Shown here in pieces: positions 1 through 64,000 of a DNA stretch of 64,000 nt. Positions within the stretch are counted from its first letter, which is position 1; each line of letters begins with the position of its first letter. A program made the translations under genes and the position numbers. This DNA is from Flammulina velutipes (lineage: Eukaryota; Basidiomycota; Agaricomycetes; Agaricales; Physalacriaceae): positions 1,612,001 to 1,676,000 of the forward strand of contig CM022373.1 in the NCBI GenBank assembly GCA_011800155.1. The letters run 5' to 3'. The notes beneath the pieces were generated by a model. It was not told the DNA's origin. It ran no database searches and worked only from the letters and a program-made list of their open reading frames with translations.

Positions 1-1500
1 GGGAACGACTTTAAAAACAACCCCCTGGAGATCGCGTATGGCTCCAAAGTGACGCTGAAGAGTATGGGGTGGGGCGGGGGTCTCCTGCACTCGCACGTCC
101 AGACTTACCCGACGGGATCTTCCCAGCAGCAGGTTACGTGCTACCATTACAAGGACGAGAACAACAACTGGGTTATATTGCCGACGTGGGAGAAGCCGGC
201 GTACAACCCGAACGATGAGCTCCAGTTCGTGAAGCATGGTGACGTGGTGAGGTTGAACCACGTCCCGACGACGCGCAACCTGCACTCGCACAACATCCCG
301 GCGCCGGTGACGAAGCTGAACCATGAAGTGTCGTGTTACGGGAACGCGACGATTGGGGATGCGCACGATCATTGGGTGGTGGAGGTTGTGGATGATATTA
401 AGCAGGGGAGGAGGGAGAATGTGGATAAGATCCATTCGTTGACGACGAGGTTGCGGTTTAGGCATAAGGCGCTTGGGTGTTATTTGAGGGCGGCGAACGC
501 TATTCTGCCTCAGTGGGGGTTCAAGCAGATCGAGGTTAGCTGTACGTCGGATAATGATCCTGGGGATACGCACACGTATTGGAACGTGGAGAGTCATTGG
601 AATGATCGACGTGAGTCTTTTCGTTTCCTTCTCTTCCAATTTTTTTTACTGATATGAGATATGTAGTTCCGAGGGGCGATACGAAGTACTACAAATCCCC
701 GTTCCTGCGCGACTTTTGGCATTTGAACGTGGCGATGATGACTTCTAACAACGCGCTGATCCCGGACCCCGACAAGGAGGATATACTGGCGTCTAAACCG
801 TTTGATTGGCCGTTCCTGCATCTTGGGCTGAGGATGTGTGGGTGGGGGGACCAGCAGATCAAGTATTACCTTATGGGCACGCCACTCATCTGGTGGGGCA
901 GCGGTGCGAGTCTGATTGTGGCTCTGGTATCGTGTGGGGTGTATTTGTTGAGGATGCAGAGAAAGTATGTGGATATGGACCCGAGGGAGTGGGAGCATTT
1001 TTTGTATGTGGGTAAGATTGCGTTTGTGGGGTGGGCGCTTCATTATGGTGCGTTTTCTTCTCGTTTCGTTTCGTTTCTGGGATGCTGATATGTTGGTTGT
1101 AGTGCCGTTCTTGATTATGGGACGGGTGACGTATGTTCATCATTATGTTCGTTGTTTTCTCTTCACACTCTTCTTCTTCTTCTGGTTACTAATCTGGGGT
1201 CGTTGGTAGCTGCCGACGCTTTACTTTGCCGTGTTGATGTTCGCGCATCTGTTGGACCATTTCGTGTTCTCGTCAAAGAGGCTGACGACGAAGAACAAGA
1301 GCATTGCGTTTGGGGTTATTGCCGGATCGATCTTGTTGACGTTCTGGTGGTTCCGCGGTGTTGCGTTTGGGATCGAGGGCCCGATTGGGGAGCATAAAGG
1401 GCTGCAGTGGCGCAAGGTATGGTATTCATTCACGTCATATGTGGTTTGGTGGCTGACATGTTTGGTTTTGCAGAGCTGGAATATCTACAATAGTTTGTGA
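1..1500 (+). CDS. Protein O-mannosyltransferase, C-terminal part (5' end outside window)
   Basis: ER membrane enzyme that transfers mannose from dolichyl-phosphate-mannose to Ser/Thr of secretory proteins. The window opens in frame inside the luminal MIR region (GGGLLHSHVQTYP, then several HSH-type repeats), followed by the C-terminal transmembrane part with the family segment HYVPFLIMGRVTYVHHY. Five exons join in frame: 1-610, 667-1047, 1103-1146, 1210-1416 and 1474-1500; the introns are 55-63 bp GT-AG. The protein ends in WRKSWNIYNSL. The MIR wording resembles the PMT2 subfamily more than PMT1 or PMT4, but the catalytic N-terminal loop lies outside, so the subfamily is tentative. It converges with the MAP kinase gene downstream. 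No frameshift is seen. Confidence 0.92.
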
Positions 1501-1813
1501 GATGACGGGTGTGATGTGGGGAGAGATCGTTGCAGGATAGTTACCATATGTTATCGGACATGGATATTTAATCTGGCTATCTGTTCATCGTGTGGCGTTC
1601 GTTGGAACGAGGGGCATGTACAACGCGCGATCGACAGGTGTCCCTGTCACGCACATACTAAAAACCTGAAAACCCAAGTGAAATCCTTTCAATAATATGT
1701 TACAAAATGTGTTTATGTGTGGGCGTAAATGACTATGATAGCACAGCAAACAGAAACAGCGGCCACAGACCGCTAGGAGAAGGAAAAGAAAATGGGATAA
1801 CAGTCCGGGTCAT
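1501..1813. other. Intergenic region between two convergent genes
   Basis: 313 bp between the stop codons of the mannosyltransferase (+) and the MAP kinase (-). It should hold both 3' UTRs and polyadenylation signals (an AATAAT lies near 1690). I see no further gene or repeat here. Confidence 0.6.
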
Positions 1814-3186
<1,373 letters not shown>

Positions 3187-3209
3187 CGTCGTCGTCGTCG
3201 TCGTCGTCG
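3187..3209. repeat. CGT trinucleotide microsatellite at the MAP kinase start codon
   Basis: About seven tandem CGT units immediately upstream (in the gene's sense) of the MAP kinase ATG at 3186. Only 157 bp separate this start from the next gene's stop, so the repeat sits in the 5' UTR or core promoter. Confidence 0.85.
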
Positions 3210-3343
3210 ACCTTGGTTGTAGTAGGAAGAGAGAAGGTGAGCGTTATTAATCTGATCGCTATTGTTGTTGTTATTACAACAGACACATGGTATATTGATG
3301 GCCCTTGTCAATCACAATAGCAATCCAAGAACAAGAGCTATAG

Positions 3344-4009
3344 CTATTGTTCAATCTCTTGCATACGTTTCAGCATAACAGCCGCTCTTTCGTCGTCTCC
3401 AGAAATCTCCGAGAGCCTGTCTTTCCAGAGTGCCCAACGTCCCAGACTGTATCCGCTGTCCCCGCGCCACCGTGTCCCTCCTTTGGTTGCCGTAGTACCC
3501 AGTACCCCCTGCACGGACAGCCCGTACATCCTCGACCCAGCATACTGGATCCAAGCCGACGCTGCCGCCAATTCATCTTCCCCTGCCTCCGACGCCTCCA
3601 AAGCTGCCCTCATCGCCCAAATTCCAAAATTCGCGAGGTCAAGGACCCGTCCCTCCTCCAGCCTCGCAGCGAATCCATTGATGGTCTGCCAATCTCCTTT
3701 CCCAGGGCCCGAGACGTTCCATAGCTCTCGGATCAGCATCCCGAGCGGGATCAAGTTCGACCAATCTACTTTGCTTGTTGGCTCCAGTCGTTTCAAGCTC
3801 TGCAGGAGCGAGGTGAGCTCATCTAGCTTTACCGAGTCGGGCGCGTACGTCCGCATACGATCCAAGATGTGTTGGAACAGGTTGTAGGTGGCTTCATCAG
3901 GTTCAGCCACAGATCCATCGATGATATTGCGCAGATCTTGCGCGGTTTCCTGGCTGGATGATTGTGAATCGAGGTATGCGGTAAGAGTCTCTTTGATCTT
4001 TTCGTCCAT
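3344..4009 (-). CDS. Hypothetical protein, DUF3632-like
   Basis: Single-exon 221-aa acidic, mostly helical protein with no signal peptide or membrane span. The pattern of a helical repeat region followed by W..LIPLGMLIRELWN and W..INGFAARLEEG, then an alanine-rich helix ending in a Trp-rich segment, resembles the fungal DUF3632 family; I recall that family only in outline, so this is tentative. No function is known. The start at 4009 is the first ATG and matches the compact spacing. It was divergently paired with the T1-type ribonuclease gene now at 14444; the Ty3 element at 4247 separates them. Confidence 0.7.
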   Translation of the reverse strand: MDEKIKETLTAYLDSQSSSQETAQDLRNIIDGSVAEPDEATYNLFQHILDRMRTYAPDSVKLDELTSLLQSLKRLEPTSKVDWSNLIPLGMLIRELWNVSGPGKGDWQTINGFAARLEEGRVLDLANFGIWAMRAALEASEAGEDELAAASAWIQYAGSRMYGLSVQGVLGTTATKGGTRWRGDSGYSLGRWALWKDRLSEISGDDERAAVMLKRMQEIEQ

Positions 4010-4246
4010 CGTTGATGGTGAGAGTCAAACTGCGTTGCTGTCTATCCTTTGATTCCTTTCGCACACGGTCGATGATTCATGTGGCCCCAAAAACGTGCCA
4101 TAACACCCACATGTGTACGCCGTGGAGATAATGCCACTCTACCGTGTGGTCTTTTGTCACTTCGACGGCCCGTCAGCTATCTACGGCCTTCTCTGGCGTC
4201 TCTTTGCTCGTCCTCTCATCCGCCTTGCCTCCATGTGATACCACGC
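4010..4246. promoter_or_regulatory. Remaining left half of a split divergent promoter
   Basis: 237 bp upstream of the DUF3632-like gene. Together with 14286-14443 it made a shared promoter of about 395 bp before the Ty3 element inserted at 4246. I see no clear TATA box. Confidence 0.5.
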
Positions 4247-4576
4247 TGTAACGACGGCGCCTAAACGCGACGTCACAAATCTCCCACACGCGATGCCTAT
4301 CCTATTCCATTTCAGCATACGCGTTACTCGTTCCTTGTCCCTTAGTTCTACAGCCTCTTGTTTTAGCCTTCTCTTTTATCTCTTACTCACCTACTATTAC
4401 TCATACAATCTGCCCAGTATATATAGACTGCCAAACCGTCGAGTAGAAGTAGGAATACTTGAATTACCCCTTTACCCTGTCATTCGAGCGCCTCTGAGTT
4501 TCGAACCCTCGACACTCACCTCTTCGCTATATCCCGGTGTAGCGCTACCGTGACTCTCCGTCTCGCTATCGTTACA
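4247..4576 (+). repeat. 5' LTR of element 1
   Basis: 330 bp, starting TGTAACGACGG and ending CTATCGTTACA. It contains TATATATAG at about 4419, a likely TATA box for the element transcript. The 86-codon open frame inside it is present in both LTRs and is not taken as a gene. Confidence 0.93.
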
Positions 4577-4741
4577 TATTTTTGACAGTCAACCGACTAC
4601 TCGTTCTCGCGCTTTCCAACAAGCGCATCTAAAAAAGCCTCCAGTCGACGGAGCCACTCGGTCTGATCAACCTGGTCTATCCTCGACGCACTTTTCTCTA
4701 TCTTTCTCACACTATCTCTGCTTCTTATCTCCCACGCGACC

Positions 4742-7700
4742 ATGTCTTCTCGCTATAACCTCCGTCGTACTCGCGCGCGGGCCAACTCAGTCCCGGCGAG
4801 CCCTTCTTTCGTTGGCGAACCCGAGAACCTAGGTGCGTATTTGCAAAAGTCTCCCTTTTCTGATACGTCTCTTCTTAGAAATACAAATGCGGCTGCGCGT
4901 CGCGAGCTGGAACCGGAACCTGAGGGTGCCCCGGTCCCCAATGAGAACGCTGCCCCCGCGGGCATGCAAGTACCATTGAGTAGCCCTGCGGAATCCATTA
5001 TGGAGAAGCCGCAGGAGGCCCAAGAGGACATTGTCCAAAGGGTAGACTACGAGTCTGAGGACTCAGCTGAGAGCGACGCGAGCCGTCACTCTTGGTCGAC
5101 GGTAACGTATCATCGTCGTCGTAGCCATAAACTAGTCAATAAACTTTCTGAACCGAACATATCCCTTTCGAGTGCACAAAAAGAAACGGTCCAGAAGGCA
5201 GAGGGAAAACTGTCTTCCAAGGAAGCATACCTCATCAAGCAAAGGAACCAAGGTTTGAAAATCTATGAACCAGGTGAGCGCATGGATTCTTCTGAGGAAG
5301 AAGAACCACGCCGCCCAGACTCTCCTGCAATTCCGCATTTCGGAAAAGGAAAAGGAATCGACCCCCGAAATTGGGGAAATATATTCCTTGATCTAGATGG
5401 CAGTGAAACTGTCATTTTGCAACATGCCATGCTCGAACAGGCTAAACGAGCACTGAACGGAGCCAAACACTTCTCAAGTGATGTTCTCTTGGTAGACGAA
5501 GAAGCTCCGGGAACGGATGCAAGTGGTGACGAATTTGTCAAGCCACAGGGTGTCTCAACTCCAATTTCGTTTGGACGCCACAACAGCGTGGATCAAGTTT
5601 CCCAATCGGGAAAAGGTACACAAGCATCTGATTTAGCTGGTAGTAGTTCAACGCGATCATTTACTCCGAAGAACTCTACCACGTCAACCTCACAGCCTTC
5701 GGGCAAAAAGGTTAAATCTGTAGAAATCACGGATGAGCCTTCCAGTGATGAACCTCACCATAAGCGGAAGAAAAAGTCCAAACATTCCAGAAAGAACCGG
5801 GAATCGACTCCGTTAACCGTTAACGTTGAGGACCGGATCAGAGATGTGGTTGAGGATCGCCGCAAGAAGCCTGCTGCCAAGTCCGCGACAGAGTTTTTGA
5901 AACCGTCTGCTCAAATTGCAGTTAACAGCCATTTGGACAGACTTCTCCATGGAAAGAGATCTTCACAGCCTCCTAACGGGCCGTCTGACTCGTCAAGCTC
6001 ATCAGAATCAAGCTCTGACTCCGATAGCAGCTCTGACTCCGAGTCCTCATCCTCATCATCCAATAGTAGTTCCTCTTCGGGACGGAACCGGAAAAGGAAA
6101 TCCAAGAAGAGAAAGAGCAAACGAACCAAACGTTCCATTCTCAAGCCTGAACCACCTGAAAAATATAGTGGGAATGCGAACGTTCGGGATTTCATGCGTT
6201 TCGTGACCGACGGAACAGCTTATCTGCGTGATGGACGTGTTCCTAAGAAAAGCCGTGTTGCTAAATTAGCACGGTATTTGACGGGAAGTGCTCAAGACTT
6301 TTACATCAGCCGCATTGCAGATGATGTCAGGCACTGGAGATTGAAAAGATTCTTTACCGAACTCTATAATCATTCTTTCCCGTTAACGTATCGTTTAGAT
6401 CAACGACGAAAGCTTCAACGTACCTATCAGAATGATCGATCCGTGAGACAATTTGTTCTTGAACTTGACGAACTTTTCAACACTGTTGGCGTCATCGACG
6501 AACGTGAGAAGGTTCTCAAGCTATGGACTGGCTTTAGTGACCGTATCCAGAAGGGCCTTTGGCGAGAGAAACTATCTCCAGAATCTGCAAACTATACCAA
6601 TGTGGTAGAAACAGCTGAAATGATTGAGATGATTGATGGTATTGGCCGCAAGAAAGACATTTCATCATCCCGGAAGTCTGAGCATACTGCAGGTAGCGGA
6701 AGGACTTTCCAAGAAAGAAAGAAATCCAATACTGTGTCCTCAATGCAACAAACACATGGTGCAGGAACATCATTGCGAATTCCGAACCAATCCTCTCATG
6801 GGAATCCCAAACGCCACAATCATAAACGACATGGCGAAGCGCGGAAACCTGAATACAAGCCAAAGGAGCGGCGGCCCGAATTATCGGACAAGAAAAAAGA
6901 AGAGTACCGCGCAGATGGTCGTTGCTTCAAGTGCGGTGAAAAGGGACATATGAGTTATCAATGTCCTTCCGGGAAGACAGTCTCCGGTGGCAAAGGAAAC
7001 TCACCGCCTGGAATTCATTCATCAGGCATACGTGTACTTGAAGATGACGGTGAAACGTCTCACCTAGATCCCATTGCTGATATCTGGACTGGCTCTATCC
7101 GCTTCGCACTCTCTGAGGATTACCAGGAATATTACTATTCTAGCGATGATGAATCTACTGTTCCCAGTGACACCTCAAGTTCTGGAATTTCGAATTCCGA
7201 ATTTGCGGAGGTAGAGGATTTCCTTGAGGATCTCCTTGACCGTGAAGACCGTGCCTACAGTGTGGCGGCGTCAAATTCAGAATTTGTCCCGTATGTCGGC
7301 TATGATCTTGAGGAAACCTTTCGGTCCAGTCTTGAGGAGTTCAGGGACTTGCGACGAAAATTTCAGAGCTATAAATCATCAGAGGGAGACGACTCTGACT
7401 CTGACTTGCCCCGCTTGTCTAACGTCTCTGAATCCAGCTCGTGCTCTCCAACACCTCTTCCTTCGTCAAACGAAACCAGTACCTCATCCTCAACAATGTC
7501 AAACATGGTCCCGTTGTTGCAAGCTATATCTACGAACACAAGGATTACCGGGTTTCAGGACTATTGCGGCTACGTTCCCTACATCCCAGTTCGCCCGTTT
7601 CCTGATGTTAACACCAACAAAGCTACGGGCCGCGCTTTCACTATCAGTCCTACTGAGTACGCGTACCCAACTACGACTTGGGACTTGGGTTCCGCGTTAG

Positions 7701-10700
7701 GTATCAAACAGGATGACGACACCGACAACGTCAAGGGTGCTGCTCTGTCTCTAGCTGCCTTCCAGCGGTGTAACCCAGTCCTCTCGGATGGCGCTTATGC
7801 TGTCCGAAACACCTATACGGCTATCGAGGAGTTTAAAAAGCTGCTTGGTAACAATGGTGCGCATAACTCACGTTATTGGAATGCACTGGCTAACAGCTAC
7901 CTAGTCAATCACCGGATTACTAGCCTTGACAAGCCCGTCGCCGAGATCCTCACTACCTGGATGACGGAGGCTATGAGCTTTACATCCATCATCCGCGCAG
8001 ATCAGTTAGCTACCTGGAATGAGCCTCCTTTCTTCGACCGCCGTCGCTTCCTTCCCAACTACCCAGATGACCGCCATTACCCCGTTATTCGCCTCGATCG
8101 ATACGACGTTCAAGGACGCGGCATGTGGGCATACCAGTCCTGGGACATCACGTTCCACTACGACCTCCCAATGCCTGGCCCACCCGATTGTGTCGGCAAC
8201 ATCTACGAGAGTGCTGCTGAGTACTTGCTCGCGCGTGGAGCTCCCTATCCCGGTGAGAACCATGATTCGTACGACCAGCGGTCTCGCTCTTGGGTCGTCT
8301 ACAAGACCTCCGAATCCCAACATGTCATCATGGACTCGTACTACTACGGGACAGATGGCAGCGAGGTGCGCTTCCCAAGCGACCTGCTCTACGATGACAA
8401 CTTCAATATTGTCGAGTATTACGCTGGCCTTCGTGCTATCCAAGGTGGTGGCGATCAGGAGTTGTATGAAGAGGGAAACCGCTGGGTTGGTATGAAGACG
8501 ATGGTCCATTTAGAAACGGACTGTGTCGAGAACCTCTTGGCCCTCCATGCTCCCTACCCTGGTGACAGGATTGACGATTTCTATCGTCCACGTCGTTTCG
8601 CGGCCCGACGCGATGGAGACGATATTGAGGTCTGGGACACCCATCAAGGTTTTCGAACCCGTATCCCGCGCAGGCTGTTGCTCAACGAAAAGCTTGATCT
8701 CGCTGGATTCTATCGCCGCCGTCTTGAGACAGGAAATCGTTCTCCTGGGCCTGATGGAGTTGACGAATTAGAAGGTGAGTTAGATTTACTATTCTCTGAC
8801 TTACCAGAAATTCATCTTCACGGTGTGCAGGTCCCGCGAACCCAGTACGCAGCCGTCCAACGGAATTCTTCACGCGTGAAGGACTCATCGCGGAAGGTGC
8901 CAAGGACAATAGTGCTGGCCGTGTTGCTTGATGGAAATCCGTGTAGAGCACTCGTAGATACTGGCTCAATGGCAGATATTATTTCAACTACATTGCTTGA
9001 TCAGCTTAAGTTCACGAAAATCGAACTAGAAAAACCGCTTGCCTTGCAGCTCGCCTGTCAAGGATCTCGTTCTAAGATAAACTATCAAACTCGCGTGCGC
9101 TTCCAATATCAAGGGATTGACGATCAGCGTCTCTTCGATGTCGCGAACGTTTCGGGATACGATGTTATATTGGGAACGCCGTGGCTACACCAATATCAAG
9201 TAACTGTTGGATTCAATAAGCCTCGCGTTATCGTTGGAAGCAAGAAATGCTTACCTATAAGCGAAGGAGATTGGGTCTCAAAAATTGCGTCCCGTGGAGC
9301 GCGCATCGAGGAAGATGAACTCGAGCGCTGCCGCAAGGAGATCATTGAATATGCACGTCCCCTCTTTAAAAAAGCGGCTGAGACACCACTGCCTCCTCTA
9401 CGAGCAATCAATCATCGTATCCCATTGATCGATAAGAATAAAATTTACCCGTGGCGTCCATCCAAATGTCCTGAGAAATTTCGCTCTCAGTGGGCTGAGA
9501 AGCGAGATGATTATCTACGTACAGGACGCTGGCAAACGTCAACGGCAAGAAATGCATGTCCATTAATGTTCTTACCAAAGAACGATGATCCTACTCGTAT
9601 GCGGGTCGTTTGTGATCTTCGACCCCGAAATGCAAACACGCAGCGGTTAGCGTCTCCCATTCCCGATGTTCATGGGATACGGCGACGTATGGCAAATGCT
9701 GTTTATAGGTCAACGATGGATGGAAGTGACGCATTTGAACAAATACGTACTGAACCTGAGGACGTCGAAAACGGAGCAATTGCGACTCCTGATGGCATTA
9801 TGGTCAGCCATGTTATCTTGCAAGGTGACACAAATGGACCGGCAACATTCCAGGCGTGCATGGTGCATATCTTTGCGCCATATATCGGACGCTGGATGGA
9901 TGTATACCTAGATGACATTGTCGTCTACTCGGATACTCTCGACAAACATATGACTCACCTTAAAACGGCGATCGATATTCTCGCAGCAAACAAGTTTTAC
10001 CTTGCTGAGCGAAAGATGAAGATACTCGTCTCCGAGGTTAAGGTGTTGGGTTGCATTGTCGACGATAATGGTATCCGCATGGATCCGCATAAGGTCGATT
10101 CAGTCTTGAAGTGGCCTACACCAACGAATCGAGATCTTCTGCGCGGATTTTTAGGATCAGTCGGTTATCTCGCAGACGACGTAGACTCTGTACGCATACC
10201 TATGGGTGTTCTGAGTACCATTACAGGTGACGCAGTTCCATTCCGTTGGGGCTATACCGAACAACGTGCTTTCGAGGACATTAAGCGCCTCGTAAATGCA
10301 GGTGGTAGTCGAAGTCGCAAACCTTTGGATTACAGCGCAGGCGCGCCTCCTGTTTGGCTCGTAACGGATGGTTGCGCTACTGGAATTGGCGCTGTCGTAA
10401 CCCAGGGACTTGACTGGAAGACGGGCACCATTGCTGCGTATTTCTCTGCCAAGCTGAACTCTGCGCAGCAGAATTATCCCGTCCATGAGATCGAGATGTT
10501 GGCTGGTGTTGAGGCAATGCTTCGCAACCGAGATATCCTACAAGGTCAACAGTTTACTTGGGTAACTGATCATCGTGGATTGGAATACCTTTTGAACCAA
10601 AAGGACCTGTCGGGACGCCAGGCGCGTTGGATGGAAAAGCTTAGCATGTTCGCTTTCACCGTCAAGTATGTGCCAGGTGTTGAGAATGTCCTTGCCGATG

Positions 10701-13700
10701 CTCTATCGCGAATCTACTCCAATGAATCGTTAGGTACGGTACGTGCTCGAAGCGAGTACACGTACCACGATGTCGTTGATAACGACATTCTGGGCCAATT
10801 GGGAGTTACTATGCCTCTACTGGCTGGTGCGGAGGGCGCGTCGAATTCAATCACAAAAGATCTTGATGTCGCACCCGTGTCTCTGCGTGAACGAAAAGCA
10901 GTCAGCTACGCACCACCTGCTAGGAATAAGCGAGTACTCACCGAATCTGAAGCCTTTGCAAAACGAATGAAAGGAAAGCTCGTCTTCAAAGGTCCCCGTG
11001 AACAACGAGCGGAGGGCGCGGATGGTGGTATTGCAAATGCCCTAGACCAACCACTTGCAAATGCCCCAGACCAACCGAAAGTGTCGTTGGCAGCACCTCC
11101 TTCCCAAGAACCATCCATGTCGCAAATGGGTGGTCAATCATACAGCGAAACAACAGACATATTGGCGGAACCAATAGTCGAGCCAGAGGCCGACGATCCG
11201 GGCGTTGAGTCGTCTTTGCAAATTGACGACGTGGTTGAATTTCAACCAGGAACAAGCGCCGACTCGGATCAAATCACGAACGGATCAACTATGGACTCCG
11301 ACGTTGAACGTCCCGTCTCTTTGAACAACATTGTGTCTGGAGGACGCGCAGCAATCGATCTCGAAGGATCTATACGAAATAGATACAGCAAAGATGTTCT
11401 ATTTCGTGCAGTACTTGCTAAACCGAAGGAGTTCCGTAATTTTGAATCCGAAGATGGATTGCTATACCTACGGCAACAGGATGCGCGATTACTATGCATT
11501 CCTGACATTACCATTGGTGGACGAAGTATTAGAGAGATCGTCATTGATGAAGCTCATTCGCTTTTGGCGCACCTTGGCTACCGAAAGACTTTGAGCTATC
11601 TCCGGTCCCAGGTTTGGTGGAAAACCATAGTTCAAGACGTCGAGGCCTATTGCAAGACTTGCCGTACCTGTTCTAGAATAAAACCAAGCTCTCAAAAGCC
11701 ATTCGGACTTTTGCAGCCACTGGGTCCACCCAGTTATCCTTGGGAAGTCATAGGAATTGACTTTATGGGCCCGTTACCTGTATCAAAGAATCGCGATGGT
11801 GAATTTGACTCGCTCACAGTGATAGTGGATCATCTTACCGGAATGGTTCATCTAGTTCCCGGACGAACAACTTACAAGGCAAAAGACGTGGCAGAACTCG
11901 TCTTTGCAGAAGTCTACAAACATCATGGTTTGCCTAAAGCTATTGTAAGCGATCGGGATAGTCTATTTACGAGCCAGTTCTGGTCTCATCTTCACAAACT
12001 TATTGGAGCTAAGTTGAAGATGTCATCGGCGTATCATCCAGAAACGGATGGACTCACGGAACGCGCAAATCGTACAATAGAACAGATGCTGAGGCAGTGC
12101 ATAGCGCCGAATCAAAAGGATTGGGTCTCGCGGCTTCCTGCTATAGAGTTTGCTATCAATCTTGCTCGATCTGAAACGACTGGTTATTCTCCGTTCTTTC
12201 TAAACTCTGGTCGCATACCTCGTTCCATGATTTGGAATAATGCACGGAATGATGAATACCCCGGTGTACGAGTATTTGCTCAAAAGCTGAAGCAGTCAGT
12301 TATCGCAGCTCATGATAGCATTCTTGAGGCGCGCGTCAAACAGACTCGTGACGCTAACCGGAAACGACGACCTGCACCATTTACTGTTGATGATTTAGTG
12401 TACCTCTCAACGGCAAAGATCTCGTTCCCCAAGGGAACAGCACGGAAACTCGTACCCAAATACATAGGGCCTTACCGAATTCTGAAAGACTTCGGAAACG
12501 AGTCGTTCCGTATTGATCTCCCCGCTTCCCTAAAACGGCGTGATATTCATGATGTGTTCCATGCATCTAAGCTTCGGATACACATACCGAATGATGATAG
12601 ATTGTTTCCTGGACGACTTGACACCCAGGTACAGCCGTTCGAAGACGGTGAGAATGAATGGGCCGTAGATCAAATTACTGATCATGCTGGCCGTGGCGCA
12701 CACTCTTGTTTCCTGGTAAAATGGAAATCTGGTGACTCAACGTGGCTTCCATTTGATAAAGTGGAGCACTTACATGCTTTATCCAATTATCTTGAAGCTA
12801 TGAATGTCCCCTCAGTGGACAAACTCGCCAAGGGACGCGCCGACCTCACTGAAGAAGAAACGGATGAAATATTCTTTGGCTCCGTTATTGCGTTCGGCGT
12901 ACCTTTAGCGACGGATCAGTTTGAATTGGATAAAGAAAATATCCCCCCTAAATGGTTTATCCGACGCACCGAAGGTATTAAAGGGAATGCTCGAGGAAAG
13001 CTCCTGTACCGCCCTTTATCCTATCGACGCGTTCTCTCACCCATGGCTGCCCCCGACTATCAGGACTCGTACCCCCTCAACTTGCATGCTGATGGAGGTT
13101 CTATCAAGCTCTCCGAGGACGGCCAATACTCTTGGGAAGATGGTGTTGGGAAATTCACTGTCGGAGAGGAGATCGTTCGTGGTTTTATCAACTTCTCTCA
13201 TGAACTTGAACAATTAGACATGGTCACCGACCCATACCATCGCCGCCCGGGAACCATGTATCTTCGCTTTGCCGAAGTCTTCAACGCGTACCGATCCATC
13301 CGCCAGAAGTTCGTCACCTACGACCCCGCTACTGGAGAAATCTATCGCACCCCGAATTATCCCGTCACCTACTACCACTTCTTCAATAGTGACAACGATC
13401 CCGCCTGGAATGTCTCTCCTCCCGTGTCCGACGCTGGCGACATGGACGCCGACTATTCCGAGGACGACGAAGTCTCTCCTCCCTCAGCTCCCGTTACCAA
13501 GCCACGCGCCCCTTCTCCTCGTCCGTCCCCTCAACGCAAGGTTAAGACGCAGGGACGCGATCGCGGAAGACCCTTCCCCACCCCCACATCTTCCAACCGC
13601 CGGATCGATGATCGCCATGACGCCGCCGAGTTCTCGTTTGCTGGGCGGAAGTTCAGACGCGGAGAGCAGGGTGTCTTGATGAACCTGGTCTTCGAACGTC

Positions 13701-13915
13701 TCATGCAGGACGACCGCGGACGCCAGCGCCGCTTCGATAACAAGCGCGAGAAAGGACGCGACAAGAAACAACGCAAGCGCGCGACGCGCAAGGGCAAGGG
13801 AAAATCACTCAAGGAGAGAGTTGATGTTGATCCCAAGCTCGAGAGGTTGAAGAAAGCACGGAAGGACGCTGACGATGGTCCGTCCCGCGCTGGTCCCTCC
13901 AAACGCAAGGATTAA
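4742..13915 (+). CDS. Gag-Pol polyprotein of element 1 (3057 aa, chromodomain-bearing, intact)
   Basis: Single uninterrupted frame. Order of parts (approximate residues): low-complexity acidic/Ser-rich N-terminus with a long Ser/Asp tract before a Lys/Arg block (1-460); Gag capsid-like helical region starting PEKYSGNANVRDFMRF (465-640); CX2CX4HX4C zinc knuckle (728-741); an unrecognised module (about 920-1340) with two related APYPG-containing repeats; aspartic protease with VDTGS (1406); reverse transcriptase with YLDD (1722); RNase H starting VTDG (1874); integrase HHCC finger and DDE core (about 2270-2445, including GIDFMGP, SDRDSLF, TERANR); chromodomain (2636-2695); and a 360-residue C-terminal extension ending in a Lys/Arg-rich tail. 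A typical Ty3 Gag-Pol is about half this length. No stop or frameshift is seen, so it may be active. Confidence 0.95.
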   Translation: MSSRYNLRRTRARANSVPASPSFVGEPENLGAYLQKSPFSDTSLLRNTNAAARRELEPEPEGAPVPNENAAPAGMQVPLSSPAESIMEKPQEAQEDIVQRVDYESEDSAESDASRHSWSTVTYHRRRSHKLVNKLSEPNISLSSAQKETVQKAEGKLSSKEAYLIKQRNQGLKIYEPGERMDSSEEEEPRRPDSPAIPHFGKGKGIDPRNWGNIFLDLDGSETVILQHAMLEQAKRALNGAKHFSSDVLLVDEEAPGTDASGDEFVKPQGVSTPISFGRHNSVDQVSQSGKGTQASDLAGSSSTRSFTPKNSTTSTSQPSGKKVKSVEITDEPSSDEPHHKRKKKSKHSRKNRESTPLTVNVEDRIRDVVEDRRKKPAAKSATEFLKPSAQIAVNSHLDRLLHGKRSSQPPNGPSDSSSSSESSSDSDSSSDSESSSSSSNSSSSSGRNRKRKSKKRKSKRTKRSILKPEPPEKYSGNANVRDFMRFVTDGTAYLRDGRVPKKSRVAKLARYLTGSAQDFYISRIADDVRHWRLKRFFTELYNHSFPLTYRLDQRRKLQRTYQNDRSVRQFVLELDELFNTVGVIDEREKVLKLWTGFSDRIQKGLWREKLSPESANYTNVVETAEMIEMIDGIGRKKDISSSRKSEHTAGSGRTFQERKKSNTVSSMQQTHGAGTSLRIPNQSSHGNPKRHNHKRHGEARKPEYKPKERRPELSDKKKEEYRADGRCFKCGEKGHMSYQCPSGKTVSGGKGNSPPGIHSSGIRVLEDDGETSHLDPIADIWTGSIRFALSEDYQEYYYSSDDESTVPSDTSSSGISNSEFAEVEDFLEDLLDREDRAYSVAASNSEFVPYVGYDLEETFRSSLEEFRDLRRKFQSYKSSEGDDSDSDLPRLSNVSESSSCSPTPLPSSNETSTSSSTMSNMVPLLQAISTNTRITGFQDYCGYVPYIPVRPFPDVNTNKATGRAFTISPTEYAYPTTTWDLGSALGIKQDDDTDNVKGAALSLAAFQRCNPVLSDGAYAVRNTYTAIEEFKKLLGNNGAHNSRYWNALANSYLVNHRITSLDKPVAEILTTWMTEAMSFTSIIRADQLATWNEPPFFDRRRFLPNYPDDRHYPVIRLDRYDVQGRGMWAYQSWDITFHYDLPMPGPPDCVGNIYESAAEYLLARGAPYPGENHDSYDQRSRSWVVYKTSESQHVIMDSYYYGTDGSEVRFPSDLLYDDNFNIVEYYAGLRAIQGGGDQELYEEGNRWVGMKTMVHLETDCVENLLALHAPYPGDRIDDFYRPRRFAARRDGDDIEVWDTHQGFRTRIPRRLLLNEKLDLAGFYRRRLETGNRSPGPDGVDELEGELDLLFSDLPEIHLHGVQVPRTQYAAVQRNSSRVKDSSRKVPRTIVLAVLLDGNPCRALVDTGSMADIISTTLLDQLKFTKIELEKPLALQLACQGSRSKINYQTRVRFQYQGIDDQRLFDVANVSGYDVILGTPWLHQYQVTVGFNKPRVIVGSKKCLPISEGDWVSKIASRGARIEEDELERCRKEIIEYARPLFKKAAETPLPPLRAINHRIPLIDKNKIYPWRPSKCPEKFRSQWAEKRDDYLRTGRWQTSTARNACPLMFLPKNDDPTRMRVVCDLRPRNANTQRLASPIPDVHGIRRRMANAVYRSTMDGSDAFEQIRTEPEDVENGAIATPDGIMVSHVILQGDTNGPATFQACMVHIFAPYIGRWMDVYLDDIVVYSDTLDKHMTHLKTAIDILAANKFYLAERKMKILVSEVKVLGCIVDDNGIRMDPHKVDSVLKWPTPTNRDLLRGFLGSVGYLADDVDSVRIPMGVLSTITGDAVPFRWGYTEQRAFEDIKRLVNAGGSRSRKPLDYSAGAPPVWLVTDGCATGIGAVVTQGLDWKTGTIAAYFSAKLNSAQQNYPVHEIEMLAGVEAMLRNRDILQGQQFTWVTDHRGLEYLLNQKDLSGRQARWMEKLSMFAFTVKYVPGVENVLADALSRIYSNESLGTVRARSEYTYHDVVDNDILGQLGVTMPLLAGAEGASNSITKDLDVAPVSLRERKAVSYAPPARNKRVLTESEAFAKRMKGKLVFKGPREQRAEGADGGIANALDQPLANAPDQPKVSLAAPPSQEPSMSQMGGQSYSETTDILAEPIVEPEADDPGVESSLQIDDVVEFQPGTSADSDQITNGSTMDSDVERPVSLNNIVSGGRAAIDLEGSIRNRYSKDVLFRAVLAKPKEFRNFESEDGLLYLRQQDARLLCIPDITIGGRSIREIVIDEAHSLLAHLGYRKTLSYLRSQVWWKTIVQDVEAYCKTCRTCSRIKPSSQKPFGLLQPLGPPSYPWEVIGIDFMGPLPVSKNRDGEFDSLTVIVDHLTGMVHLVPGRTTYKAKDVAELVFAEVYKHHGLPKAIVSDRDSLFTSQFWSHLHKLIGAKLKMSSAYHPETDGLTERANRTIEQMLRQCIAPNQKDWVSRLPAIEFAINLARSETTGYSPFFLNSGRIPRSMIWNNARNDEYPGVRVFAQKLKQSVIAAHDSILEARVKQTRDANRKRRPAPFTVDDLVYLSTAKISFPKGTARKLVPKYIGPYRILKDFGNESFRIDLPASLKRRDIHDVFHASKLRIHIPNDDRLFPGRLDTQVQPFEDGENEWAVDQITDHAGRGAHSCFLVKWKSGDSTWLPFDKVEHLHALSNYLEAMNVPSVDKLAKGRADLTEEETDEIFFGSVIAFGVPLATDQFELDKENIPPKWFIRRTEGIKGNARGKLLYRPLSYRRVLSPMAAPDYQDSYPLNLHADGGSIKLSEDGQYSWEDGVGKFTVGEEIVRGFINFSHELEQLDMVTDPYHRRPGTMYLRFAEVFNAYRSIRQKFVTYDPATGEIYRTPNYPVTYYHFFNSDNDPAWNVSPPVSDAGDMDADYSEDDEVSPPSAPVTKPRAPSPRPSPQRKVKTQGRDRGRPFPTPTSSNRRIDDRHDAAEFSFAGRKFRRGEQGVLMNLVFERLMQDDRGRQRRFDNKREKGRDKKQRKRATRKGKGKSLKERVDVDPKLERLKKARKDADDGPSRAGPSKRKD

Positions 13916-13950
13916 TGATGGGACTTCTGCAAGAAGCCCCGAAGGGCGTA

Positions 13951-14280
13951 TGTAACGACGGCGCCTAAACGCGACGTCACAAATCTCCCACACGCGATGC
14001 CTATCCTATTCCATTTCAGCATACGCGTTACTCGTTCCTTGTCCCTTAGTTCTACAGCCTCTTGTTTTAGCCTTCTCTTTTATCTCTTACTCACCTACTA
14101 TTACTCATACAATCTGCCCAGTATATATAGACTGCCAAACCGTCGAGTAGAAGTAGGAATACTTGAATTACCCCTTTACCCTGTCATTCGAGCGCCTCTG
14201 AGTTTCGAACCCTCGACACTCACCTCTTCGCTATATCCCGGTGTAGCGCTACCGTGACTCTCCGTCTCGCTATCGTTACA
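13951..14280 (+). repeat. 3' LTR of element 1
   Basis: 330-bp copy of 4247-4576, with no difference that I could find by reading. It lies 35 bp after the Gag-Pol stop; the intervening sequence is not a clean polypurine run. The target duplication CACGC follows at 14281. Confidence 0.93.
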
Positions 14281-14443
14281 CACGCACGCGCTGCATGGCC
14301 TTCTCCACTCTTCCAAGTTCTAATCCTCGAGCCCTACGCATGCGTCTCTTATCTGAATCTACGTTTACTCGGGATCCTTTTCAAATTCATGAACGCTACT
14401 TAACCTGCTGGAACTCTTTCGGAGCCTCTTGGGATACGTCGCC

Positions 14444-15006
14444 ATGGTTCAGCTGTCCTTCCTCTCCGCCTTTGCACTCCTCGCCACACTTGCGTCCGCT
14501 GCTCCCGTCGAGAAGCGCGCTTGGCCGGCCGGAAATGTGACCTGCGGGAGCAACGTCTATACCCTCGCCCAGGTCAAGTCTGCCACCTCAGCGGGTTACG
14601 CTCGTATTAACAGCCCGATTGGAAGCAGTAAGCTCCTTCGTTTCTCTCTTCCTAGCCACCTCTCGCTCACTCGTATGATAGACAGCTACCCCCACACCTT
14701 TAACAACTACGAGGGTCTCTCTATGTGGTGCTCTAGCGAGAGTGACTACAACGAGGTGCATACACTCCTACGTTGAGAGTTTGCAATGACTGACAATTAC
14801 TTCCAGTGGCCTATCTTGAAGAGTGGAACCTATAGCGGCGGAAGCCCTGGCGCTGACCGTGTCGTTTTCTCTGACAACGGGATCTACTGCGCGTACGTAC
14901 CAAACGGCGAATCAATGTTAACGCTCATCACTGATTTCCATTCGTTAGCGTTATCACCCACACCGGCGCTTCTGGCAACAACTTCGTGTCCTGCAAAGGC
15001 GATTAA
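14444..15006 (+). CDS. Secreted guanyl-specific ribonuclease, T1/N1 family
   Basis: Small extracellular RNase expected to cleave single-stranded RNA after G. Four exons (14444-14627, 14682-14755, 14807-14892, 14949-15006) give 133 aa. The N-terminus is a hydrophobic signal peptide (LSFLSAFALLATLASAAP) followed by a Kex2-type VEKR site, leaving a mature enzyme of about 107 aa. Family hallmarks are YPHTFNNYEG (catalytic His), a Glu in YNEWPIL, the GGSPGADRVVF Arg region and the ITHTGASGNNF His region. Cysteines near both ends fit the family disulphides. It is too short and lacks the long loops of sarcin-type ribotoxins, so I call it an ordinary RNase. Its natural promoter has been cut to about 158 bp by element 1. 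Confidence 0.93.
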
Positions 15007-15169
15007 GGCTGTACATTCTGTTGTAAAGTAGGACACCTGTCAAGCATTCATATGTACATCATTACTTCTTAAGTGTTGAGATAAATCTCCCGATGATCAG
15101 GGTTTGAAGTTCGAAAGGTAGCGTGTAACAATATGATTGTTGTGGCTACCAAAAAAACCAGAGAACGTA

Positions 15170-16507
15170 TCAATCTATCTTCCACTTCTCTGATGCAGCC
15201 CGCACCAATCGTCCCATATCCTCTCGGGCTTGCTTCTTGGCACTGGACGTAATCCCCTCCAACGCTTCCAGAGCAGCAGGAGACGTTTGGAGCGGGTCAA
15301 ATTCCAGCAAATGTCCATCCTTTGTCGAGATGGTGACGGAGTACGAACGCGTCTGCTGACGAGGTGTTTCGAAAGGGCGCTGTGGCTCAGGCTGGGAAGA
15401 CGAGCGCGACTCGGGAGGCTCTGGTTGCGATGAAGACGCGCGCGAAATGGGTCGGGAAGGGAGCTGAGTAAATGAGGGGTCCCGAGATATAGTGATATTG
15501 CTCCGTACACGCTTCAGTGTAGGCGCGATGGGTTCTGTCACGTCGTCTGCTGATTTGCTCCACTTTATGCCAAACTCTAGAGGATTGGCGAGAGGTGATC
15601 CGTTAACGCTGAGCATGCTTTCGTTGATTCGAGGCAAGCGAAGGGTGTTGTTGCCATTGGATGAGGGCGGTCGGACTATGCCTGGATAACCCGGTGTTTT
15701 TGGAGGCAATGTCGGGTTGAATGTCGACGATGACGGGACGCGGGACATCGACTGTTTGGAACTGGGCTGTTTGGAAGGGGACAGAGGGCGAGGGAGAGGT
15801 TTGGACTGTAGTGAAGTACCAGAGTTGAAAGGCGGACGGGGTTTCTGAGGGCTAGATGACGCGCCGGTGCGTGAAGATACGCGATTCTGTGGAGAGGTTT
15901 AGTAGGGGATCCAAGAGCTATTATGGAGGATGACCTTTCCGGGAGTCTTTAATGTGCCCGACATCAGCCTACCGCGTTGGGCGGTTCCAGGGCCTGTTGA
16001 AGAGCCTGCCTTCTTCGGTGAGACATCCATAAGTCGGGCTAGCAAGAATTTGAGTGTAGATGTAGGAAAGATTACAAGGACAGACCATTCTTGGTTGACC
16101 TAGATGATTCGGCAACGTTGTCCAAGTCGTCTTCCTGGCTTGGAATTCTTTTGCGCTTTCGCTCGAGTTCTTGGATATTTGGATCCTGTTCTGCACTGTT
16201 TATTCTCTCGCGTTGCACACCGCGTCGTGCGGCCTGGATGTCGCCGTTGTACTGGGCAAACTCTCGCATGGACATCGAACGAACTTCTTTGGGAATTCGG
16301 AGGATTTTTCCTTCTTGATGTATATTGAATGCTTCAAGTCTGTCCTGCAGCCATGCTCTGAACTGACGAGAGCGATGTTCGACTGTACGCTGATGAAGCC
16401 ACTGCGGTAAACTGGATGGAGGACTCACCTTCGTGATTCAAATTGGCAATAAGCTGTTTCTTTTCTTCCTCGCTGTACCTTTGAGACGAGCCTTTTGGGA
16501 AAGACAT
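15170..16507 (-). CDS. Borealin-like subunit of the chromosomal passenger complex
   Basis: Scaffold that with INCENP and survivin targets Aurora kinase to centromeres. Four exons (16507-16429, 16382-16086, 16038-15935, 15886-15170) join in frame to 398 aa with 46-48-bp introns. The N-terminal 80 residues match the borealin/Nbl1 helix pattern: EEEKKQLIANLNHEVEHR, RQFRAWLQDRLEAFNIH, RIPKEVRSMSMREF. The middle is disordered and rich in Ser/Pro; the last 60 residues form a second conserved block ending in SEKWKI. The 3' splice site of intron 1 was chosen because only it restores the HEVEHRSRQF join. The second intron is the least certain. The gene shares a 411-bp divergent promoter with TPS1. Confidence 0.85.
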
Positions 16508-16918
16508 GACGATGGTGCGCGACAAAGGCGAAGATGGTGGCGGTTAAGAGGACGATACAAGGTCACGTGCTACGCGTTGCAGTTACCACGACCAGTCTTG
16601 CCACGTGCAAGTTCTAATCTTGAACGTTCATATCCCGTTGTTCGCAATGTTCAGTGCTCTTCGCAGACCTTGTATCGACTCTGAAGAGAAGACGCGATAG
16701 AAGTTTCGCGAAATGCGGACCGGGATCCGGACCCTACGAGGATATGACGCATTGCAGTTGAAAACCTAGACTTGTCTTCATCCCACCACCATCTACCCTC
16801 TCTTCTGGTGAATCCTCGGAGCTATAGCTAGCCAGTCAACGATCCGAACGTTCGACGCCCATCCGATAATCCTTCCAAATCCGGCTCTTCGCCTCAATTC
16901 CTCTATCCTTATAACGCC
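16508..16918. promoter_or_regulatory. Divergent promoter between borealin and TPS1
   Basis: 411 bp between two start codons. The TPS1 side is pyrimidine-rich close to the ATG, as is common for fungal leaders. I see no STRE cluster that I would trust and no repeat. Confidence 0.55.
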
Positions 16919-18591
16919 ATGGCGTCTCCTGCTACCCCAAATATGGATTTCGCGCAGGGAGGACATCTAGTCGTCGTCTCCAACCGTCTGCCAATCACCA
17001 TCAACAAAGATGCCAACGGCGAGTACCACTTCAAAATGTCCTCGGGTGGGCTCGTCTCTGCCCTCAGTGGCTTCAAGAAATCACTCAACTTTACCTGGAT
17101 TGGCTGGCCCGGTTTCTTCATCCCCGTCAAGGACAGGGCGCACGTCGACAAGCGACTCATGGAGGAATACTCATGCCAGGCTGTCTACCTCGACGATGAC
17201 GTCGCAGACCGTCACTACAATGGCTTTTCCAATTCTATCCTCTGGCCGCTATTCCACTACCACCCCGGTGAGATGAACTTTGACGAGGAGAACTGGCTTG
17301 CGTACAGACAGGCCAATCTCGCCTTTGCAGAAGCCGTCAAGCTTCAGCTTAAGCCAGGATCCATGGTCTGGGTACAGGACTACCATCTCATGCTCCTCCC
17401 AATGCTTCTGCGCGGTCTTATTGACGGTACAAGCACCGGAAGTAGCACCGCGCTGGCCGAACTCTCTAGGATCACAGAGGGCATCGAGGGCGAAGACATT
17501 ACTGTGAGCAAGCCAGCAAGTATCCCAGGCATAAAGATCGGCTTCTTCCTCCACACCCCATTTCCCAGCAGCGAGATCTACCGGTCAGTCCGTTCCCGTC
17601 CGCATCTAGTATAGCTTCTTACACGCGTCTAGAATCCTCCCCGTTCGTCGCGAAATCCTCCTTGGCATCCTCTACTGCGATCTCATTGGCTTCCACACGT
17701 ATGACTACGCTCGTCACTTCCTCTCCTCATGCACCCGCATCCTCGGTCTCCCTACCATGCCTAATGGTGTCGAGTTTGAAGGTCGACTAGCCCATGTCGG
17801 CACCTTCCCCATCGGTATCGAGCCACAATCGTTCATTCAGGTATGTAAATACCACTTTGGCGAAAATAGCTCAAACTCACGCATGCTCGCAGAATCTCGA
17901 GAAAGAGTCCGTCAAACAGCGCATATCTCAGCTGGAGCAGCGCTTTGGCGGCGTCAAGGTCATTGTCGGCGTCGATCGCCTGGACTATATCAAAGGTGTC
18001 CCACAGAAACTTCATGGACTCGAACTCTTCCTCACCCAACATCCTGAATGGATCGGCAAGGTCGTCCTCGTACAGCTCGCGGTGCCTTCTCGGCAAGACG
18101 TCGAGGAGTACCAAAACCTCCGAGCCACCGTCAATGAGCTCGTCGGTCGCATCAACGGTCGTTTTGGCACTGTCGAATTCATGCCCATCCATTTCATGCA
18201 CAAGAGCTTGGCCTTCGATGAGCTCTGTGCACTTTACGCCGTCAGCGACGTCTGCCTTGTCTCCAGCACGCGCGATGGTATGAACCTCGTGTCATACGAG
18301 TACATCGCCTGTCAGCAGGCCAAACAGGGGGTCATGATCCTTAGCGAGTTTGCGGGTGCTGCTCAGAGTCTGAATGGATCGATAGTGGTCAACCCATGGG
18401 ACTCGCAGCAGGTGGCTGATGCGATCCACGAGGCGGTATCCATGGACTCTGAGACTCGAGCAGAAAACCATCGGAAACTGTTCAAGTACGTCAACAAGTA
18501 CTCGGCGTCGTTCTGGGGGAGCAGCTTCATCAAGGAGATGAGTAAGATTGAGGTTACCGAGGCGGTAGATGGCGAGGCAAAAGCGGTCTAG
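16919..18591 (+). CDS. TPS1: Alpha,alpha-trehalose-phosphate synthase (UDP-forming), TPS1
   Basis: Cytosolic GT20 glycosyltransferase that makes trehalose-6-phosphate from UDP-glucose and glucose-6-phosphate. Three exons (16919-17583, 17633-17840, 17893-18591) give 523 aa. Visible motifs: VVVSNRLPI at the N-terminus, the SSGGLVSAL loop, WIGWPG, FHYHPGEMNF, WVQDYHLMLLP, GFFLHTPFPSSE and, near the C-terminus, the DRLDYIKGVPQKL donor site and VSSTRDGMNLVSYEY. There is an insert of about 30 residues between the LMLLPMLLR helix and the PGIKIGFFLH strand, compared with the yeast enzyme. No phosphatase domain follows, so this is the synthase only. It ends 83 bp from the convergent arginyl-tRNA synthetase gene. 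Confidence 0.97.
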
Positions 18592-18674
18592 TAGAAAGCA
18601 CAATAGAAAGTCAAATACGTATTTTTAAGTCTACTTATCTTGGGCGGGAATGAATGTCATTAGAACTATTAAAT

Positions 18675-20601
18675 CTACATTCGCTCCAAAGGTCGAATAC
18701 TGAGCAACCTCATTGCAGCGCCGATGACATCCCGCGCCGACTCGTACATCCACATCCGTGCGCGAGCCTTTTCAATATCCTCCTCACCCTTCACCACAAC
18801 TGTCTCCCACGCACTTGAGATGGCATGTGCCAGTCTGAACGCGAATGTCACCACACCGCTCGGTTCGTGAGTCTTGAGTGCAACCTTGACGACGTCCGGA
18901 TACGTTGCTAGCAGGAAGATGATATCCCGTGCATGCTGACTTTCCGCGAGAGTCGAGATATCGATCTCAGACCGTGGTGGGAGAGGCAGGAGATGTGGGT
19001 TTTTCCTGCCAATGGACGAAAGCCTGACGTGTGCGTATTGCAGGTATGGCCCGGTGTCGCCCTCGAAGGACTTCATCCGGTCCCAGTTGAACGTGTAGTT
19101 GTTGATCCTAGAAAACGGTAGTGAGCACACCCTCTTTCGTACGGTGAAGGACGGGCGTACCGTTTTGCAGTCATATCCTGGATCTTGACGCCAGTGATAC
19201 CAATCTCCAGACTCGTAGTCTCTGGATCCTCGATAGCGTTGTACTTTTCCTCGTTCTTTTGCATCTGCTCATGCATGACGCTAGCAGCCTCCTTTATGAT
19301 CTGGTCAAGGAAGACGACGGTGCCTTTGCGCGTGCTCATGCCTTGTACAAGACCATAGTTGACGTGCTCGAGGTCCTTTGCCCACGGGAATTCCATGAGC
19401 TGGAGGACTTTGAAGAATTGATTGAGGTGGAGATCTTGTTGGGATGATACGACATAGATCATCTTGTCAAATTTGTACTTTTCGTATCGCTCGATTGCGC
19501 CACCGATATCCCGGGTGAGGTATATCGAGGTTCCATCTGAGGAATCATCAATGAGAGGATCGGTGAAGGAGGGAGTGGGGAATATCACCTTTTTTCCTGA
19601 GGACCGCACTACCCAGCTTCCACTTGTCGAGCTTTACTATTTTCGCGCCGTCGACATCGGTGATCAAGCCCATTTGGTCCAGACGATCCAGAGCCTTGTC
19701 CTGCCACTCCTTTCCAACCATGCTCTCGCCAGTGTAGACGTCAAACTTGACATTGAGACGCTCGTACTCATCCTCGTACTTCTTGACACTGAGTTCTCGC
19801 CAGACGCGCCAGTTCTTAAGTGCCTCCTCTTCACCATCCTCCATGCGCCTGAACCACCGTGCAGCGTCCGCCTTGACCTCTGGATTTGCTTCTGCGTCTT
19901 TATTGACCTTCACGTAGACGTCAAAGAGGTGCTTGATGGCGTCCTTTTCCAACTCTTCGCGAGAGCCATACTTTTCGAATCCAGTTGCGATGAGGCCAAA
20001 CTGGGTGCCCCAGTCGCCGAGGTAGTTCATGGAGATGACCTCCCATCCACAGCTCTTGTATAGATTTGCAAGGAATGCACCGATGATCGTGCTTCGAAGA
20101 TGACCGACGTGGAAAGACTTTGCGATATTGGGTGAAGAATACTCGATGATTATTTTCTTTCCGTTTCCCGAAGTGTTGGTGCCATACTCTGGCTTGCCGG
20201 ACGGGGAAGCGTAGGTAAGGGTGTGTACTTGGTCGAGGATGGTGCGGACGAGGGATTTTGTATTGAGCTGGAAGTGGAGGAAAGCTTTGTCGTGGACGAT
20301 GGAGGAGACGTATTCATCTGCTTGGAACTGAATAATTCAGATGGAAATGGAGCAGGGACATAAGCATGCTCACTTTGCTGGTGACCTGGCCTGCTAGCTC
20401 GTCGACTTTGCCTGGGAGGCGGAAGCGCGGTAATGCTATGGTAAAGTCGACGCCTTTCTTTCCGTAGTCAATGCCAGAATAAGCTTGTTCGATGGTGAGC
20501 GGGGGAAGGGCGTCTGCTACTTGTTTTGCGATTGCAGTTCTAAAGAGATCCATTGCACATCGCGAGGGATCAGTGTCTTTTATTGTCGGTAAAGACGCCA
20601 T
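18675..20601 (-). CDS. Arginyl-tRNA synthetase, cytosolic/mitochondrial type
   Basis: Class I synthetase charging tRNA-Arg. Four exons (20601-20374, 20327-19589, 19536-19161, 19107-18675) give 591 aa. The order is an N-terminal additional domain, the catalytic fold with the HIGH-type box HVGH (in SPNIAKSFHVGHLRST), NYLGDWGTQFG, TRDIGGAIER, the class-specific VQGMSTRKG segment, and the C-terminal alpha-helical anticodon-binding domain ending RLLSIRPLERM. It is the usual length for the fungal enzyme. An upstream in-frame stretch exists, but the ATG at 20601 is the first true one; an alternative mitochondrial leader cannot be excluded. Guanylate kinase lies 82 bp upstream in the same direction. 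Confidence 0.95.
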
Positions 20602-20683
20602 TCGAGGCAGACGATAGAAAGAACGAGTGAGGGGAGTAAAGAGAGCCACGGTGGTAGTAGAAATGCAAATAAAAACTAATTTG

Positions 20684-21377
20684 CTAATCGTCCAAAGAAG
20701 GAAGGTTATCTCCTGCGATCCTTTCACCCAATGCTACTTTTCTAAACAACTGGTATGCGCGCTCTACGTCGTCGTTGACGATGACCACGTCGTGAACGGG
20801 TCCTTTTGCATATTCAATCTCTTTCAACGCCGTCGCCAGTCGTTTCTGAACCGACGCCTCCGTTTCCGTTCCGCGACCCTGAAGCCGCTCTCTGAGTGCA
20901 GTCATCGATGGCGGCGATATAAAACAGTAAACGGGATCCAGCCTCGTCTGCTTGATCTGTTTGACGCCCTGCAACCACTGAGTACAGGACTGAGAACAGC
21001 GTGTGGCGACATACCTGCACTTCGATATCGAGAATACATCGACGGCCTTGTTGCTGTACGCTGTCGACGGTCGCGAAACTGGTGCCGTAAAAGTTGCCGG
21101 AGAATTCTGCATACTCGATAAACGCGCCATCGCTGATGAGGGATTTGAAATCGTCGACGTTGACGAAATGGTAGTCCTTTCCGTTTGATTCGCCTGGACG
21201 AGGAGAGCGAGTTGTATCTGCGGAAGCAATGAGAAAGACAGGGGTTGAGATGGAAGTTGACCGACGTGAAACTGAGAAACCGAACTTGTCTGGAAACTCT
21301 GCGAATAAGCGTTTCAAAAGAGTGCTTTTTCCGACGCCAGACGGCCCAAAAAGCAAGAGCGGCCGGATGAAATCCAT
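20684..21377 (-). CDS. GUK1: Guanylate kinase
   Basis: Converts GMP and ATP to GDP and ADP. Three exons (21377-21266, 21217-21015, 20968-20684) join to 199 aa with 46-48-bp introns. Motifs: Walker [20 protein letters not shown] (GMP-binding), [34 protein letters not shown], and the lid [10 protein letters not shown]. An ATG 24 bp further upstream is in frame, but the chosen start gives the usual short N-terminus. It is divergent from the STK32-like kinase, with 214 bp between the start codons. Confidence 0.96.
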
Positions 21378-21591
21378 GGTGGCGGTCAGACTATGGATCA
21401 CGCGTCACAGTGACCCTGAAGCAATGTGACAGAGCGTTGTTTCCCCTTTGTGTGTACTTTCCTTGTCCCTCCAGGCGTCGCTGCGATATCTGGCTTTTCC
21501 GCCGTCACCGTCTCCGCTTTCCTTCTCTTAACGGCCCTCCTTTACGCTGCAGGCTTAGCATTCGTTTGTCTCCATATATAACTAGCCAGCC

Positions 21592-23310
21592 ATGGGTGGT
21601 GTCTGCTGTCGGCCAACAGTTAGTAACCTCCTTCAAACGCTATCCAAAAGCTCACCATTCATAGCCAATCGACTTTGACGGAGACGTTAATCTCTTCCAC
21701 TTTGTCCTCCTCAGATGTGTCGGAAAGGGTGCCTTTGGAAAGGTGCGTACTCGCCCACTGCTCTTTCCTATCGTCTCACCCGTCCCCAGGTCCGCGTCGT
21801 ACAACACAAACAAACTAAGGATCTCTACGCCCTCAAGTACATCAACAAGACCAAGTGTGTAAAGATGAAGGCAGTCCCCAATGTTATACAAGAGCGTCGC
21901 CTTCTGGAAGAGGTCCGCCACATTCGTACCCCACACGCTCTTCACTCACCGTCTCCAGGTCGACCATCCCTACATCGTTAACTTGCGCTACGCCTTCCAG
22001 GATGACGAGAATTGCTTCTTCGTGTTGGATCTGATGCTCGGTGGTGATTTGCGATGTGTGTATCACGCTCCCTCTATCCGCTACTTCCTTTCTCACTTTT
22101 CCCCAGTCCACCTCGAACGGCTTGGGTCTTTGGAAGAGGAAGTTGTTCGCTTTTACGTCGCCCAGCTGTCTTCTGCAATAACCTTCCTCCACGAGAATGG
22201 CATAATGCATCGGTACGTTCCTGTTCGTTTCCCACAGACTCTTTTCACACCGTTTCCAGTGACATAAAGCCTGACAACATATTATTGGATGAACGGGGCA
22301 ACGCTCACTTGACGGATTTCAACATCGCTGTTCACTTTAGTGAGCGAAAGCTCACCGGCGTTGCAGGATCAATGGCGTACATGGCCCCAGAGTACATCCC
22401 CCTCTCTTCGCCCTCCGCCACGAATGCTGACCCACTTACAGAATCCTTGCCAAGCGGGGTTACACCTGTCACGTAGATTGGTGGTCGCTTGGTGTTTGTG
22501 CCTACGAATTGCTCTTCGGGCGTCGACCGTTCCGCGGACGTACAAACAACGACCTGACATACAGCATAACCAAGGATTCCCTCAAATGGCCAGAGGACGC
22601 CGATAAGAAGTGTAGTAGGCCAGGCATGTTGGTTTTGAAAGGGGTACGTCCACCATCATCTCCTGAACGTAGCGCTGAATTATTCGTGTCAGCTTTTGGA
22701 TCGCGACACATCACGAAGATTCGGATGCAAACCAAACGGCGAGGGATACCAGGAGCTCTGCAGAAATCCCTGGTTCAAGACCATCGACTGGGAAACGCTA
22801 GAATCAAAGGAGCAGATACCCCCATTCGTTCCTGATGTGGGTATATTCTCCTTCATCCACCTTCAGCTCTAAACAGTATCTCTCCAGGCGAAAAAGGCTA
22901 ACTTTGATGCGTCTCATGAATTGGAAGAGTTATTACTGGAAGACAACCCTCTCAAGGCCAAAGCGCGCAAGGCAAATCAGGATAACCTGAGCGCTGAGAT
23001 GAGACAAATGGAGGACCAGTGCGTATCATGAGACATACTATCGTGATCTGCGTTCTGATATCTCCCAACTAGGTTTACGCCGTATGACTTCAAGAAGATG
23101 CAACGGCGGTCATACTACCCCCACAACCAGCATATTATATCCACCGCCACTGGTACATCATCCGGCATGGCTTCGTCACGACCGACGACACCTGCCAATG
23201 ATCTGCGTGGGGACGGTATAACGATCAACGGTAACTCTATGGACATCGTCTCTCATGACGGAGACGGTTTACGACTCGACAAGGACGTCAACGAAAAGGA
23301 ATATAGATAA
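21592..23310 (+). CDS. AGC-type protein kinase of the STK32/YANK family, N-myristoylated
   Basis: Ten exons (21592-21618, 21665-21742, 21790-21912, 21959-22055, 22107-22212, 22260-22391, 22442-22643, 22693-22836, 22888-23018, 23073-23310) join in frame to 425 aa. The N-terminus MGGVCC offers a glycine for myristoylation and two cysteines for palmitoylation, so membrane association is likely. Kinase motifs: GKGAFGKV, YALKYINK, HRDIKPDNILLDE, and a magnesium-loop DFN instead of DFG, which is characteristic of YANK kinases. Then MAYMAPE, DWWSLGVCAYELLFGRRP and the LLDRDTSRRFG region. The C-terminus is disordered. A TATATA lies about 20 bp before the ATG. Its pathway in fungi is not established. 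Confidence 0.92.
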
Positions 23311-23701
23311 TTCCGGTACGTTTCCCTCATCATGAGCGCGCACGCCCGAGCTCACCGACCGGTTGGCATTAGATATATCACACCGCTTTCATATATCTTC
23401 TGTGTACATGCCTTTCCTTTTGCTTCTGGTTCAATGTTGACATCTTCGCGCATCTCCTCCCTTATTTTCTTCGCCCAATCACGTTCTTTCTTGTACTGTT
23501 AGCCCACACCCTTATCCCCCATCCTATTATTCCTCCCGATGCCTTTGATATCACCCGCGGTGCTCATTTCTCGCTTGTTTTTCTTGGTACTTTAAGGCCT
23601 TCTTAATCGAGTGTTGTTAACGTGAACAGTGGAACGAGTTCACCATTAATTGGTGATGGATAGGCTTATAGCTACTTGATACTCTATATACCACTCAAAT
23701 G
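23311..23701. other. Downstream region of the STK32-like kinase gene
   Basis: 391 bp, T-rich, with likely 3' UTR and polyadenylation signals. No gene or repeat recognised. It marks the end of the compact host gene block and the start of the repeat-rich part. Confidence 0.5.
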
Positions 23702-24457
23702 TCATCTGGCTAGCATCATTCCCTTGTGACTGTTGGCTTGCACATCAGAGTAATTAGCAAGATAGCCCATGGGTTCATCTTCCCATGAATCTTGGTGAAT
23801 GATATGATATGGGACAGGTCCGGATGAAAAACCGTCAATAGAGTGTTTTCGGAGCACCCAAATTCTCTTTGCCATCAATGGCCGGACAAATCCGGTGGCT
23901 CGTTTTTGGAAGAGTGACGGTACCAAAAGTTGGCGCACGATAATGTATATTTCCTTCAAATGATCGTAGTCCAGATCGTCGAAAAGATTGACCGCTGCTG
24001 CCGCCTGGTTGATAGTTAGAATAATACTGACAGAAATAACCATCACTCACATTAGTTGCTGCTGTTGTTTCTTTGTTCGTAATATGCAATGGTCCTGCTT
24101 CGGGTGTCACAGAGTGCATTCCATGGTATCGGGTATTGTAAGCCTCAACGACGAGGCTGCGAGCAGCATCAATCCAGTCCTGTGGCCAGTGAAGATCGAC
24201 AAAGTATTTTAGCTTGCATCGAGGATGGAGGACTGCATAATAATACTGTCAGTCAATGTCTCATCAAAGTTGGATAGATGTACATATGGCTATGTGATAG
24301 AGCTCGGAGTCGTCTGAGAGAGAATAGTATTTGTTGAGAGTTTGTTTCGCGATGAGCAGACTAGATCAGATAGCGAGAGAAAGCATTTTTGGCATTTGCC
24401 GGGCCATTGATCTGAGTTGCAGGATTAAGTGCCGTTGTGAATACAGTATCAATACGG
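23702..24457 (-). pseudogene. Remnant of a hAT-family transposase (3' part)
   Basis: Read on the minus strand, the segment 24360-23702 encodes pieces typical of basidiomycete hAT transposases: LNKYYSLSDDSELYHIA, then after a putative intron LHPRCKLKYF with WPQDWIDAARSLVVEAY, then a further spliced piece NLFDDLDYDHLKE. The frames are joined only by presumed introns, and stops occur upstream. The N-terminal BED finger and the DDE core are absent. It is cut off at 24457 by an X-family LTR. Not functional as it stands. Confidence 0.65.
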
Positions 24458-25442
24458 TGATGTGCAGTGTAGAAGAACACCTCAAAAACACACACAAAAC
24501 ACACACTAACAAGTCAATGGTGCGATGCGGGAAAGTCCGTTGTTTATAGCGGGAATTCACGTTATAGTAGCAATCATTCGTTTTGTAATAGGTGATATGG
24601 GATGGGTTCTTGTTCTTTGTATCTTTGTTTTATGGGACTGTTTCTCTCTATCTTCTACTCAAAATGCTTATACTAGTTCGACGGGGTAACAGGGATCTGA
24701 TCTTAAATTGAGTTCTAGTTTGCCACTAAGTCACAGGCCGATTGGGATGTGTGTAAAGAGACCTAATGAGGCTTAAGGAAAAGCGCGGGTCAGCCGGGTA
24801 CCCGGACCCGACCAATCCGAACCTGCATCGGGTTCGGGTCCGGGTCAGGAGTTGCTGACCCGACGTCCTGGCTGGAGGTTGCCAGGAATCACATTTGTGC
24901 GTATAACATATGAAGTATTACACTAAATACATGCAAATTGTATACCTATAGAAACGCCTGCATGAGCGCTTTCCAACGCTTCAACAATCAAGCAAAATGA
25001 GTAAGATTTGAATGCGATAGTGCATATTTTATGCGCCACCTCCCGGGGAACTCGAGACCCGGGTCGGGTTACGCACATGTCGGGTCCGGGTCCGGGTCAG
25101 GATTTCCTGACCTGCTAAATGACCCGGGCTATTCCTTAATGAGGCTCTTCCCAGGCCAACAACCTTCAACCACACTAGGGAGCGGGAGCTCTGGTATCTA
25201 TCTGTATAATCAGAACTCTCCAACAACTAGTTGGGGCCTGGATAGATAGCCTAGCACAGTCTGAACCACACTTGTATGGGACTTGGGACTCCAACCAGAG
25301 TTGGTAGGTTCTTTAGATGGAGTTTCCCACGGAAACACGAAGCGTTCGAATCGCAAAGGACTTAGCTTCAACTTCTTTAATATGGGAAGTAGCTCCAATG
25401 AGTTCTTAGATCTTTGGTTCTGTTTTTTATTTCCACCTATCT
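24458..25442 (-). repeat. X-family LTR fragment (minus orientation) split by a MITE
   Basis: Without the 365-bp MITE inside it, this is nearly identical to 33610-34222, which is the first part of the X1 3' LTR read in the same direction (start TGATGTGCAGTG). It stops abruptly at 25442, where unrelated sequence of element 2 begins, so the rest of the LTR is lost. It carries one CCG-N10-CGG palindrome at 24537-24552, at the same place as in the X1 LTR. Confidence 0.85.
24774..25138. mobile_element. hAT-like MITE inside the X LTR fragment
   Basis: 365 bp, absent from the matching LTR at 33.6-34.2 kb. It has terminal inverted repeats (TAAGGAAAAGCGCGGGTCA at the left; complement of TGACCCGGGCTATTCCTTA at the right) and a perfect 8-bp target duplication ATGAGGCT (24766-24773 and 25139-25146). 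The subterminal parts are rich in GGGTCCGGGTC repeats and the centre is AT-rich. The 8-bp duplication points to hAT transposase mobilisation. No coding capacity. Confidence 0.9.
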
Positions 25443-25979
25443 GTAAGCCTGGTCCCCCAGTTTACTACATACACACACTTTCCCACACTGCCACTGAACC
25501 ACTATTTATCCATCAATTCCCCTTCGTCACTCTTTACTCTGTATTGCACACAACGAAGGTACATAACTTATCTCTCTCTTGTATTACTAGCTGACTCTGT
25601 ATTGCACGCAACAAAGATTCTTTTGTCCTGTCTGTCTTGCCCGTTTAGTGTTGGTTGTCGTTTACGCGACACCCTTCCACTTTTTTTTTGACACCGACAA
25701 CCTTCGTACCAGCAGCCATTGTACTGGGATCACCCACTACGGAACGGTTCCAGCTGGATACTAGTCACCACGTCCTACTCACGTAGACAACCGTCAACGC
25801 CAACCCCACTGGTCACCCGTGCCCGCCGTCACTGTTCCCCATCACCTGCTGTTTCCACTGATTCAGACCTCTCGTCGCTGCCACCGTCCCCCACCACCGA
25901 TACCATTACCGATTCTCTACCAGAGTCTCGCATACCATCACCGTCACTGCCACTGCCACTGTCACTGCCCTCACCCACC
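25443..25979 (+). other. 5' leader of element 2, possibly including its LTR
   Basis: The sequence between the LTR fragment and the gag frame of element 2. It starts (T)GTAAGCC and contains two near repeats ending TGTATTGCAC at about 25550 and 25608. No second copy lies in the window, so LTR borders cannot be fixed. The frame is open upstream of the gag ATG from 25719, with Ser/Pro/Thr-rich coding. Confidence 0.4.
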
Positions 25980-28900
25980 ATGTCTTCCACAACCCCCACA
26001 ACCGCATCCGTCAAACAGGCAAAACTCAAGGACTGTCCAATCCTCTCTGCAGGAAAGGTCACTCCTGCCTTCTTCGTCGAATACTCTGACGCCTGTGAAA
26101 AATATATGCACCATGGCGCCATTGATGCCGCTGACATTGTCAAGTACGTCACCGACGGTCTCGAACAACCTATCCTGAAACAATGGTACCGGGCCAACAA
26201 GACCCGTATCAACGCTATGGGTCTTCCCTCCTTTCTCAAGGAGATTCAGAACCATGTCTTGGATTTTGACTGGGACGTCAAACTCCTCGACTCCATTCAG
26301 CTCTCCCAACAGGGGAAGCGACCCTTTTGGGATTGGGCCATCTCGCTTCAGGATAGCAACGCCACCCTCTCCAACGCTGGTTCCACTCATGCTCTACCCG
26401 AGGCTGGACTTCGGCAACATATCATCTCACACATGAGTACCCGTCTTCGTGATAGTATCCGCAGTGAGCCTCCTCTCACCAACTCCCTCTCCGTCTGGAT
26501 GAAGGAGGTCAAGGCTCGAGAAGAGAAGCTCGTCAAGGATGAAGATGAGGTCAGGAGAATTGTTTCCGAACAACGTGCCGAACGGACCCACCGGAAAGCT
26601 GCTGCCACTCCTGCCCTACTCTCTCGCATTTCCAATCCCCCGCTCACTCAACGTCTCACTTCCGCGCCTAGCGCCGGAACAGGCTATACTGCTGCAGGTG
26701 TTCCAAAGCTCACCGAAGCTGAACGCACACTTCTCTCTACCCATGAGGGATGTTTCAACTGTCGCACTTTTTATGCTGGTCACTATAGCGACTCCTGCCC
26801 AATGTGCAGTCTTCCTCCCCCAAACAACCGTGTCAACCCTGCCACCTATCGTCCCCTCACTCTTGACATGGCGTTGGCTGCAAAGCCTGCCATCGTCAAG
26901 AAAGAAACCTCAGGTGCTGTCTACGCCACCCAGATCGAGGACGTCGATGATTCGTCTGATGACTCGTGCGTCCCTTTCACTGTCCCCCACCTCATCCCTC
27001 ACATGACCATCACTGGTCCCGCTATACGCGACTTCCCCATACCCATTAAACCACTCATTGACCATGGTTGCCCCTCTACAGTGATTGACGACCAGCTGGT
27101 CACCTAGCTTGGTCTATGTCATTTCCAGTTACCCTTGCAAGAGGATAATTTGGCGTCGCTGTCGGGTCATGGGCTGGGTTCGCGGGAGTATGTGAAGCTG
27201 CAAGTGTCGTCGAAAGATGGGAGCTGGACCTCGGGTGTTCATCGAGCGAAAGTTCTTCATAACTGTACCATTCCCCTTATCCTCAGACTACCCTTCCTTT
27301 TACAAGAAAAAATCATTGTTGATGCTGAACTCTGCACTGCCATCGATAAGCGAACTGGATTTGACTTGCTGAACCCCCCGCTATATCCTCCCCGCAAGTG
27401 GGCCTCTGATAAACCTGCACCACCTCCACCACCTGTCGTCAAGAAACCACCAAAACCCAAACGAGACTTTACAGTTCCTCTCGCTCATACTCTCCTTCCC
27501 GCTGCGGTCATGTTACAAGTTCGTGATCAAATGGAAACCCTAGCCTTCGAAGCGCACCTTAAGCAAAAGGATGCAGAGATGAAGGCGCGCTACACGGATC
27601 TTTTCACTCATCGTCTCCCTGATGTTGGAGATATTCCTGACCACATCTATCATCACATATGACTCAAAGACCCCACCAAGGTCAACAATGGTCGTGGTTA
27701 CGCAGCTGCCAAGAAGAACCAGGCAGCTTGGAAAGCCCTCCTCGACGATCACCTAGCAGCTGGACGTTTACGTCCATCGTCTTCGGAGTACGCCTCTCCA
27801 TCCTTCTGTGTACCTAAATACCGGAATAGAGTTCCCGACCACACTGTCCCACCTCGCATGGTCAACGACTATCGTGAACTCAACAAGAACACTGTCCATG
27901 ATCGTTATCCCCTGCCCCGCGTTGACGATATCCTCACCGACTGCGGGAAAGGAAAACTCTGGGCTAAACTCGACATGGCCAACTCGTTCAGCCAAACCCG
28001 TGTACACCCCGATGACATACATCTTACTGCTATACGCACACCCTGGGGACTCTATGAATGGGTCGTCATGCCACAGGGTGGGTGCAACGCTCCCGCCACT
28101 CATCAACGCCGTATGACAGATGCCCTTCGACACCTTATCGGGGAAATCTGTCATGTCTATCTAGATGATATCATCATCTGGTCTGACTCGCTCGAAGAAC
28201 ACACTCGCAATGTTGAGCTTGTCTTAGATGCCCTCCGTGAAGCTAGCCTCATTTGTAATCTAACAAAATCTGACCTCTTTCTCACTCACGTAGAGTTCCT
28301 CGGACACGTCATCTCTCGGGAAGGCATCGCTGCCGATTAGGGTTTGAAAGTTAGGTTAGTCTAACTGGTTAAAATCTATAACTCGACCTAACTTAACTGC
28401 TATCTAACTGTTTAGAATTTTAACTAGTTAAAAATTGTAACCAGTTAAGGTTAGCAGTTAGACCTTTTCCTAGAAAAGTGACTAACTGGCAAATAACTGG
28501 TTTTAACTGGTTATAACTTTTTAGAGTTATAACTGACTATAACTGAGTTAAAACAGGTTAAATGAGTCATAAATTATGATTTTCAATCTAATTTTATTAA
28601 AATTAAGTAGTTTTAGAATATTTTTAGCTATCAATACTAATATATGATAGTATACAGGATAATAGTTGAGTTGTACTTTACTTTAATCAACTATATTCAT
28701 ATATTACACTTACTTTGCTTAGTATTTGATTAAAATAACTAGTTATAACCAAAAAAAGTTATAACTGGTCACAACTGGTTATAACTGTCCTCTCAGTAAC
28801 TGGTTAGGATTTACGACTGGTTAAGGTTAGAGGTTAGAGCAAATCTAGACTTTTGACCAACTGGTTAAGGTTAGGTTAGAGCAAGAAGTGGGTCTATAAC

Positions 28901-29611
28901 CCGACCTGACCTAACTTTTAAACCCTACTGCTGATCCCTGCAAGGTGGACCGTATTATGTCCTGGCCTACTCCAAAGACAGCCACAGATGTCCGCTCCTT
29001 TCTCGGATTAGTCCGATACATTGCCGTTTTCCTCCCAGCGCTAGCTGAACACACTGCTGTTTTGACGCCGTTAACAGCCAAGGAGTATAACAAAGCACTC
29101 TCTACCTGGACGCCAGCTCATCGTATCGCATTTGACGCCATCAAAAAGCTAGTTCTCAGTCGAGAATGCCTCACAGTAATCGACTACAAGGATACCACCA
29201 AACAGATCTTTGTTACCACCGATGCCAGTGACTGCCGTACCGGAGCTGTCCTCAGCTTTGGAGAGACTTGGGAAACTGCCCGTCCCGTTGCCTATGAGTC
29301 TTATCAGCTCAACAGCGCGGAGCGAAACTACCCCACGCACGAGAAAGAACTCCTCGCCATCGTCAAAGCACTAAAGAAGTGGCGTAGCTCCCTTCTAAAT
29401 GTCACCTTCCAGGTCATGACCGATCACCGCACTCTTGAGTACTTCTCCTCACAGCAGGATATGTCTCGCCGACAAGCTCGCTGGGCCATGCACTTTGCCC
29501 AGTTCGACTTTGAAATCCACTATGTCAAAGGCGAGGATAACACTGTCGCTGATGCACTTTCCCGTTTACCAGATGAGCTGCCAACTATCCCAGAACCAGT
29601 CGTCATTGCTG
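25980..29611 (+). pseudogene. Decayed Ty3/gypsy Gag-Pol (element 2)
   Basis: One reading frame runs through Gag (from ATG 25980), a CX2C-type knuckle region, a protease-like LIDHGCPSTVID, reverse transcriptase (RMVNDYRELNK, VYLDDIIIW) and RNase H (VTTDASDCRTGAVLS, ADALSRL). It is broken by TAG at 27105-27107, TGA at 27660-27662, and a 590-bp MITE at 28338. Both stops fit single C-to-T changes. The frame ends where a terminal-repeat element enters at 29612; the integrase is not found. The Pol sequence differs clearly from element 1 (no chromodomain seen) and from family X (YLDD rather than YIDD, different flanking motifs). Confidence 0.88.
28338..28927 (+). mobile_element. MITE (TAGGGTTT family), copy a, in element 2
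   Basis: 590 bp with long inverted ends (TAGGGTTTGAAAGTTAGG and, inverted, CCTAACTTTTAAACCCTA). It is flanked by CTGCCGAT (28330-28337) and CTGCTGAT (28928-28935), an 8-bp target duplication with one later change. Removing it plus one duplicate restores the RT to RNase H coding (IAAD then PCKVDRI). The interior consists largely of variants of TAACTGGTTA. A second copy in opposite orientation is at 54555. Confidence 0.9.
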
Positions 29612-31072
29612 CATCAGGAAAGGCCTATATATCTTATGTTAGCTATAGATAACTTAAAGCTCATAAAGCTAAAAGTTAGTCAAAGCTACTTAGGACAAGG
29701 TTCACTGCTTAGCTTAACTTAAGTTAAATATAGTCATGTGCAAATCTACTTGAGTTATCTCAAGTCATTAGTAATGGTGAACCTTGTCTCTGGTTATCTC
29801 TGAAATACCTCAAGAACGACTTTGTAGTAACTCATAATTGTCTAGATAATGCTTTAAGTAGACTTTAAGAAGCTTTCTAAGAGAGTTAAAAGATTCAAAT
29901 ATTTTCAAAAGATTGCAAAAAGAATATAATATTAATCATACTATCAACTAACAAGTACATAATACTACAATCAATACAATAGTAATAGTTTCAAGAAATA
30001 TCTAAAAGTATCAAGTTAGTCAAGAATCCAAGAGAAAAGTACAATACACATACCAGAACATTGAACACAGTCAAAAGAGAGCACACTTAAACAAGAGACA
30101 ATGATTAGCAAGCATAAGAAAAGAAGAAGCAAGTCCACATACCAAGAGAACATCCAAGACTTGAAGATTTAAAGAGGGAACATGAAGGAAGGAGGTCAAG
30201 AGAGGAATGATAGGATCAGAGCTCAGCTCTGGTTTAAATACCAACATGAAGTCACATGACCAGGGCATAGGGTTTGGGTCCGGACCTCCGGACCTAAATT
30301 GCCTGCCTGTTGGACTTGATCAATTCTTAATTCTTGATTTACCACTGTTCACTCAATAGCTCTCTGGGACTTGCATGGAAGGTAGCAGACCTATATATGG
30401 TTGGAAAGTGTTTGATTAGGGCTACAAGACGAGCCCATAACCGTGGGAAAATAAAAGGTGCAGCTCCGGCCATAAGCCATCCAATCAATTCTCTGTTTCT
30501 TGTGTTCAAGCAATAGCACTACTATACTTGACTGGAAGGTATAAGTATTATATACTGTCAGAAAGCGTATAATTAGGGCCACAAAACGCTTATGTAATCG
30601 TGGGAATCACAGACACGCACCCCAAGTTATAGCTAAAATACTGATTTGACTCGGATTTCTTAGAGACCTCGTTATCATAATCATGTTTCTGAGCTATTCT
30701 AATACAAGCTTTGCACACAGTTTATTAAAGGCATGTAAAGATAACCCAAGATGATATCAGTCAGCTCCAAGACAGCTCAAGTTAGTGCATATATCAGCTC
30801 TAACTATTGATAACTTAAGTAACCTATGAATACATATGATAACATAATTGTCTTAGGATAACTTGATACAACTTTAGACAAGATATATATGTATTATATC
30901 TTGGGTTGACTGAAGTTATCTCTATAGAACTTGCAGTTATATTAAGACACTTGTCAGAATATGAATATCTACAGGTAACTTTTTCGCTTGAAGATAACTC
31001 TACAGATTTAAGTTACATAGTTTGAAAATATTTAACTTGAGTTAACCAAAGATTATAAGGCCTTTCCAGATG
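29612..31072. mobile_element. Non-autonomous terminal-inverted-repeat element A (1.46 kb)
   Basis: AT-rich insertion in the Pol frame of element 2, bounded by CATCAGGAAAGGCCT and the inverted copy AGGCCTTTCCAGATG, with similarity continuing inward about 30 bp. The core (about 30095-30640) matches the core of element B (about 31685-32230) closely, while the flanks consist of different short repeats, here TTAACTTAAG-like. I find no matching target duplication. A 60-codon frame in the core is open in both elements but has no known motif. Confidence 0.7.
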
Positions 31073-31188
31073 TGTCTGTTTAGCACGCTCTGGCACTGGG
31101 GAAGACCCTGTCCAATCTAGACGTGAACGCCTCACGGCTGCCTCCACGTCCATCGTCATCACCGCTGATACTGAATTCCTTGAGAGTA
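31073..31188 (+). other. Short spacer, possible Pol remnant of element 2
   Basis: 116 bp between elements A and B. It is GC-richer than both neighbours and could be a piece of the region between RNase H and integrase of element 2, but no motif proves this. Confidence 0.3.
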
Positions 31189-32657
31189 CATCAGGAAATG
31201 CCCTCCTGCTCTCGGTTAACCTAAGTCTATCAGGTACACTTAGGTTACTCAGGTGCAGCTGAACCTGAAGACAAGGTTCAGATCAAGGTTAGACCTGAAG
31301 CAGACTGAGGTGAACTAATAGTAACACTAAGTATACCTCGAACAACTAAAGTATACTGTAGGTATTGTCTTGTCTTGAACCTTTACTGCCTGGAAACTCA
31401 AGCATAACTTCAGGTATAGTCTTGTACTCAAGCTTAGCTGAAGGTTTACAAGAGGAATCCTTCAGTTCATCCTCAAGCAGTAACTAGAGGTCTCAATAAT
31501 ACTTGACATTTCAGTTAAAGATAGCAGAAAATAAATGTCTCATTAAAAGCAATAGTATAATATAATGATTGGATAATAAAAGAAGAAATACTAGAAGAAA
31601 GAGTAGGTTAGTCAAGAATCAAGTCAACAGAGCAAGAAACATACCAGAAGAGCACACACAATCAAGAGTAAACACCTTTGAAGAAGAGACAATGATTAGC
31701 AATTATAAGAAAAGAAGAAGCAAGTACACATACCAAGAGAACATTCAAGACTTGAAGATTTAAAGAGAGAACATGGAGGAAGGAGGTCAAGAGAGGAATG
31801 ATGGGATCAGAGCTCAGCTCTGGTTTAAATACCAACATGAAGTCACATGACCAGGGCAGAGGGTTTGGGTCCGGAGGTCCGGACCTAAATTGCCTGCCTG
31901 TTGGACTTGATCAATTCTTGATTCTTGATTTACCACTGTTCATTCAATAACTCTCTGGGACTTGTATGGAAGATAATGGACCTATATATGGTTGGAAAGC
32001 GTTTAATTAGGGCTACAAGACGAGTCTATAACCGTGGGAAAATAAGGGGTGCAGCTCCGGCCATAAGCCATTCAATCAATTCTCTGTTTCTTGTGTTCAA
32101 GCAATAGCACTACTACACTTGACTGGAAGGTATAAGTATTATATACTGTCAGAAAGCGTTTAATTAGGCCTACAAAACGCTTATATAATCATTGAAATCG
32201 CAGGGACGCACCACAAGTTATAGGCAAAATACATGATTTTACTCGAATTTCTCTAGTAATAGTATCTATCCTATTATACAGTAATTGGACAACAAGTGTC
32301 AGAGTCTAGTCCTGTTAAAGACTGTTGGAATACTTTGGGTAATCTGTAAGTAGTACAAGGCAGGTCTGAGGTGTACTTTGGATAGCTAAGGTCTGACTTG
32401 TTGCATTGATATCTTGAAGTTGACTCTGAGATACCTGAGTTTCTTGGTAGTTGATGTTCAACCTGGTGCTGTCCTATGCTAACTGAATGATACTATAGGT
32501 TATTGGATAGCAGTTCTGTTGGCCTCTGTAAACCTAGGTATGCTTAGGTGCTTGAGGCTTACCAGGCTGGCTAGGTCTGCCATAGTTAGCTTGAGGTAGA
32601 GTCTTCACACTAGATTAAACCTACTGTTAACCAAGGCCAGGTAGCCCTTTCCTGATG
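31189..32657. mobile_element. Non-autonomous terminal-inverted-repeat element B (1.47 kb)
   Basis: It starts CATCAGGAAATGCCC and ends with the inverted GCCCTTTCCTGATG; about 35 bp of imperfect inverted repeat, including GGTTAAC on both sides. It shares its core with element A, but its subterminal repeats are AGGTT/ACCTAAG-like. The right end abuts an X-family LTR fragment exactly; no clear target duplication. Confidence 0.7.
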
Positions 32658-33535
32658 TGGAACAAGCATGCCAGCTGACCTTGGATCACTCAGGAGCTGT
32701 GTACCCGCGCGGTACACCACTCCTCATTGGGTGCATCCAGGACAAATACCTGGCTAAGAATGATGAAGGCCATATAGCCCAGGGCACAACGAGGTTCATG
32801 GGGCCCGCCAACGTGGCGGCCGCTCCTGTGGTGGGTAAAATACAGTAAACCAGCTTTAGTCACGCTCTTTAGAAATACCTATATAATTCGCTCGTTAGCA
32901 TACTGTAAACTAGCTTAGACCCCCAGTAGACGCAGCCCATAAAGCAGTATTTACCATCGGTTAGCTCAATAGGATTGAATAGAAGTTCTGTCACATAGGT
33001 GACTTTGAATCTGGAAGCAAAAGGAACTTAGAGTCATTGGAGCTACTTTGAGTAATTGAAGTTAAGCCATTGCCTGTGCCATCGATGTTCCCGGCGCTGT
33101 CTCAGAACAGTCATCTAACTACTTGAAAGAACCTGATTGGAAAACCCAGTCCCCATTAAGTGTGGTTTAGACTGCAGCTGAGCTATCCCTAAAAAGATAG
33201 ACGTCAAGGTATCTGGAGACAGACCTCTTGGCGTGGTTGAAGATTGTCGGACCGGTTGGAGCTTCATTAAGTCTGCCTCACGCATCCCAATCAGCCTGTG
33301 ACTCTTGTTGGCCTCTAGTTTTCAACTAAAGATCAGATCCCTGTTACCCCTCGAACTTGTTATACATTTTGAACCATTGCAATCGAACCCTCATACCTTC
33401 CCGAAACCCAAAAGACCAGTTCATCGCACTCTAAACGATTAAAAGCAGACCCACTATCGAAGCGGACTTGCATTTCCATGCCTACTAGTGTGTGTGTATA
33501 TATGTGATTTGGTGGTGTTCTTTTGCACTGCTCAT
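32658..33535 (+). repeat. X-family LTR fragment (plus orientation, X2 type)
   Basis: Nearly identical to 48794-49709 of the X2 5' LTR, but lacking the first approximately 780 bp and the last two bases. The palindrome kept in X2 (49620-49635) is present here with one half-site changed (CCACTATCGAAGCGG). The 74 bp after it (33536-33609) contain repeated ACCGG/GGACC motifs and no gene. Confidence 0.88.
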
Positions 33536-33609
33536 AGGCCTTTAAGGTCCAGTCCTATGGACTGCCAAACGACTGCCAACTGGACCGGACCGGACCGCAA
33601 AAAGACCGG

Positions 33610-35348
33610 TGATGTGCAGTGTAGAAGAACACCACAAAAACACACACAAAACACACACTAACAAGTCAATGGTGCGATGCGGGAAAGTCCGATGTTTATA
33701 GCGGGATTTCACGTTATGGTAGCAATCGTTCGTTTTGTAATAGGTGGTATGGGACGGGTTCTTGTTCTTTGTATCTTTGTTTTTATGGGACTGTTTCTCT
33801 CTATCTTCTGCTCAAAATGCTTATACTAGTTCGACGGGGTAACAGGGATCTGATCTTAAACTGAGTTCTAGTTTGCCACTAAGTCACAGGCCGATTGGGA
33901 TGTGTGTAAAGAGACCTAATGAGGCTCTTCCCAGGCCAACAACCTTCAACCACACTAGGGAGCGGGAGCTCTGGTATCTATCTGTATAATCAGGACTCTC
34001 CAACAACTAGTCGGGGCCTGAATAGATAGCCTAGCACAGTCTGAACCACACTTGTATGGGACTTGGGACTCCAACCAGAGTTGGTAGGTTCTTTAGATGG
34101 AATTTCCCGCGGAAACTCGGATCGTTGGAATCGCAAAGGACTTGGCTTCAACTTCTTTAATATGGGAAGTAGCTCCAATGAGTTCTTAGATCTTTGGTTC
34201 TGTTTCTTATTTCCACCTATCTAACAGTGGTTCTTTTTCTAACTAAATCTTAGAGTCTATTCCTCCAGTATATACGGCTTGTGGGCTGCAGATACGGGGG
34301 GTGTAAGCTACTGTAAATAGTACAAACGAGCTAGCTTTATAGTGTTTTCTATATACGTCTGAATAAAGATATAACACCGAGTCCGCTGGTTCGGGGGAAT
34401 ATTCCGATAGGATGTACGGAATATCCCTCTAATGGTGCCCTTGGCATTGCTGCCTATTCGTTCTGGCTTCTATTTGCTTTGAATCCAACCAATGGTGGCG
34501 CCGTAACTGAGTTTGCAGTGGCGCCAGGTTGTTCCTTGTGCTTGGAAGCTCCACTATTTCATCGTTTCCACTATTATTAGCGGCCGAGTTCTGTCTAGCA
34601 GGAACTCTTAGCCTTTGTTCGTATTCTTATTTCATACTACGAGTCCAAGTAGTACCGACTAGGTTTGGTATACTGGACGCGCAAGTATGTTCTTAGTATC
34701 GTGTTCGGACTTTTCCGGTAGTACTCCGGAAAAGCTATCGTTGTATCTTTACGAGTTGTCAATAGTACTCGTATTGTAGGTCCTTGTAACGATTTACTTG
34801 TGGATCCCGAGAATCGATCAGGAACAGTCCACCGGAGTAAGTCGATTGGTGATCGAGCAGTATCTTTTGAAAGCCTAAAAGGTTACCCTGACTCCTGAGT
34901 CTCCTATGTAATATCCCGACGTCTGAGTAGTATGAACATTTGGCTTGCTAGTCCAGCCAGCGTTTAACTGCTTGCTGGCGTTGCGTCTCTTTATGTAGAG
35001 TTTCCTTGTGTAAGGGTAACTCGCCAAATTCTGTTAAGTATTTCAGAGTTTCGCGCGTTCAAGTGTATTTGATCACGATGTCTCCATCGGGGTACTTTTG
35101 ATGATGATATTCAAGATCGTCATGTGTGGTTTGGCTATACCTACACGCCCTTCAGCGTGTGGCGCTTTTCCGACGAATCTTAGGAGTTTTCCGGTCGTAC
35201 CACGGAAACTCCTTACACTGTATCGTATACGCGTTTCGGTCTGTAACTAGAGGTTCTTGTACTCATAGGTTCGTTCTATCACTAAGAATGCTTCTTAGAA
35301 TCGCAAATTTTGGGGTCTTTCGTACTTGCATTAATACAATGCGCATCA
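33610..35348 (-). repeat. 3' LTR of X1 (1739 bp)
   Basis: Bounded by TGATG and CATCA. The element-sense start (complement of 35348 downwards) aligns with the X2 LTR start: both have AAAGACCCCA followed by TTTGCGATT at the same distance. The other end aligns with the X2 LTR end (CACTGCTCATCA versus CACTGCACATCA). It carries four CCG-N9/10-CGG palindromes (33689, 34404, 34714 and 35191). The purine tract GTCTATGGGAGA (complement of 35349-35360) directly precedes it in element sense. Confidence 0.88.
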
Positions 35349-35573
35349 TCTCCCATAGACTTATTTGATGGTGTCCGCACCATCCTGGTTCCCCTATCGT
35401 TGGATCCCTCAATATTCTTCCTGGACTCGGCTCTTGGAAAGGCCAATAGATAGGAGGACAATTCCGCTTATTTCAACGGAATTCTCCCGGCTTTGCACGT
35501 TCCATTGCCAATATTTCTTCACTATAAAAGCAGGCTGAAAACTATGGCACTCTCCGTTTTATCCTTCGTTACT
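35349..35573. promoter_or_regulatory. Polypurine tract, palindromic module and gene A promoter of X1
   Basis: 35349-35360 is the complement of a purine-rich tract next to the 3' LTR. 35367-35384 is the palindrome GATGGTGTCCGCACCATC. A TTCCG-N10-CGGAA site lies at 35464, and CTATAAAAG at about 35522 is a good TATA box for antisense gene A. Confidence 0.65.
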
Positions 35574-37204
35574 ATGCCTCCCAAGATCCCTCAATGGCAC
35601 TCCATTGGTTCTTCAATCTCTGCGGAAGCCCCCATTGCTACGCTGGAGCTCGTCCAGTATCGCCTTGCTACTGCCCCGTTGATCAACGACTTCTTGGTTA
35701 ATTACTCGCTCCCGGATTCGACCAACTCCCTTATTGTCGACGCCATCGAACAGCTCACTGCCCCAGTGATGGCCTTGTTGCGTACGGTGTCTGCCAATCC
35801 GACGCCACGGGATATTCCGATTGTCGTTGTGGACAAGTTCTTTAGCAAGTTGCTGGTATGTCTTTCCGCTTTCTTTCTATGTCTCATGCTAAGATCTTTA
35901 TTTATCTTCTAGCTCATCAATCAATCTCTGAAGGGAACCACCGCCGTGGAGGCTTCCTTCGAGATTTTCTCCTTCTTCTGGAATCTGCGCAACGTCCTTG
36001 GGGTCTATCTTTTGGAGTTAGGCGTTAGCCCAACTCATCACCGTATCAACCTTGCGGATATGTTCACTCCAGTTCTTAATACTGTGGGTCGAGGCAAGGC
36101 TTATATCGCACCGCCTTATCCCGAGAGCCACCCCCTTCATGCTGCTTCGCGTGTAGTTCCTAAGGTCAAGGCGCCAGCCCCAGCTCCTGAGCCTACACCT
36201 GCACCCAAGCTTACTGCTAAAGCCATGCGGGCTGCCGCGAAAAAGGTATGGACTTTTCCGCTTATTCTTCGGTCTTTCTAACTTGTATCACTTTCTTAGG
36301 CTGGTAAGACTGTTAAGTCTGCCGCCATTATCGATGATGCCCTCGAGGCCGTTGGAGATACTACCAACGCCACTCTTACTGAGGATATCGGTATGTTCTT
36401 TTGGTGACCGGCATTTTCCGCTTTACTAAACAGACTGTCTGGTTTCTTCAGAAATGGACGATGGTGGGTCTGAATCTGATCTTTCTGACGATGAAGATGT
36501 GAGCTTAGTTGCTTACTTCTAGGCGTCTCAAGATTGACTCAACCCCTGCAGGACTTGACCATTATTGATGGAGATGGAGTGCGCCGCAAGGACTTCCCCC
36601 CTTCTCCGGTTCGTACTTGTCTTTTTATTCTAAGGCTTGAACTAAAGGCATTTCTCCTTTATTCATAGCCTGCTGAAGTCGAAGGCCCCCGTGTGGTAAC
36701 TTATCTTCCCTACTCGATGATCCCAGGTATGCTGATCACTTCTCGCGCATACCAGAAGGCCATGGAGGTTATAGGAAGTACGGTCACTTTCGTGGAACCT
36801 GCTCCTTTGCTCACTAAACGCAAAGCTACGGAAGATGGATCTCCTCGTCCTCTTAAGAGCCTTAAGGTTGACTCCGTTCGTATTGACAACACCTTTGTCG
36901 AACAATTCATTGGAGGTGCGTTTAGTTCTTCTTATCTTAATCTTGTACTTATCGCATTTTTCCGTGTTTCTTAGCGGGCGCTACCGCTCAGAGTTACGGA
37001 AGCTCTGTTGCTCGAGTTATCAAACAAGTCAACCGACTCCTCGCCGCCGACGAGTTGACTGAACTCGGACCTGGTCTGGTTTCGACTGAGGTGGCGCATC
37101 GCAATGAGTTGATTAGACTCTTGAATCGTATTCACGGCGACGTCCAGACGTTCAACCGTACCAAGGACTTGTATATCGCTACTGTCAAGTCTATGCTCGA
37201 ATAG
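35574..37204 (+). CDS. X1 accessory gene A (428 aa, unknown function)
   Basis: Antisense to X1 gag-pol. Seven exons join in frame: 35574-35855, 35913-36245, 36300-36390, 36452-36498, 36552-36608, 36669-36915, 36975-37204. The X2 homologue has the same seven exons, with lengths 282/285, 333/336, 91/88, 47/44, 57/57, 247/247 and 230/233, so it is a real spliced gene under constraint. Parts: N-terminal helical domain (DAIEQLTAPVMALL), conserved YLLELGV block, Pro/Ala/Lys-rich hinge, an acidic stretch, a Lys/Arg-rich likely nuclear signal (TKRKATEDGS), then a helical C-terminus with NRTKDLYIATVKSML. No recognisable enzyme motif. An in-frame ATG at 35544 is possible; MPPK is preferred because X2 starts there too. 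Function unknown. Confidence 0.85.
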
Positions 37205-37636
37205 ATATTTCCCTGTTACAACTAGGTAGTTACCCATCCCTTCTTTCCGGGTGATACTACTGTTTACCTATTGTGTTTCCGGGGCTCTTTATCTTTATCT
37301 TTATCTTTCTGATACTGTAGCCATTGCTTATTGACTCCAAATATAACTGTCCCCTAAACTTCGTGTGATTTGAACTTCAAGCTAGACCCCGAAGACACTT
37401 GTGCGCCACTTCCGTGATTCCTAGCGGGATTTCGCATGAAGTCTTCGCCGGTCTCCTTTCTTGTTCTTAGGGGTTTACAATTTTCGTTTTCCGTATCTAT
37501 AGCCTATACGTTCATTATTTTCTTTGCCTTGACGAATACCTGACCCATTAGCCAGTCGATCATACACCTCCTATTAGATTTGTACATCGTTTATAAGACT
37601 GAACTTCTGTAATGTCTCGGTCTTCGTCTGCCTCAG
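37205..37636. other. Spacer between genes A and B of X1
   Basis: 432 bp holding the A 3' end and B promoter. It contains a CCG-N10-CGG palindrome at 37412. No other gene. Confidence 0.5.
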
Positions 37637-38803
37637 ATGCCTTCTCCTATCGCTTTGATTCCTCTATGGGCCAACTTTAAAATCGCTATGATTCCGGGTT
37701 TGGACAAGCGATTTTCCGAGGAGGCCTTGGACTTTTTGCAGGCTGAGACTGGTCTCGCCGTTGCTATATCGTTATATCGCACTGCTCAAGGCTTTCCTAT
37801 CGTGGCCACGCCACTCAATAGCTTGGATCTTACCGCACGGTATACCGATGCGGCTGCGGACTTGCACTTAGGTCCTGCTCGTCAGATAGACGCTCCTACA
37901 TTGAGGTTCACCCTAGGCGTAATGGTACGTCTCGGATTTTTCCTTACATTTCGCGGGTCTAACGGTCTTGATAGCAACACGCTTCTAGTTTGTGGCATTG
38001 CGAACATCCCGACTTTCGTACAGGGCAAGCTTACAACTTAGCTTCGTTGTATATCGTCTGTCTTCGATTGGTGTCCAACTTCTTTCATGGACACACGGGA
38101 AACTGTACCCTCGATGGTCTTTCCTTCGAAGGATGGCTTTCCAAAGTATATCGCCAACCCCATATGCACTTTACGGAGTTGTACTTGGATGCTAGCGCTG
38201 ATTTCATCGTGAGTTCTTTAACCTATACACCTTTTCCGTACTAAATCTCGGGATTTTCCATAGACCAGCGTAATGTTGGGCTATCATAGGGGAGCGCCTG
38301 ACTCTTTGGGTGGGATTTTTGCCCATCCTGAGGTCTTGGACGCTATCCCTGTCCCTCTATCTCGTATGGATGCCAGCGACGTTCAATTAGTCGCTTGGTG
38401 GCCTCGTTATCTTTCCGCTAACAACATTCAGCCCGAGTTTGATACTCGTCCTATCATGTATGAACGGGTCATTACCAACGGTTATTCGCCTTTACACGAT
38501 TTTCCGGCTGGGTTGGTTGACGCTAGTGACCTCAGACTTGGTCCCCACGCTGAACGCTTCACTGAGTTCGTACCAGAGCCCCATTGTGTTGCTCAACGGC
38601 GATCTAGCTCAACGCCTGAACTTGTTCCAATCAGTTCTCCAGTACCAGTGGTCAGATCTTTCGTAAGTCTTCTGTTCGACGTCTAGTGTATTATTCTAAC
38701 ACCTTTCTTCTGATAGACCCACTTCAATACGCTAGGACAGACTATGTGTACCCACTGTCCCACTAGTCATCCTGCCGTCGAATGTACTCCTCCGACCCAG
38801 TAG
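37637..38803 (+). CDS. X1 accessory gene B (335 aa, unknown function)
   Basis: Downstream of A in the same antisense direction. Four exons (37637-37924, 37975-38208, 38264-38662, 38717-38803), all phase 0. Exons 1 and 2 have exactly the same lengths (288 and 234 bp) as in X2, and the short last exon keeps the pattern HFN..G..MC.C. Conserved blocks: IPLWANFKIA, DFLQAETGLAVAISLYR, FPIVATP, DAPTLRF, TGQAYN, CLRLVSN, DSLGGI, WWPR, DTRPIMYERVIT. It is predicted globular and mainly helical, with no signal peptide or known catalytic motif. It ends 766 bp from the convergent gene C. Function unknown; confidence concerns its being a gene. Confidence 0.83.
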
Positions 38804-39569
38804 TCGGATTTTCCGTTAAAAGTCTATCATCTTGGTGTTAGACACTTAGTCTATATCGTTTGTCGGTTGTCCTATGTCGTAGCGCTATACCTTCAATTTA
38901 GACCCTTTCCTTGTTACCAAGTTCGTTCTGTGGTTCAAATTGATGGTGGCGCGGAAATTCCCGTATCTTCATCGGAGTTGAGTATTCTTCATGCTATTGC
39001 ATTCGTACTCGTAGCCTCAGGTATATATGGCTTAAGACCTTCGTTGGCTTGTTCTTCTATGTAACTTGAGACGTACTAGCCTTAGCGTAGTCTCTAGCTA
39101 TAACCAATGTTCGCGCTCCTGATAAGTCCGGAGATCGTCATGATTTATGGCGTCTCCCATTGACTTATTAGATGCTATCATACTGGTATCTTTGTTAGTC
39201 TACTAAGCTTTCATCCTAGAAGAGTCTGTTTTTCCACTTGAAAACCCGGAGAATCCCTTGTCTCAATGACTTGGTATCTCTTGTTGGTTTTCAAGTTTTT
39301 CTTGGTCTTAGTTCACCCCATTTTGTAACCAAAGCAGCGTGCTCGCTATTTTTCATGGTATCGTAAATCGTATGTATTTATATATGGTTGGCACTGTGGC
39401 CGCTAAGTCCCATGTTCAAATATATGTACAGGTCCAATGAAGAGAGGCTCGACGAAGAGGAAGTCCGACTAAAAAACCCGGAAAAGAACCAATGACTTTA
39501 GACAAGAAAACCCACTCTTAAGTATTCAAGGGAGCTAGGCTTCGACCTTGTTTACTTAAGAACCCTTTT
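38804..39569. other. Spacer between convergent genes B and C of X1, with a polypurine-like module
   Basis: 766 bp. 39151-39190, read on the minus strand, is a degenerate palindrome (GATACCAGTATGATAGCATC) followed by TAATAAGTCAATGGGAGACG. It matches the module next to the 3' LTR (AAATAAGTCTATGGGAGATG). No gene seen. Confidence 0.55.
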
Positions 39570-41683
39570 TCAACGACGACGACTGGGTCCTACCACGGAA
39601 TTTCCCGACGCCAACCCATAGTACTTTAGGACATTGGGATCTCCCCAATGTCTAAGTAGATCGTTCACGGCGTCCGTGAGTCTGCCGTTTTGTTCGACCA
39701 GCTGGTCGACGTCGTTTCGCAGGTCTTGGATCGTTTCCAGCAATGCTTGAGGTCGACGTTTGACTACGTCAGACTCCGGGTCCAACTTCTCGCATTTCAG
39801 CTTCATCACTTGGCACCGTATGCAAGACTTGGTCGTAGGCGTCGCGTACTTGCATTCCTTGTTTTTCTTGAGACAGTCCTTGCAAAGTACTTGAGAGTAC
39901 TTCCAAAGCTTGTCTGCTGGAATTGGCTCCTTTGCCTTGCGCTTGCCTTTGCTCTTGGCTGATGGTACAGCGCCCTTAGCCGTTTTTCTCTTCCTTCTCG
40001 CAGGCCCTTCACTTTCCGACCCTTCCTCGGAATCGTCCGTTGGTTCGTCGGAGGGCTCGAAGTCCTCATCGTTCGGCGCGAAGTCTTCGTCGTGCTGCTC
40101 ATCTTCATCGTTGCCTTGGTCGTCTCCACTGCTACCATCTGCATCGCCATCTTCGATCTCACGAGTCCTCTTCGTTCCTTTTGCTTTCGCGGGCGAGTCC
40201 GGTTTTGACATCGGAGTCGACTTGACGCTAGGTTTGGGTTTGGCTGCTGGAGCCACCTTCTTACCCACTGCTTTCGTCGTCGTCTTCTTCGTCGTCTTGG
40301 CCTTCTTCTTGGGAGAAGGTGCTTCCTCATCCACGACCTCCTGTCCGGAGTCATCTTCCATTCTCGCTTGCTTTGCGCGAAAGCTCACCGCTCGTATGAA
40401 CGCCACCTCCGGGTCCTCTATCGGAGTCGCCGCAGGAGCTGCCATTGTCGATAGCCTCGACAACTTTCGGTTTCCCAAGCCCTTGATTTCTTCTTGCGAA
40501 GGCATCGCAATGGGTGGAAGGGGCATCTCCTGGGAACCTTGGGCCGGCTTAGCCATCGGAGCCCTAGCAGGCTTCACCATTGCCATGGGAGGCATCTGCA
40601 TAGGTGCTCGAACTGGTCGAGGTGCCACTACCCTGGGACTTGGAGCCTTTGGCACGGTTTTCATCTTTCGGGGAGGGGGACGCGGAATCTCTGAACTTGG
40701 AGACCTTTCCGGGGTTGGCGCGGACTTTTCCTTGCGCTTCCCGGAATCCTCTTCCTCGCTCTGTCATAGATCGTATTAGCTGTAATATAGCTTTCACCCC
40801 TTTTTGAAGCTACTTACATCTTGCTCTTTGGAGAGCGCTTCCTCTCCTTCTTGATCTTCCTGATCCTAACAAATTCCGTTAACTTTAGCGGAATTTACTA
40901 TAATCTGGTATCGTACCTTGTCGACTCGCTTGTCTTCTTCAGGACCCTCGGATCCTGAGTCCTCTTCAGCTTCGCTGGTCCTTGCTACGGCCATAGCCTT
41001 GACGGCCTCTTCGTCGTCCGAGCTCTCGCCGCTTGACGAGTCCTATAACAAGTCCGTTGAATATATCGGAATCTGGATCTTAGCAGTTCTTACCTTGACG
41101 TTGCCTTTGGACTTTGCTCCCTGGGCTTTGTCTTGGTCTTGACCGACATCTTCATCGTCGGTCTTGTCGTTTTCTTCGCCAACCTCTTCGTCGTTGGCAT
41201 CTTCACCTTTACCTTCAGGCGTCTAAGGTTTTTCCATTGAGTTTCCCGGAATTTACCCGTTTGACTCAAGGAAACTTACCTTGACGGTCTTTTCTTTTAC
41301 TACTGCCTTCTTCTCTACCTTCCCTTCATCTTCACTTTCGTCTTCGCTTGTCTAATTTTATTCCGTTAAATTCTCGGACTCCGCCGACGTGATCTTTATC
41401 TTACCGTTACATCTGGCAATTCCTCGTATAGTTGCCAAGCCCTTGTAAGGACTTGCTCCAACCAGACGTTGTTGTTAACAGCCGAATGTTTGAATTCATC
41501 GGCGGCCTTCTCGAACTGTCTCCAGAAGACCTGGTAGTCTTCCGGAACGTGGCAGACCGGCAGAGTCCGCCAATTGCCGGGAATGAAACGAAGTCGTCGG
41601 ATCGCGTTTTTAGAAAAGTGGCGGCGCTCGTATGCAAGCGCCTTGGGTCGGGAATCCAATTCAAGGAAGTTTACTGTCGACAT
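39570..41683 (-). CDS. X1 accessory gene C: Zn(II)2Cys6 cluster protein (614 aa)
   Basis: In the same sense as X1 gag-pol. Six exons (41683-41405, 41351-41280, 41222-41094, 41042-40917, 40865-40818, 40760-39570), all junctions phase 0. The first 93 residues form a conserved-looking domain (RRLRFIPGNWRTLPVCHVPEDYQVFWRQFEKAADEF region). Exons 2-5 encode short Glu/Asp/Ser-rich stretches. Then come a Pro/Met/Ala-rich part, acidic and Lys-rich tracts, and near residues 509-540 a fungal binuclear zinc cluster with spacing CX2CX6CX9CX2CX6C. A predicted coiled coil follows (IQDLRNDVDQLVEQNGRL). Such clusters bind CGG triplets as dimers. Unusually the cluster is C-terminal, not N-terminal as in Gal4. 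Nuclear, DNA-binding role inferred. Confidence 0.88.
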
Positions 41684-42157
41684 TGTGTACAAAAGAGTAG
41701 TTATCGTGTAGATCTAGGTCGCATTTTGGCTATGTCGCGTCGCTGCGATGGTGGTTGAAGTATGAGGTCGTTTTTCTCAAATTTTCTCTTTTAAGTTCAC
41801 CATCACGGAACCGGTCCGATGATCCTCGATCAACTCCGGAAATGGAAAGGGCCATTCCGCTTCTGATGGGCCTAGCTCTTCGGGATCTTATCTTAGATTG
41901 TGGGGAATTTCCCCAACCCCGCATCGGAAATGGTACCTTTTACTTAAAGAAAAGATATTCATCATTTGTACGGTTTGTATGCAGTATATCTTTAACGTTA
42001 CTGCAATACTATCTTTGCTCTCAATGATAATACATCTTGAACGTATCGTTGGTATGTACCAAGTAAAAATCAAAAATTCCTGGTAAATTCCGTTCGTTAT
42101 TCGGGAATGCCTCTATATCCCCCACAAGCTTTATATGATGGTATCCCTACCATCAGC
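41684..42157. promoter_or_regulatory. Promoter region of gene C in X1, with post-pol palindromic module
   Basis: 474 bp between the pol stop and the gene C ATG. 42137-42154 is the palindrome GATGGTATCCCTACCATC. In element sense it is followed by a G-rich tract (TTGTGGGGGATATAGAGG) resembling the polypurine tract. A TTCCG-N9-CGG site is at 42090. Confidence 0.55.
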
Positions 42158-45100
42158 TCATGCTTTCTTGTTTAATTCGTCCATAACTTTGCCTACAGAG
42201 CCACGTATCATGTGTAGTCTCTTGAAGAACAAGTCTCCTAAGAAGCTAGGGTCTTTCCGTGAATAAAACGGAATAACCCGAAACTGCGCAATCTTATCTT
42301 TGAGTAAGGATCCGTCTAGCTCACATAGGACATAGTTTCCACCAGTCGTACGCGATACTACGGCGTATGGACCCATGAATCGTTCTTTGAACTTGTGATT
42401 AAGTTCCTCTTCAATCCTAGTATTTCGGACTAATACCAGTTCACCAGTTTTGAACTTGTGAGATGGCATTCTGTTTTTATGATCTTCCATGAACTTAGCC
42501 GCTGCTCGAATCTTGGCATCTGTGACTCTTTGCTTCATACGTTTCACATCTTCTTTGTGTTTAATGAGCTGTTGTGCACGAAACGCTATCAAGTCTGAAT
42601 GCGACACTAAGGAATCCGGAATATCAACCAACCAAGTCACCTCGTTTATATCTAACGGTAGGATGGGTTCACATCCTGTTACCGCGTAAAACGGTGACTG
42701 TCCAAGTGTTTGTTTAACAGTGATTCGTTCTGCCCATAGTACTTCGTGTAGGTATGCCGGCCATTCTTCGGGATTTCCCCTACAGACTTTGAATAAGGAT
42801 TGTCTTATGTCCCAATGTCCGCGTTCGACCTTCCCATTAGCCTGTTTATTATACGGCGTAATGAGGATACCCTTGACTCCATACTTGGCTTCAATATGAA
42901 CCATCGCTTTCTTAATAGCAGGACCATTATCTGTTATGATCTGCTTTATACATCCCCAACGACATAGGATATCTTCGAAGAGCCAGTCTCCTAGAGTATC
43001 TGCGTTCTCGTTGATCAAGGTCCTTGCTTCCGGCCAACCACTAAGTCCACATCGAGCCACTGTGACAGCATTATAGCCGTCATACTTTTTGATCTTAGGA
43101 TTTTTCCCGCCTGATTTCGGCATTCGGAATGTGTCCACAAAAGCAGTCTCAAATATTCCTGGTGTTGGTGTAATCGTAGGTTCCTTATGGATGATAATCT
43201 TCTGTCGTTTTTGGCAAAGAATACAAGTCTTAACAAACCAGTTCATGTCGTCTTCCATGCCTGGCCACCAGAACCTCTTGCCAACTAATTGTCGAACTGA
43301 GTATTGTCCTTTATGGCCATGTTTATCATGTACTATAGTCACTACTGGCAATCGTTTCCCTACTAAGAGGACTCGACGGTGCTTGTTTTCTTTGTGCTTC
43401 TTGTATAACTTCCCACCCGCAATGAAGAAATCTTTAGACGCCCAGTCCTACAACGTTGATAGTTGTCTGGTGGACAATTCTTCAGTTTCATATTCACTGT
43501 TGCGTAGGCAAGCTTCAACGTGTGGCAAGAGAGTTTCCCAGAGTGCTTCTCTACTCGATCTTTCTAAGTCCGGAAACTCATCAATTGCTACCCATTTCTC
43601 AAGGTCTTCTACCGCCATTGCTGCTAGCTGACTAGCGCGGTATTCTTCTGAGGTCTGTTCGAAGTCGTTTACTGGGTTTTCCGGTAAACTTACGGGAATT
43701 TCCCGTACTTCTTGCAGGTAACCTGTCTTAGTATCTATAGCATCTTTGAAGTCCTCGAAGGGAAGAGGCTTGTCCTCGTCCGCTAAGTCATCAGGTTCTT
43801 CATACTCAAAGCTAGGCAGCTCGTCTTCTTCTTCATCTCCTGGAGGACGGGGTATGATAATGTCTTCAGGTGCAGGCACCCTTCGACTCAGTCCGTCCGG
43901 ACCATGGACTTTTCCAGGTACATGTACCAAAGTGAAGTGGAACATGAGTATCTCTTCTGCCCATCTTTGTAGGTTCCCGTTGGTGAGGGAGTCAATGTTC
44001 GATAGCATTCCCTTAATGTACTTTGCATCGACTTCTACCTTCAACTTTCGACAACCTAATAGATAGTACTTGCACGCCATTAATGCGCGGTGAAGTCCGA
44101 ACAACTCCCTCTTTGATTGTGAGTATCTAGCCTCACGCTCATCCAAGGTAATCGATAGGAACTTCACATAGTAACGTTTCTTAGGGTCTTCAGGATCTTC
44201 TTGACTAAGATAAAATCCTACCGCCATATAAGAGGTATCTACCGATAATATAATCGGAGTATCCCAATCATAGTTCAAAGGCTTCAGCATGGGACTTGTC
44301 TCAAGGGCTCTCTTTAATGAGTCCATCGAGGCTTGTTCTTCTTCTCCCCAATGAAACAACACACCATCTCTTGTCAACCTGGTCATTGCCAGTGCTTTCT
44401 TAGAGTAGTCTTTCACAAATGTTCGGAAAACGCCTGCGGTTCCAAGGAAGGAACGAACGTCTCTTAAGCATTCACAAGGTACCCAATCGGATATGACTTT
44501 GACTCGTTCTTCTGCCGGTTTACGTCCCTCATAGCAACAGGTATGACCTACTACTACGGTTTCGTTCGCGCAAATGATAGCTTTATGTCCAGAAAAGGTT
44601 CCCCCCGAGTACTTCATGCGTTGTATGATCCTATTCATGTTGATCATATGTTCCCATACGAATCGGCGGATTCCGTTATTTTCACGGATTGTCTCGTAGT
44701 TGCCATCTTTATCTTGGTACCTAGTAGCTGGTCCTCTAACTGGTACATCGTCTATGTAAGGCCTAGTAAAGGCTGGTATTTCGTCTTTGAGAATATGAGT
44801 AACATCTTCGTGGAAGATGGGTACTGAATTCGTCCAACCCATGGGCAAGGTCTTGAGTCGTAATGCCCCATACGGAGTAGAGAACGTTGTCATGTCTCTG
44901 GATTTTTCCGCTAAGTGTCGTTCGTCGTACCCGACATACAAGTCTAGGGTACCCCCACAAGCTCTTCCAGCAAACGCTTCCGCTAATTCTTCGGTGGCGG
45001 GAGGTAAGCCTGAATGCGCAATAGTAACTGCATTCAATGGTTCTAAGCTATGGACCAATCGAAGTTTCTTGCCATCTTTCTTAACTACACAGAACCAACG

Positions 45101-47304
45101 CGACCTGTATGACGAGTTCGAAGGCTCATACACGCCGGAGTCCAGCTTGTTCTTTATTATCGCGCAGACTTCGTTGAAGATTCCCGGTGGAATCTTGATT
45201 GGCCTTAGTACCCATGGTACATGAGGTATGACTGGCATGTCTACTGGCGGGAAGAAGTCTTCCCGGAATCTTCCCTTCTCTGATTCTTCCCATGCAAAGC
45301 CTTCATTCTGCTTGCACATGAGGTCGTCTATCAAATCTCGTTCTTGAGGCCATAGGAAATTTCCGGTATGGTCCTTCTGTACTTGTTCTCTTCGTTCTTC
45401 CGTGTATCGCCCGGTGGGTTGAAACTTAGGTGGATTGGGATTCAAGACAGGCATTCCCTCCAGGGGATCGCCTACAATGTTTCGCACAATTCTGAACTCG
45501 TCTGGTAAGGTTCCTAAGTGAGGTTTGACCTTCAACGCCACTGGTTTATATTTCTTTGAAGCTAGTACTTGTACAGGAGCTGCCTTCTGTTTGACCTGCT
45601 CCAAGAACTTGACTTGTTCTGAGCCCCATGCTTCAGGAGGTAGTGTAACCGTTAGATTGCTAAACACTTTACTTAGTTCTGCGGGAACATCGTAGAATAT
45701 ATTTGCTGTATCCAACTGATGACTAGCTAAGTCTTGTTCAAAACTTGGAGGATACTTTTGATCGTCTGTTAAAGGCTGACTCCAAGTTTCTATCGTATTA
45801 GACAGGTTTCCATGTTTATGGAAGCCCGCTATCTTCTTGCAGTGGAATTTTCCGTTGATTCCCCGGAAATTCCCTTCCTGTGCTATCGTATGCTACAGGC
45901 GGTTCTTCGTATTGATATTCATTGCGCAAGGGTTTAACTGCATTGTGAATACCCTCTGTGGATTTTCTTAGGTATAGGTTCGTAACGGCTTCGGTTGTGA
46001 AAGTTGACCGGGAATCTCCGGGCACATAGGTTTCCACCAAATGTATCCCCTGAGACCCTTGATCACTTAGGATTAGAGCAACCTCTCCTCGATCCTCGAT
46101 CAATTCCTCGAGTGTTGCAGAAAAACCGGTATAGCCGCGGGTTGCTGATACCTAGGCATTTGCCCTCTCTTGTATGTAGGCAAAGTGATTTTCTTCCCAT
46201 TGCTAGGATCTGTTATAGTCGCTACGACAGCACCATCTTTAAGGGTAGTCGTATTGATACTCGAGATCACATCAAAGGGTCGTCCTAAAAGGACTTCGTA
46301 TGCAGGGTCTCTGATGATATGAACTTGTAGATAGAACGTTATTCCACCAAAGTCAAATGCAATGTTTCTGGCTAAGCCTGCAGTGCGGGTTTGTCCTTTG
46401 TTGGCGCTTTCCATAATAATGTTGAATGAAGGATCGAATGGGATTCCTAATTCAAGCGCGGCTTTTAACGACATCGATACAATTTGGGACCCGCTATCAA
46501 GTAGACTTTCCTTCTTGCCGGCCCCAAAGATCGTGGGCCATAGGGTTCGAAGGTCAGCACTTTCAGCTGCAATGTTTGATTGTAGTAGTTGGTATGGGCC
46601 AGCGTAACCCGTATGGTTAAACAGTTGTTCGACCAAATCATGGCATACCACTGATCCTAGAGGTAGCTGACTCGAATTTTGTAAGTTAATCGAGTAGTAC
46701 ATAGGATCTTCACTTGCGTGATATTCCGGGATTTCGTCGGATTCCACCGTCTGCTGGTTGACTTTAACGTTCTTTGCTCTTAAGTTTTCTAACAGGTCTT
46801 TCTGCCAAGCCTCGTTAGTTGCCAATAGTTCTTCGGGGAGTAGTTTCTTCCATAGAGAACGCCATCCGGGATTCCGACTAAGGAGATCCTTTAGCTTTGA
46901 TATGCGTTGGTAGCTCTTATGTTTTTCTACTTCCTTCTTTACTGCGGCTTCTTCCGTGGCGTTAGCGGGATTTTCCCGTTTATCTTCAGCCTTGCGACTT
47001 TCTATGGGTTCTAGTCCTTCCAGTACCTCCTCAAGTATCTCACTCAAGTCGGGTTCTTCATCGTCTATTTCCGCCACTGGTGGCTCCACGAATTTTACTT
47101 GTTTCTGTCGAGTAGGGATCACTACTTCCATTCTTAGACCTCTGGGTTGAGGTATCTTCTTTTGTGGTTCAACTGGTTCAGGCTCTTCTGGTTTTTCCTT
47201 TTCTATAGCGCTATGACTTCCTGTACGATGCTGAGTATTTTGGCTCTCAGGAGGGAGGGTTCGCTGTCGCAGTATTTCAGACGAACCTCCGTCCGTCCTC
47301 GAGC
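42158..47304 (-). pseudogene. X1 protease-polymerase region, inactivated
   Basis: In element sense: the protease frame (46100 up to the gag stop) with LLDSGSQIVSMSLKAAL, then after an expected -1 shift the RT/RNase H/integrase frame. RT has the catalytic YIDDVPVRGP; RNase H begins ILSVDTSYMA; integrase has HDKHGHKG, CILCQ, FVDTFRMP, TDNGPAI and GKVERGHWD. Breaks: a frame change near 45820-45850, so that the 46103-45816 frame ends at a stop, and TAG at 43448-43450, after which the same frame resumes. No chromodomain. Over the RT region I see about two dozen residue differences from X2 in some 370. Confidence 0.88.
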
Positions 47305-48016
47305 CTAATCGAAATCCTCCCTTGAATACGCGGGATCGACCATCGACTGCTGTTGGTATATGGATGTGTCAATCGTTCCAGATGGAGCAAAGAAGTCCTC
47401 CTGTTGGATTCCTTCATATGCTTGCACCTGTGGCGTTTCTGGTAGAGTAGATCCTGATTCCCTCTGGAACTTTGCCACTTGCTCGAGCGGATTAGGTCCA
47501 TTCTTGTTTCGTGTAAGAGAAATTCCATTGCGCAGGAAATACCAGTTCGAGTTAGCTGGTTTGTAAATCCAGCCTTCCTTCTCTAGTTTGTTCTTTTCCG
47601 GGCATTCCATAAGGAAATGTCCGGGTTCGTCACAGAAGAAGCACTTCCCGTTCACAGCAGCTGGTCTGCGTTGGGGCAAGAAGTTCGCAGGCATAGGGAC
47701 TAAGCCTTTGGGTGCGGAGGATCCCGAGTTTTGCACGGGATAGGGCGCTTGTTGACTTTGTTGTATGTACTGTGGGTATCCCATTTGTTGGGCAGGATAC
47801 TGCTGTACTTGAACTTGTCTGGCCATTGACATCCGTTCCATGAGGTTCATCATCCTCCGAGTATCTTCTTGTCTGGCTTTCTCCATTTCTTTCATTTCAT
47901 CCTGTCGTGCTTTTTCCAAAGCCTTCAAGGTATCCGTGAGTGAGTTGATACTGGCCACTTGATCGTGCATATCTTCAATTTTTACTCGAGCAGTGGAGGG
48001 TGTGACTAACTCGCGT
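47305..48016 (-). pseudogene. X1 gag, C-terminal part, cut by X2
   Basis: The Gag coding is colinear with the X2 Gag from its ERELISPSTTRVK segment onward, including a charged coiled-coil stretch and a CX2CX4HX4C knuckle (CFFCDEPGHFLMEC). It ends at the first base of the X2 LTR; the N-terminal part should lie beyond X2. At its 3' end GGATTTC precedes the TAG, where X2 has GGGTTTC, a possible -1 slippery site. Confidence 0.88.
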
Positions 48017-49711
48017 TGATACACCTTGTAATATTTGGATGGGCAAAGACCCCAGATTTTGCGATTTTGTACAAGGCAAACCAGGCAGAATGGACATAGG
48101 AAGAAGGCATTATGGACGGAATATACCACTCCACACCAGGCTAGCAGTACGGAGAAGGTCCTTGTTACTGGGACTCATCCTTGGAACCTTGAAGTCATGC
48201 ACTGGTTCAGCCAGGCAATCGACCCCGCTCTCGAAGCGGGAGGAACCTAAAACTACAATACCAGTAACTCGACTTAGGTCGATCAATAAAACCAGTACTC
48301 AGTCTTGCACCCGCCATTGTGTCGGGTACTTAGAAATAAGGATCCCACTCTTCCAAGGACAGTTCACGAACCACCCGCCACACTTGGACGGACTTAGCCA
48401 CCAAAACGCAGAGGACGGAGATCGACCATCGAATCCATCAAAGGCATGTTGCGTCATGAGTCATGATCTCAGGGGAAGTAAACCTTATTCCTGAATCACG
48501 CTCTGACTCCCTGGATCTCATCAATATAATCCAGATCGGGCAGATCTCCCAGATCGAGCACAGAAACCCAAGTCCCTCTGTTGGATAGCATTCGGGCTCT
48601 GGATATGAAGCGCCAGAGGCACTGTAGGACCCACCTAGGAGTTGAGCCGCCAACATGACGGGCCCGATTCCTGGGCGGGGCATTATTGGAAATAAGGCCT
48701 CTCTATCGAGAGAGGAAAAACACAAGGCAACAGGGACCATGCGGGTGCTAATTGAAGGCCCGCGCGGATCGCCTAAAAATGGAGAGACACACATGGAACA
48801 AGCATGCCAGCTGACCTTGGATCACTCAGGAGCTGTGTACCCGCGCGGTACGCCACTCCTCATTGGGTGCATCCAGGACAAATACCTGGCTAAGAATGAT
48901 GAAGGCCATATGGCCCAGGGCACAACGAGGTTCACGGGGCCCGCCAACGTGGCGGCCGCTCCTGTGGCGGGTAAAATACAGTAAACCAGCTTTAGTCACG
49001 CTCTTTAGAAATACCTATATAATACGCTCGTTAGCATACTGTAAACCAGCTTAGACCCCCAGTAGACGCAGCCCACAAAGCAGTATTTACCGTCGGTTAG
49101 CTCGATAGGATTGAATAAAAGTTCTGTCACATAGGTGACTTTGAATCTGAAAGCAAAAGGAACTTAGAGCCATTGGAGCTACTTTGAGGAATTGAAGTTT
49201 AGCCATTGCCTGTGCCATCGACGTTCCCGGCGCTGTCTCAGAACAGTCATCTAACCACTTGAAAGAATCTGATTGGAAAACCCAGTCCCCGTTGAGTGTG
49301 GTTTAGACTGCAGCTAAGCTATCGTTTTGAGCCGCGGACAGAGTCCGTTGAGTCTTAGAGCATTAGATAGATACCAGGGTATCTGGACGCAGACCTCTTA
49401 GCGTGGTTGAAGATTGACGGACCGGTTGGAGCTTTATTAAGTCTGCCTCACGCATCCCAATCGGCCTGTGACTCTTGTTGGCCTCTAGTTTTCAACTAAA
49501 GATCAGATCCCTGTTACCCCTCGAACTTGTTATACATTTTGAACCGTTGCAATCGAAACCCCATACCTTCCCGAAACCCCAAAGACCAGTTCATCGAACT
49601 CTAAACAATTAAAAGCAGACCCGCTATCGAAGCGGACTTGCATTTCCACGCCTACTTGTTAGTGTGTGTGTGTGTGTGTGATTTGGTGGTGTTCTTTTGC
49701 ACTGCTCATCA
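48017..49711 (+). repeat. 5' LTR of X2 (1695 bp)
   Basis: Starts TGATACACC and ends CACTGCTCATCA. It aligns with the X1 LTR over scattered blocks, for example the AAAGACCCCA start block and the CACAGGCCGATTGGGAT block. It contains palindromes at 48224 (CCCGCTCTCGAAGCGGG) and 49620, and a TG microsatellite at about 49663-49680. A 63-codon frame inside it also occurs in the 32.7-kb fragment; I do not treat it as a gene. Confidence 0.88.
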
Positions 49712-49716
49712 TATTT

Positions 49717-49733
49717 TGGAGCCCACCGCGAGG
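49717..49733 (+). other. Candidate primer-binding site of X2
   Basis: TGGAGCCCACCGCGAGG, five bases after the LTR end. It begins TGG, complementary to the CCA end of a tRNA. The matching tRNA was not identified by reading. Confidence 0.6.
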
Positions 49734-49804
49734 GGTGATAAATTTGACTTAGTCGATTCTTCGTAAAACAAGAGTTAACAAGTTATTTCTACACCCAATC
49801 CAAA

Positions 49805-51676
49805 ATAGCCCCAAAAGCCAAGCCAACCGCTAAGTTGTCGGAAACGCCAACTAGTCAAAGCTCAGCTTTAGAACAACAAAACAACCGTAGAGCGAACTTG
49901 GGTGAAAACTCAGGTGCTCCAGTTGTAAGGAATCTACGCGAAAATCGTCCTAAACCAGGCGATCTATTCAACGGATATCCAGACGAACGCAGACCGCGTC
50001 CGCCAAACAAAAAGCCTAAAAAGCTACCTCCCGACTTAGTGTCGGAGCCAGCCTATCCCCCCGGATTTATATTATCCACAGTCCCGATTTCGAGTCGTCT
50101 TCCAAGACTTTTACCAAGTCCAATACCCCGAAGACCTCACACCCCTTCACCAAACGAACTTAGTCCGTTTGCAGACCAATTTGACCTCGATCAAGTCCAC
50201 CCGCTATTTGAGAAATTTAGACAGGCTGTACCTTTAGGACAACCTCTATTCCCAATGGCAGATCAGGAAAACAACAACGCAGGAGGGAACGCGGGCCAAG
50301 CTGCGGGACAGCCGAACCTAGCTCCCGTTAACAATTTCGTGAACCAACTTAGTGCGCAAACACAAGCGGAAATTGCGGGCAAGAAACTACCGGCGCCTGG
50401 AAGTAAAGATGCCCCCCGCTTCAGAGACGGGGGAATCAGAGAATACTTCATGGGACTGGAATGGATCTACTCAGTGAACCGCGTAACCAACCCTCAAGTT
50501 CAGATCGAAATTGCAGGAGTCTATGTAGACTATGACATACGGAGACAGTGGGTCGCCCTACCCGAATACTCGGTGGGTGACTGGTTAGCATACAAAAAGG
50601 CCATCCTTAAGCTATACAATAAGGGTGAGCAAGATCAAGAATATACCATGCGAGAGGTCGAAGAACTTTTGACGCACTACAAGGCGCGTCCCATAGGCTC
50701 AAAGGATAGAATGATGGAGTTCCGCCGAGAAGTCGTGCACAAACTTCAATACCTAATCGATATTGGAGATGTCACTCAGAAATCGGTACTCGATCTAGTC
50801 CAGCAGTGCTTTGTGGGACCCGCTTGGGCGGCGATCTACAATGATTTACGGGCAATCCCTGTCCCTCCAAATAGACCGCTGGGACAGCGGTGGACTCTAG
50901 GCGAAGTCATTAAAGTCGCAGAAAAGTACTTAGAGGAAATAGAAACGTTCGGCGGTGCCCCAATGAGAACAGGGAACACGTACGAACGGGAACTCATTTC
51001 CCCGTCAACAACGCGGGTCAAGATCGAAGATATGCATGACCAAGTTGCCAGCATCAACTCGTTGGCAGATACACTCAAGGCCATTGAGAAGGCTCGACAG
51101 GACGAGATGAGAGAATTAGAGAAAGTCCGACAGGAAGAATCCCGCAGGTTAATGGCTATGATGGATAGGATGGGAACTCGACAGATACAAATGCAGAGTT
51201 ACCCTACTGAACATATGGGGAACTATGTGCAACAAAACACGTCGTACCAAGCCCCTAGACCTCCAATACAACCTATGCCAAAAGGAATACTTCCTGTCCC
51301 GGCGAACTTTAACCCGTCACGTGCCCGCTCCCTTAGCGGGAAATGTTATTTCTGCGACGAACATGGGCATTTCCTCACAGAATGCCCTGAGAAGAACAAG
51401 TTCGAGAAAGAAGGCTGGATATATAAGCCAGGAAACTCCAATTGGTACTTCACAGCCGATGGAATTTCGCTAAGCAAGCGTAAAGATGGCATGTCTCCAA
51501 TGGAACAAGTACTTAAGTACATTAGAGAACATGGTCCCAACCCACCCGCTAGCGCGCAAAACTACGAAGGGCTTTTTCAGGAAGACTTCTTTCCTCCGAC
51601 TGAACAGATAGATCGGACGGTTTTCCTTCAACAGCAGATGATCGACCCCACCTACTTGCAGGAGGGTTTCGATTAG
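49805..51676 (+). CDS. X2 Gag
   Basis: The frame is open from after a stop at 49745 to TAG 51674-51676. The likely original start at 49805 reads ATA in a good context (AAAATAGCC); the next in-frame ATG, at 50255 (MADQENNN), could serve instead. After a Pro-rich leader comes a Gag-like helical region (GGIREYFMGLEWIYSV, VALPEYSVGDWLAYKKAILKLYN), a charged coiled coil, and a CX2CX4HX4C knuckle (CYFCDEHGHFLTEC). Two palindromes (51324 and the GC-rich one at 50412) lie within codons. The reading frame is otherwise intact. Whether it is translated depends on the unusual start. Confidence 0.85.
   Translation: MAPKAKPTAKLSETPTSQSSALEQQNNRRANLGENSGAPVVRNLRENRPKPGDLFNGYPDERRPRPPNKKPKKLPPDLVSEPAYPPGFILSTVPISSRLPRLLPSPIPRRPHTPSPNELSPFADQFDLDQVHPLFEKFRQAVPLGQPLFPMADQENNNAGGNAGQAAGQPNLAPVNNFVNQLSAQTQAEIAGKKLPAPGSKDAPRFRDGGIREYFMGLEWIYSVNRVTNPQVQIEIAGVYVDYDIRRQWVALPEYSVGDWLAYKKAILKLYNKGEQDQEYTMREVEELLTHYKARPIGSKDRMMEFRREVVHKLQYLIDIGDVTQKSVLDLVQQCFVGPAWAAIYNDLRAIPVPPNRPLGQRWTLGEVIKVAEKYLEEIETFGGAPMRTGNTYERELISPSTTRVKIEDMHDQVASINSLADTLKAIEKARQDEMRELEKVRQEESRRLMAMMDRMGTRQIQMQSYPTEHMGNYVQQNTSYQAPRPPIQPMPKGILPVPANFNPSRARSLSGKCYFCDEHGHFLTECPEKNKFEKEGWIYKPGNSNWYFTADGISLSKRKDGMSPMEQVLKYIREHGPNPPASAQNYEGLFQEDFFPPTEQIDRTVFLQQQMIDPTYLQEGFD
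51664..51670 (+). promoter_or_regulatory. Putative -1 ribosomal frameshift site between gag and pro in X2
   Basis: GGGTTTC, in phase as G GGT TTC, fits the X XXY YYZ slippery pattern one codon before the gag stop. After a -1 slip the protease frame is open without interruption to 52938. X1 has GGATTTC at the same place. Confidence 0.6.
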
Positions 51677-52938
51677 GCTCGAGGACGGACGGGGGTTCCT
51701 CTGAGTTACTACTTAAGAGAACTGCCCCTCCTGAGAGCCAGAATACTATTCGTAGTACTCGAAGCCATACTGCTAAGGAAAGAGAACCAGTTATACCCAA
51801 TATACCCAATATACCCAAAGAAAACCCGATAAAGCCCGGCCCCACGAAGGGACTTAGAGTAGAAGTAGTGTTGCCTAGTAGACCTAAGAAAGTTCAGTTC
51901 GTCGCACCTCCTGAAGAGGAAGAGCCAGAACTGAGTGATCTATTGGAAGAAGTGTTGGAAGGACCAGAGCCCGCTATCGAAGCGGGTCCCGCTAAGAAAC
52001 GGACAGAGGCCGCTATTCCAGCGGTTTCTGTAGAGGAAGCAGAGAATGCTCCCCCAAAGGAAGAGAACAGTGCTCCAAAGGAGCAGGAAAAGCACAAAAG
52101 CTATCAGCGCATTTCGAAGCTCAAGGACCTCCTACTCAGAAACCCTGGTTGGAGATCCCTTTGGAAGACACTACTTCCAGAGGAACTTCTTGCCACGAAT
52201 GAAGCCTGGCAGAAGGATTTGCTAGAGAATCTCAAAGCAAAGAATGTTAAAGTTAACATTCAACAAATGTCTGAATTAGACTCAGGCAGCGGACCCGCTA
52301 TGGAAGCGGAGTATCACCAAAGTGAAGACCCACGATATTACTCAGTAAATCTACAAGATACAACCCAGTTACCACTAGGGTCTGTAGTAGTGCACGACTT
52401 AGTCGAGCAACTGTTTAATCATACTGGCTACACGGGTCCGTATCAGATGCCGCGCACCAATGTTGCGTCCGAAAGTGCTGATCTCAGAACTCTCTGGCCA
52501 ACGATTGGCGGGGCAGGAAAGAAAGAGAGCCTCCTGGATAGCGGGTTGCAAATAGTGTCTATGTCACTTAAGGCCGCATTGGAGTTAGGCGTACCTTTCG
52601 ATCCATCCTTTTCCATCACTATGGAAAGTGCAGACAAAGGTCAGACCAAGACAGTGGGACTGGCAAGGAACTTGGCATTCGACTTCGGGGGAATCGTATA
52701 TTTCCTTCAAGTACACATCATTAGGGATCCAGCGTATGAAGTACTTCTGGGAAGACCCTTCGATGTAGTATCTAGTATTAATACATCCGTACTGCGCGAT
52801 GGAGGAGTAGTTGCTACCATTACTGATCCTAGTAATGGAAAACGGCTTACCCTCCCGACATACAAGCGGGGGCAAATGCCCCGCTACCAACAACAACCTG
52901 GCACCGGACAGGTTTTTCCGGAGCACTCGAGGAATTGA
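51664..52938 (+). CDS. X2 protease region
   Basis: The -1 frame relative to gag, open from the slip site to TGA 52936-52938. Its N-terminal half is acidic linker carrying two palindromes (51970, 52010); then a conserved block KHKSYQRISKLKDLL...NPGWRSLWK; then the aspartic protease fold with LLDSGLQIVSMSLKAALELGVPF and HIIRDPAYEVLLGRPFDV. The active-site triplet is DSG, as in many Ty3 proteases. A near-palindrome AGCGGGGGC...GCCCCGCT lies at about 52865. A second -1 shift near GGTTTTTCC (52911) would lead into the polymerase frame. Intact. Confidence 0.85.
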   Translation, partial: GFRLGSRTDGGSSELLLKRTAPPESQNTIRSTRSHTAKEREPVIPNIPNIPKENPIKPGPTKGLRVEVVLPSRPKKVQFVAPPEEEEPELSDLLEEVLEGPEPAIEAGPAKKRTEAAIPAVSVEEAENAPPKEENSAPKEQEKHKSYQRISKLKDLLLRNPGWRSLWKTLLPEELLATNEAWQKDLLENLKAKNVKVNIQQMSELDSGSGPAMEAEYHQSEDPRYYSVNLQDTTQLPLGSVVVHDLVEQLFNHTGYTGPYQMPRTNVASESADLRTLWPTIGGAGKKESLLDSGLQIVSMSLKAALELGVPFDPSFSITMESADKGQTKTVGLARNLAFDFGGIVYFLQVHIIRDPAYEVLLGRPFDVVSSINTSVLRDGGVVATITDPSNGKRLTLPTYKRGQMPRYQQQPGTGQVFPEHSRN

Positions 52939-55900
52939 TCGACGATCAAGGAGAGGTGGCTCTAGTAGTTGGACAAGCAGAGAATGGTGAAATACAGATC
53001 GAGCGCACCTTTGTGCCAGAAAAATCCCGTCAGACGTTTGATAGTCAAGCATTAACCAGCTTGTACTTGTCACAATCCTCCGATGGTGTTAACAAGGCCG
53101 CTAAAGTATTGCGGAATGGGTTTCGTTATGGAACAGCATCGGGTATGTCCACTTCGGACCACCCGCCAGGAAGTCGGGTCTTGTTACCACAAGTCCGACT
53201 AGACTCAGATTGGACTTTAGAGGAGGTCGAACAATATCAGCCAGTAACGGTGAACTTGTTCGACTCCGTCCCTAGAGGACTTGAGAAAATACTTCAGCAC
53301 TTGACAGTTAGTATTCCACAGGAGGAACTCACTCTCTCACAGCAAGAGTATTTAGACTCGAGAAAACGGGAATCAACACCCAGACAGGTCTTAGCCACTA
53401 AGAAATACAAACCAGTCGCATTGAAAGTCAAACCTCACCTGGGAACCTTACCCGAGGAGTTCAGGATCATCCGCAATATTGTCGGGGATCCACTCGAAGG
53501 CATGTTGGAATTAAATCCCAACCCGCCAAGCTTCACTCCGACAGGAAGATACACAGAAGAACGGCGTGAACAAGTCCAGAGAGACCATGTCGGGGATTTT
53601 CTGTGGCCTCAGGAAAGGAACTTGATCGACGACTTGATGTGTAAACAGAACCAAGGCTTTGCCTGGGAAGAGACAGAGAAAGGAAGGTTTCGAGAGGACT
53701 TCTTTCCACCTGTAGATATGCCAGTAATACCACATGTACCATGGGTATTGAAGAACATTAAAATCCCGCCAGGGATTTTTAATGAAGTCTGCGCTATCAT
53801 CAAAAATAAGCTAGACTCAGGCGTATATGAGCCTTCGAACTCCTCATATCGCTCGAGATGGTTTTGCGTGGTCAAGAAGGACGGCAAGAAACTTCGACTA
53901 GTACATAGTTTGGAGCCGCTAAATGCCGTCACCATAGCGCATTCGGGTCTACCACCTGCTACCGAAGAGTTAGCGGAGGCATTCGCAGGAAGAGCCTGTG
54001 GAGGGACTTTGGACTTGTATGTAGGGTATGATGAGCGCCACTTGTCAGAAAAATCTAGAGACATGACTACCTTCTCAACACCCTATGGGGCGCTGCGATT
54101 GAAGACCTTACCCATGGGATGGACGAACTCAGTTCCAATATTCCATGAAGATGTCACGCATATTCTCAAAGATGAAATCCCGACATATACGCGGCCCTAT
54201 ATTGACGACGTTCCTGTAAGAGGACCCGCCACTAGGTATCAGGACAAGGAAGGGAACTTCGAAACCATTCCAGAAAACCCAGGAATTCGCCGTTTTGTAT
54301 GGGAACACATGGTGAATATGAATAGAATCATACAAAGAATGAAATACTCGGGTGGAACTTTCTCAGGACACAAGGCAATAATCTGTGCCAATGAAACAGT
54401 AGTAGTCGGACACACTTGTTGTTATGAAGGACGGAAACCAGCTGAAGATAGAGTAAAAGTTATCTCAGACTGGTTGCCGTGTGAATGTCTTAGAGATGTC
54501 CGCTCATTTCTCGGGACAGCGGGAGTATTTCGAACTTTTGTCAAGGATTATTCATAGGGTTTAAAAGTTAGGTCGGGTCGGGTTATAGACCCACTTTTCA
54601 CTCTAACCTAACCTTAACTAGTTAGTTGAAAGTCCAGATTTGCTCTAACCTCTAACCTTAACTAGTCGTAAATTCTAACCAGTTACTGAGAGGGCAGTTA
54701 TAACCAGTCATGACCAGTTATAACTTTTTTAGGTTATAACTAGTTAGTGACTAGCTATAACTAGTTATTTTAGTCGAATATGAAGCAAAGTAAGTGTAAT
54801 GTATAAGATTAGTTGATAGAAGTAAAGTATCAGTTAGTTATTGTCTTGTGTATGATCATATATTAATGTTAATAGCTGAAAATATTTTGTAACTACTTGA
54901 TCTTAACTAAATCAGATGGAAAATTATGATTTATAACTTATTTAACTAGTTTAAACTCAGTTATAGTCAGTCATAACCCCAAAAGGTTATAACCAGTTAT
55001 AACCAGTCATTTGCCAGTTAGTCACTTTTCAGGAAAAGGTCTAACTGCTAACCTTAACTGGTTACAATTTCTAACCAGTTAAAATTCTGAACAGTTAGAT
55101 AGCAGTTAAGTTAGGTCGAGTTACAGATTTTAACCAGTTGGACTAACCTAACTTTTAAACCCTAATTATTCAAAGAAAGCGTTGGCTATGACTAGGCTCA
55201 CCAGGGATGGAGTACCATTCGTCTGGGGAGAAGAAGAACAAGCGTCAATGGATGCACTCAAAAGAGCGTTGGAAACAAGCCCCATGTTGAAACCACTGAA
55301 TTATGATTGGCCAACACCCGTTATCTTGTCGGTCGATACCTCTTACATGGCGGTTGGGTTTTATCTGTCCCAAGAGGATCCAGAAGACCCTAAGAAACGC
55401 TATTTTGCTAAGTTCTTATCTATAACCTTGGACGAGCGGGAAGCCAGGTACTCGCAATCAAAGCGGGAGTTATTTGGTCTGCACCGTGCGTTAATGGCTT
55501 GCAAGTATTATTTACTTGGATGTAGGAAATTGAAGATTGAAGTCGATGCGAAGTACATCAAAGGAATGTTGTCCAACATAGACTCTCTAACCAATGGGAA
55601 TCTACAACGCTGGGCAGAAGAAATCTTGATGTTCCACTTCACCCTAGTACACGTACCTGGGAAAGTACATGGCCCAGATGGACTCAGTAGAAGGGTAGCA
55701 TCGCCAAACGATGTGATCATTCCAAGTCCACCAGGGGACGAGTACGAAGAAGAGCTATCGACCTTCGAATATGAGGAACCCGCTAACTTAGCGGAGGAAG
55801 ACAAACCTCTACCCTTCGAAGACTTCAAAGACAATATAGACACTAGGACTGGATATCTCTTCGAAGTTAGCAAATCAGATGAGAACCAGGAGAACTTAGT

Positions 55901-57413
55901 AGAAGAAACCTCGACAGAAGTCGAGGAAGAGTACAGAGTCACTCAACTAGCCGCTATGGCAGTGGAGGACTTAGAGAAATGGGTAGCTATCGACGAGTTC
56001 CCTGAACTAGAACGATCAGCTAGGGAACAGTTATGGGAAACCTTACTACCACACGTAGAACCCTACTTGAAGGATGAGAATTATACACCCGCTATCTTAG
56101 CGGATCGACAACTTCAAACCCTTAGGGACTTCAGTGACAAGGAATTCTTCATAGCTGGTGACAAGTTATACAAAAAGAATGCAGAAGGAAAACACCGGAG
56201 AGTCCTCCTACTAGGCAAAAGACTGCCAGTGGTACAAGTCATACACGACAAGCATGGGCACAAAGGTCAATTTTCCGTCCGCAAACTTGTCGGGAAAAGA
56301 TTCTGGTGGCCAGGAATGGATACAGACATCAATTGGTTCGTAAAAACGTGTGTACTCTGTCAGAAGAGACAGAAGATGAAAATACACAAAGAACCAACTA
56401 TAACTCCAACACCAGGGATCTATGAAACGGCTTTTGTAGACACTTTCAGAATGCCGACTTCTGGCGGCACTGGAGCTCGAAAGAAGTACTCAGGATATAA
56501 TGCAGTCACAGTAGCACGATGTGGATTGACTGGATGGCCAGAGGCCAGAGCGTTAATCAATGAGAATGCCGAGACCTTAGGGGATTGGATTTTCGAAGAT
56601 ATATTGTGTAGATGGGGTTGTATAAAGCAGATAGTCACTGATAACGGACCCGCTATCAAGAAGGCAATGGTCCATATCGAGGCTAAGTATGGTGTTAAAG
56701 GGATTCTAATCACTCCCTACAACAAACAGGCCAATGGAAAAGTGGAAAGAGGGCACTGGGACATTAGACAATCATTGTTTAAAGTGTGCAAAGGCCATCC
56801 AGAGGAATGGCCCGCTTTCTTACATGAAGTACTATGGGCCGAAAGGATAACGGTTAAAAGGACTTTGGGTCATTCACCGTTTTACGCAGTAACAGGATGT
56901 GAACCAGTGTTACCACTTGATATCGAAGAAGCCACCTGGCTCGTAGATATCCCAGATACGTTGATTTCACACTCCGACTTGATAGTGTATCGAGCAACTC
57001 AGTTGATAAAGCACAAAGAAGACGTAAAGAAAATGAAACAGCGTGTAACTGAAGCCAAGAAAAGAGCGGCGGAAAGATTCATGGATGAACATAAAAATAG
57101 AATTCCAAAGTACAAGTTCAAAACAGGTGAACTCGTACTGGTGCGCAATACGCGCATTGAAGACGAATTAAATTCAAAGTTCAAAGAAAGATTCATGGGT
57201 CCATACGCTGTTATTTCTCGAACCACGGCGGGGAACTACGTACTGTGTGAATTGGATGGCTCGATATTGAAGGATAAGATAGCCCAGTTTAGAGTGATCC
57301 CTTTCTACTCAAGAAAGGACCCAAAACAACTGGGAGATGTATTTTTCAAAAGGCTACACAGGATCCGCGATAGTGTCGGGCGAGTACTCGACTTGGTAAA
57401 TAAAACTACGTAG
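52911..57413 (+). pseudogene. X2 RT-RNase H-integrase, interrupted by a MITE
   Basis: Frame open from about 52911 to 54554 and again from 55173 to TAG 57411-57413; the 610-bp MITE plus its 8-bp duplicate lies between. RT shows FCVVKKDGKKLRLVHSLEPLN and the catalytic YIDDVPVRGP; RNase H has ILSVDTSYMAVGFYLSQEDP and KVHGPDGLSRR; integrase has HDKHGHKG...CVLCQ, AFVDTFRMP, VTDNGPAI and NGKVERGHWD. Length without the MITE is normal for Ty3 Pol. No chromodomain. Apart from the MITE I see no damage, so loss of activity is recent. Confidence 0.9.
54555..55164 (-). mobile_element. MITE (TAGGGTTT family), copy b, in X2 pol
   Basis: 610 bp, inverted relative to the copy at 28338. Ends TAGGGTTTAAAAGTTAGG and its inverse; perfect 8-bp target duplication ATTATTCA (54547-54554 and 55165-55172). 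Excision of one duplicate restores VKDYSKKALAM coding. The interior is made of TAACTGGTTA-like repeats. Confidence 0.93.
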
Positions 57414-57933
57414 GGAACAGATGGTGCGGACACCATCTATTTTCCTTGGTAGGGGATATAGAGGTGTTATATAGGCCAAAATTTTAAAATTTTGTTAAGA
57501 TTCATCGTCAGCCGCCTATATAACGGGCAGTCAGAACACCCGCCAAAATAGCGGGTGGAAATCGGAAATCGGAAATCGACTCGAGTCAGGTGAGAACACG
57601 TGACGCATCACGTGACAGGACGCGTCCAAAACCAATCAAATAGAAGACTGGTTGCCAGGCATAACAGTAGTGGAAGTCAAGGATGGCAAGCTTGTGTAAG
57701 GCCAGTAAAGAGAAAGGCAGAATCAAGCTCAGGGACTCAGCGGGACCGAAACAGGCGGAAGCGAACAAGGAAAGACCAGGGCATCAATAGCAATCCAAAA
57801 AGGGAAGAAATTGACTCGCCTGGGATGTTTTGATGGGCGATCCATTAAACACCGGACCGGACCCCGGTAGTGTGAGAAAGAGGGACTTTAATGTTACCCT
57901 TTTTCTCTTCAACCACCACGACCAAAGTCGAAC
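57414..57933. promoter_or_regulatory. Post-pol palindromic module and gene C promoter of X2
   Basis: 57420-57437 is the perfect palindrome GATGGTGCGGACACCATC, followed by a G-rich tract TAGGGGATATAGAGG. Further on lie a CTATATAACG TATA-like box at about 57517, the CCG-N9-CGG palindrome at 57539, three tandem GGAAATC units (57557-57577) and two CACGTG E-boxes (57597 and 57609). These lie upstream of gene C. Confidence 0.6.
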
Positions 57934-59967
57934 ATGTCCGCGCCCGTCTCTCCCTCGCCGCTCTCGCCTGCCGCTGCCTCGTCTGCCCCCGACCTCGCCG
58001 CCGCCATACCGCCTGCACCTGAGCCTGCCGCTACCATGTCGCCCGCGCCCGAACCTACCGCTACCGTGTCGCCTGCGCCTGAGCCCGTCTCCACCGTCTC
58101 GCCTGTGACCATGTCCCCCCGTGCAGAACCAACCGCGGTGTCCGACTCGACAACGCCGTTGTTTCTCCCGGCCCCTTCAGAAGGAAGCTCGCCGTTGCCC
58201 GAAGAAAAAGAGTCAACCCCGCCTCCTAGGTCGCCAACCCCTGCGAGCCCGGAAGCGACACCACCACCTTCGAGCGTACTGGGAACGACGGAGTCAGGCA
58301 TGACCTCGTCGGTTGACGCGTCGGCGACGTGTCAACCAAGCCCAGTACGCGTCGAAACGTGGCCAAGTTTCGAGGAAGGCGGAAAGACGACCCTAGGCCT
58401 GGACTATGCGTCCACGGAGGGGGAAGAAGACGAAGACGAGGAGGTGGACGAGCTTATGAGCACGTCCTCTCCAGAACCCACGGAAAGGGAGGCGAAGGGA
58501 TCTACGGGAGGTGAACCTCCTGCAGATCCGGATCGCGACGACGGTCTCACCGCCGTCGAGATCGACTTCGCAAGGGCAATGCCCCCTCCTGTCCCGCAGT
58601 CACCACCAAGACTGCCTCTTCGTCTGGATTCTCCGCCCCCGATGACGGAATCGCTGTTTGGACCTACGTGGTTCCCAGCACCAATCCCGCCACCATCACC
58701 GCAGGCCTGGTTACAACCGACGCCGCCAACGACGACTCCGCCTCCAGCATCCCCGCCTGTTGCTGGAACTCCTCCAGCAGCAACGGAGATACCGCTGGCG
58801 GGACCGCCACTGATGCTACCTCCCTCCTTCTGGTCGCCGCCAACTGTGATGTCGCCTCGAATCTGGTCGCCCCCAACGGGTACGCCGCCCAGGAAGGCGA
58901 CACCTCCGGAAGCGGCACCGACTCCACCACCCCCGACAACCGCAACGGCTCCAAGGCCAGTTTCAAGGAAGCGAAAACTGGAAAGGCCTGTCCAGGGGGA
59001 CTCGCCAAAGAAAAGGACATGGGGACCGGCGATCCTCAAAACGCCTGCCTGGGTCCCGGTATCAAAGAAGAGGAAGGAGATGGAAGTCGAGGAAGAGGAC
59101 GACTCTGAGGAGTCGAAACAGCCAAATCCGCCGAAAAAGCGGATGAGGCTCATGAAGAAGGCGCCAGAAACGGCAAAGGCAAAGGTTAGCTCATTTCACC
59201 TGGTTTTAAACCAAGTGGAGGAAACTAACTGAGAAATTCGAAAGAAACAGCCAACTGCCGAGGAGAAGGCACTAGCAGAACAGCGAGCCGCCCGGGCAGC
59301 GGCTCGTGAAGCCAGAAAGAACCAGCCCGCCGCCTCAACGTCGGCCCCGCCTGCAAGTCGGGCTCGGGAAGCCAAACCCGCCTCACAGCCGGAGGCGTCG
59401 TCCTCAAAAAGGAAACTGGATGACGGCAATGCAGAGCCGCCAAAGAAGAAGCGAAAACCGAGGACGGTCGCCGTCAACCCTACCGGGCGTAAGCCCATGC
59501 TCCCCACGCGCGACAAAAACGACCCTTTTCACAGCCAGCAGATCCTGTGCAGGAGATGCTTCAAGAAAGGCATACACTGCAAGTTCGAAGGCTCGAACAA
59601 ATCTTGCGTGGAATGCACATATGTGAAGAAGGGTTGCTTGAAGCTGGATCCCGAGGATCACAAGGACGAGGCCCAACTTCGCGTCGACGAGCTCGAGAAG
59701 GAGTTGGCAGCGGTAACGGCCAGACTGACGACACTTGAAGAAACCGTCAGGCTGTCGGAGGCGGTTATCCCCAACCTCGAGGCAGCCCTCTCCATCATCT
59801 TGACTGGAGGAGACACGTCAGAGATCCTGCGAAAGCTGGAGAGGGGGAACTACGACTACGAGGACAGCGACGATGACGATGACGAGGAGATGGAGGACCC
59901 GAAAGGGAAAGGAAAGGCAAAGGCCCCCGCTGAGAAGAAGGGGAAGGGCAAAGGCAAAGAGAAGTAG
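57934..59967 (+). CDS. X2 accessory gene C: Zn(II)2Cys6 cluster protein (655 aa)
   Basis: Two exons (57934-59184 and 59251-59967) around a 66-bp phase-0 intron. The N-terminal 400 residues are Pro/Ser/Thr/Ala-rich and low-complexity; then come basic nuclear-type signals (PPKKKRKPRT), and at about residues 516-545 a fungal zinc cluster with spacing CX2CX6CX8CX2CX6C. A clear heptad region follows (RVDELEKELAAVTARLTTLEETV), then an acidic run and a Lys-rich end. It corresponds to X1 gene C in position, strand and C-terminal architecture, but the N-terminus is unrelated and the five X1 introns are absent. DNA binding by a dimer is expected from the family; target and role are inferred. GC content is much higher than in the neighbouring pol. 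Confidence 0.87.
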
Positions 59968-59991
59968 GAACTTGGGCAGGCCCAAGTTCCT
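59966..59991. terminator. Perfect 12-bp inverted repeat overlapping the gene C stop codon
   Basis: Arms of 12 bp with a 2-base loop (AGGAACTTGGGC and its complement). It begins within the TAG stop of gene C. It could form an RNA hairpin at the 3' end of the transcript; function is not proven. Confidence 0.5.
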
Positions 59992-60542
59992 TTGGACTCT
60001 ATACAAACGAACTAGACGTTTTACTTACAAATGGGACTTAGTACGGCAGAATACGGACTGCATACGTACTGTATTTTCTTCGGGCGCTGGAGTCGTCGTC
60101 TTTTCCTTGGGCCTCCGGGCAAAAGTGCTATATATATAGAGCTCCATATATATAAATAAATGGCTTGTGTAAAATCTTGGATATAAACGAGACTGAGAGG
60201 GCGAATCGCCGCTAAGTCGTCGGGCATCTAAGAAAGCATGAGAAAGACAAGAAAATAGGCTGCGCCACACAAGGAATTAGGCATCCGACCCGATAGCGGG
60301 TCGGGTCTTCGGACTCTAAGTGGTTCATTCAACAAATGTATTGAGTGAACTAAGCAAACTACAAGAGATAAGCGGGACGTCAAACCAAATAAGTCAAGGG
60401 GAGACGCCCGCAAGTGAAGAAGAAAAAAGGATCTAAGTGGAAAATCGGACTTAGAGAAACATAGAAGGACAAAGGTAGCTATTCAAAAGCGCCGCTATGA
60501 CTAGGGCATTAGAAATAAGAAACAAACAAGTCACGAAAGAAG
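59992..60542. other. Spacer between convergent genes C and B of X2
   Basis: Contains an AT-rich run with TATATATAGAGCTC...TATATATA at about 60128-60155 and a CCCGATAGCGGGTCGGG motif near 60289. No gene seen. The polypurine-like module found here in X1 is not evident. Confidence 0.45.
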
Positions 60543-61792
60543 TTAGAGAAAATCGGGAACACCCCAGTACTCGACACAGGACTCATCAGGATACTCGAGG
60601 GGAGCGCAAAAGCACATACGCTCGCCGCACTTGTTAAAATGTTTCTGCAATCAATACCAAGTCGTCAGCAAACAAAGGATGGCTCGAGAAAAAGCTAAAG
60701 GCACCAACAAAGACCATAGAAGGTGGAGCTTGACTCTCCGCTTCGATAGCGGGTCCCGAAACGGGAGCGGCCGCTACCATAGCGGGTTCAGTCAAGACAG
60801 ACTGGGCCACCTCCACAGCGACTGGACTACCCATCCAAGCGACGGTGTGAGGAGGTGGAACAGAAGCCGAAGGAGCAATGGGATTGGTAGTTTCGTCGAA
60901 GTCACGATCCGAGGCTAACACGGGAGCGAAGTCCAAGTGAGCAGCGAGACCCGTTGTGATAACGCGCTCGTACATGATGGGACGAGTGTCGCAGAAACGA
61001 GGGAATCGATTAACCGCTAAGAAGCGGGGCCACCAAAGGACAAGCGCCTGGTCGACGGGGGACAATTGACCCAAGGGAAGGGGCAAGTTGTTCACTACAT
61101 CGTAGTTGGCAACGATCCCTCCCAAAGAGTCCTCAGCCCCAAGGTGAAAACCAAGGAGAACGGACGTCTGACAAGGATACATTAGACCTCCGACTGGAAA
61201 GCGGGTGAACCAAACGTACGGCAAAGTCACCCAATGCCTCTTCCATCATCTTAGCAAAATACCGCTCGGGATGACGGAAGCGGGCGGGGATGAGGTCTTC
61301 AAAGTGAAGACCATCGAGTACCACGGAACCCCGCCGCATCCCAAACCAGTTAGAAACAAGACGAAGGCAGCAGACATACAACAAAGCAATGTTGTAGGCC
61401 TGACCCGTCTTAAGGTCGGGATCCTCGATCTCCCAGATAGCCATCGAGCGAATCTATATCTAAGTCAGAACCAGGAAAACAGAGGACAGAATGACGAAAC
61501 TCACCAAACATTGAATCATGAAGCGCAAAGTGGGTGCGTCGAGCATTTCGCTCACACCCAAGGACAAGTCCTCAGTCGGGGAAGTATGAAAGGAAGAAAG
61601 ATCCAAGACGTTGAAAGGCGTGGCTACGATAGGAAAGCTAAACGTAGCACGGTACATCGACAAGGCCACAGCCAGACCCGCTTCAGCTTCTAAGAAACCG
61701 ACGGCTTGACGGGAAAAGCGGTCAGAAAGGCCTGGGAGAAAAGCAAGCTTGAAGTTGGTCCAGGGAGGGATTAACGCAAGATTCTGCTCCAT
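60543..61792 (-). CDS. X2 accessory gene B (358 aa, unknown function)
   Basis: Four exons (61792-61505, 61453-61220, 61167-60715, 60644-60543), all phase 0. The first two match the X1 gene in length to the base (288 and 234 bp). Shared blocks include IPPWTNFKLAFLPGL, FLEAEAGLAVALSMYR, FPIVATPFN, DAPTLRF, LKTGQAYN, CLRLVSNWF, EDSLGGI, LWWPRFL and DTRPIMYERVIT. The last exon keeps KHFNKCGERMCFC against THFNTLGQTMCTHC in X1. The donor before the last intron (GTCTTT) is non-consensus, so that boundary is the weakest. No known domain. It is transcribed towards gene C and follows A. Confidence 0.82.
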
Positions 61793-62275
61793 GTTGGATA
61801 AGGATTCGAGAGGACGCTGCGAGTTTATAAAGGTGCGCGCCCGCTATACTATCGGGCCCCGCAATAACAAACGGATCCGCAACGGCCATCGAATGCAATG
61901 AGGCAAGGCTTTACCACACGGCTACGCTGAGTAGTATTGCCAATACGACGACCTAGAGGGTGCGGATGGACACCACCAAGTGACCTTCCACCAGGATATG
62001 CGCAGGGACTTAACCACCCGCTATCAAAACGGGTCAAGGACAAAAATTAGGCCCCGCCAACATGGCGGACAGGAACTCTATCGTGTAGATTCAGTTGGTG
62101 GCACAGCGAGACATGAGGCAAAACATATTGCAAATTCAGAGTCTAGTTACGAGGCGAATGATGAACTAAAGAGGGAATACAGTAACTAGCTGCAACAGGG
62201 ACGTGCCCAACGAACTACAGATCACGAAAAGAGTATTGAGGGATCTACAGCGGAATGTCCAAATCGAAGTGGAGA
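61793..62275. other. Spacer between genes A and B of X2
   Basis: 483 bp with two palindromes (61839 and 62017) in what should be the B promoter. No further gene. Confidence 0.5.
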
Positions 62276-63898
62276 CTAGTCTAGCAAGGACTTCACGGTG
62301 CCTACATACAGATCCTTGGTACGATTAAAAGCCTGGATCTCACCGTGGACATGGTTCAAGATCCGAACCAAGTCCAAGCGGTAGGACTGCTCCGTCGACA
62401 AAAGTGAAGCGCTAGCCTCACGAGGGAACTCGTCGAGCTCGGCAAGGCGATTAACCTGCTTGAGCACGCGAACAACCGACGAGGCGTAGCTCTGAATAAT
62501 AGGACCCGCTAACAAAGCGGACCCGCCAAGTTAGCGGGTGTACATCGAAACTAAGACAACAGGCTTACCTCCAGCAAGCTGGTCCAGGAAAGCCTGGTCG
62601 ATATGGAAAGACGAAGGCTTAGGACTCTTTCGGGGACGACTAGAGTTCTCGGCAGTAGCCTTGCGCTTATGAGCAGCGGGAGCAGGTTCGACGAAGTTCA
62701 CGGAAGAACCCAGAATGTCTAAGGCCTTCTGGTATTCCCGGGAAGAAGTCAGCATACCTGGGACGAACGCGTAGGGAAGGTAAAATACCGTGCGCTTCGA
62801 GTCCGAGGGAGGCGACTATGAACAAGTCAGCACCCAAAGTAGAAAATCAGCCCGAGTCGAAGACATTACCTCGAGAGGAACCAAGTCGGTACCAGTAACA
62901 CCGTTGCCGTCGATAATGGACAAATCCTGCAAGGGGACTGTCAACGAGTCCAAGTCTAGAAAAATCGTGAAATAAGCTCACGTCGTCCGAAGCAAGATCG
63001 GATTCAGACAGACCGTCATCCATATCTTAGCGAAAGAGAAGGTGTCGGGGTTAAAACACAGATTATGAAAGTTGGAGGAGGGGAACTTACCACAGTCCTC
63101 AGGAGGAGGCATAGCCGCTTCCCCAACGGCCTCCAACTTCTCATCGATCACCGCTGGCGACTTAACCGTCTTTCCACCCTGGGAAAACGACTTAGAAACC
63201 AGAAGCACAGTAAGGAAACAATAGCGTACCTTCTTAGCAGCAGGCTTGCTCTTGGGAGGATCCTTGGGGGTGTCGACTTTTGGAGCCGCCTCCTTAGCGG
63301 GTCCTTTTCCTTTCGAGTTAAAGGACCGCTGGTTGAAGTGCAAAGGGTGAAAGTCGGGCAACTTAGGCGCTATGAAGTCGGTGTGTCGACTAGTGACAGC
63401 CGTAAGAGGCGTAAACACGCCAGCAAGATTAATCCGCGGGAGTTGAGGATTAACCCCCAACTCCAGCAGGTAGCAAGCTAGCCAGTTGCGAACGTTATGA
63501 AAGAATGAATGGATTTCAGCCGTCGCGGTAGCGGTCGTGCGATTAGCCAAAGATAAGTTAACAACCTAACTTGGGTTAGACACGCACGAACATGGAAGAA
63601 TAAAGGCACTCACCAATAACTTGGGAAAGAAGCGATCGAGAGAGTCCACGCGGGCTTCCAGAGCGATACCCGGCGTGTTAGACGAACGAACGAGGGCCAT
63701 AATCGGTCCAGAAAGTTGTTCGATCGCGTCCTTGATGACACCCTCGACATGAGTGGGGACCGCGTAGTTCATGATGAACTCAGAGATAGCGGGTCCCAGC
63801 TCCGCACGAAACTGCGTAACCTCAGGCGCAACGGTCACTGGATCGACTGCCAGCAGTGGGCGAATAGTAGTCCAGTGCGGGGTTTTAGGAGGAGCCAT
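62276..63898 (-). CDS. X2 accessory gene A (429 aa, unknown function)
   Basis: Seven exons (63898-63614, 63565-63230, 63178-63091, 63025-62982, 62926-62870, 62815-62569, 62508-62276) with the same phases as X1. Conserved blocks: DAIEQLSGPIMALVR, RNWLACYLLELGVNP, RINLAGVFTPL, GGKTVKSPAVIDEKLEAVG, DLSIIDGNGV, PGMLTSSREYQKALDILGSSVNFVEPAP, KRKATAENSSRP, QSYASSVVRVLKQVNRL and NRTKDLYVGTVKSLLD. The best-conserved 39-residue block is about 60% identical to X1; elsewhere it is lower, against about 93% in RT. A palindrome overlaps the last 3' splice site (62505-62520). No domain recognised. The basic KRKAT segment suggests a nuclear protein; this is inference. Confidence 0.85.
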
Positions 63899-64000
63899 TA
63901 TGCAGAAAAGACAGAAGTTGGATAAGAGTTGTAGTGGACGCGCCAACGAAGCGGCGCGCCTACAACAGCTTTTAAGCCAGGACTTAGAATAACCAGATCG
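63899..64000. promoter_or_regulatory. Upstream region of X2 gene A, to the window end
   Basis: 102 bp with the palindromic GGACGCGCC...GGCGCGCC near 63938 and a CTTTTAAG at 63970 in place of a TATA box. By comparison with X1 the polypurine tract and 3' LTR should start about 120 bp beyond the window. Confidence 0.45.

Follow-up and report, generated by a model that had tools for sequence, protein, structure and literature searches.

The two Ty3/Gypsy elements X1 and X2, each of about 18 kb in a 38-Mb, probably fungal genome whose intron density and CpG decay suggest a basidiomycete, are filled with palindromic CCG/CGG sites, spaced by 9 nt in X2 and by 9 or 10 nt in X1, and each encodes a candidate binding protein, C, with a zinc-cluster cysteine pattern. 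The flanks of the sites are specific to the family, the site triplets are selectively retained, and in both families gene C lies in a hypervariable cassette within elements that are otherwise about 98% identical, with most sites kept. This cassette, which the first-pass annotation had overlooked, is the feature that bears most directly on function. We consider it somewhat probable that the C protein of each family binds as a dimer to its own element, thereby activating or de-silencing it, and that homology-dependent silencing by the host drives the nucleotide turnover of gene C. More tentatively, this may amount to a self-recognition system of retroelements, in which C would coat its own family through dozens of sites and its gene would be kept as a pool of recombining haplotypes, divergent at silent sites, that evades silencing.

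In the 64,000-nt window (the whole stretch of DNA that was analysed), X1 (18,103 nt in total, 3,696 of them outside the window) occupies 33610-48016 and is interrupted by the nested X2 (17,804 nt in total, 1,820 outside), which runs from 48017 to about 65820, past the window end; the remainder of X1 lies beyond X2, outside the window. Paired LTRs, TG..CA ends and short target duplications were found for both elements. The X1 3' LTR (33610..35348, minus strand, 1739 nt, target duplication CCGG) is 98.0% identical to its partner past the window (L005 3798-5521), and the X2 5' LTR (48017..49711, plus strand, 1695 nt, target duplication GCGT) is 99.8% identical to its partner (L005 126-1820). The X1 internal region (35349..48016, minus strand) is broken by X2 after 48016 and continues at L005 1825-3797. 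Gag-pol domains in gypsy order (zinc knuckle, protease, RT, RNase H and integrase, with its H2C2 motif) were found in the X1 ORFs at 42161..48174 (minus strand) and in the X2 gag-pol at 49748..57413 (plus strand); the X1 gag ORF as listed extends slightly into X2. By profile, RNase H and integrase H2C2 scored well over the cut-off in both elements, protease scored over it in X1 (24.9 vs 24.3) and under it in X2, zinc knuckle and RT matches stayed under it in both, and the integrase core (rve) profile gave no match in X1 or X2. The pol of the window X2 copy is interrupted, because an insert of about 610 nt (54555..55165) is absent at that place from at least 15 other X2 copies among the matches listed. 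Two further genes, given here by their open-frame limits, lie on the strand opposite to gag-pol in X1, namely D (35454-37201) and E (37613-38683), both on the plus strand, and are conserved in X2 as the minus-strand open frames 64000-62279 (D) and 61843-60637 (E). No Pfam family was matched over the cut-off by either gene, the best match of D being a phage family (E 0.035).

The palindromes are far more frequent than expected. In X2, CCG-N9-CGG occurs 62 times against 4.0 expected from 60 dinucleotide shuffles (z 29), with 7 sites in the 5' LTR, 21 within 49712-57420 and 19 within 60001-64000, and CCG-N10-CGG is near chance (7 vs 4.0 expected). X1 carries 24 CCG-N9-CGG (expected 2.5) and 20 CCG-N10-CGG (expected 2.7). 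The density is about one site per 290 bases in X2 and per 410 bases in X1, and in the remaining 33.6 kb of the window CCG/CGG pairs were not in excess at any of the spacings 0-20. When checked in this way against shuffled sequence and other window DNA, the saturation described in the first-pass annotation is real and stronger than claimed, and its tallies of 18 sites in X1 and 17 in X2 proved to be those of degenerate sites. Exact TTCCG-N9/10-CGGAA was found nine times in the window (shuffle mean 0.19), eight times in X1 and once elsewhere (26660). CCCGCT-N5-AGCGGG with up to two mismatches was found 23 times (shuffle mean 1.86), with three exact copies; 22 of the 23 lie in X2, and the remaining one (33450) belongs to a dead LTR fragment of X2 type.

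The same N9/N10 enrichment was observed in 10 further X1 copies. Genome-wide, TTCCG-N9/10-CGGAA outnumbered its reversed control (348 vs 85), as did two X2 patterns (96 vs 1 and 681 vs 149), and the X1 pattern respaced to N7/8 showed no excess (51 vs 69 reversed). Coding N9 sites numbered 13 in four X1 ORFs and 27 in five X2 ORFs, against 1.5 and 2.8 by synonymous-codon shuffle, with none of 300 shuffles reaching the observed number in either case. Chance and base composition are thus ruled out by the dinucleotide shuffles, the reversed patterns, the X1 spacing control and the synonymous-codon shuffles. Other arrangements were also raised, such as CGG-N6-CCG (24 vs 2.7) and direct repeats at N8 (18 vs 4.8) and N18 (20 vs 5.1) in X1, and CGG-N2-CCG (11 vs 3.2) and direct repeats at N12 (21 vs 6.7) in X2, several of which are to be expected where further half-sites lie outside or next to the main sites.

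As had been described, the sites are located in LTRs, coding exons, introns and spacers, and in genes on both strands. Examples in X1 are an N10 site in the LTR (34404..34419; the other LTR sites start at 33689, 34715 and 35191), a coding N9 site close to the integrase end (42257..42271), and the sites in gene C intron 1 (41363..41377, N9), intron 3 (41054..41069, N10) and intron 4 (40876..40891, N10), which are kept in 10/10 other copies. The triplets of two X2 sites in the pol-C spacer (57512..57554) are kept in 6/6 other copies. Of the five X1 gene C introns, four contain a CCG..CGG pair; in the window copy one of these reads CCG..TGG, a variant seen in 4 of 10 aligned copies, which counts against the reading of C as a self-binder. 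Such intronic pairs would suit palindromes with a role as hairpins in the RNA, perhaps in splicing or packaging, as would a pairing excess at X1 outer position -3 (22/35 vs 12.4 expected), which also counts against independent half-sites, and a weak excess at X2 inner position 2 (28/55 vs 21.9, P 0.044). We regard this explanation, raised earlier as structural RNA, as very unlikely, since the spacing is confined to 9 or 9/10, at 12 of the 14 flank and inner positions pairing does not significantly exceed what composition gives, and the sites lie in genes of both strands. The other earlier alternative, mobile hairpin clusters, is disfavoured because the sites share no sequence beyond half-site preferences.

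Comparison of the two families showed a common CCG-N9-CGG triplet skeleton with different flanks, as previously noted (Fisher 6e-11 and 8e-9). Information content reaches about 0.5 bit per position in the X1 flanks, as far out as -8, and does not exceed 0.11 bit at any X2 position from -10 to -3 or at either of the two central positions of the X2 spacer. Placement is mostly independent, with 2 of 10 X1 sites at a common place in the alignable parts of X1 and X2. The sites had been called copy-specific, but the specificity is that of the family: when the 35 X1 window sites were compared with the 10 other copies, 29 were unbroken wherever a copy covers them, five were missing from a single copy each, and site 40544 was missing from 8/10. 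With this correction, the earlier interpretation is supported in part, by the skeleton and flanks, the mostly independent placement, the purifying selection and the six-cysteine C protein with its heptads. The co-divergence of X1 and X2 rests on one comparison because the genome has only two families; beyond X1/X2-type sequences, the search for a third gene-C family in this genome gave two weak matches (E 0.014 and 0.056).

Retention of the sites was compared with that of control positions. Site triplets were broken in 11/162 cases vs 160/522 for the control in the X1 C block, in 3/452 vs 81/1771 outside it, in 20/102 vs 293/606 in the X2 C block, and in 1/154 vs 27/300 in the X2 D/E region. 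In those parts of the X2 LTR, gag and pol end that were covered, retention was indistinguishable from the control (1/66 vs 7/94; 5866/20,000 permutations), gag-pol being represented by end pieces and part of one other copy's gag. The 20 strong-consensus X2 sites, with 15/112 triplet cells broken, were retained no better than weaker sites. CpGs mutate 2-4 times faster in this genome, and the site triplets hold CpGs yet resist change. In X1 copies outside the C block, transitions are 3-4 times more frequent at CpG than at other C/G, and because of this excess the X1 copies have probably been methylated, which speaks against the reading of C as an activator or anti-silencer. In a dead X2 LTR fragment, 11/38 CpGs and 2/3 sites are gone. 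Purifying selection on both the sites and the C protein is supported.

Gene C of X1 (39570..41683, minus strand) has five short introns and encodes acidic low-complexity stretches, a six-cysteine cluster and heptad repeats, and gene C of X2 (57934..59967, plus strand) consists of exon 1 (57934-59184), an intron (59185-59250) and exon 2 (59251-59967); the X1 introns and the X2 limits were read from sequence. The cluster is C-X2-C-X6-C-X9-C-X2-C-X6-C in X1 (39792..39884, minus strand) and C-X2-C-X6-C-X8-C-X2-C-X6-C in X2 (59548..59637, plus strand), both of which agree with the Zn2Cys6 pattern C-X2-C-X6-C-X5-12-C-X2-C-X6-8-C. Each is followed by heptads, which by eye read I-L-V-L-N-L-V-L in X1 and V-L-L-V-L-L-V in X2. 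The six cysteines are complete in 9/9 X1 sequences aligned and in 6/6 other X2 loci scanned; the X1 copies C8b and C4, which are alike and have a broken gene C frame, were left out of the alignment. Against Pfam Zn_clus (cut-off 21 bits), X1 C scored 16.7 bits and the relatives P0009-P0011 scored 12.5-14.6 bits, and the window X2 C gave no match. Weak PDB matches (PUT3, E 0.12; GAL4 and PPR1, E 1.7-9.7) were obtained, interspersed with unrelated proteins. At least 11 relatives of C, none of them named, were found elsewhere in a wider search in which 7999 candidates were scored, and none was confirmed in viral contigs.

The C proteins resemble Put3, Gal4 and Ppr1 in their six-cysteine spacing, the heptads after the cluster and the CGG half-sites that they are predicted to bind, and differ in being encoded by retrotransposons and in their weak sequence similarity. 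Gal4-type factors use inverted CGG-N6-CCG or CGG-N11-CCG, as against the everted CCG-N9/10-CGG of X1 and X2. Fungi have many zinc-cluster factors, and the sites might instead be bound by one from the host, with gene C unrelated to them. This is quite improbable, given that other window DNA shows no excess of sites and that the flanks, like the C proteins, are particular to each family, the C proteins being about 30% identical between the families.

The hypervariable block was found at gene C in both families. In X1 (39310..41850, minus strand), identity to the window copy per 300 nt is 0.78-0.99 and mostly 0.80-0.94, vs mostly 0.97-1.00 in the rest of the element; in X2 (57900..60400, plus strand) it is 0.66-0.95 per 300 nt, with a right flank of 0.96-1.00 from 60600 and a mixed left flank from 57450 to 57900. 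Gene C has a dS of 0.42 in X1, vs 0.036-0.059 in the gag-pol ORFs, and of 0.67 in X2, with a dN/dS of 0.12 in both, by which diversifying selection on the C protein is rejected. Directional editing was also set aside as the source of the block, as all substitution types are present and the X1 Ti/Tv is below the outside value. Mosaic blocks are common to X1 copies, with identities of 0.98-0.99 in one stretch and about 0.8 in the next. Ti/Tv is 1.6 in the X1 block vs 3.2-3.8 outside (2.25 in the X2 block), and columns with at least three bases number 135/2433 in the block vs 9/5688 and 3/6113 outside. These patterns speak for haplotypes that are old and have recombined. A higher local mutation rate could also produce a block at the same gene in both families, but we judge it unlikely, because the mosaic blocks, the lower Ti/Tv and the many columns with at least three bases favour old recombining haplotypes.

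If C acts on its own family, as we prefer to think, the Gal4-type C of each would sit as a coiled-coil dimer on everted CGG half-sites, at a spacing of 9 in X2 and 9/10 in X1. The putative C sites are spread across the whole element, including coding exons, and binding of C along it would mark the element as self, with bound C serving as a self-specific transcriptional activator or anti-silencer. The CpG decay of the genome suggests that its transposons may be methylated. As the switch, C would be where host homology-dependent silencing of its RNA or DNA bites, and rare nucleotide variants of C would spread, so that synonymous, intron and UTR positions diverge and the protein and most sites are held constant. 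Alternatively, C might act on cDNA or integration, either coating element DNA for nuclear entry or steering insertions to existing copies. The nesting of X2 in X1 fits such a role, and the listed X1 and X2 copies, read by eye, are often near each other; targeting has no obvious need for sites across coding exons and introns, however, and we hold it to be decidedly unlikely.

A precedent for dispersed sites is the repressor of cluster A mycobacteriophages, in which one protein of a bacterial virus acts on many dispersed, mostly non-promoter stoperators that are oriented, asymmetric and repressive, with clade-specific motifs and a protein specificity that itself diversifies (PMC6550527). X1 and X2 likewise have dispersed sites, family-specific motifs and one encoded candidate binding protein, and C could be a repressor or copy-number controller by which a resident copy shuts off newcomers of the same family. 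We give this a small chance. In immunity groups, protein specificity and sites would be expected to change in concert, whereas within each family the protein is conserved, the sites are mostly unchanged and it is the silent positions that diverge; in addition, the X1 and X2 triplets are palindromic and lack the orientation asymmetry of most stoperators.

The preferred reading, with C as an activator or anti-silencer, finds its nearest parallel in plants. Anti-silencing in which a transposon's own protein acts sequence-specifically is known chiefly from plant DNA transposons; VANDALs belong to the Mutator-like DNA transposons, and VANC is not known to be a zinc-cluster protein. Two reports (PMC5735166, PMC10398659) describe VANC of Arabidopsis VANDAL elements as an element-encoded, sequence-specific DNA-binding protein with short repeated motifs in its own family, located in introns, intergenic and terminal regions and different in related families, and present VANDAL/VANC diversification as a proposed escape from RNA-directed methylation. 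X1 and X2 also have repeated family-specific motifs and a predicted binder of their own, and differ in being Ty3/Gypsy LTR retroelements, in having dispersed sites, many of them in coding exons, where VANDAL motifs lie in tandem repeats of non-coding regions, and in a gene C that is hypervariable at silent positions. A literature search over titles and abstract openings, mainly from open-access journals, did not turn up any retrotransposon that combines dispersed sites with a zinc-cluster protein of its own. If our reading is true, an anti-silencing strategy would have arisen independently with a different protein fold and under measurable selection. The conflict between element and host would then be of a new class, with the arms race fought over the nucleotide sequence of the switch gene and not over its protein. 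The hypervariable cassette would make it possible to test directly if transposon genes are shaped by escape, at the nucleotide level, from homology-dependent silencing. The sites of Spm TnpA and MuDR MURA lie near the element ends, and the carriers are DNA transposons, unlike the retroelements X1 and X2. For both proteins, a link to methylation loss in their own family is cited in PMC10398659.

The two Ty3/Gypsy elements of the window, X1 and X2, both carry gag-pol, gene C and the further genes D and E. The surrounding genome is probably fungal, judging by the host genes in the window and by the zinc-cluster type of C. X2 is a complete element (48017 to about 65820) that has inserted into X1; its two LTRs, 1695 nt each and bounded by TG..CA, are 99.8% identical, and its target duplication of 4 nt reads GCGT. 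X1 is on the minus strand: its 3' LTR occupies 33610-35348 and its 5' LTR falls outside the window. The X1 LTR pair is 98.0% identical and the target duplication is CCGG. Genes D and E (35454-38683 in X1, 60637-64000 in X2) are located on the opposite strand to gag-pol and are conserved between X1 and X2, and a Pfam search of them returned no family above its cut-off. The pol of the window X2 copy is broken by a 610-nt insert (54555-55165), which has a relative at 28336-28927 and more matches on contigs C15 and C9.

Palindromic CCG/CGG sites were strongly enriched in both elements when bare triplets were counted against 60 dinucleotide shuffles. X2 contained 62 CCG-N9-CGG (4.0 expected), and X1 contained 24 with N9 (2.5 expected) and 20 with N10 (2.7 expected). 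At every other everted spacing in the 0-20 range, counts in X1 and X2 were near chance (largest z, 1.9), and the excess was absent from the remaining 33.6 kb of the window. Other arrangements above expectation in X1 were CGG-N6-CCG (24 vs 2.7), consistent with a GG that lies outside many X1 sites at -8 and -7, and direct repeats spaced N8 or N18; those in X2 were CGG-N2-CCG and direct repeats spaced N12. The X1-like stretches of ten more copies, some copies being partly covered and some stretches including part of an adjoining copy, held 17-31 N9 and 16-22 N10 per copy, whereas each of N7, N8, N11 and N12 occurred 1-7 times. A non-X1 stretch adjoining copy C9 held 9 N9 and overlaps places with X2 gag-pol matches. 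Across the genome (23 contigs, 38.1 Mb), TTCCG-N9/10-CGGAA occurred 348 times vs 85 for the reversed pattern, its N7/8 spacing control 51 vs 69, CCCGCT-N5-AGCGGG 96 vs 1, and CCGCY-N5-RGCGG 681 vs 149.

The sites in coding sequence are not explained by the protein sequence. In 300 shuffles of synonymous codons, none reached the N9 count of the four X1 ORFs analyzed, gag excluded (13 vs 1.5 expected), or of five X2 ORFs (27 vs 2.8), and one reached the N10 count of the X1 ORFs (4 vs 0.9); the neighbouring gypsy ORF at 4667-13912 had 0 N9 vs 2.0 expected. N9 predominates over N10 in these X1 ORFs (13 vs 4), while N10 predominates in the rest of X1 (16 vs 11 N9, by subtraction from the whole-X1 counts); the length of an N9 site corresponds to exactly five codons. 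Only 2 sites coincided among the 10 X1 and 14 X2 sites in 5742 aligned columns, mostly gag-pol, which indicates that placement in X1 and X2 is largely independent. The flanks of the window sites were also family-specific: T preceded CCG in 49/70 X1 and 23/110 X2 half-sites, and C followed it in 12/70 and 66/110. Outer position -3 was paired in 22 of 35 X1 sites (12.4 expected), a pairing that independent half-sites do not explain.

The C proteins of X1 and X2, about 30% identical to each other, share C-X2-C-X6-C-X8/9-C-X2-C-X6-C followed by a heptad pattern recognized by eye, and all six cysteines were invariant in an alignment with four database relatives. Against PDB, the X1 domain matched two chains of PUT3 best (E 0.12 and 0.16, over cluster and coil), followed by GAL4 and PPR1 at E 1.7-9.7, mixed with unrelated proteins. 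Obvious acidic stretches and basic patches were also present. We assign X1 and X2 to the Ty3/Gypsy elements and their C to the Gal4-type proteins, with C falling below one defining threshold of that type, the Pfam cut-off for Zn_clus. The zinc cluster with heptads, the fixed spacing, the family-specific flanks and the element-wide sites together suggest that C most likely binds the sites of its own family as a dimer.

Comparisons among copies, with the other CCG/CGG triplets of the same region as control, indicate that the sites are maintained by selection. Nine X1 copies were used; C4 was left out, as it matches C8b to two decimals over gene C. In the hypervariable block around gene C (C block) of X1, 11/162 site-triplet cells were broken vs 160/522 control cells (29/20,000 permutations as low), and outside it 3/452 vs 81/1771 (84/20,000). 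Site by site, 29/35 were intact in every covering copy, 5 were lost in one copy each, and that at 40544 was lost in 8/10 copies. In up to six X2 copies, 20/102 vs 293/606 were broken in the C block and 1/154 vs 27/300 in D/E; for the LTR, gag and pol-end sequence that was covered, the difference was not significant (1/66 vs 7/94). The 20 strong-consensus X2 sites were no better kept than other X2 sites (15/112 cells broken). This retention was seen despite the CpG in every site triplet: among X1 copies, CpG transitions were 3-4 times as common as other C/G transitions outside the C block (2.3 times within the block), and a dead X2 LTR fragment (32658-33535) had lost 11/38 CpGs and 2/3 sites. 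Of the five introns in gene C of X1, placed by GT..AG and open frames, four have a CCG..CGG pair; three pairs were intact in all copies checked, and the fourth is CCG..TGG in four of ten aligned copies, the window copy among them. Several D/E introns hold sites or half-sites too, as judged by eye. A positive effect of C, activation or anti-silencing, would fit best, since it accounts for selection keeping sites throughout the element in a genome where old copies decay at CpG.

Gene C itself is located in a highly variable region. Identity of X1 copies to the window copy was mostly 0.97-1.00 per 300 nt in LTRs, gag-pol and D/E (lowest 0.93, at 36310), and 0.78-0.99, mostly 0.80-0.94, from 39310 to about 41700, with a sharp edge at 39300 and a more gradual one at 41700-42100. 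X2 gag-pol matches were mostly 96-99%, its gene C block 0.66-0.95 and D/E 0.96-1.00 from 60600, with mixed identity from 57450 to 57900. Silent and replacement divergence (dS, dN) were 0.42 and 0.049 in the long X1 C exon (36 pairs, 9 sequences, without C8b and C4, whose C frames are broken) and 0.67 and 0.080 in X2 C exon 2 (21 pairs, 7 sequences), a dN/dS of 0.12 in both; X1 gag-pol ORFs had dS 0.036-0.059 and dN/dS 0.08-0.15. Within the same X1 copy pair, near-identical blocks alternate with blocks near 0.8, and Ti/Tv was 1.6 in the X1 C block vs 3.2-3.8 outside, and 2.25 in the X2 block. From these alternating blocks and the low Ti/Tv, we read the variable block as probable old haplotypes that recombination has reshuffled, the encoded protein and the majority of putative binding sites having stayed constant. 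A positive role of C would also make its gene an obvious point of attack for homology-dependent silencing, and such silencing would favour new variants at silent sites with the protein unchanged. If C were instead a phage-like repressor, its specificity would be expected to diversify, and such diversification was not seen within families, so that this role fits less well than a positive one. The gene C blocks of two X1 copies on different contigs, at C8:2638874 and C4:666179, are equal to two decimals; either the event behind this is very recent or the assembly contains one copy twice.

A similar motif logic is described for VANC of VANDAL transposons (PMC5735166; PMC10398659), but X1 and X2 differ from it in defining features, namely element type and motif arrangement. 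Titles and abstract openings of the literature searched described no such element. We class the X1/X2 system as a putative variant of transposon self-recognition. Elsewhere in the window, a separate gypsy element (4247-14280) has identical 330-nt LTRs, a single 3082-codon open frame and no site excess, and older relics at 24455-33606 (low CpG, o/e 0.66) include LTR pieces of X1 and X2 type.
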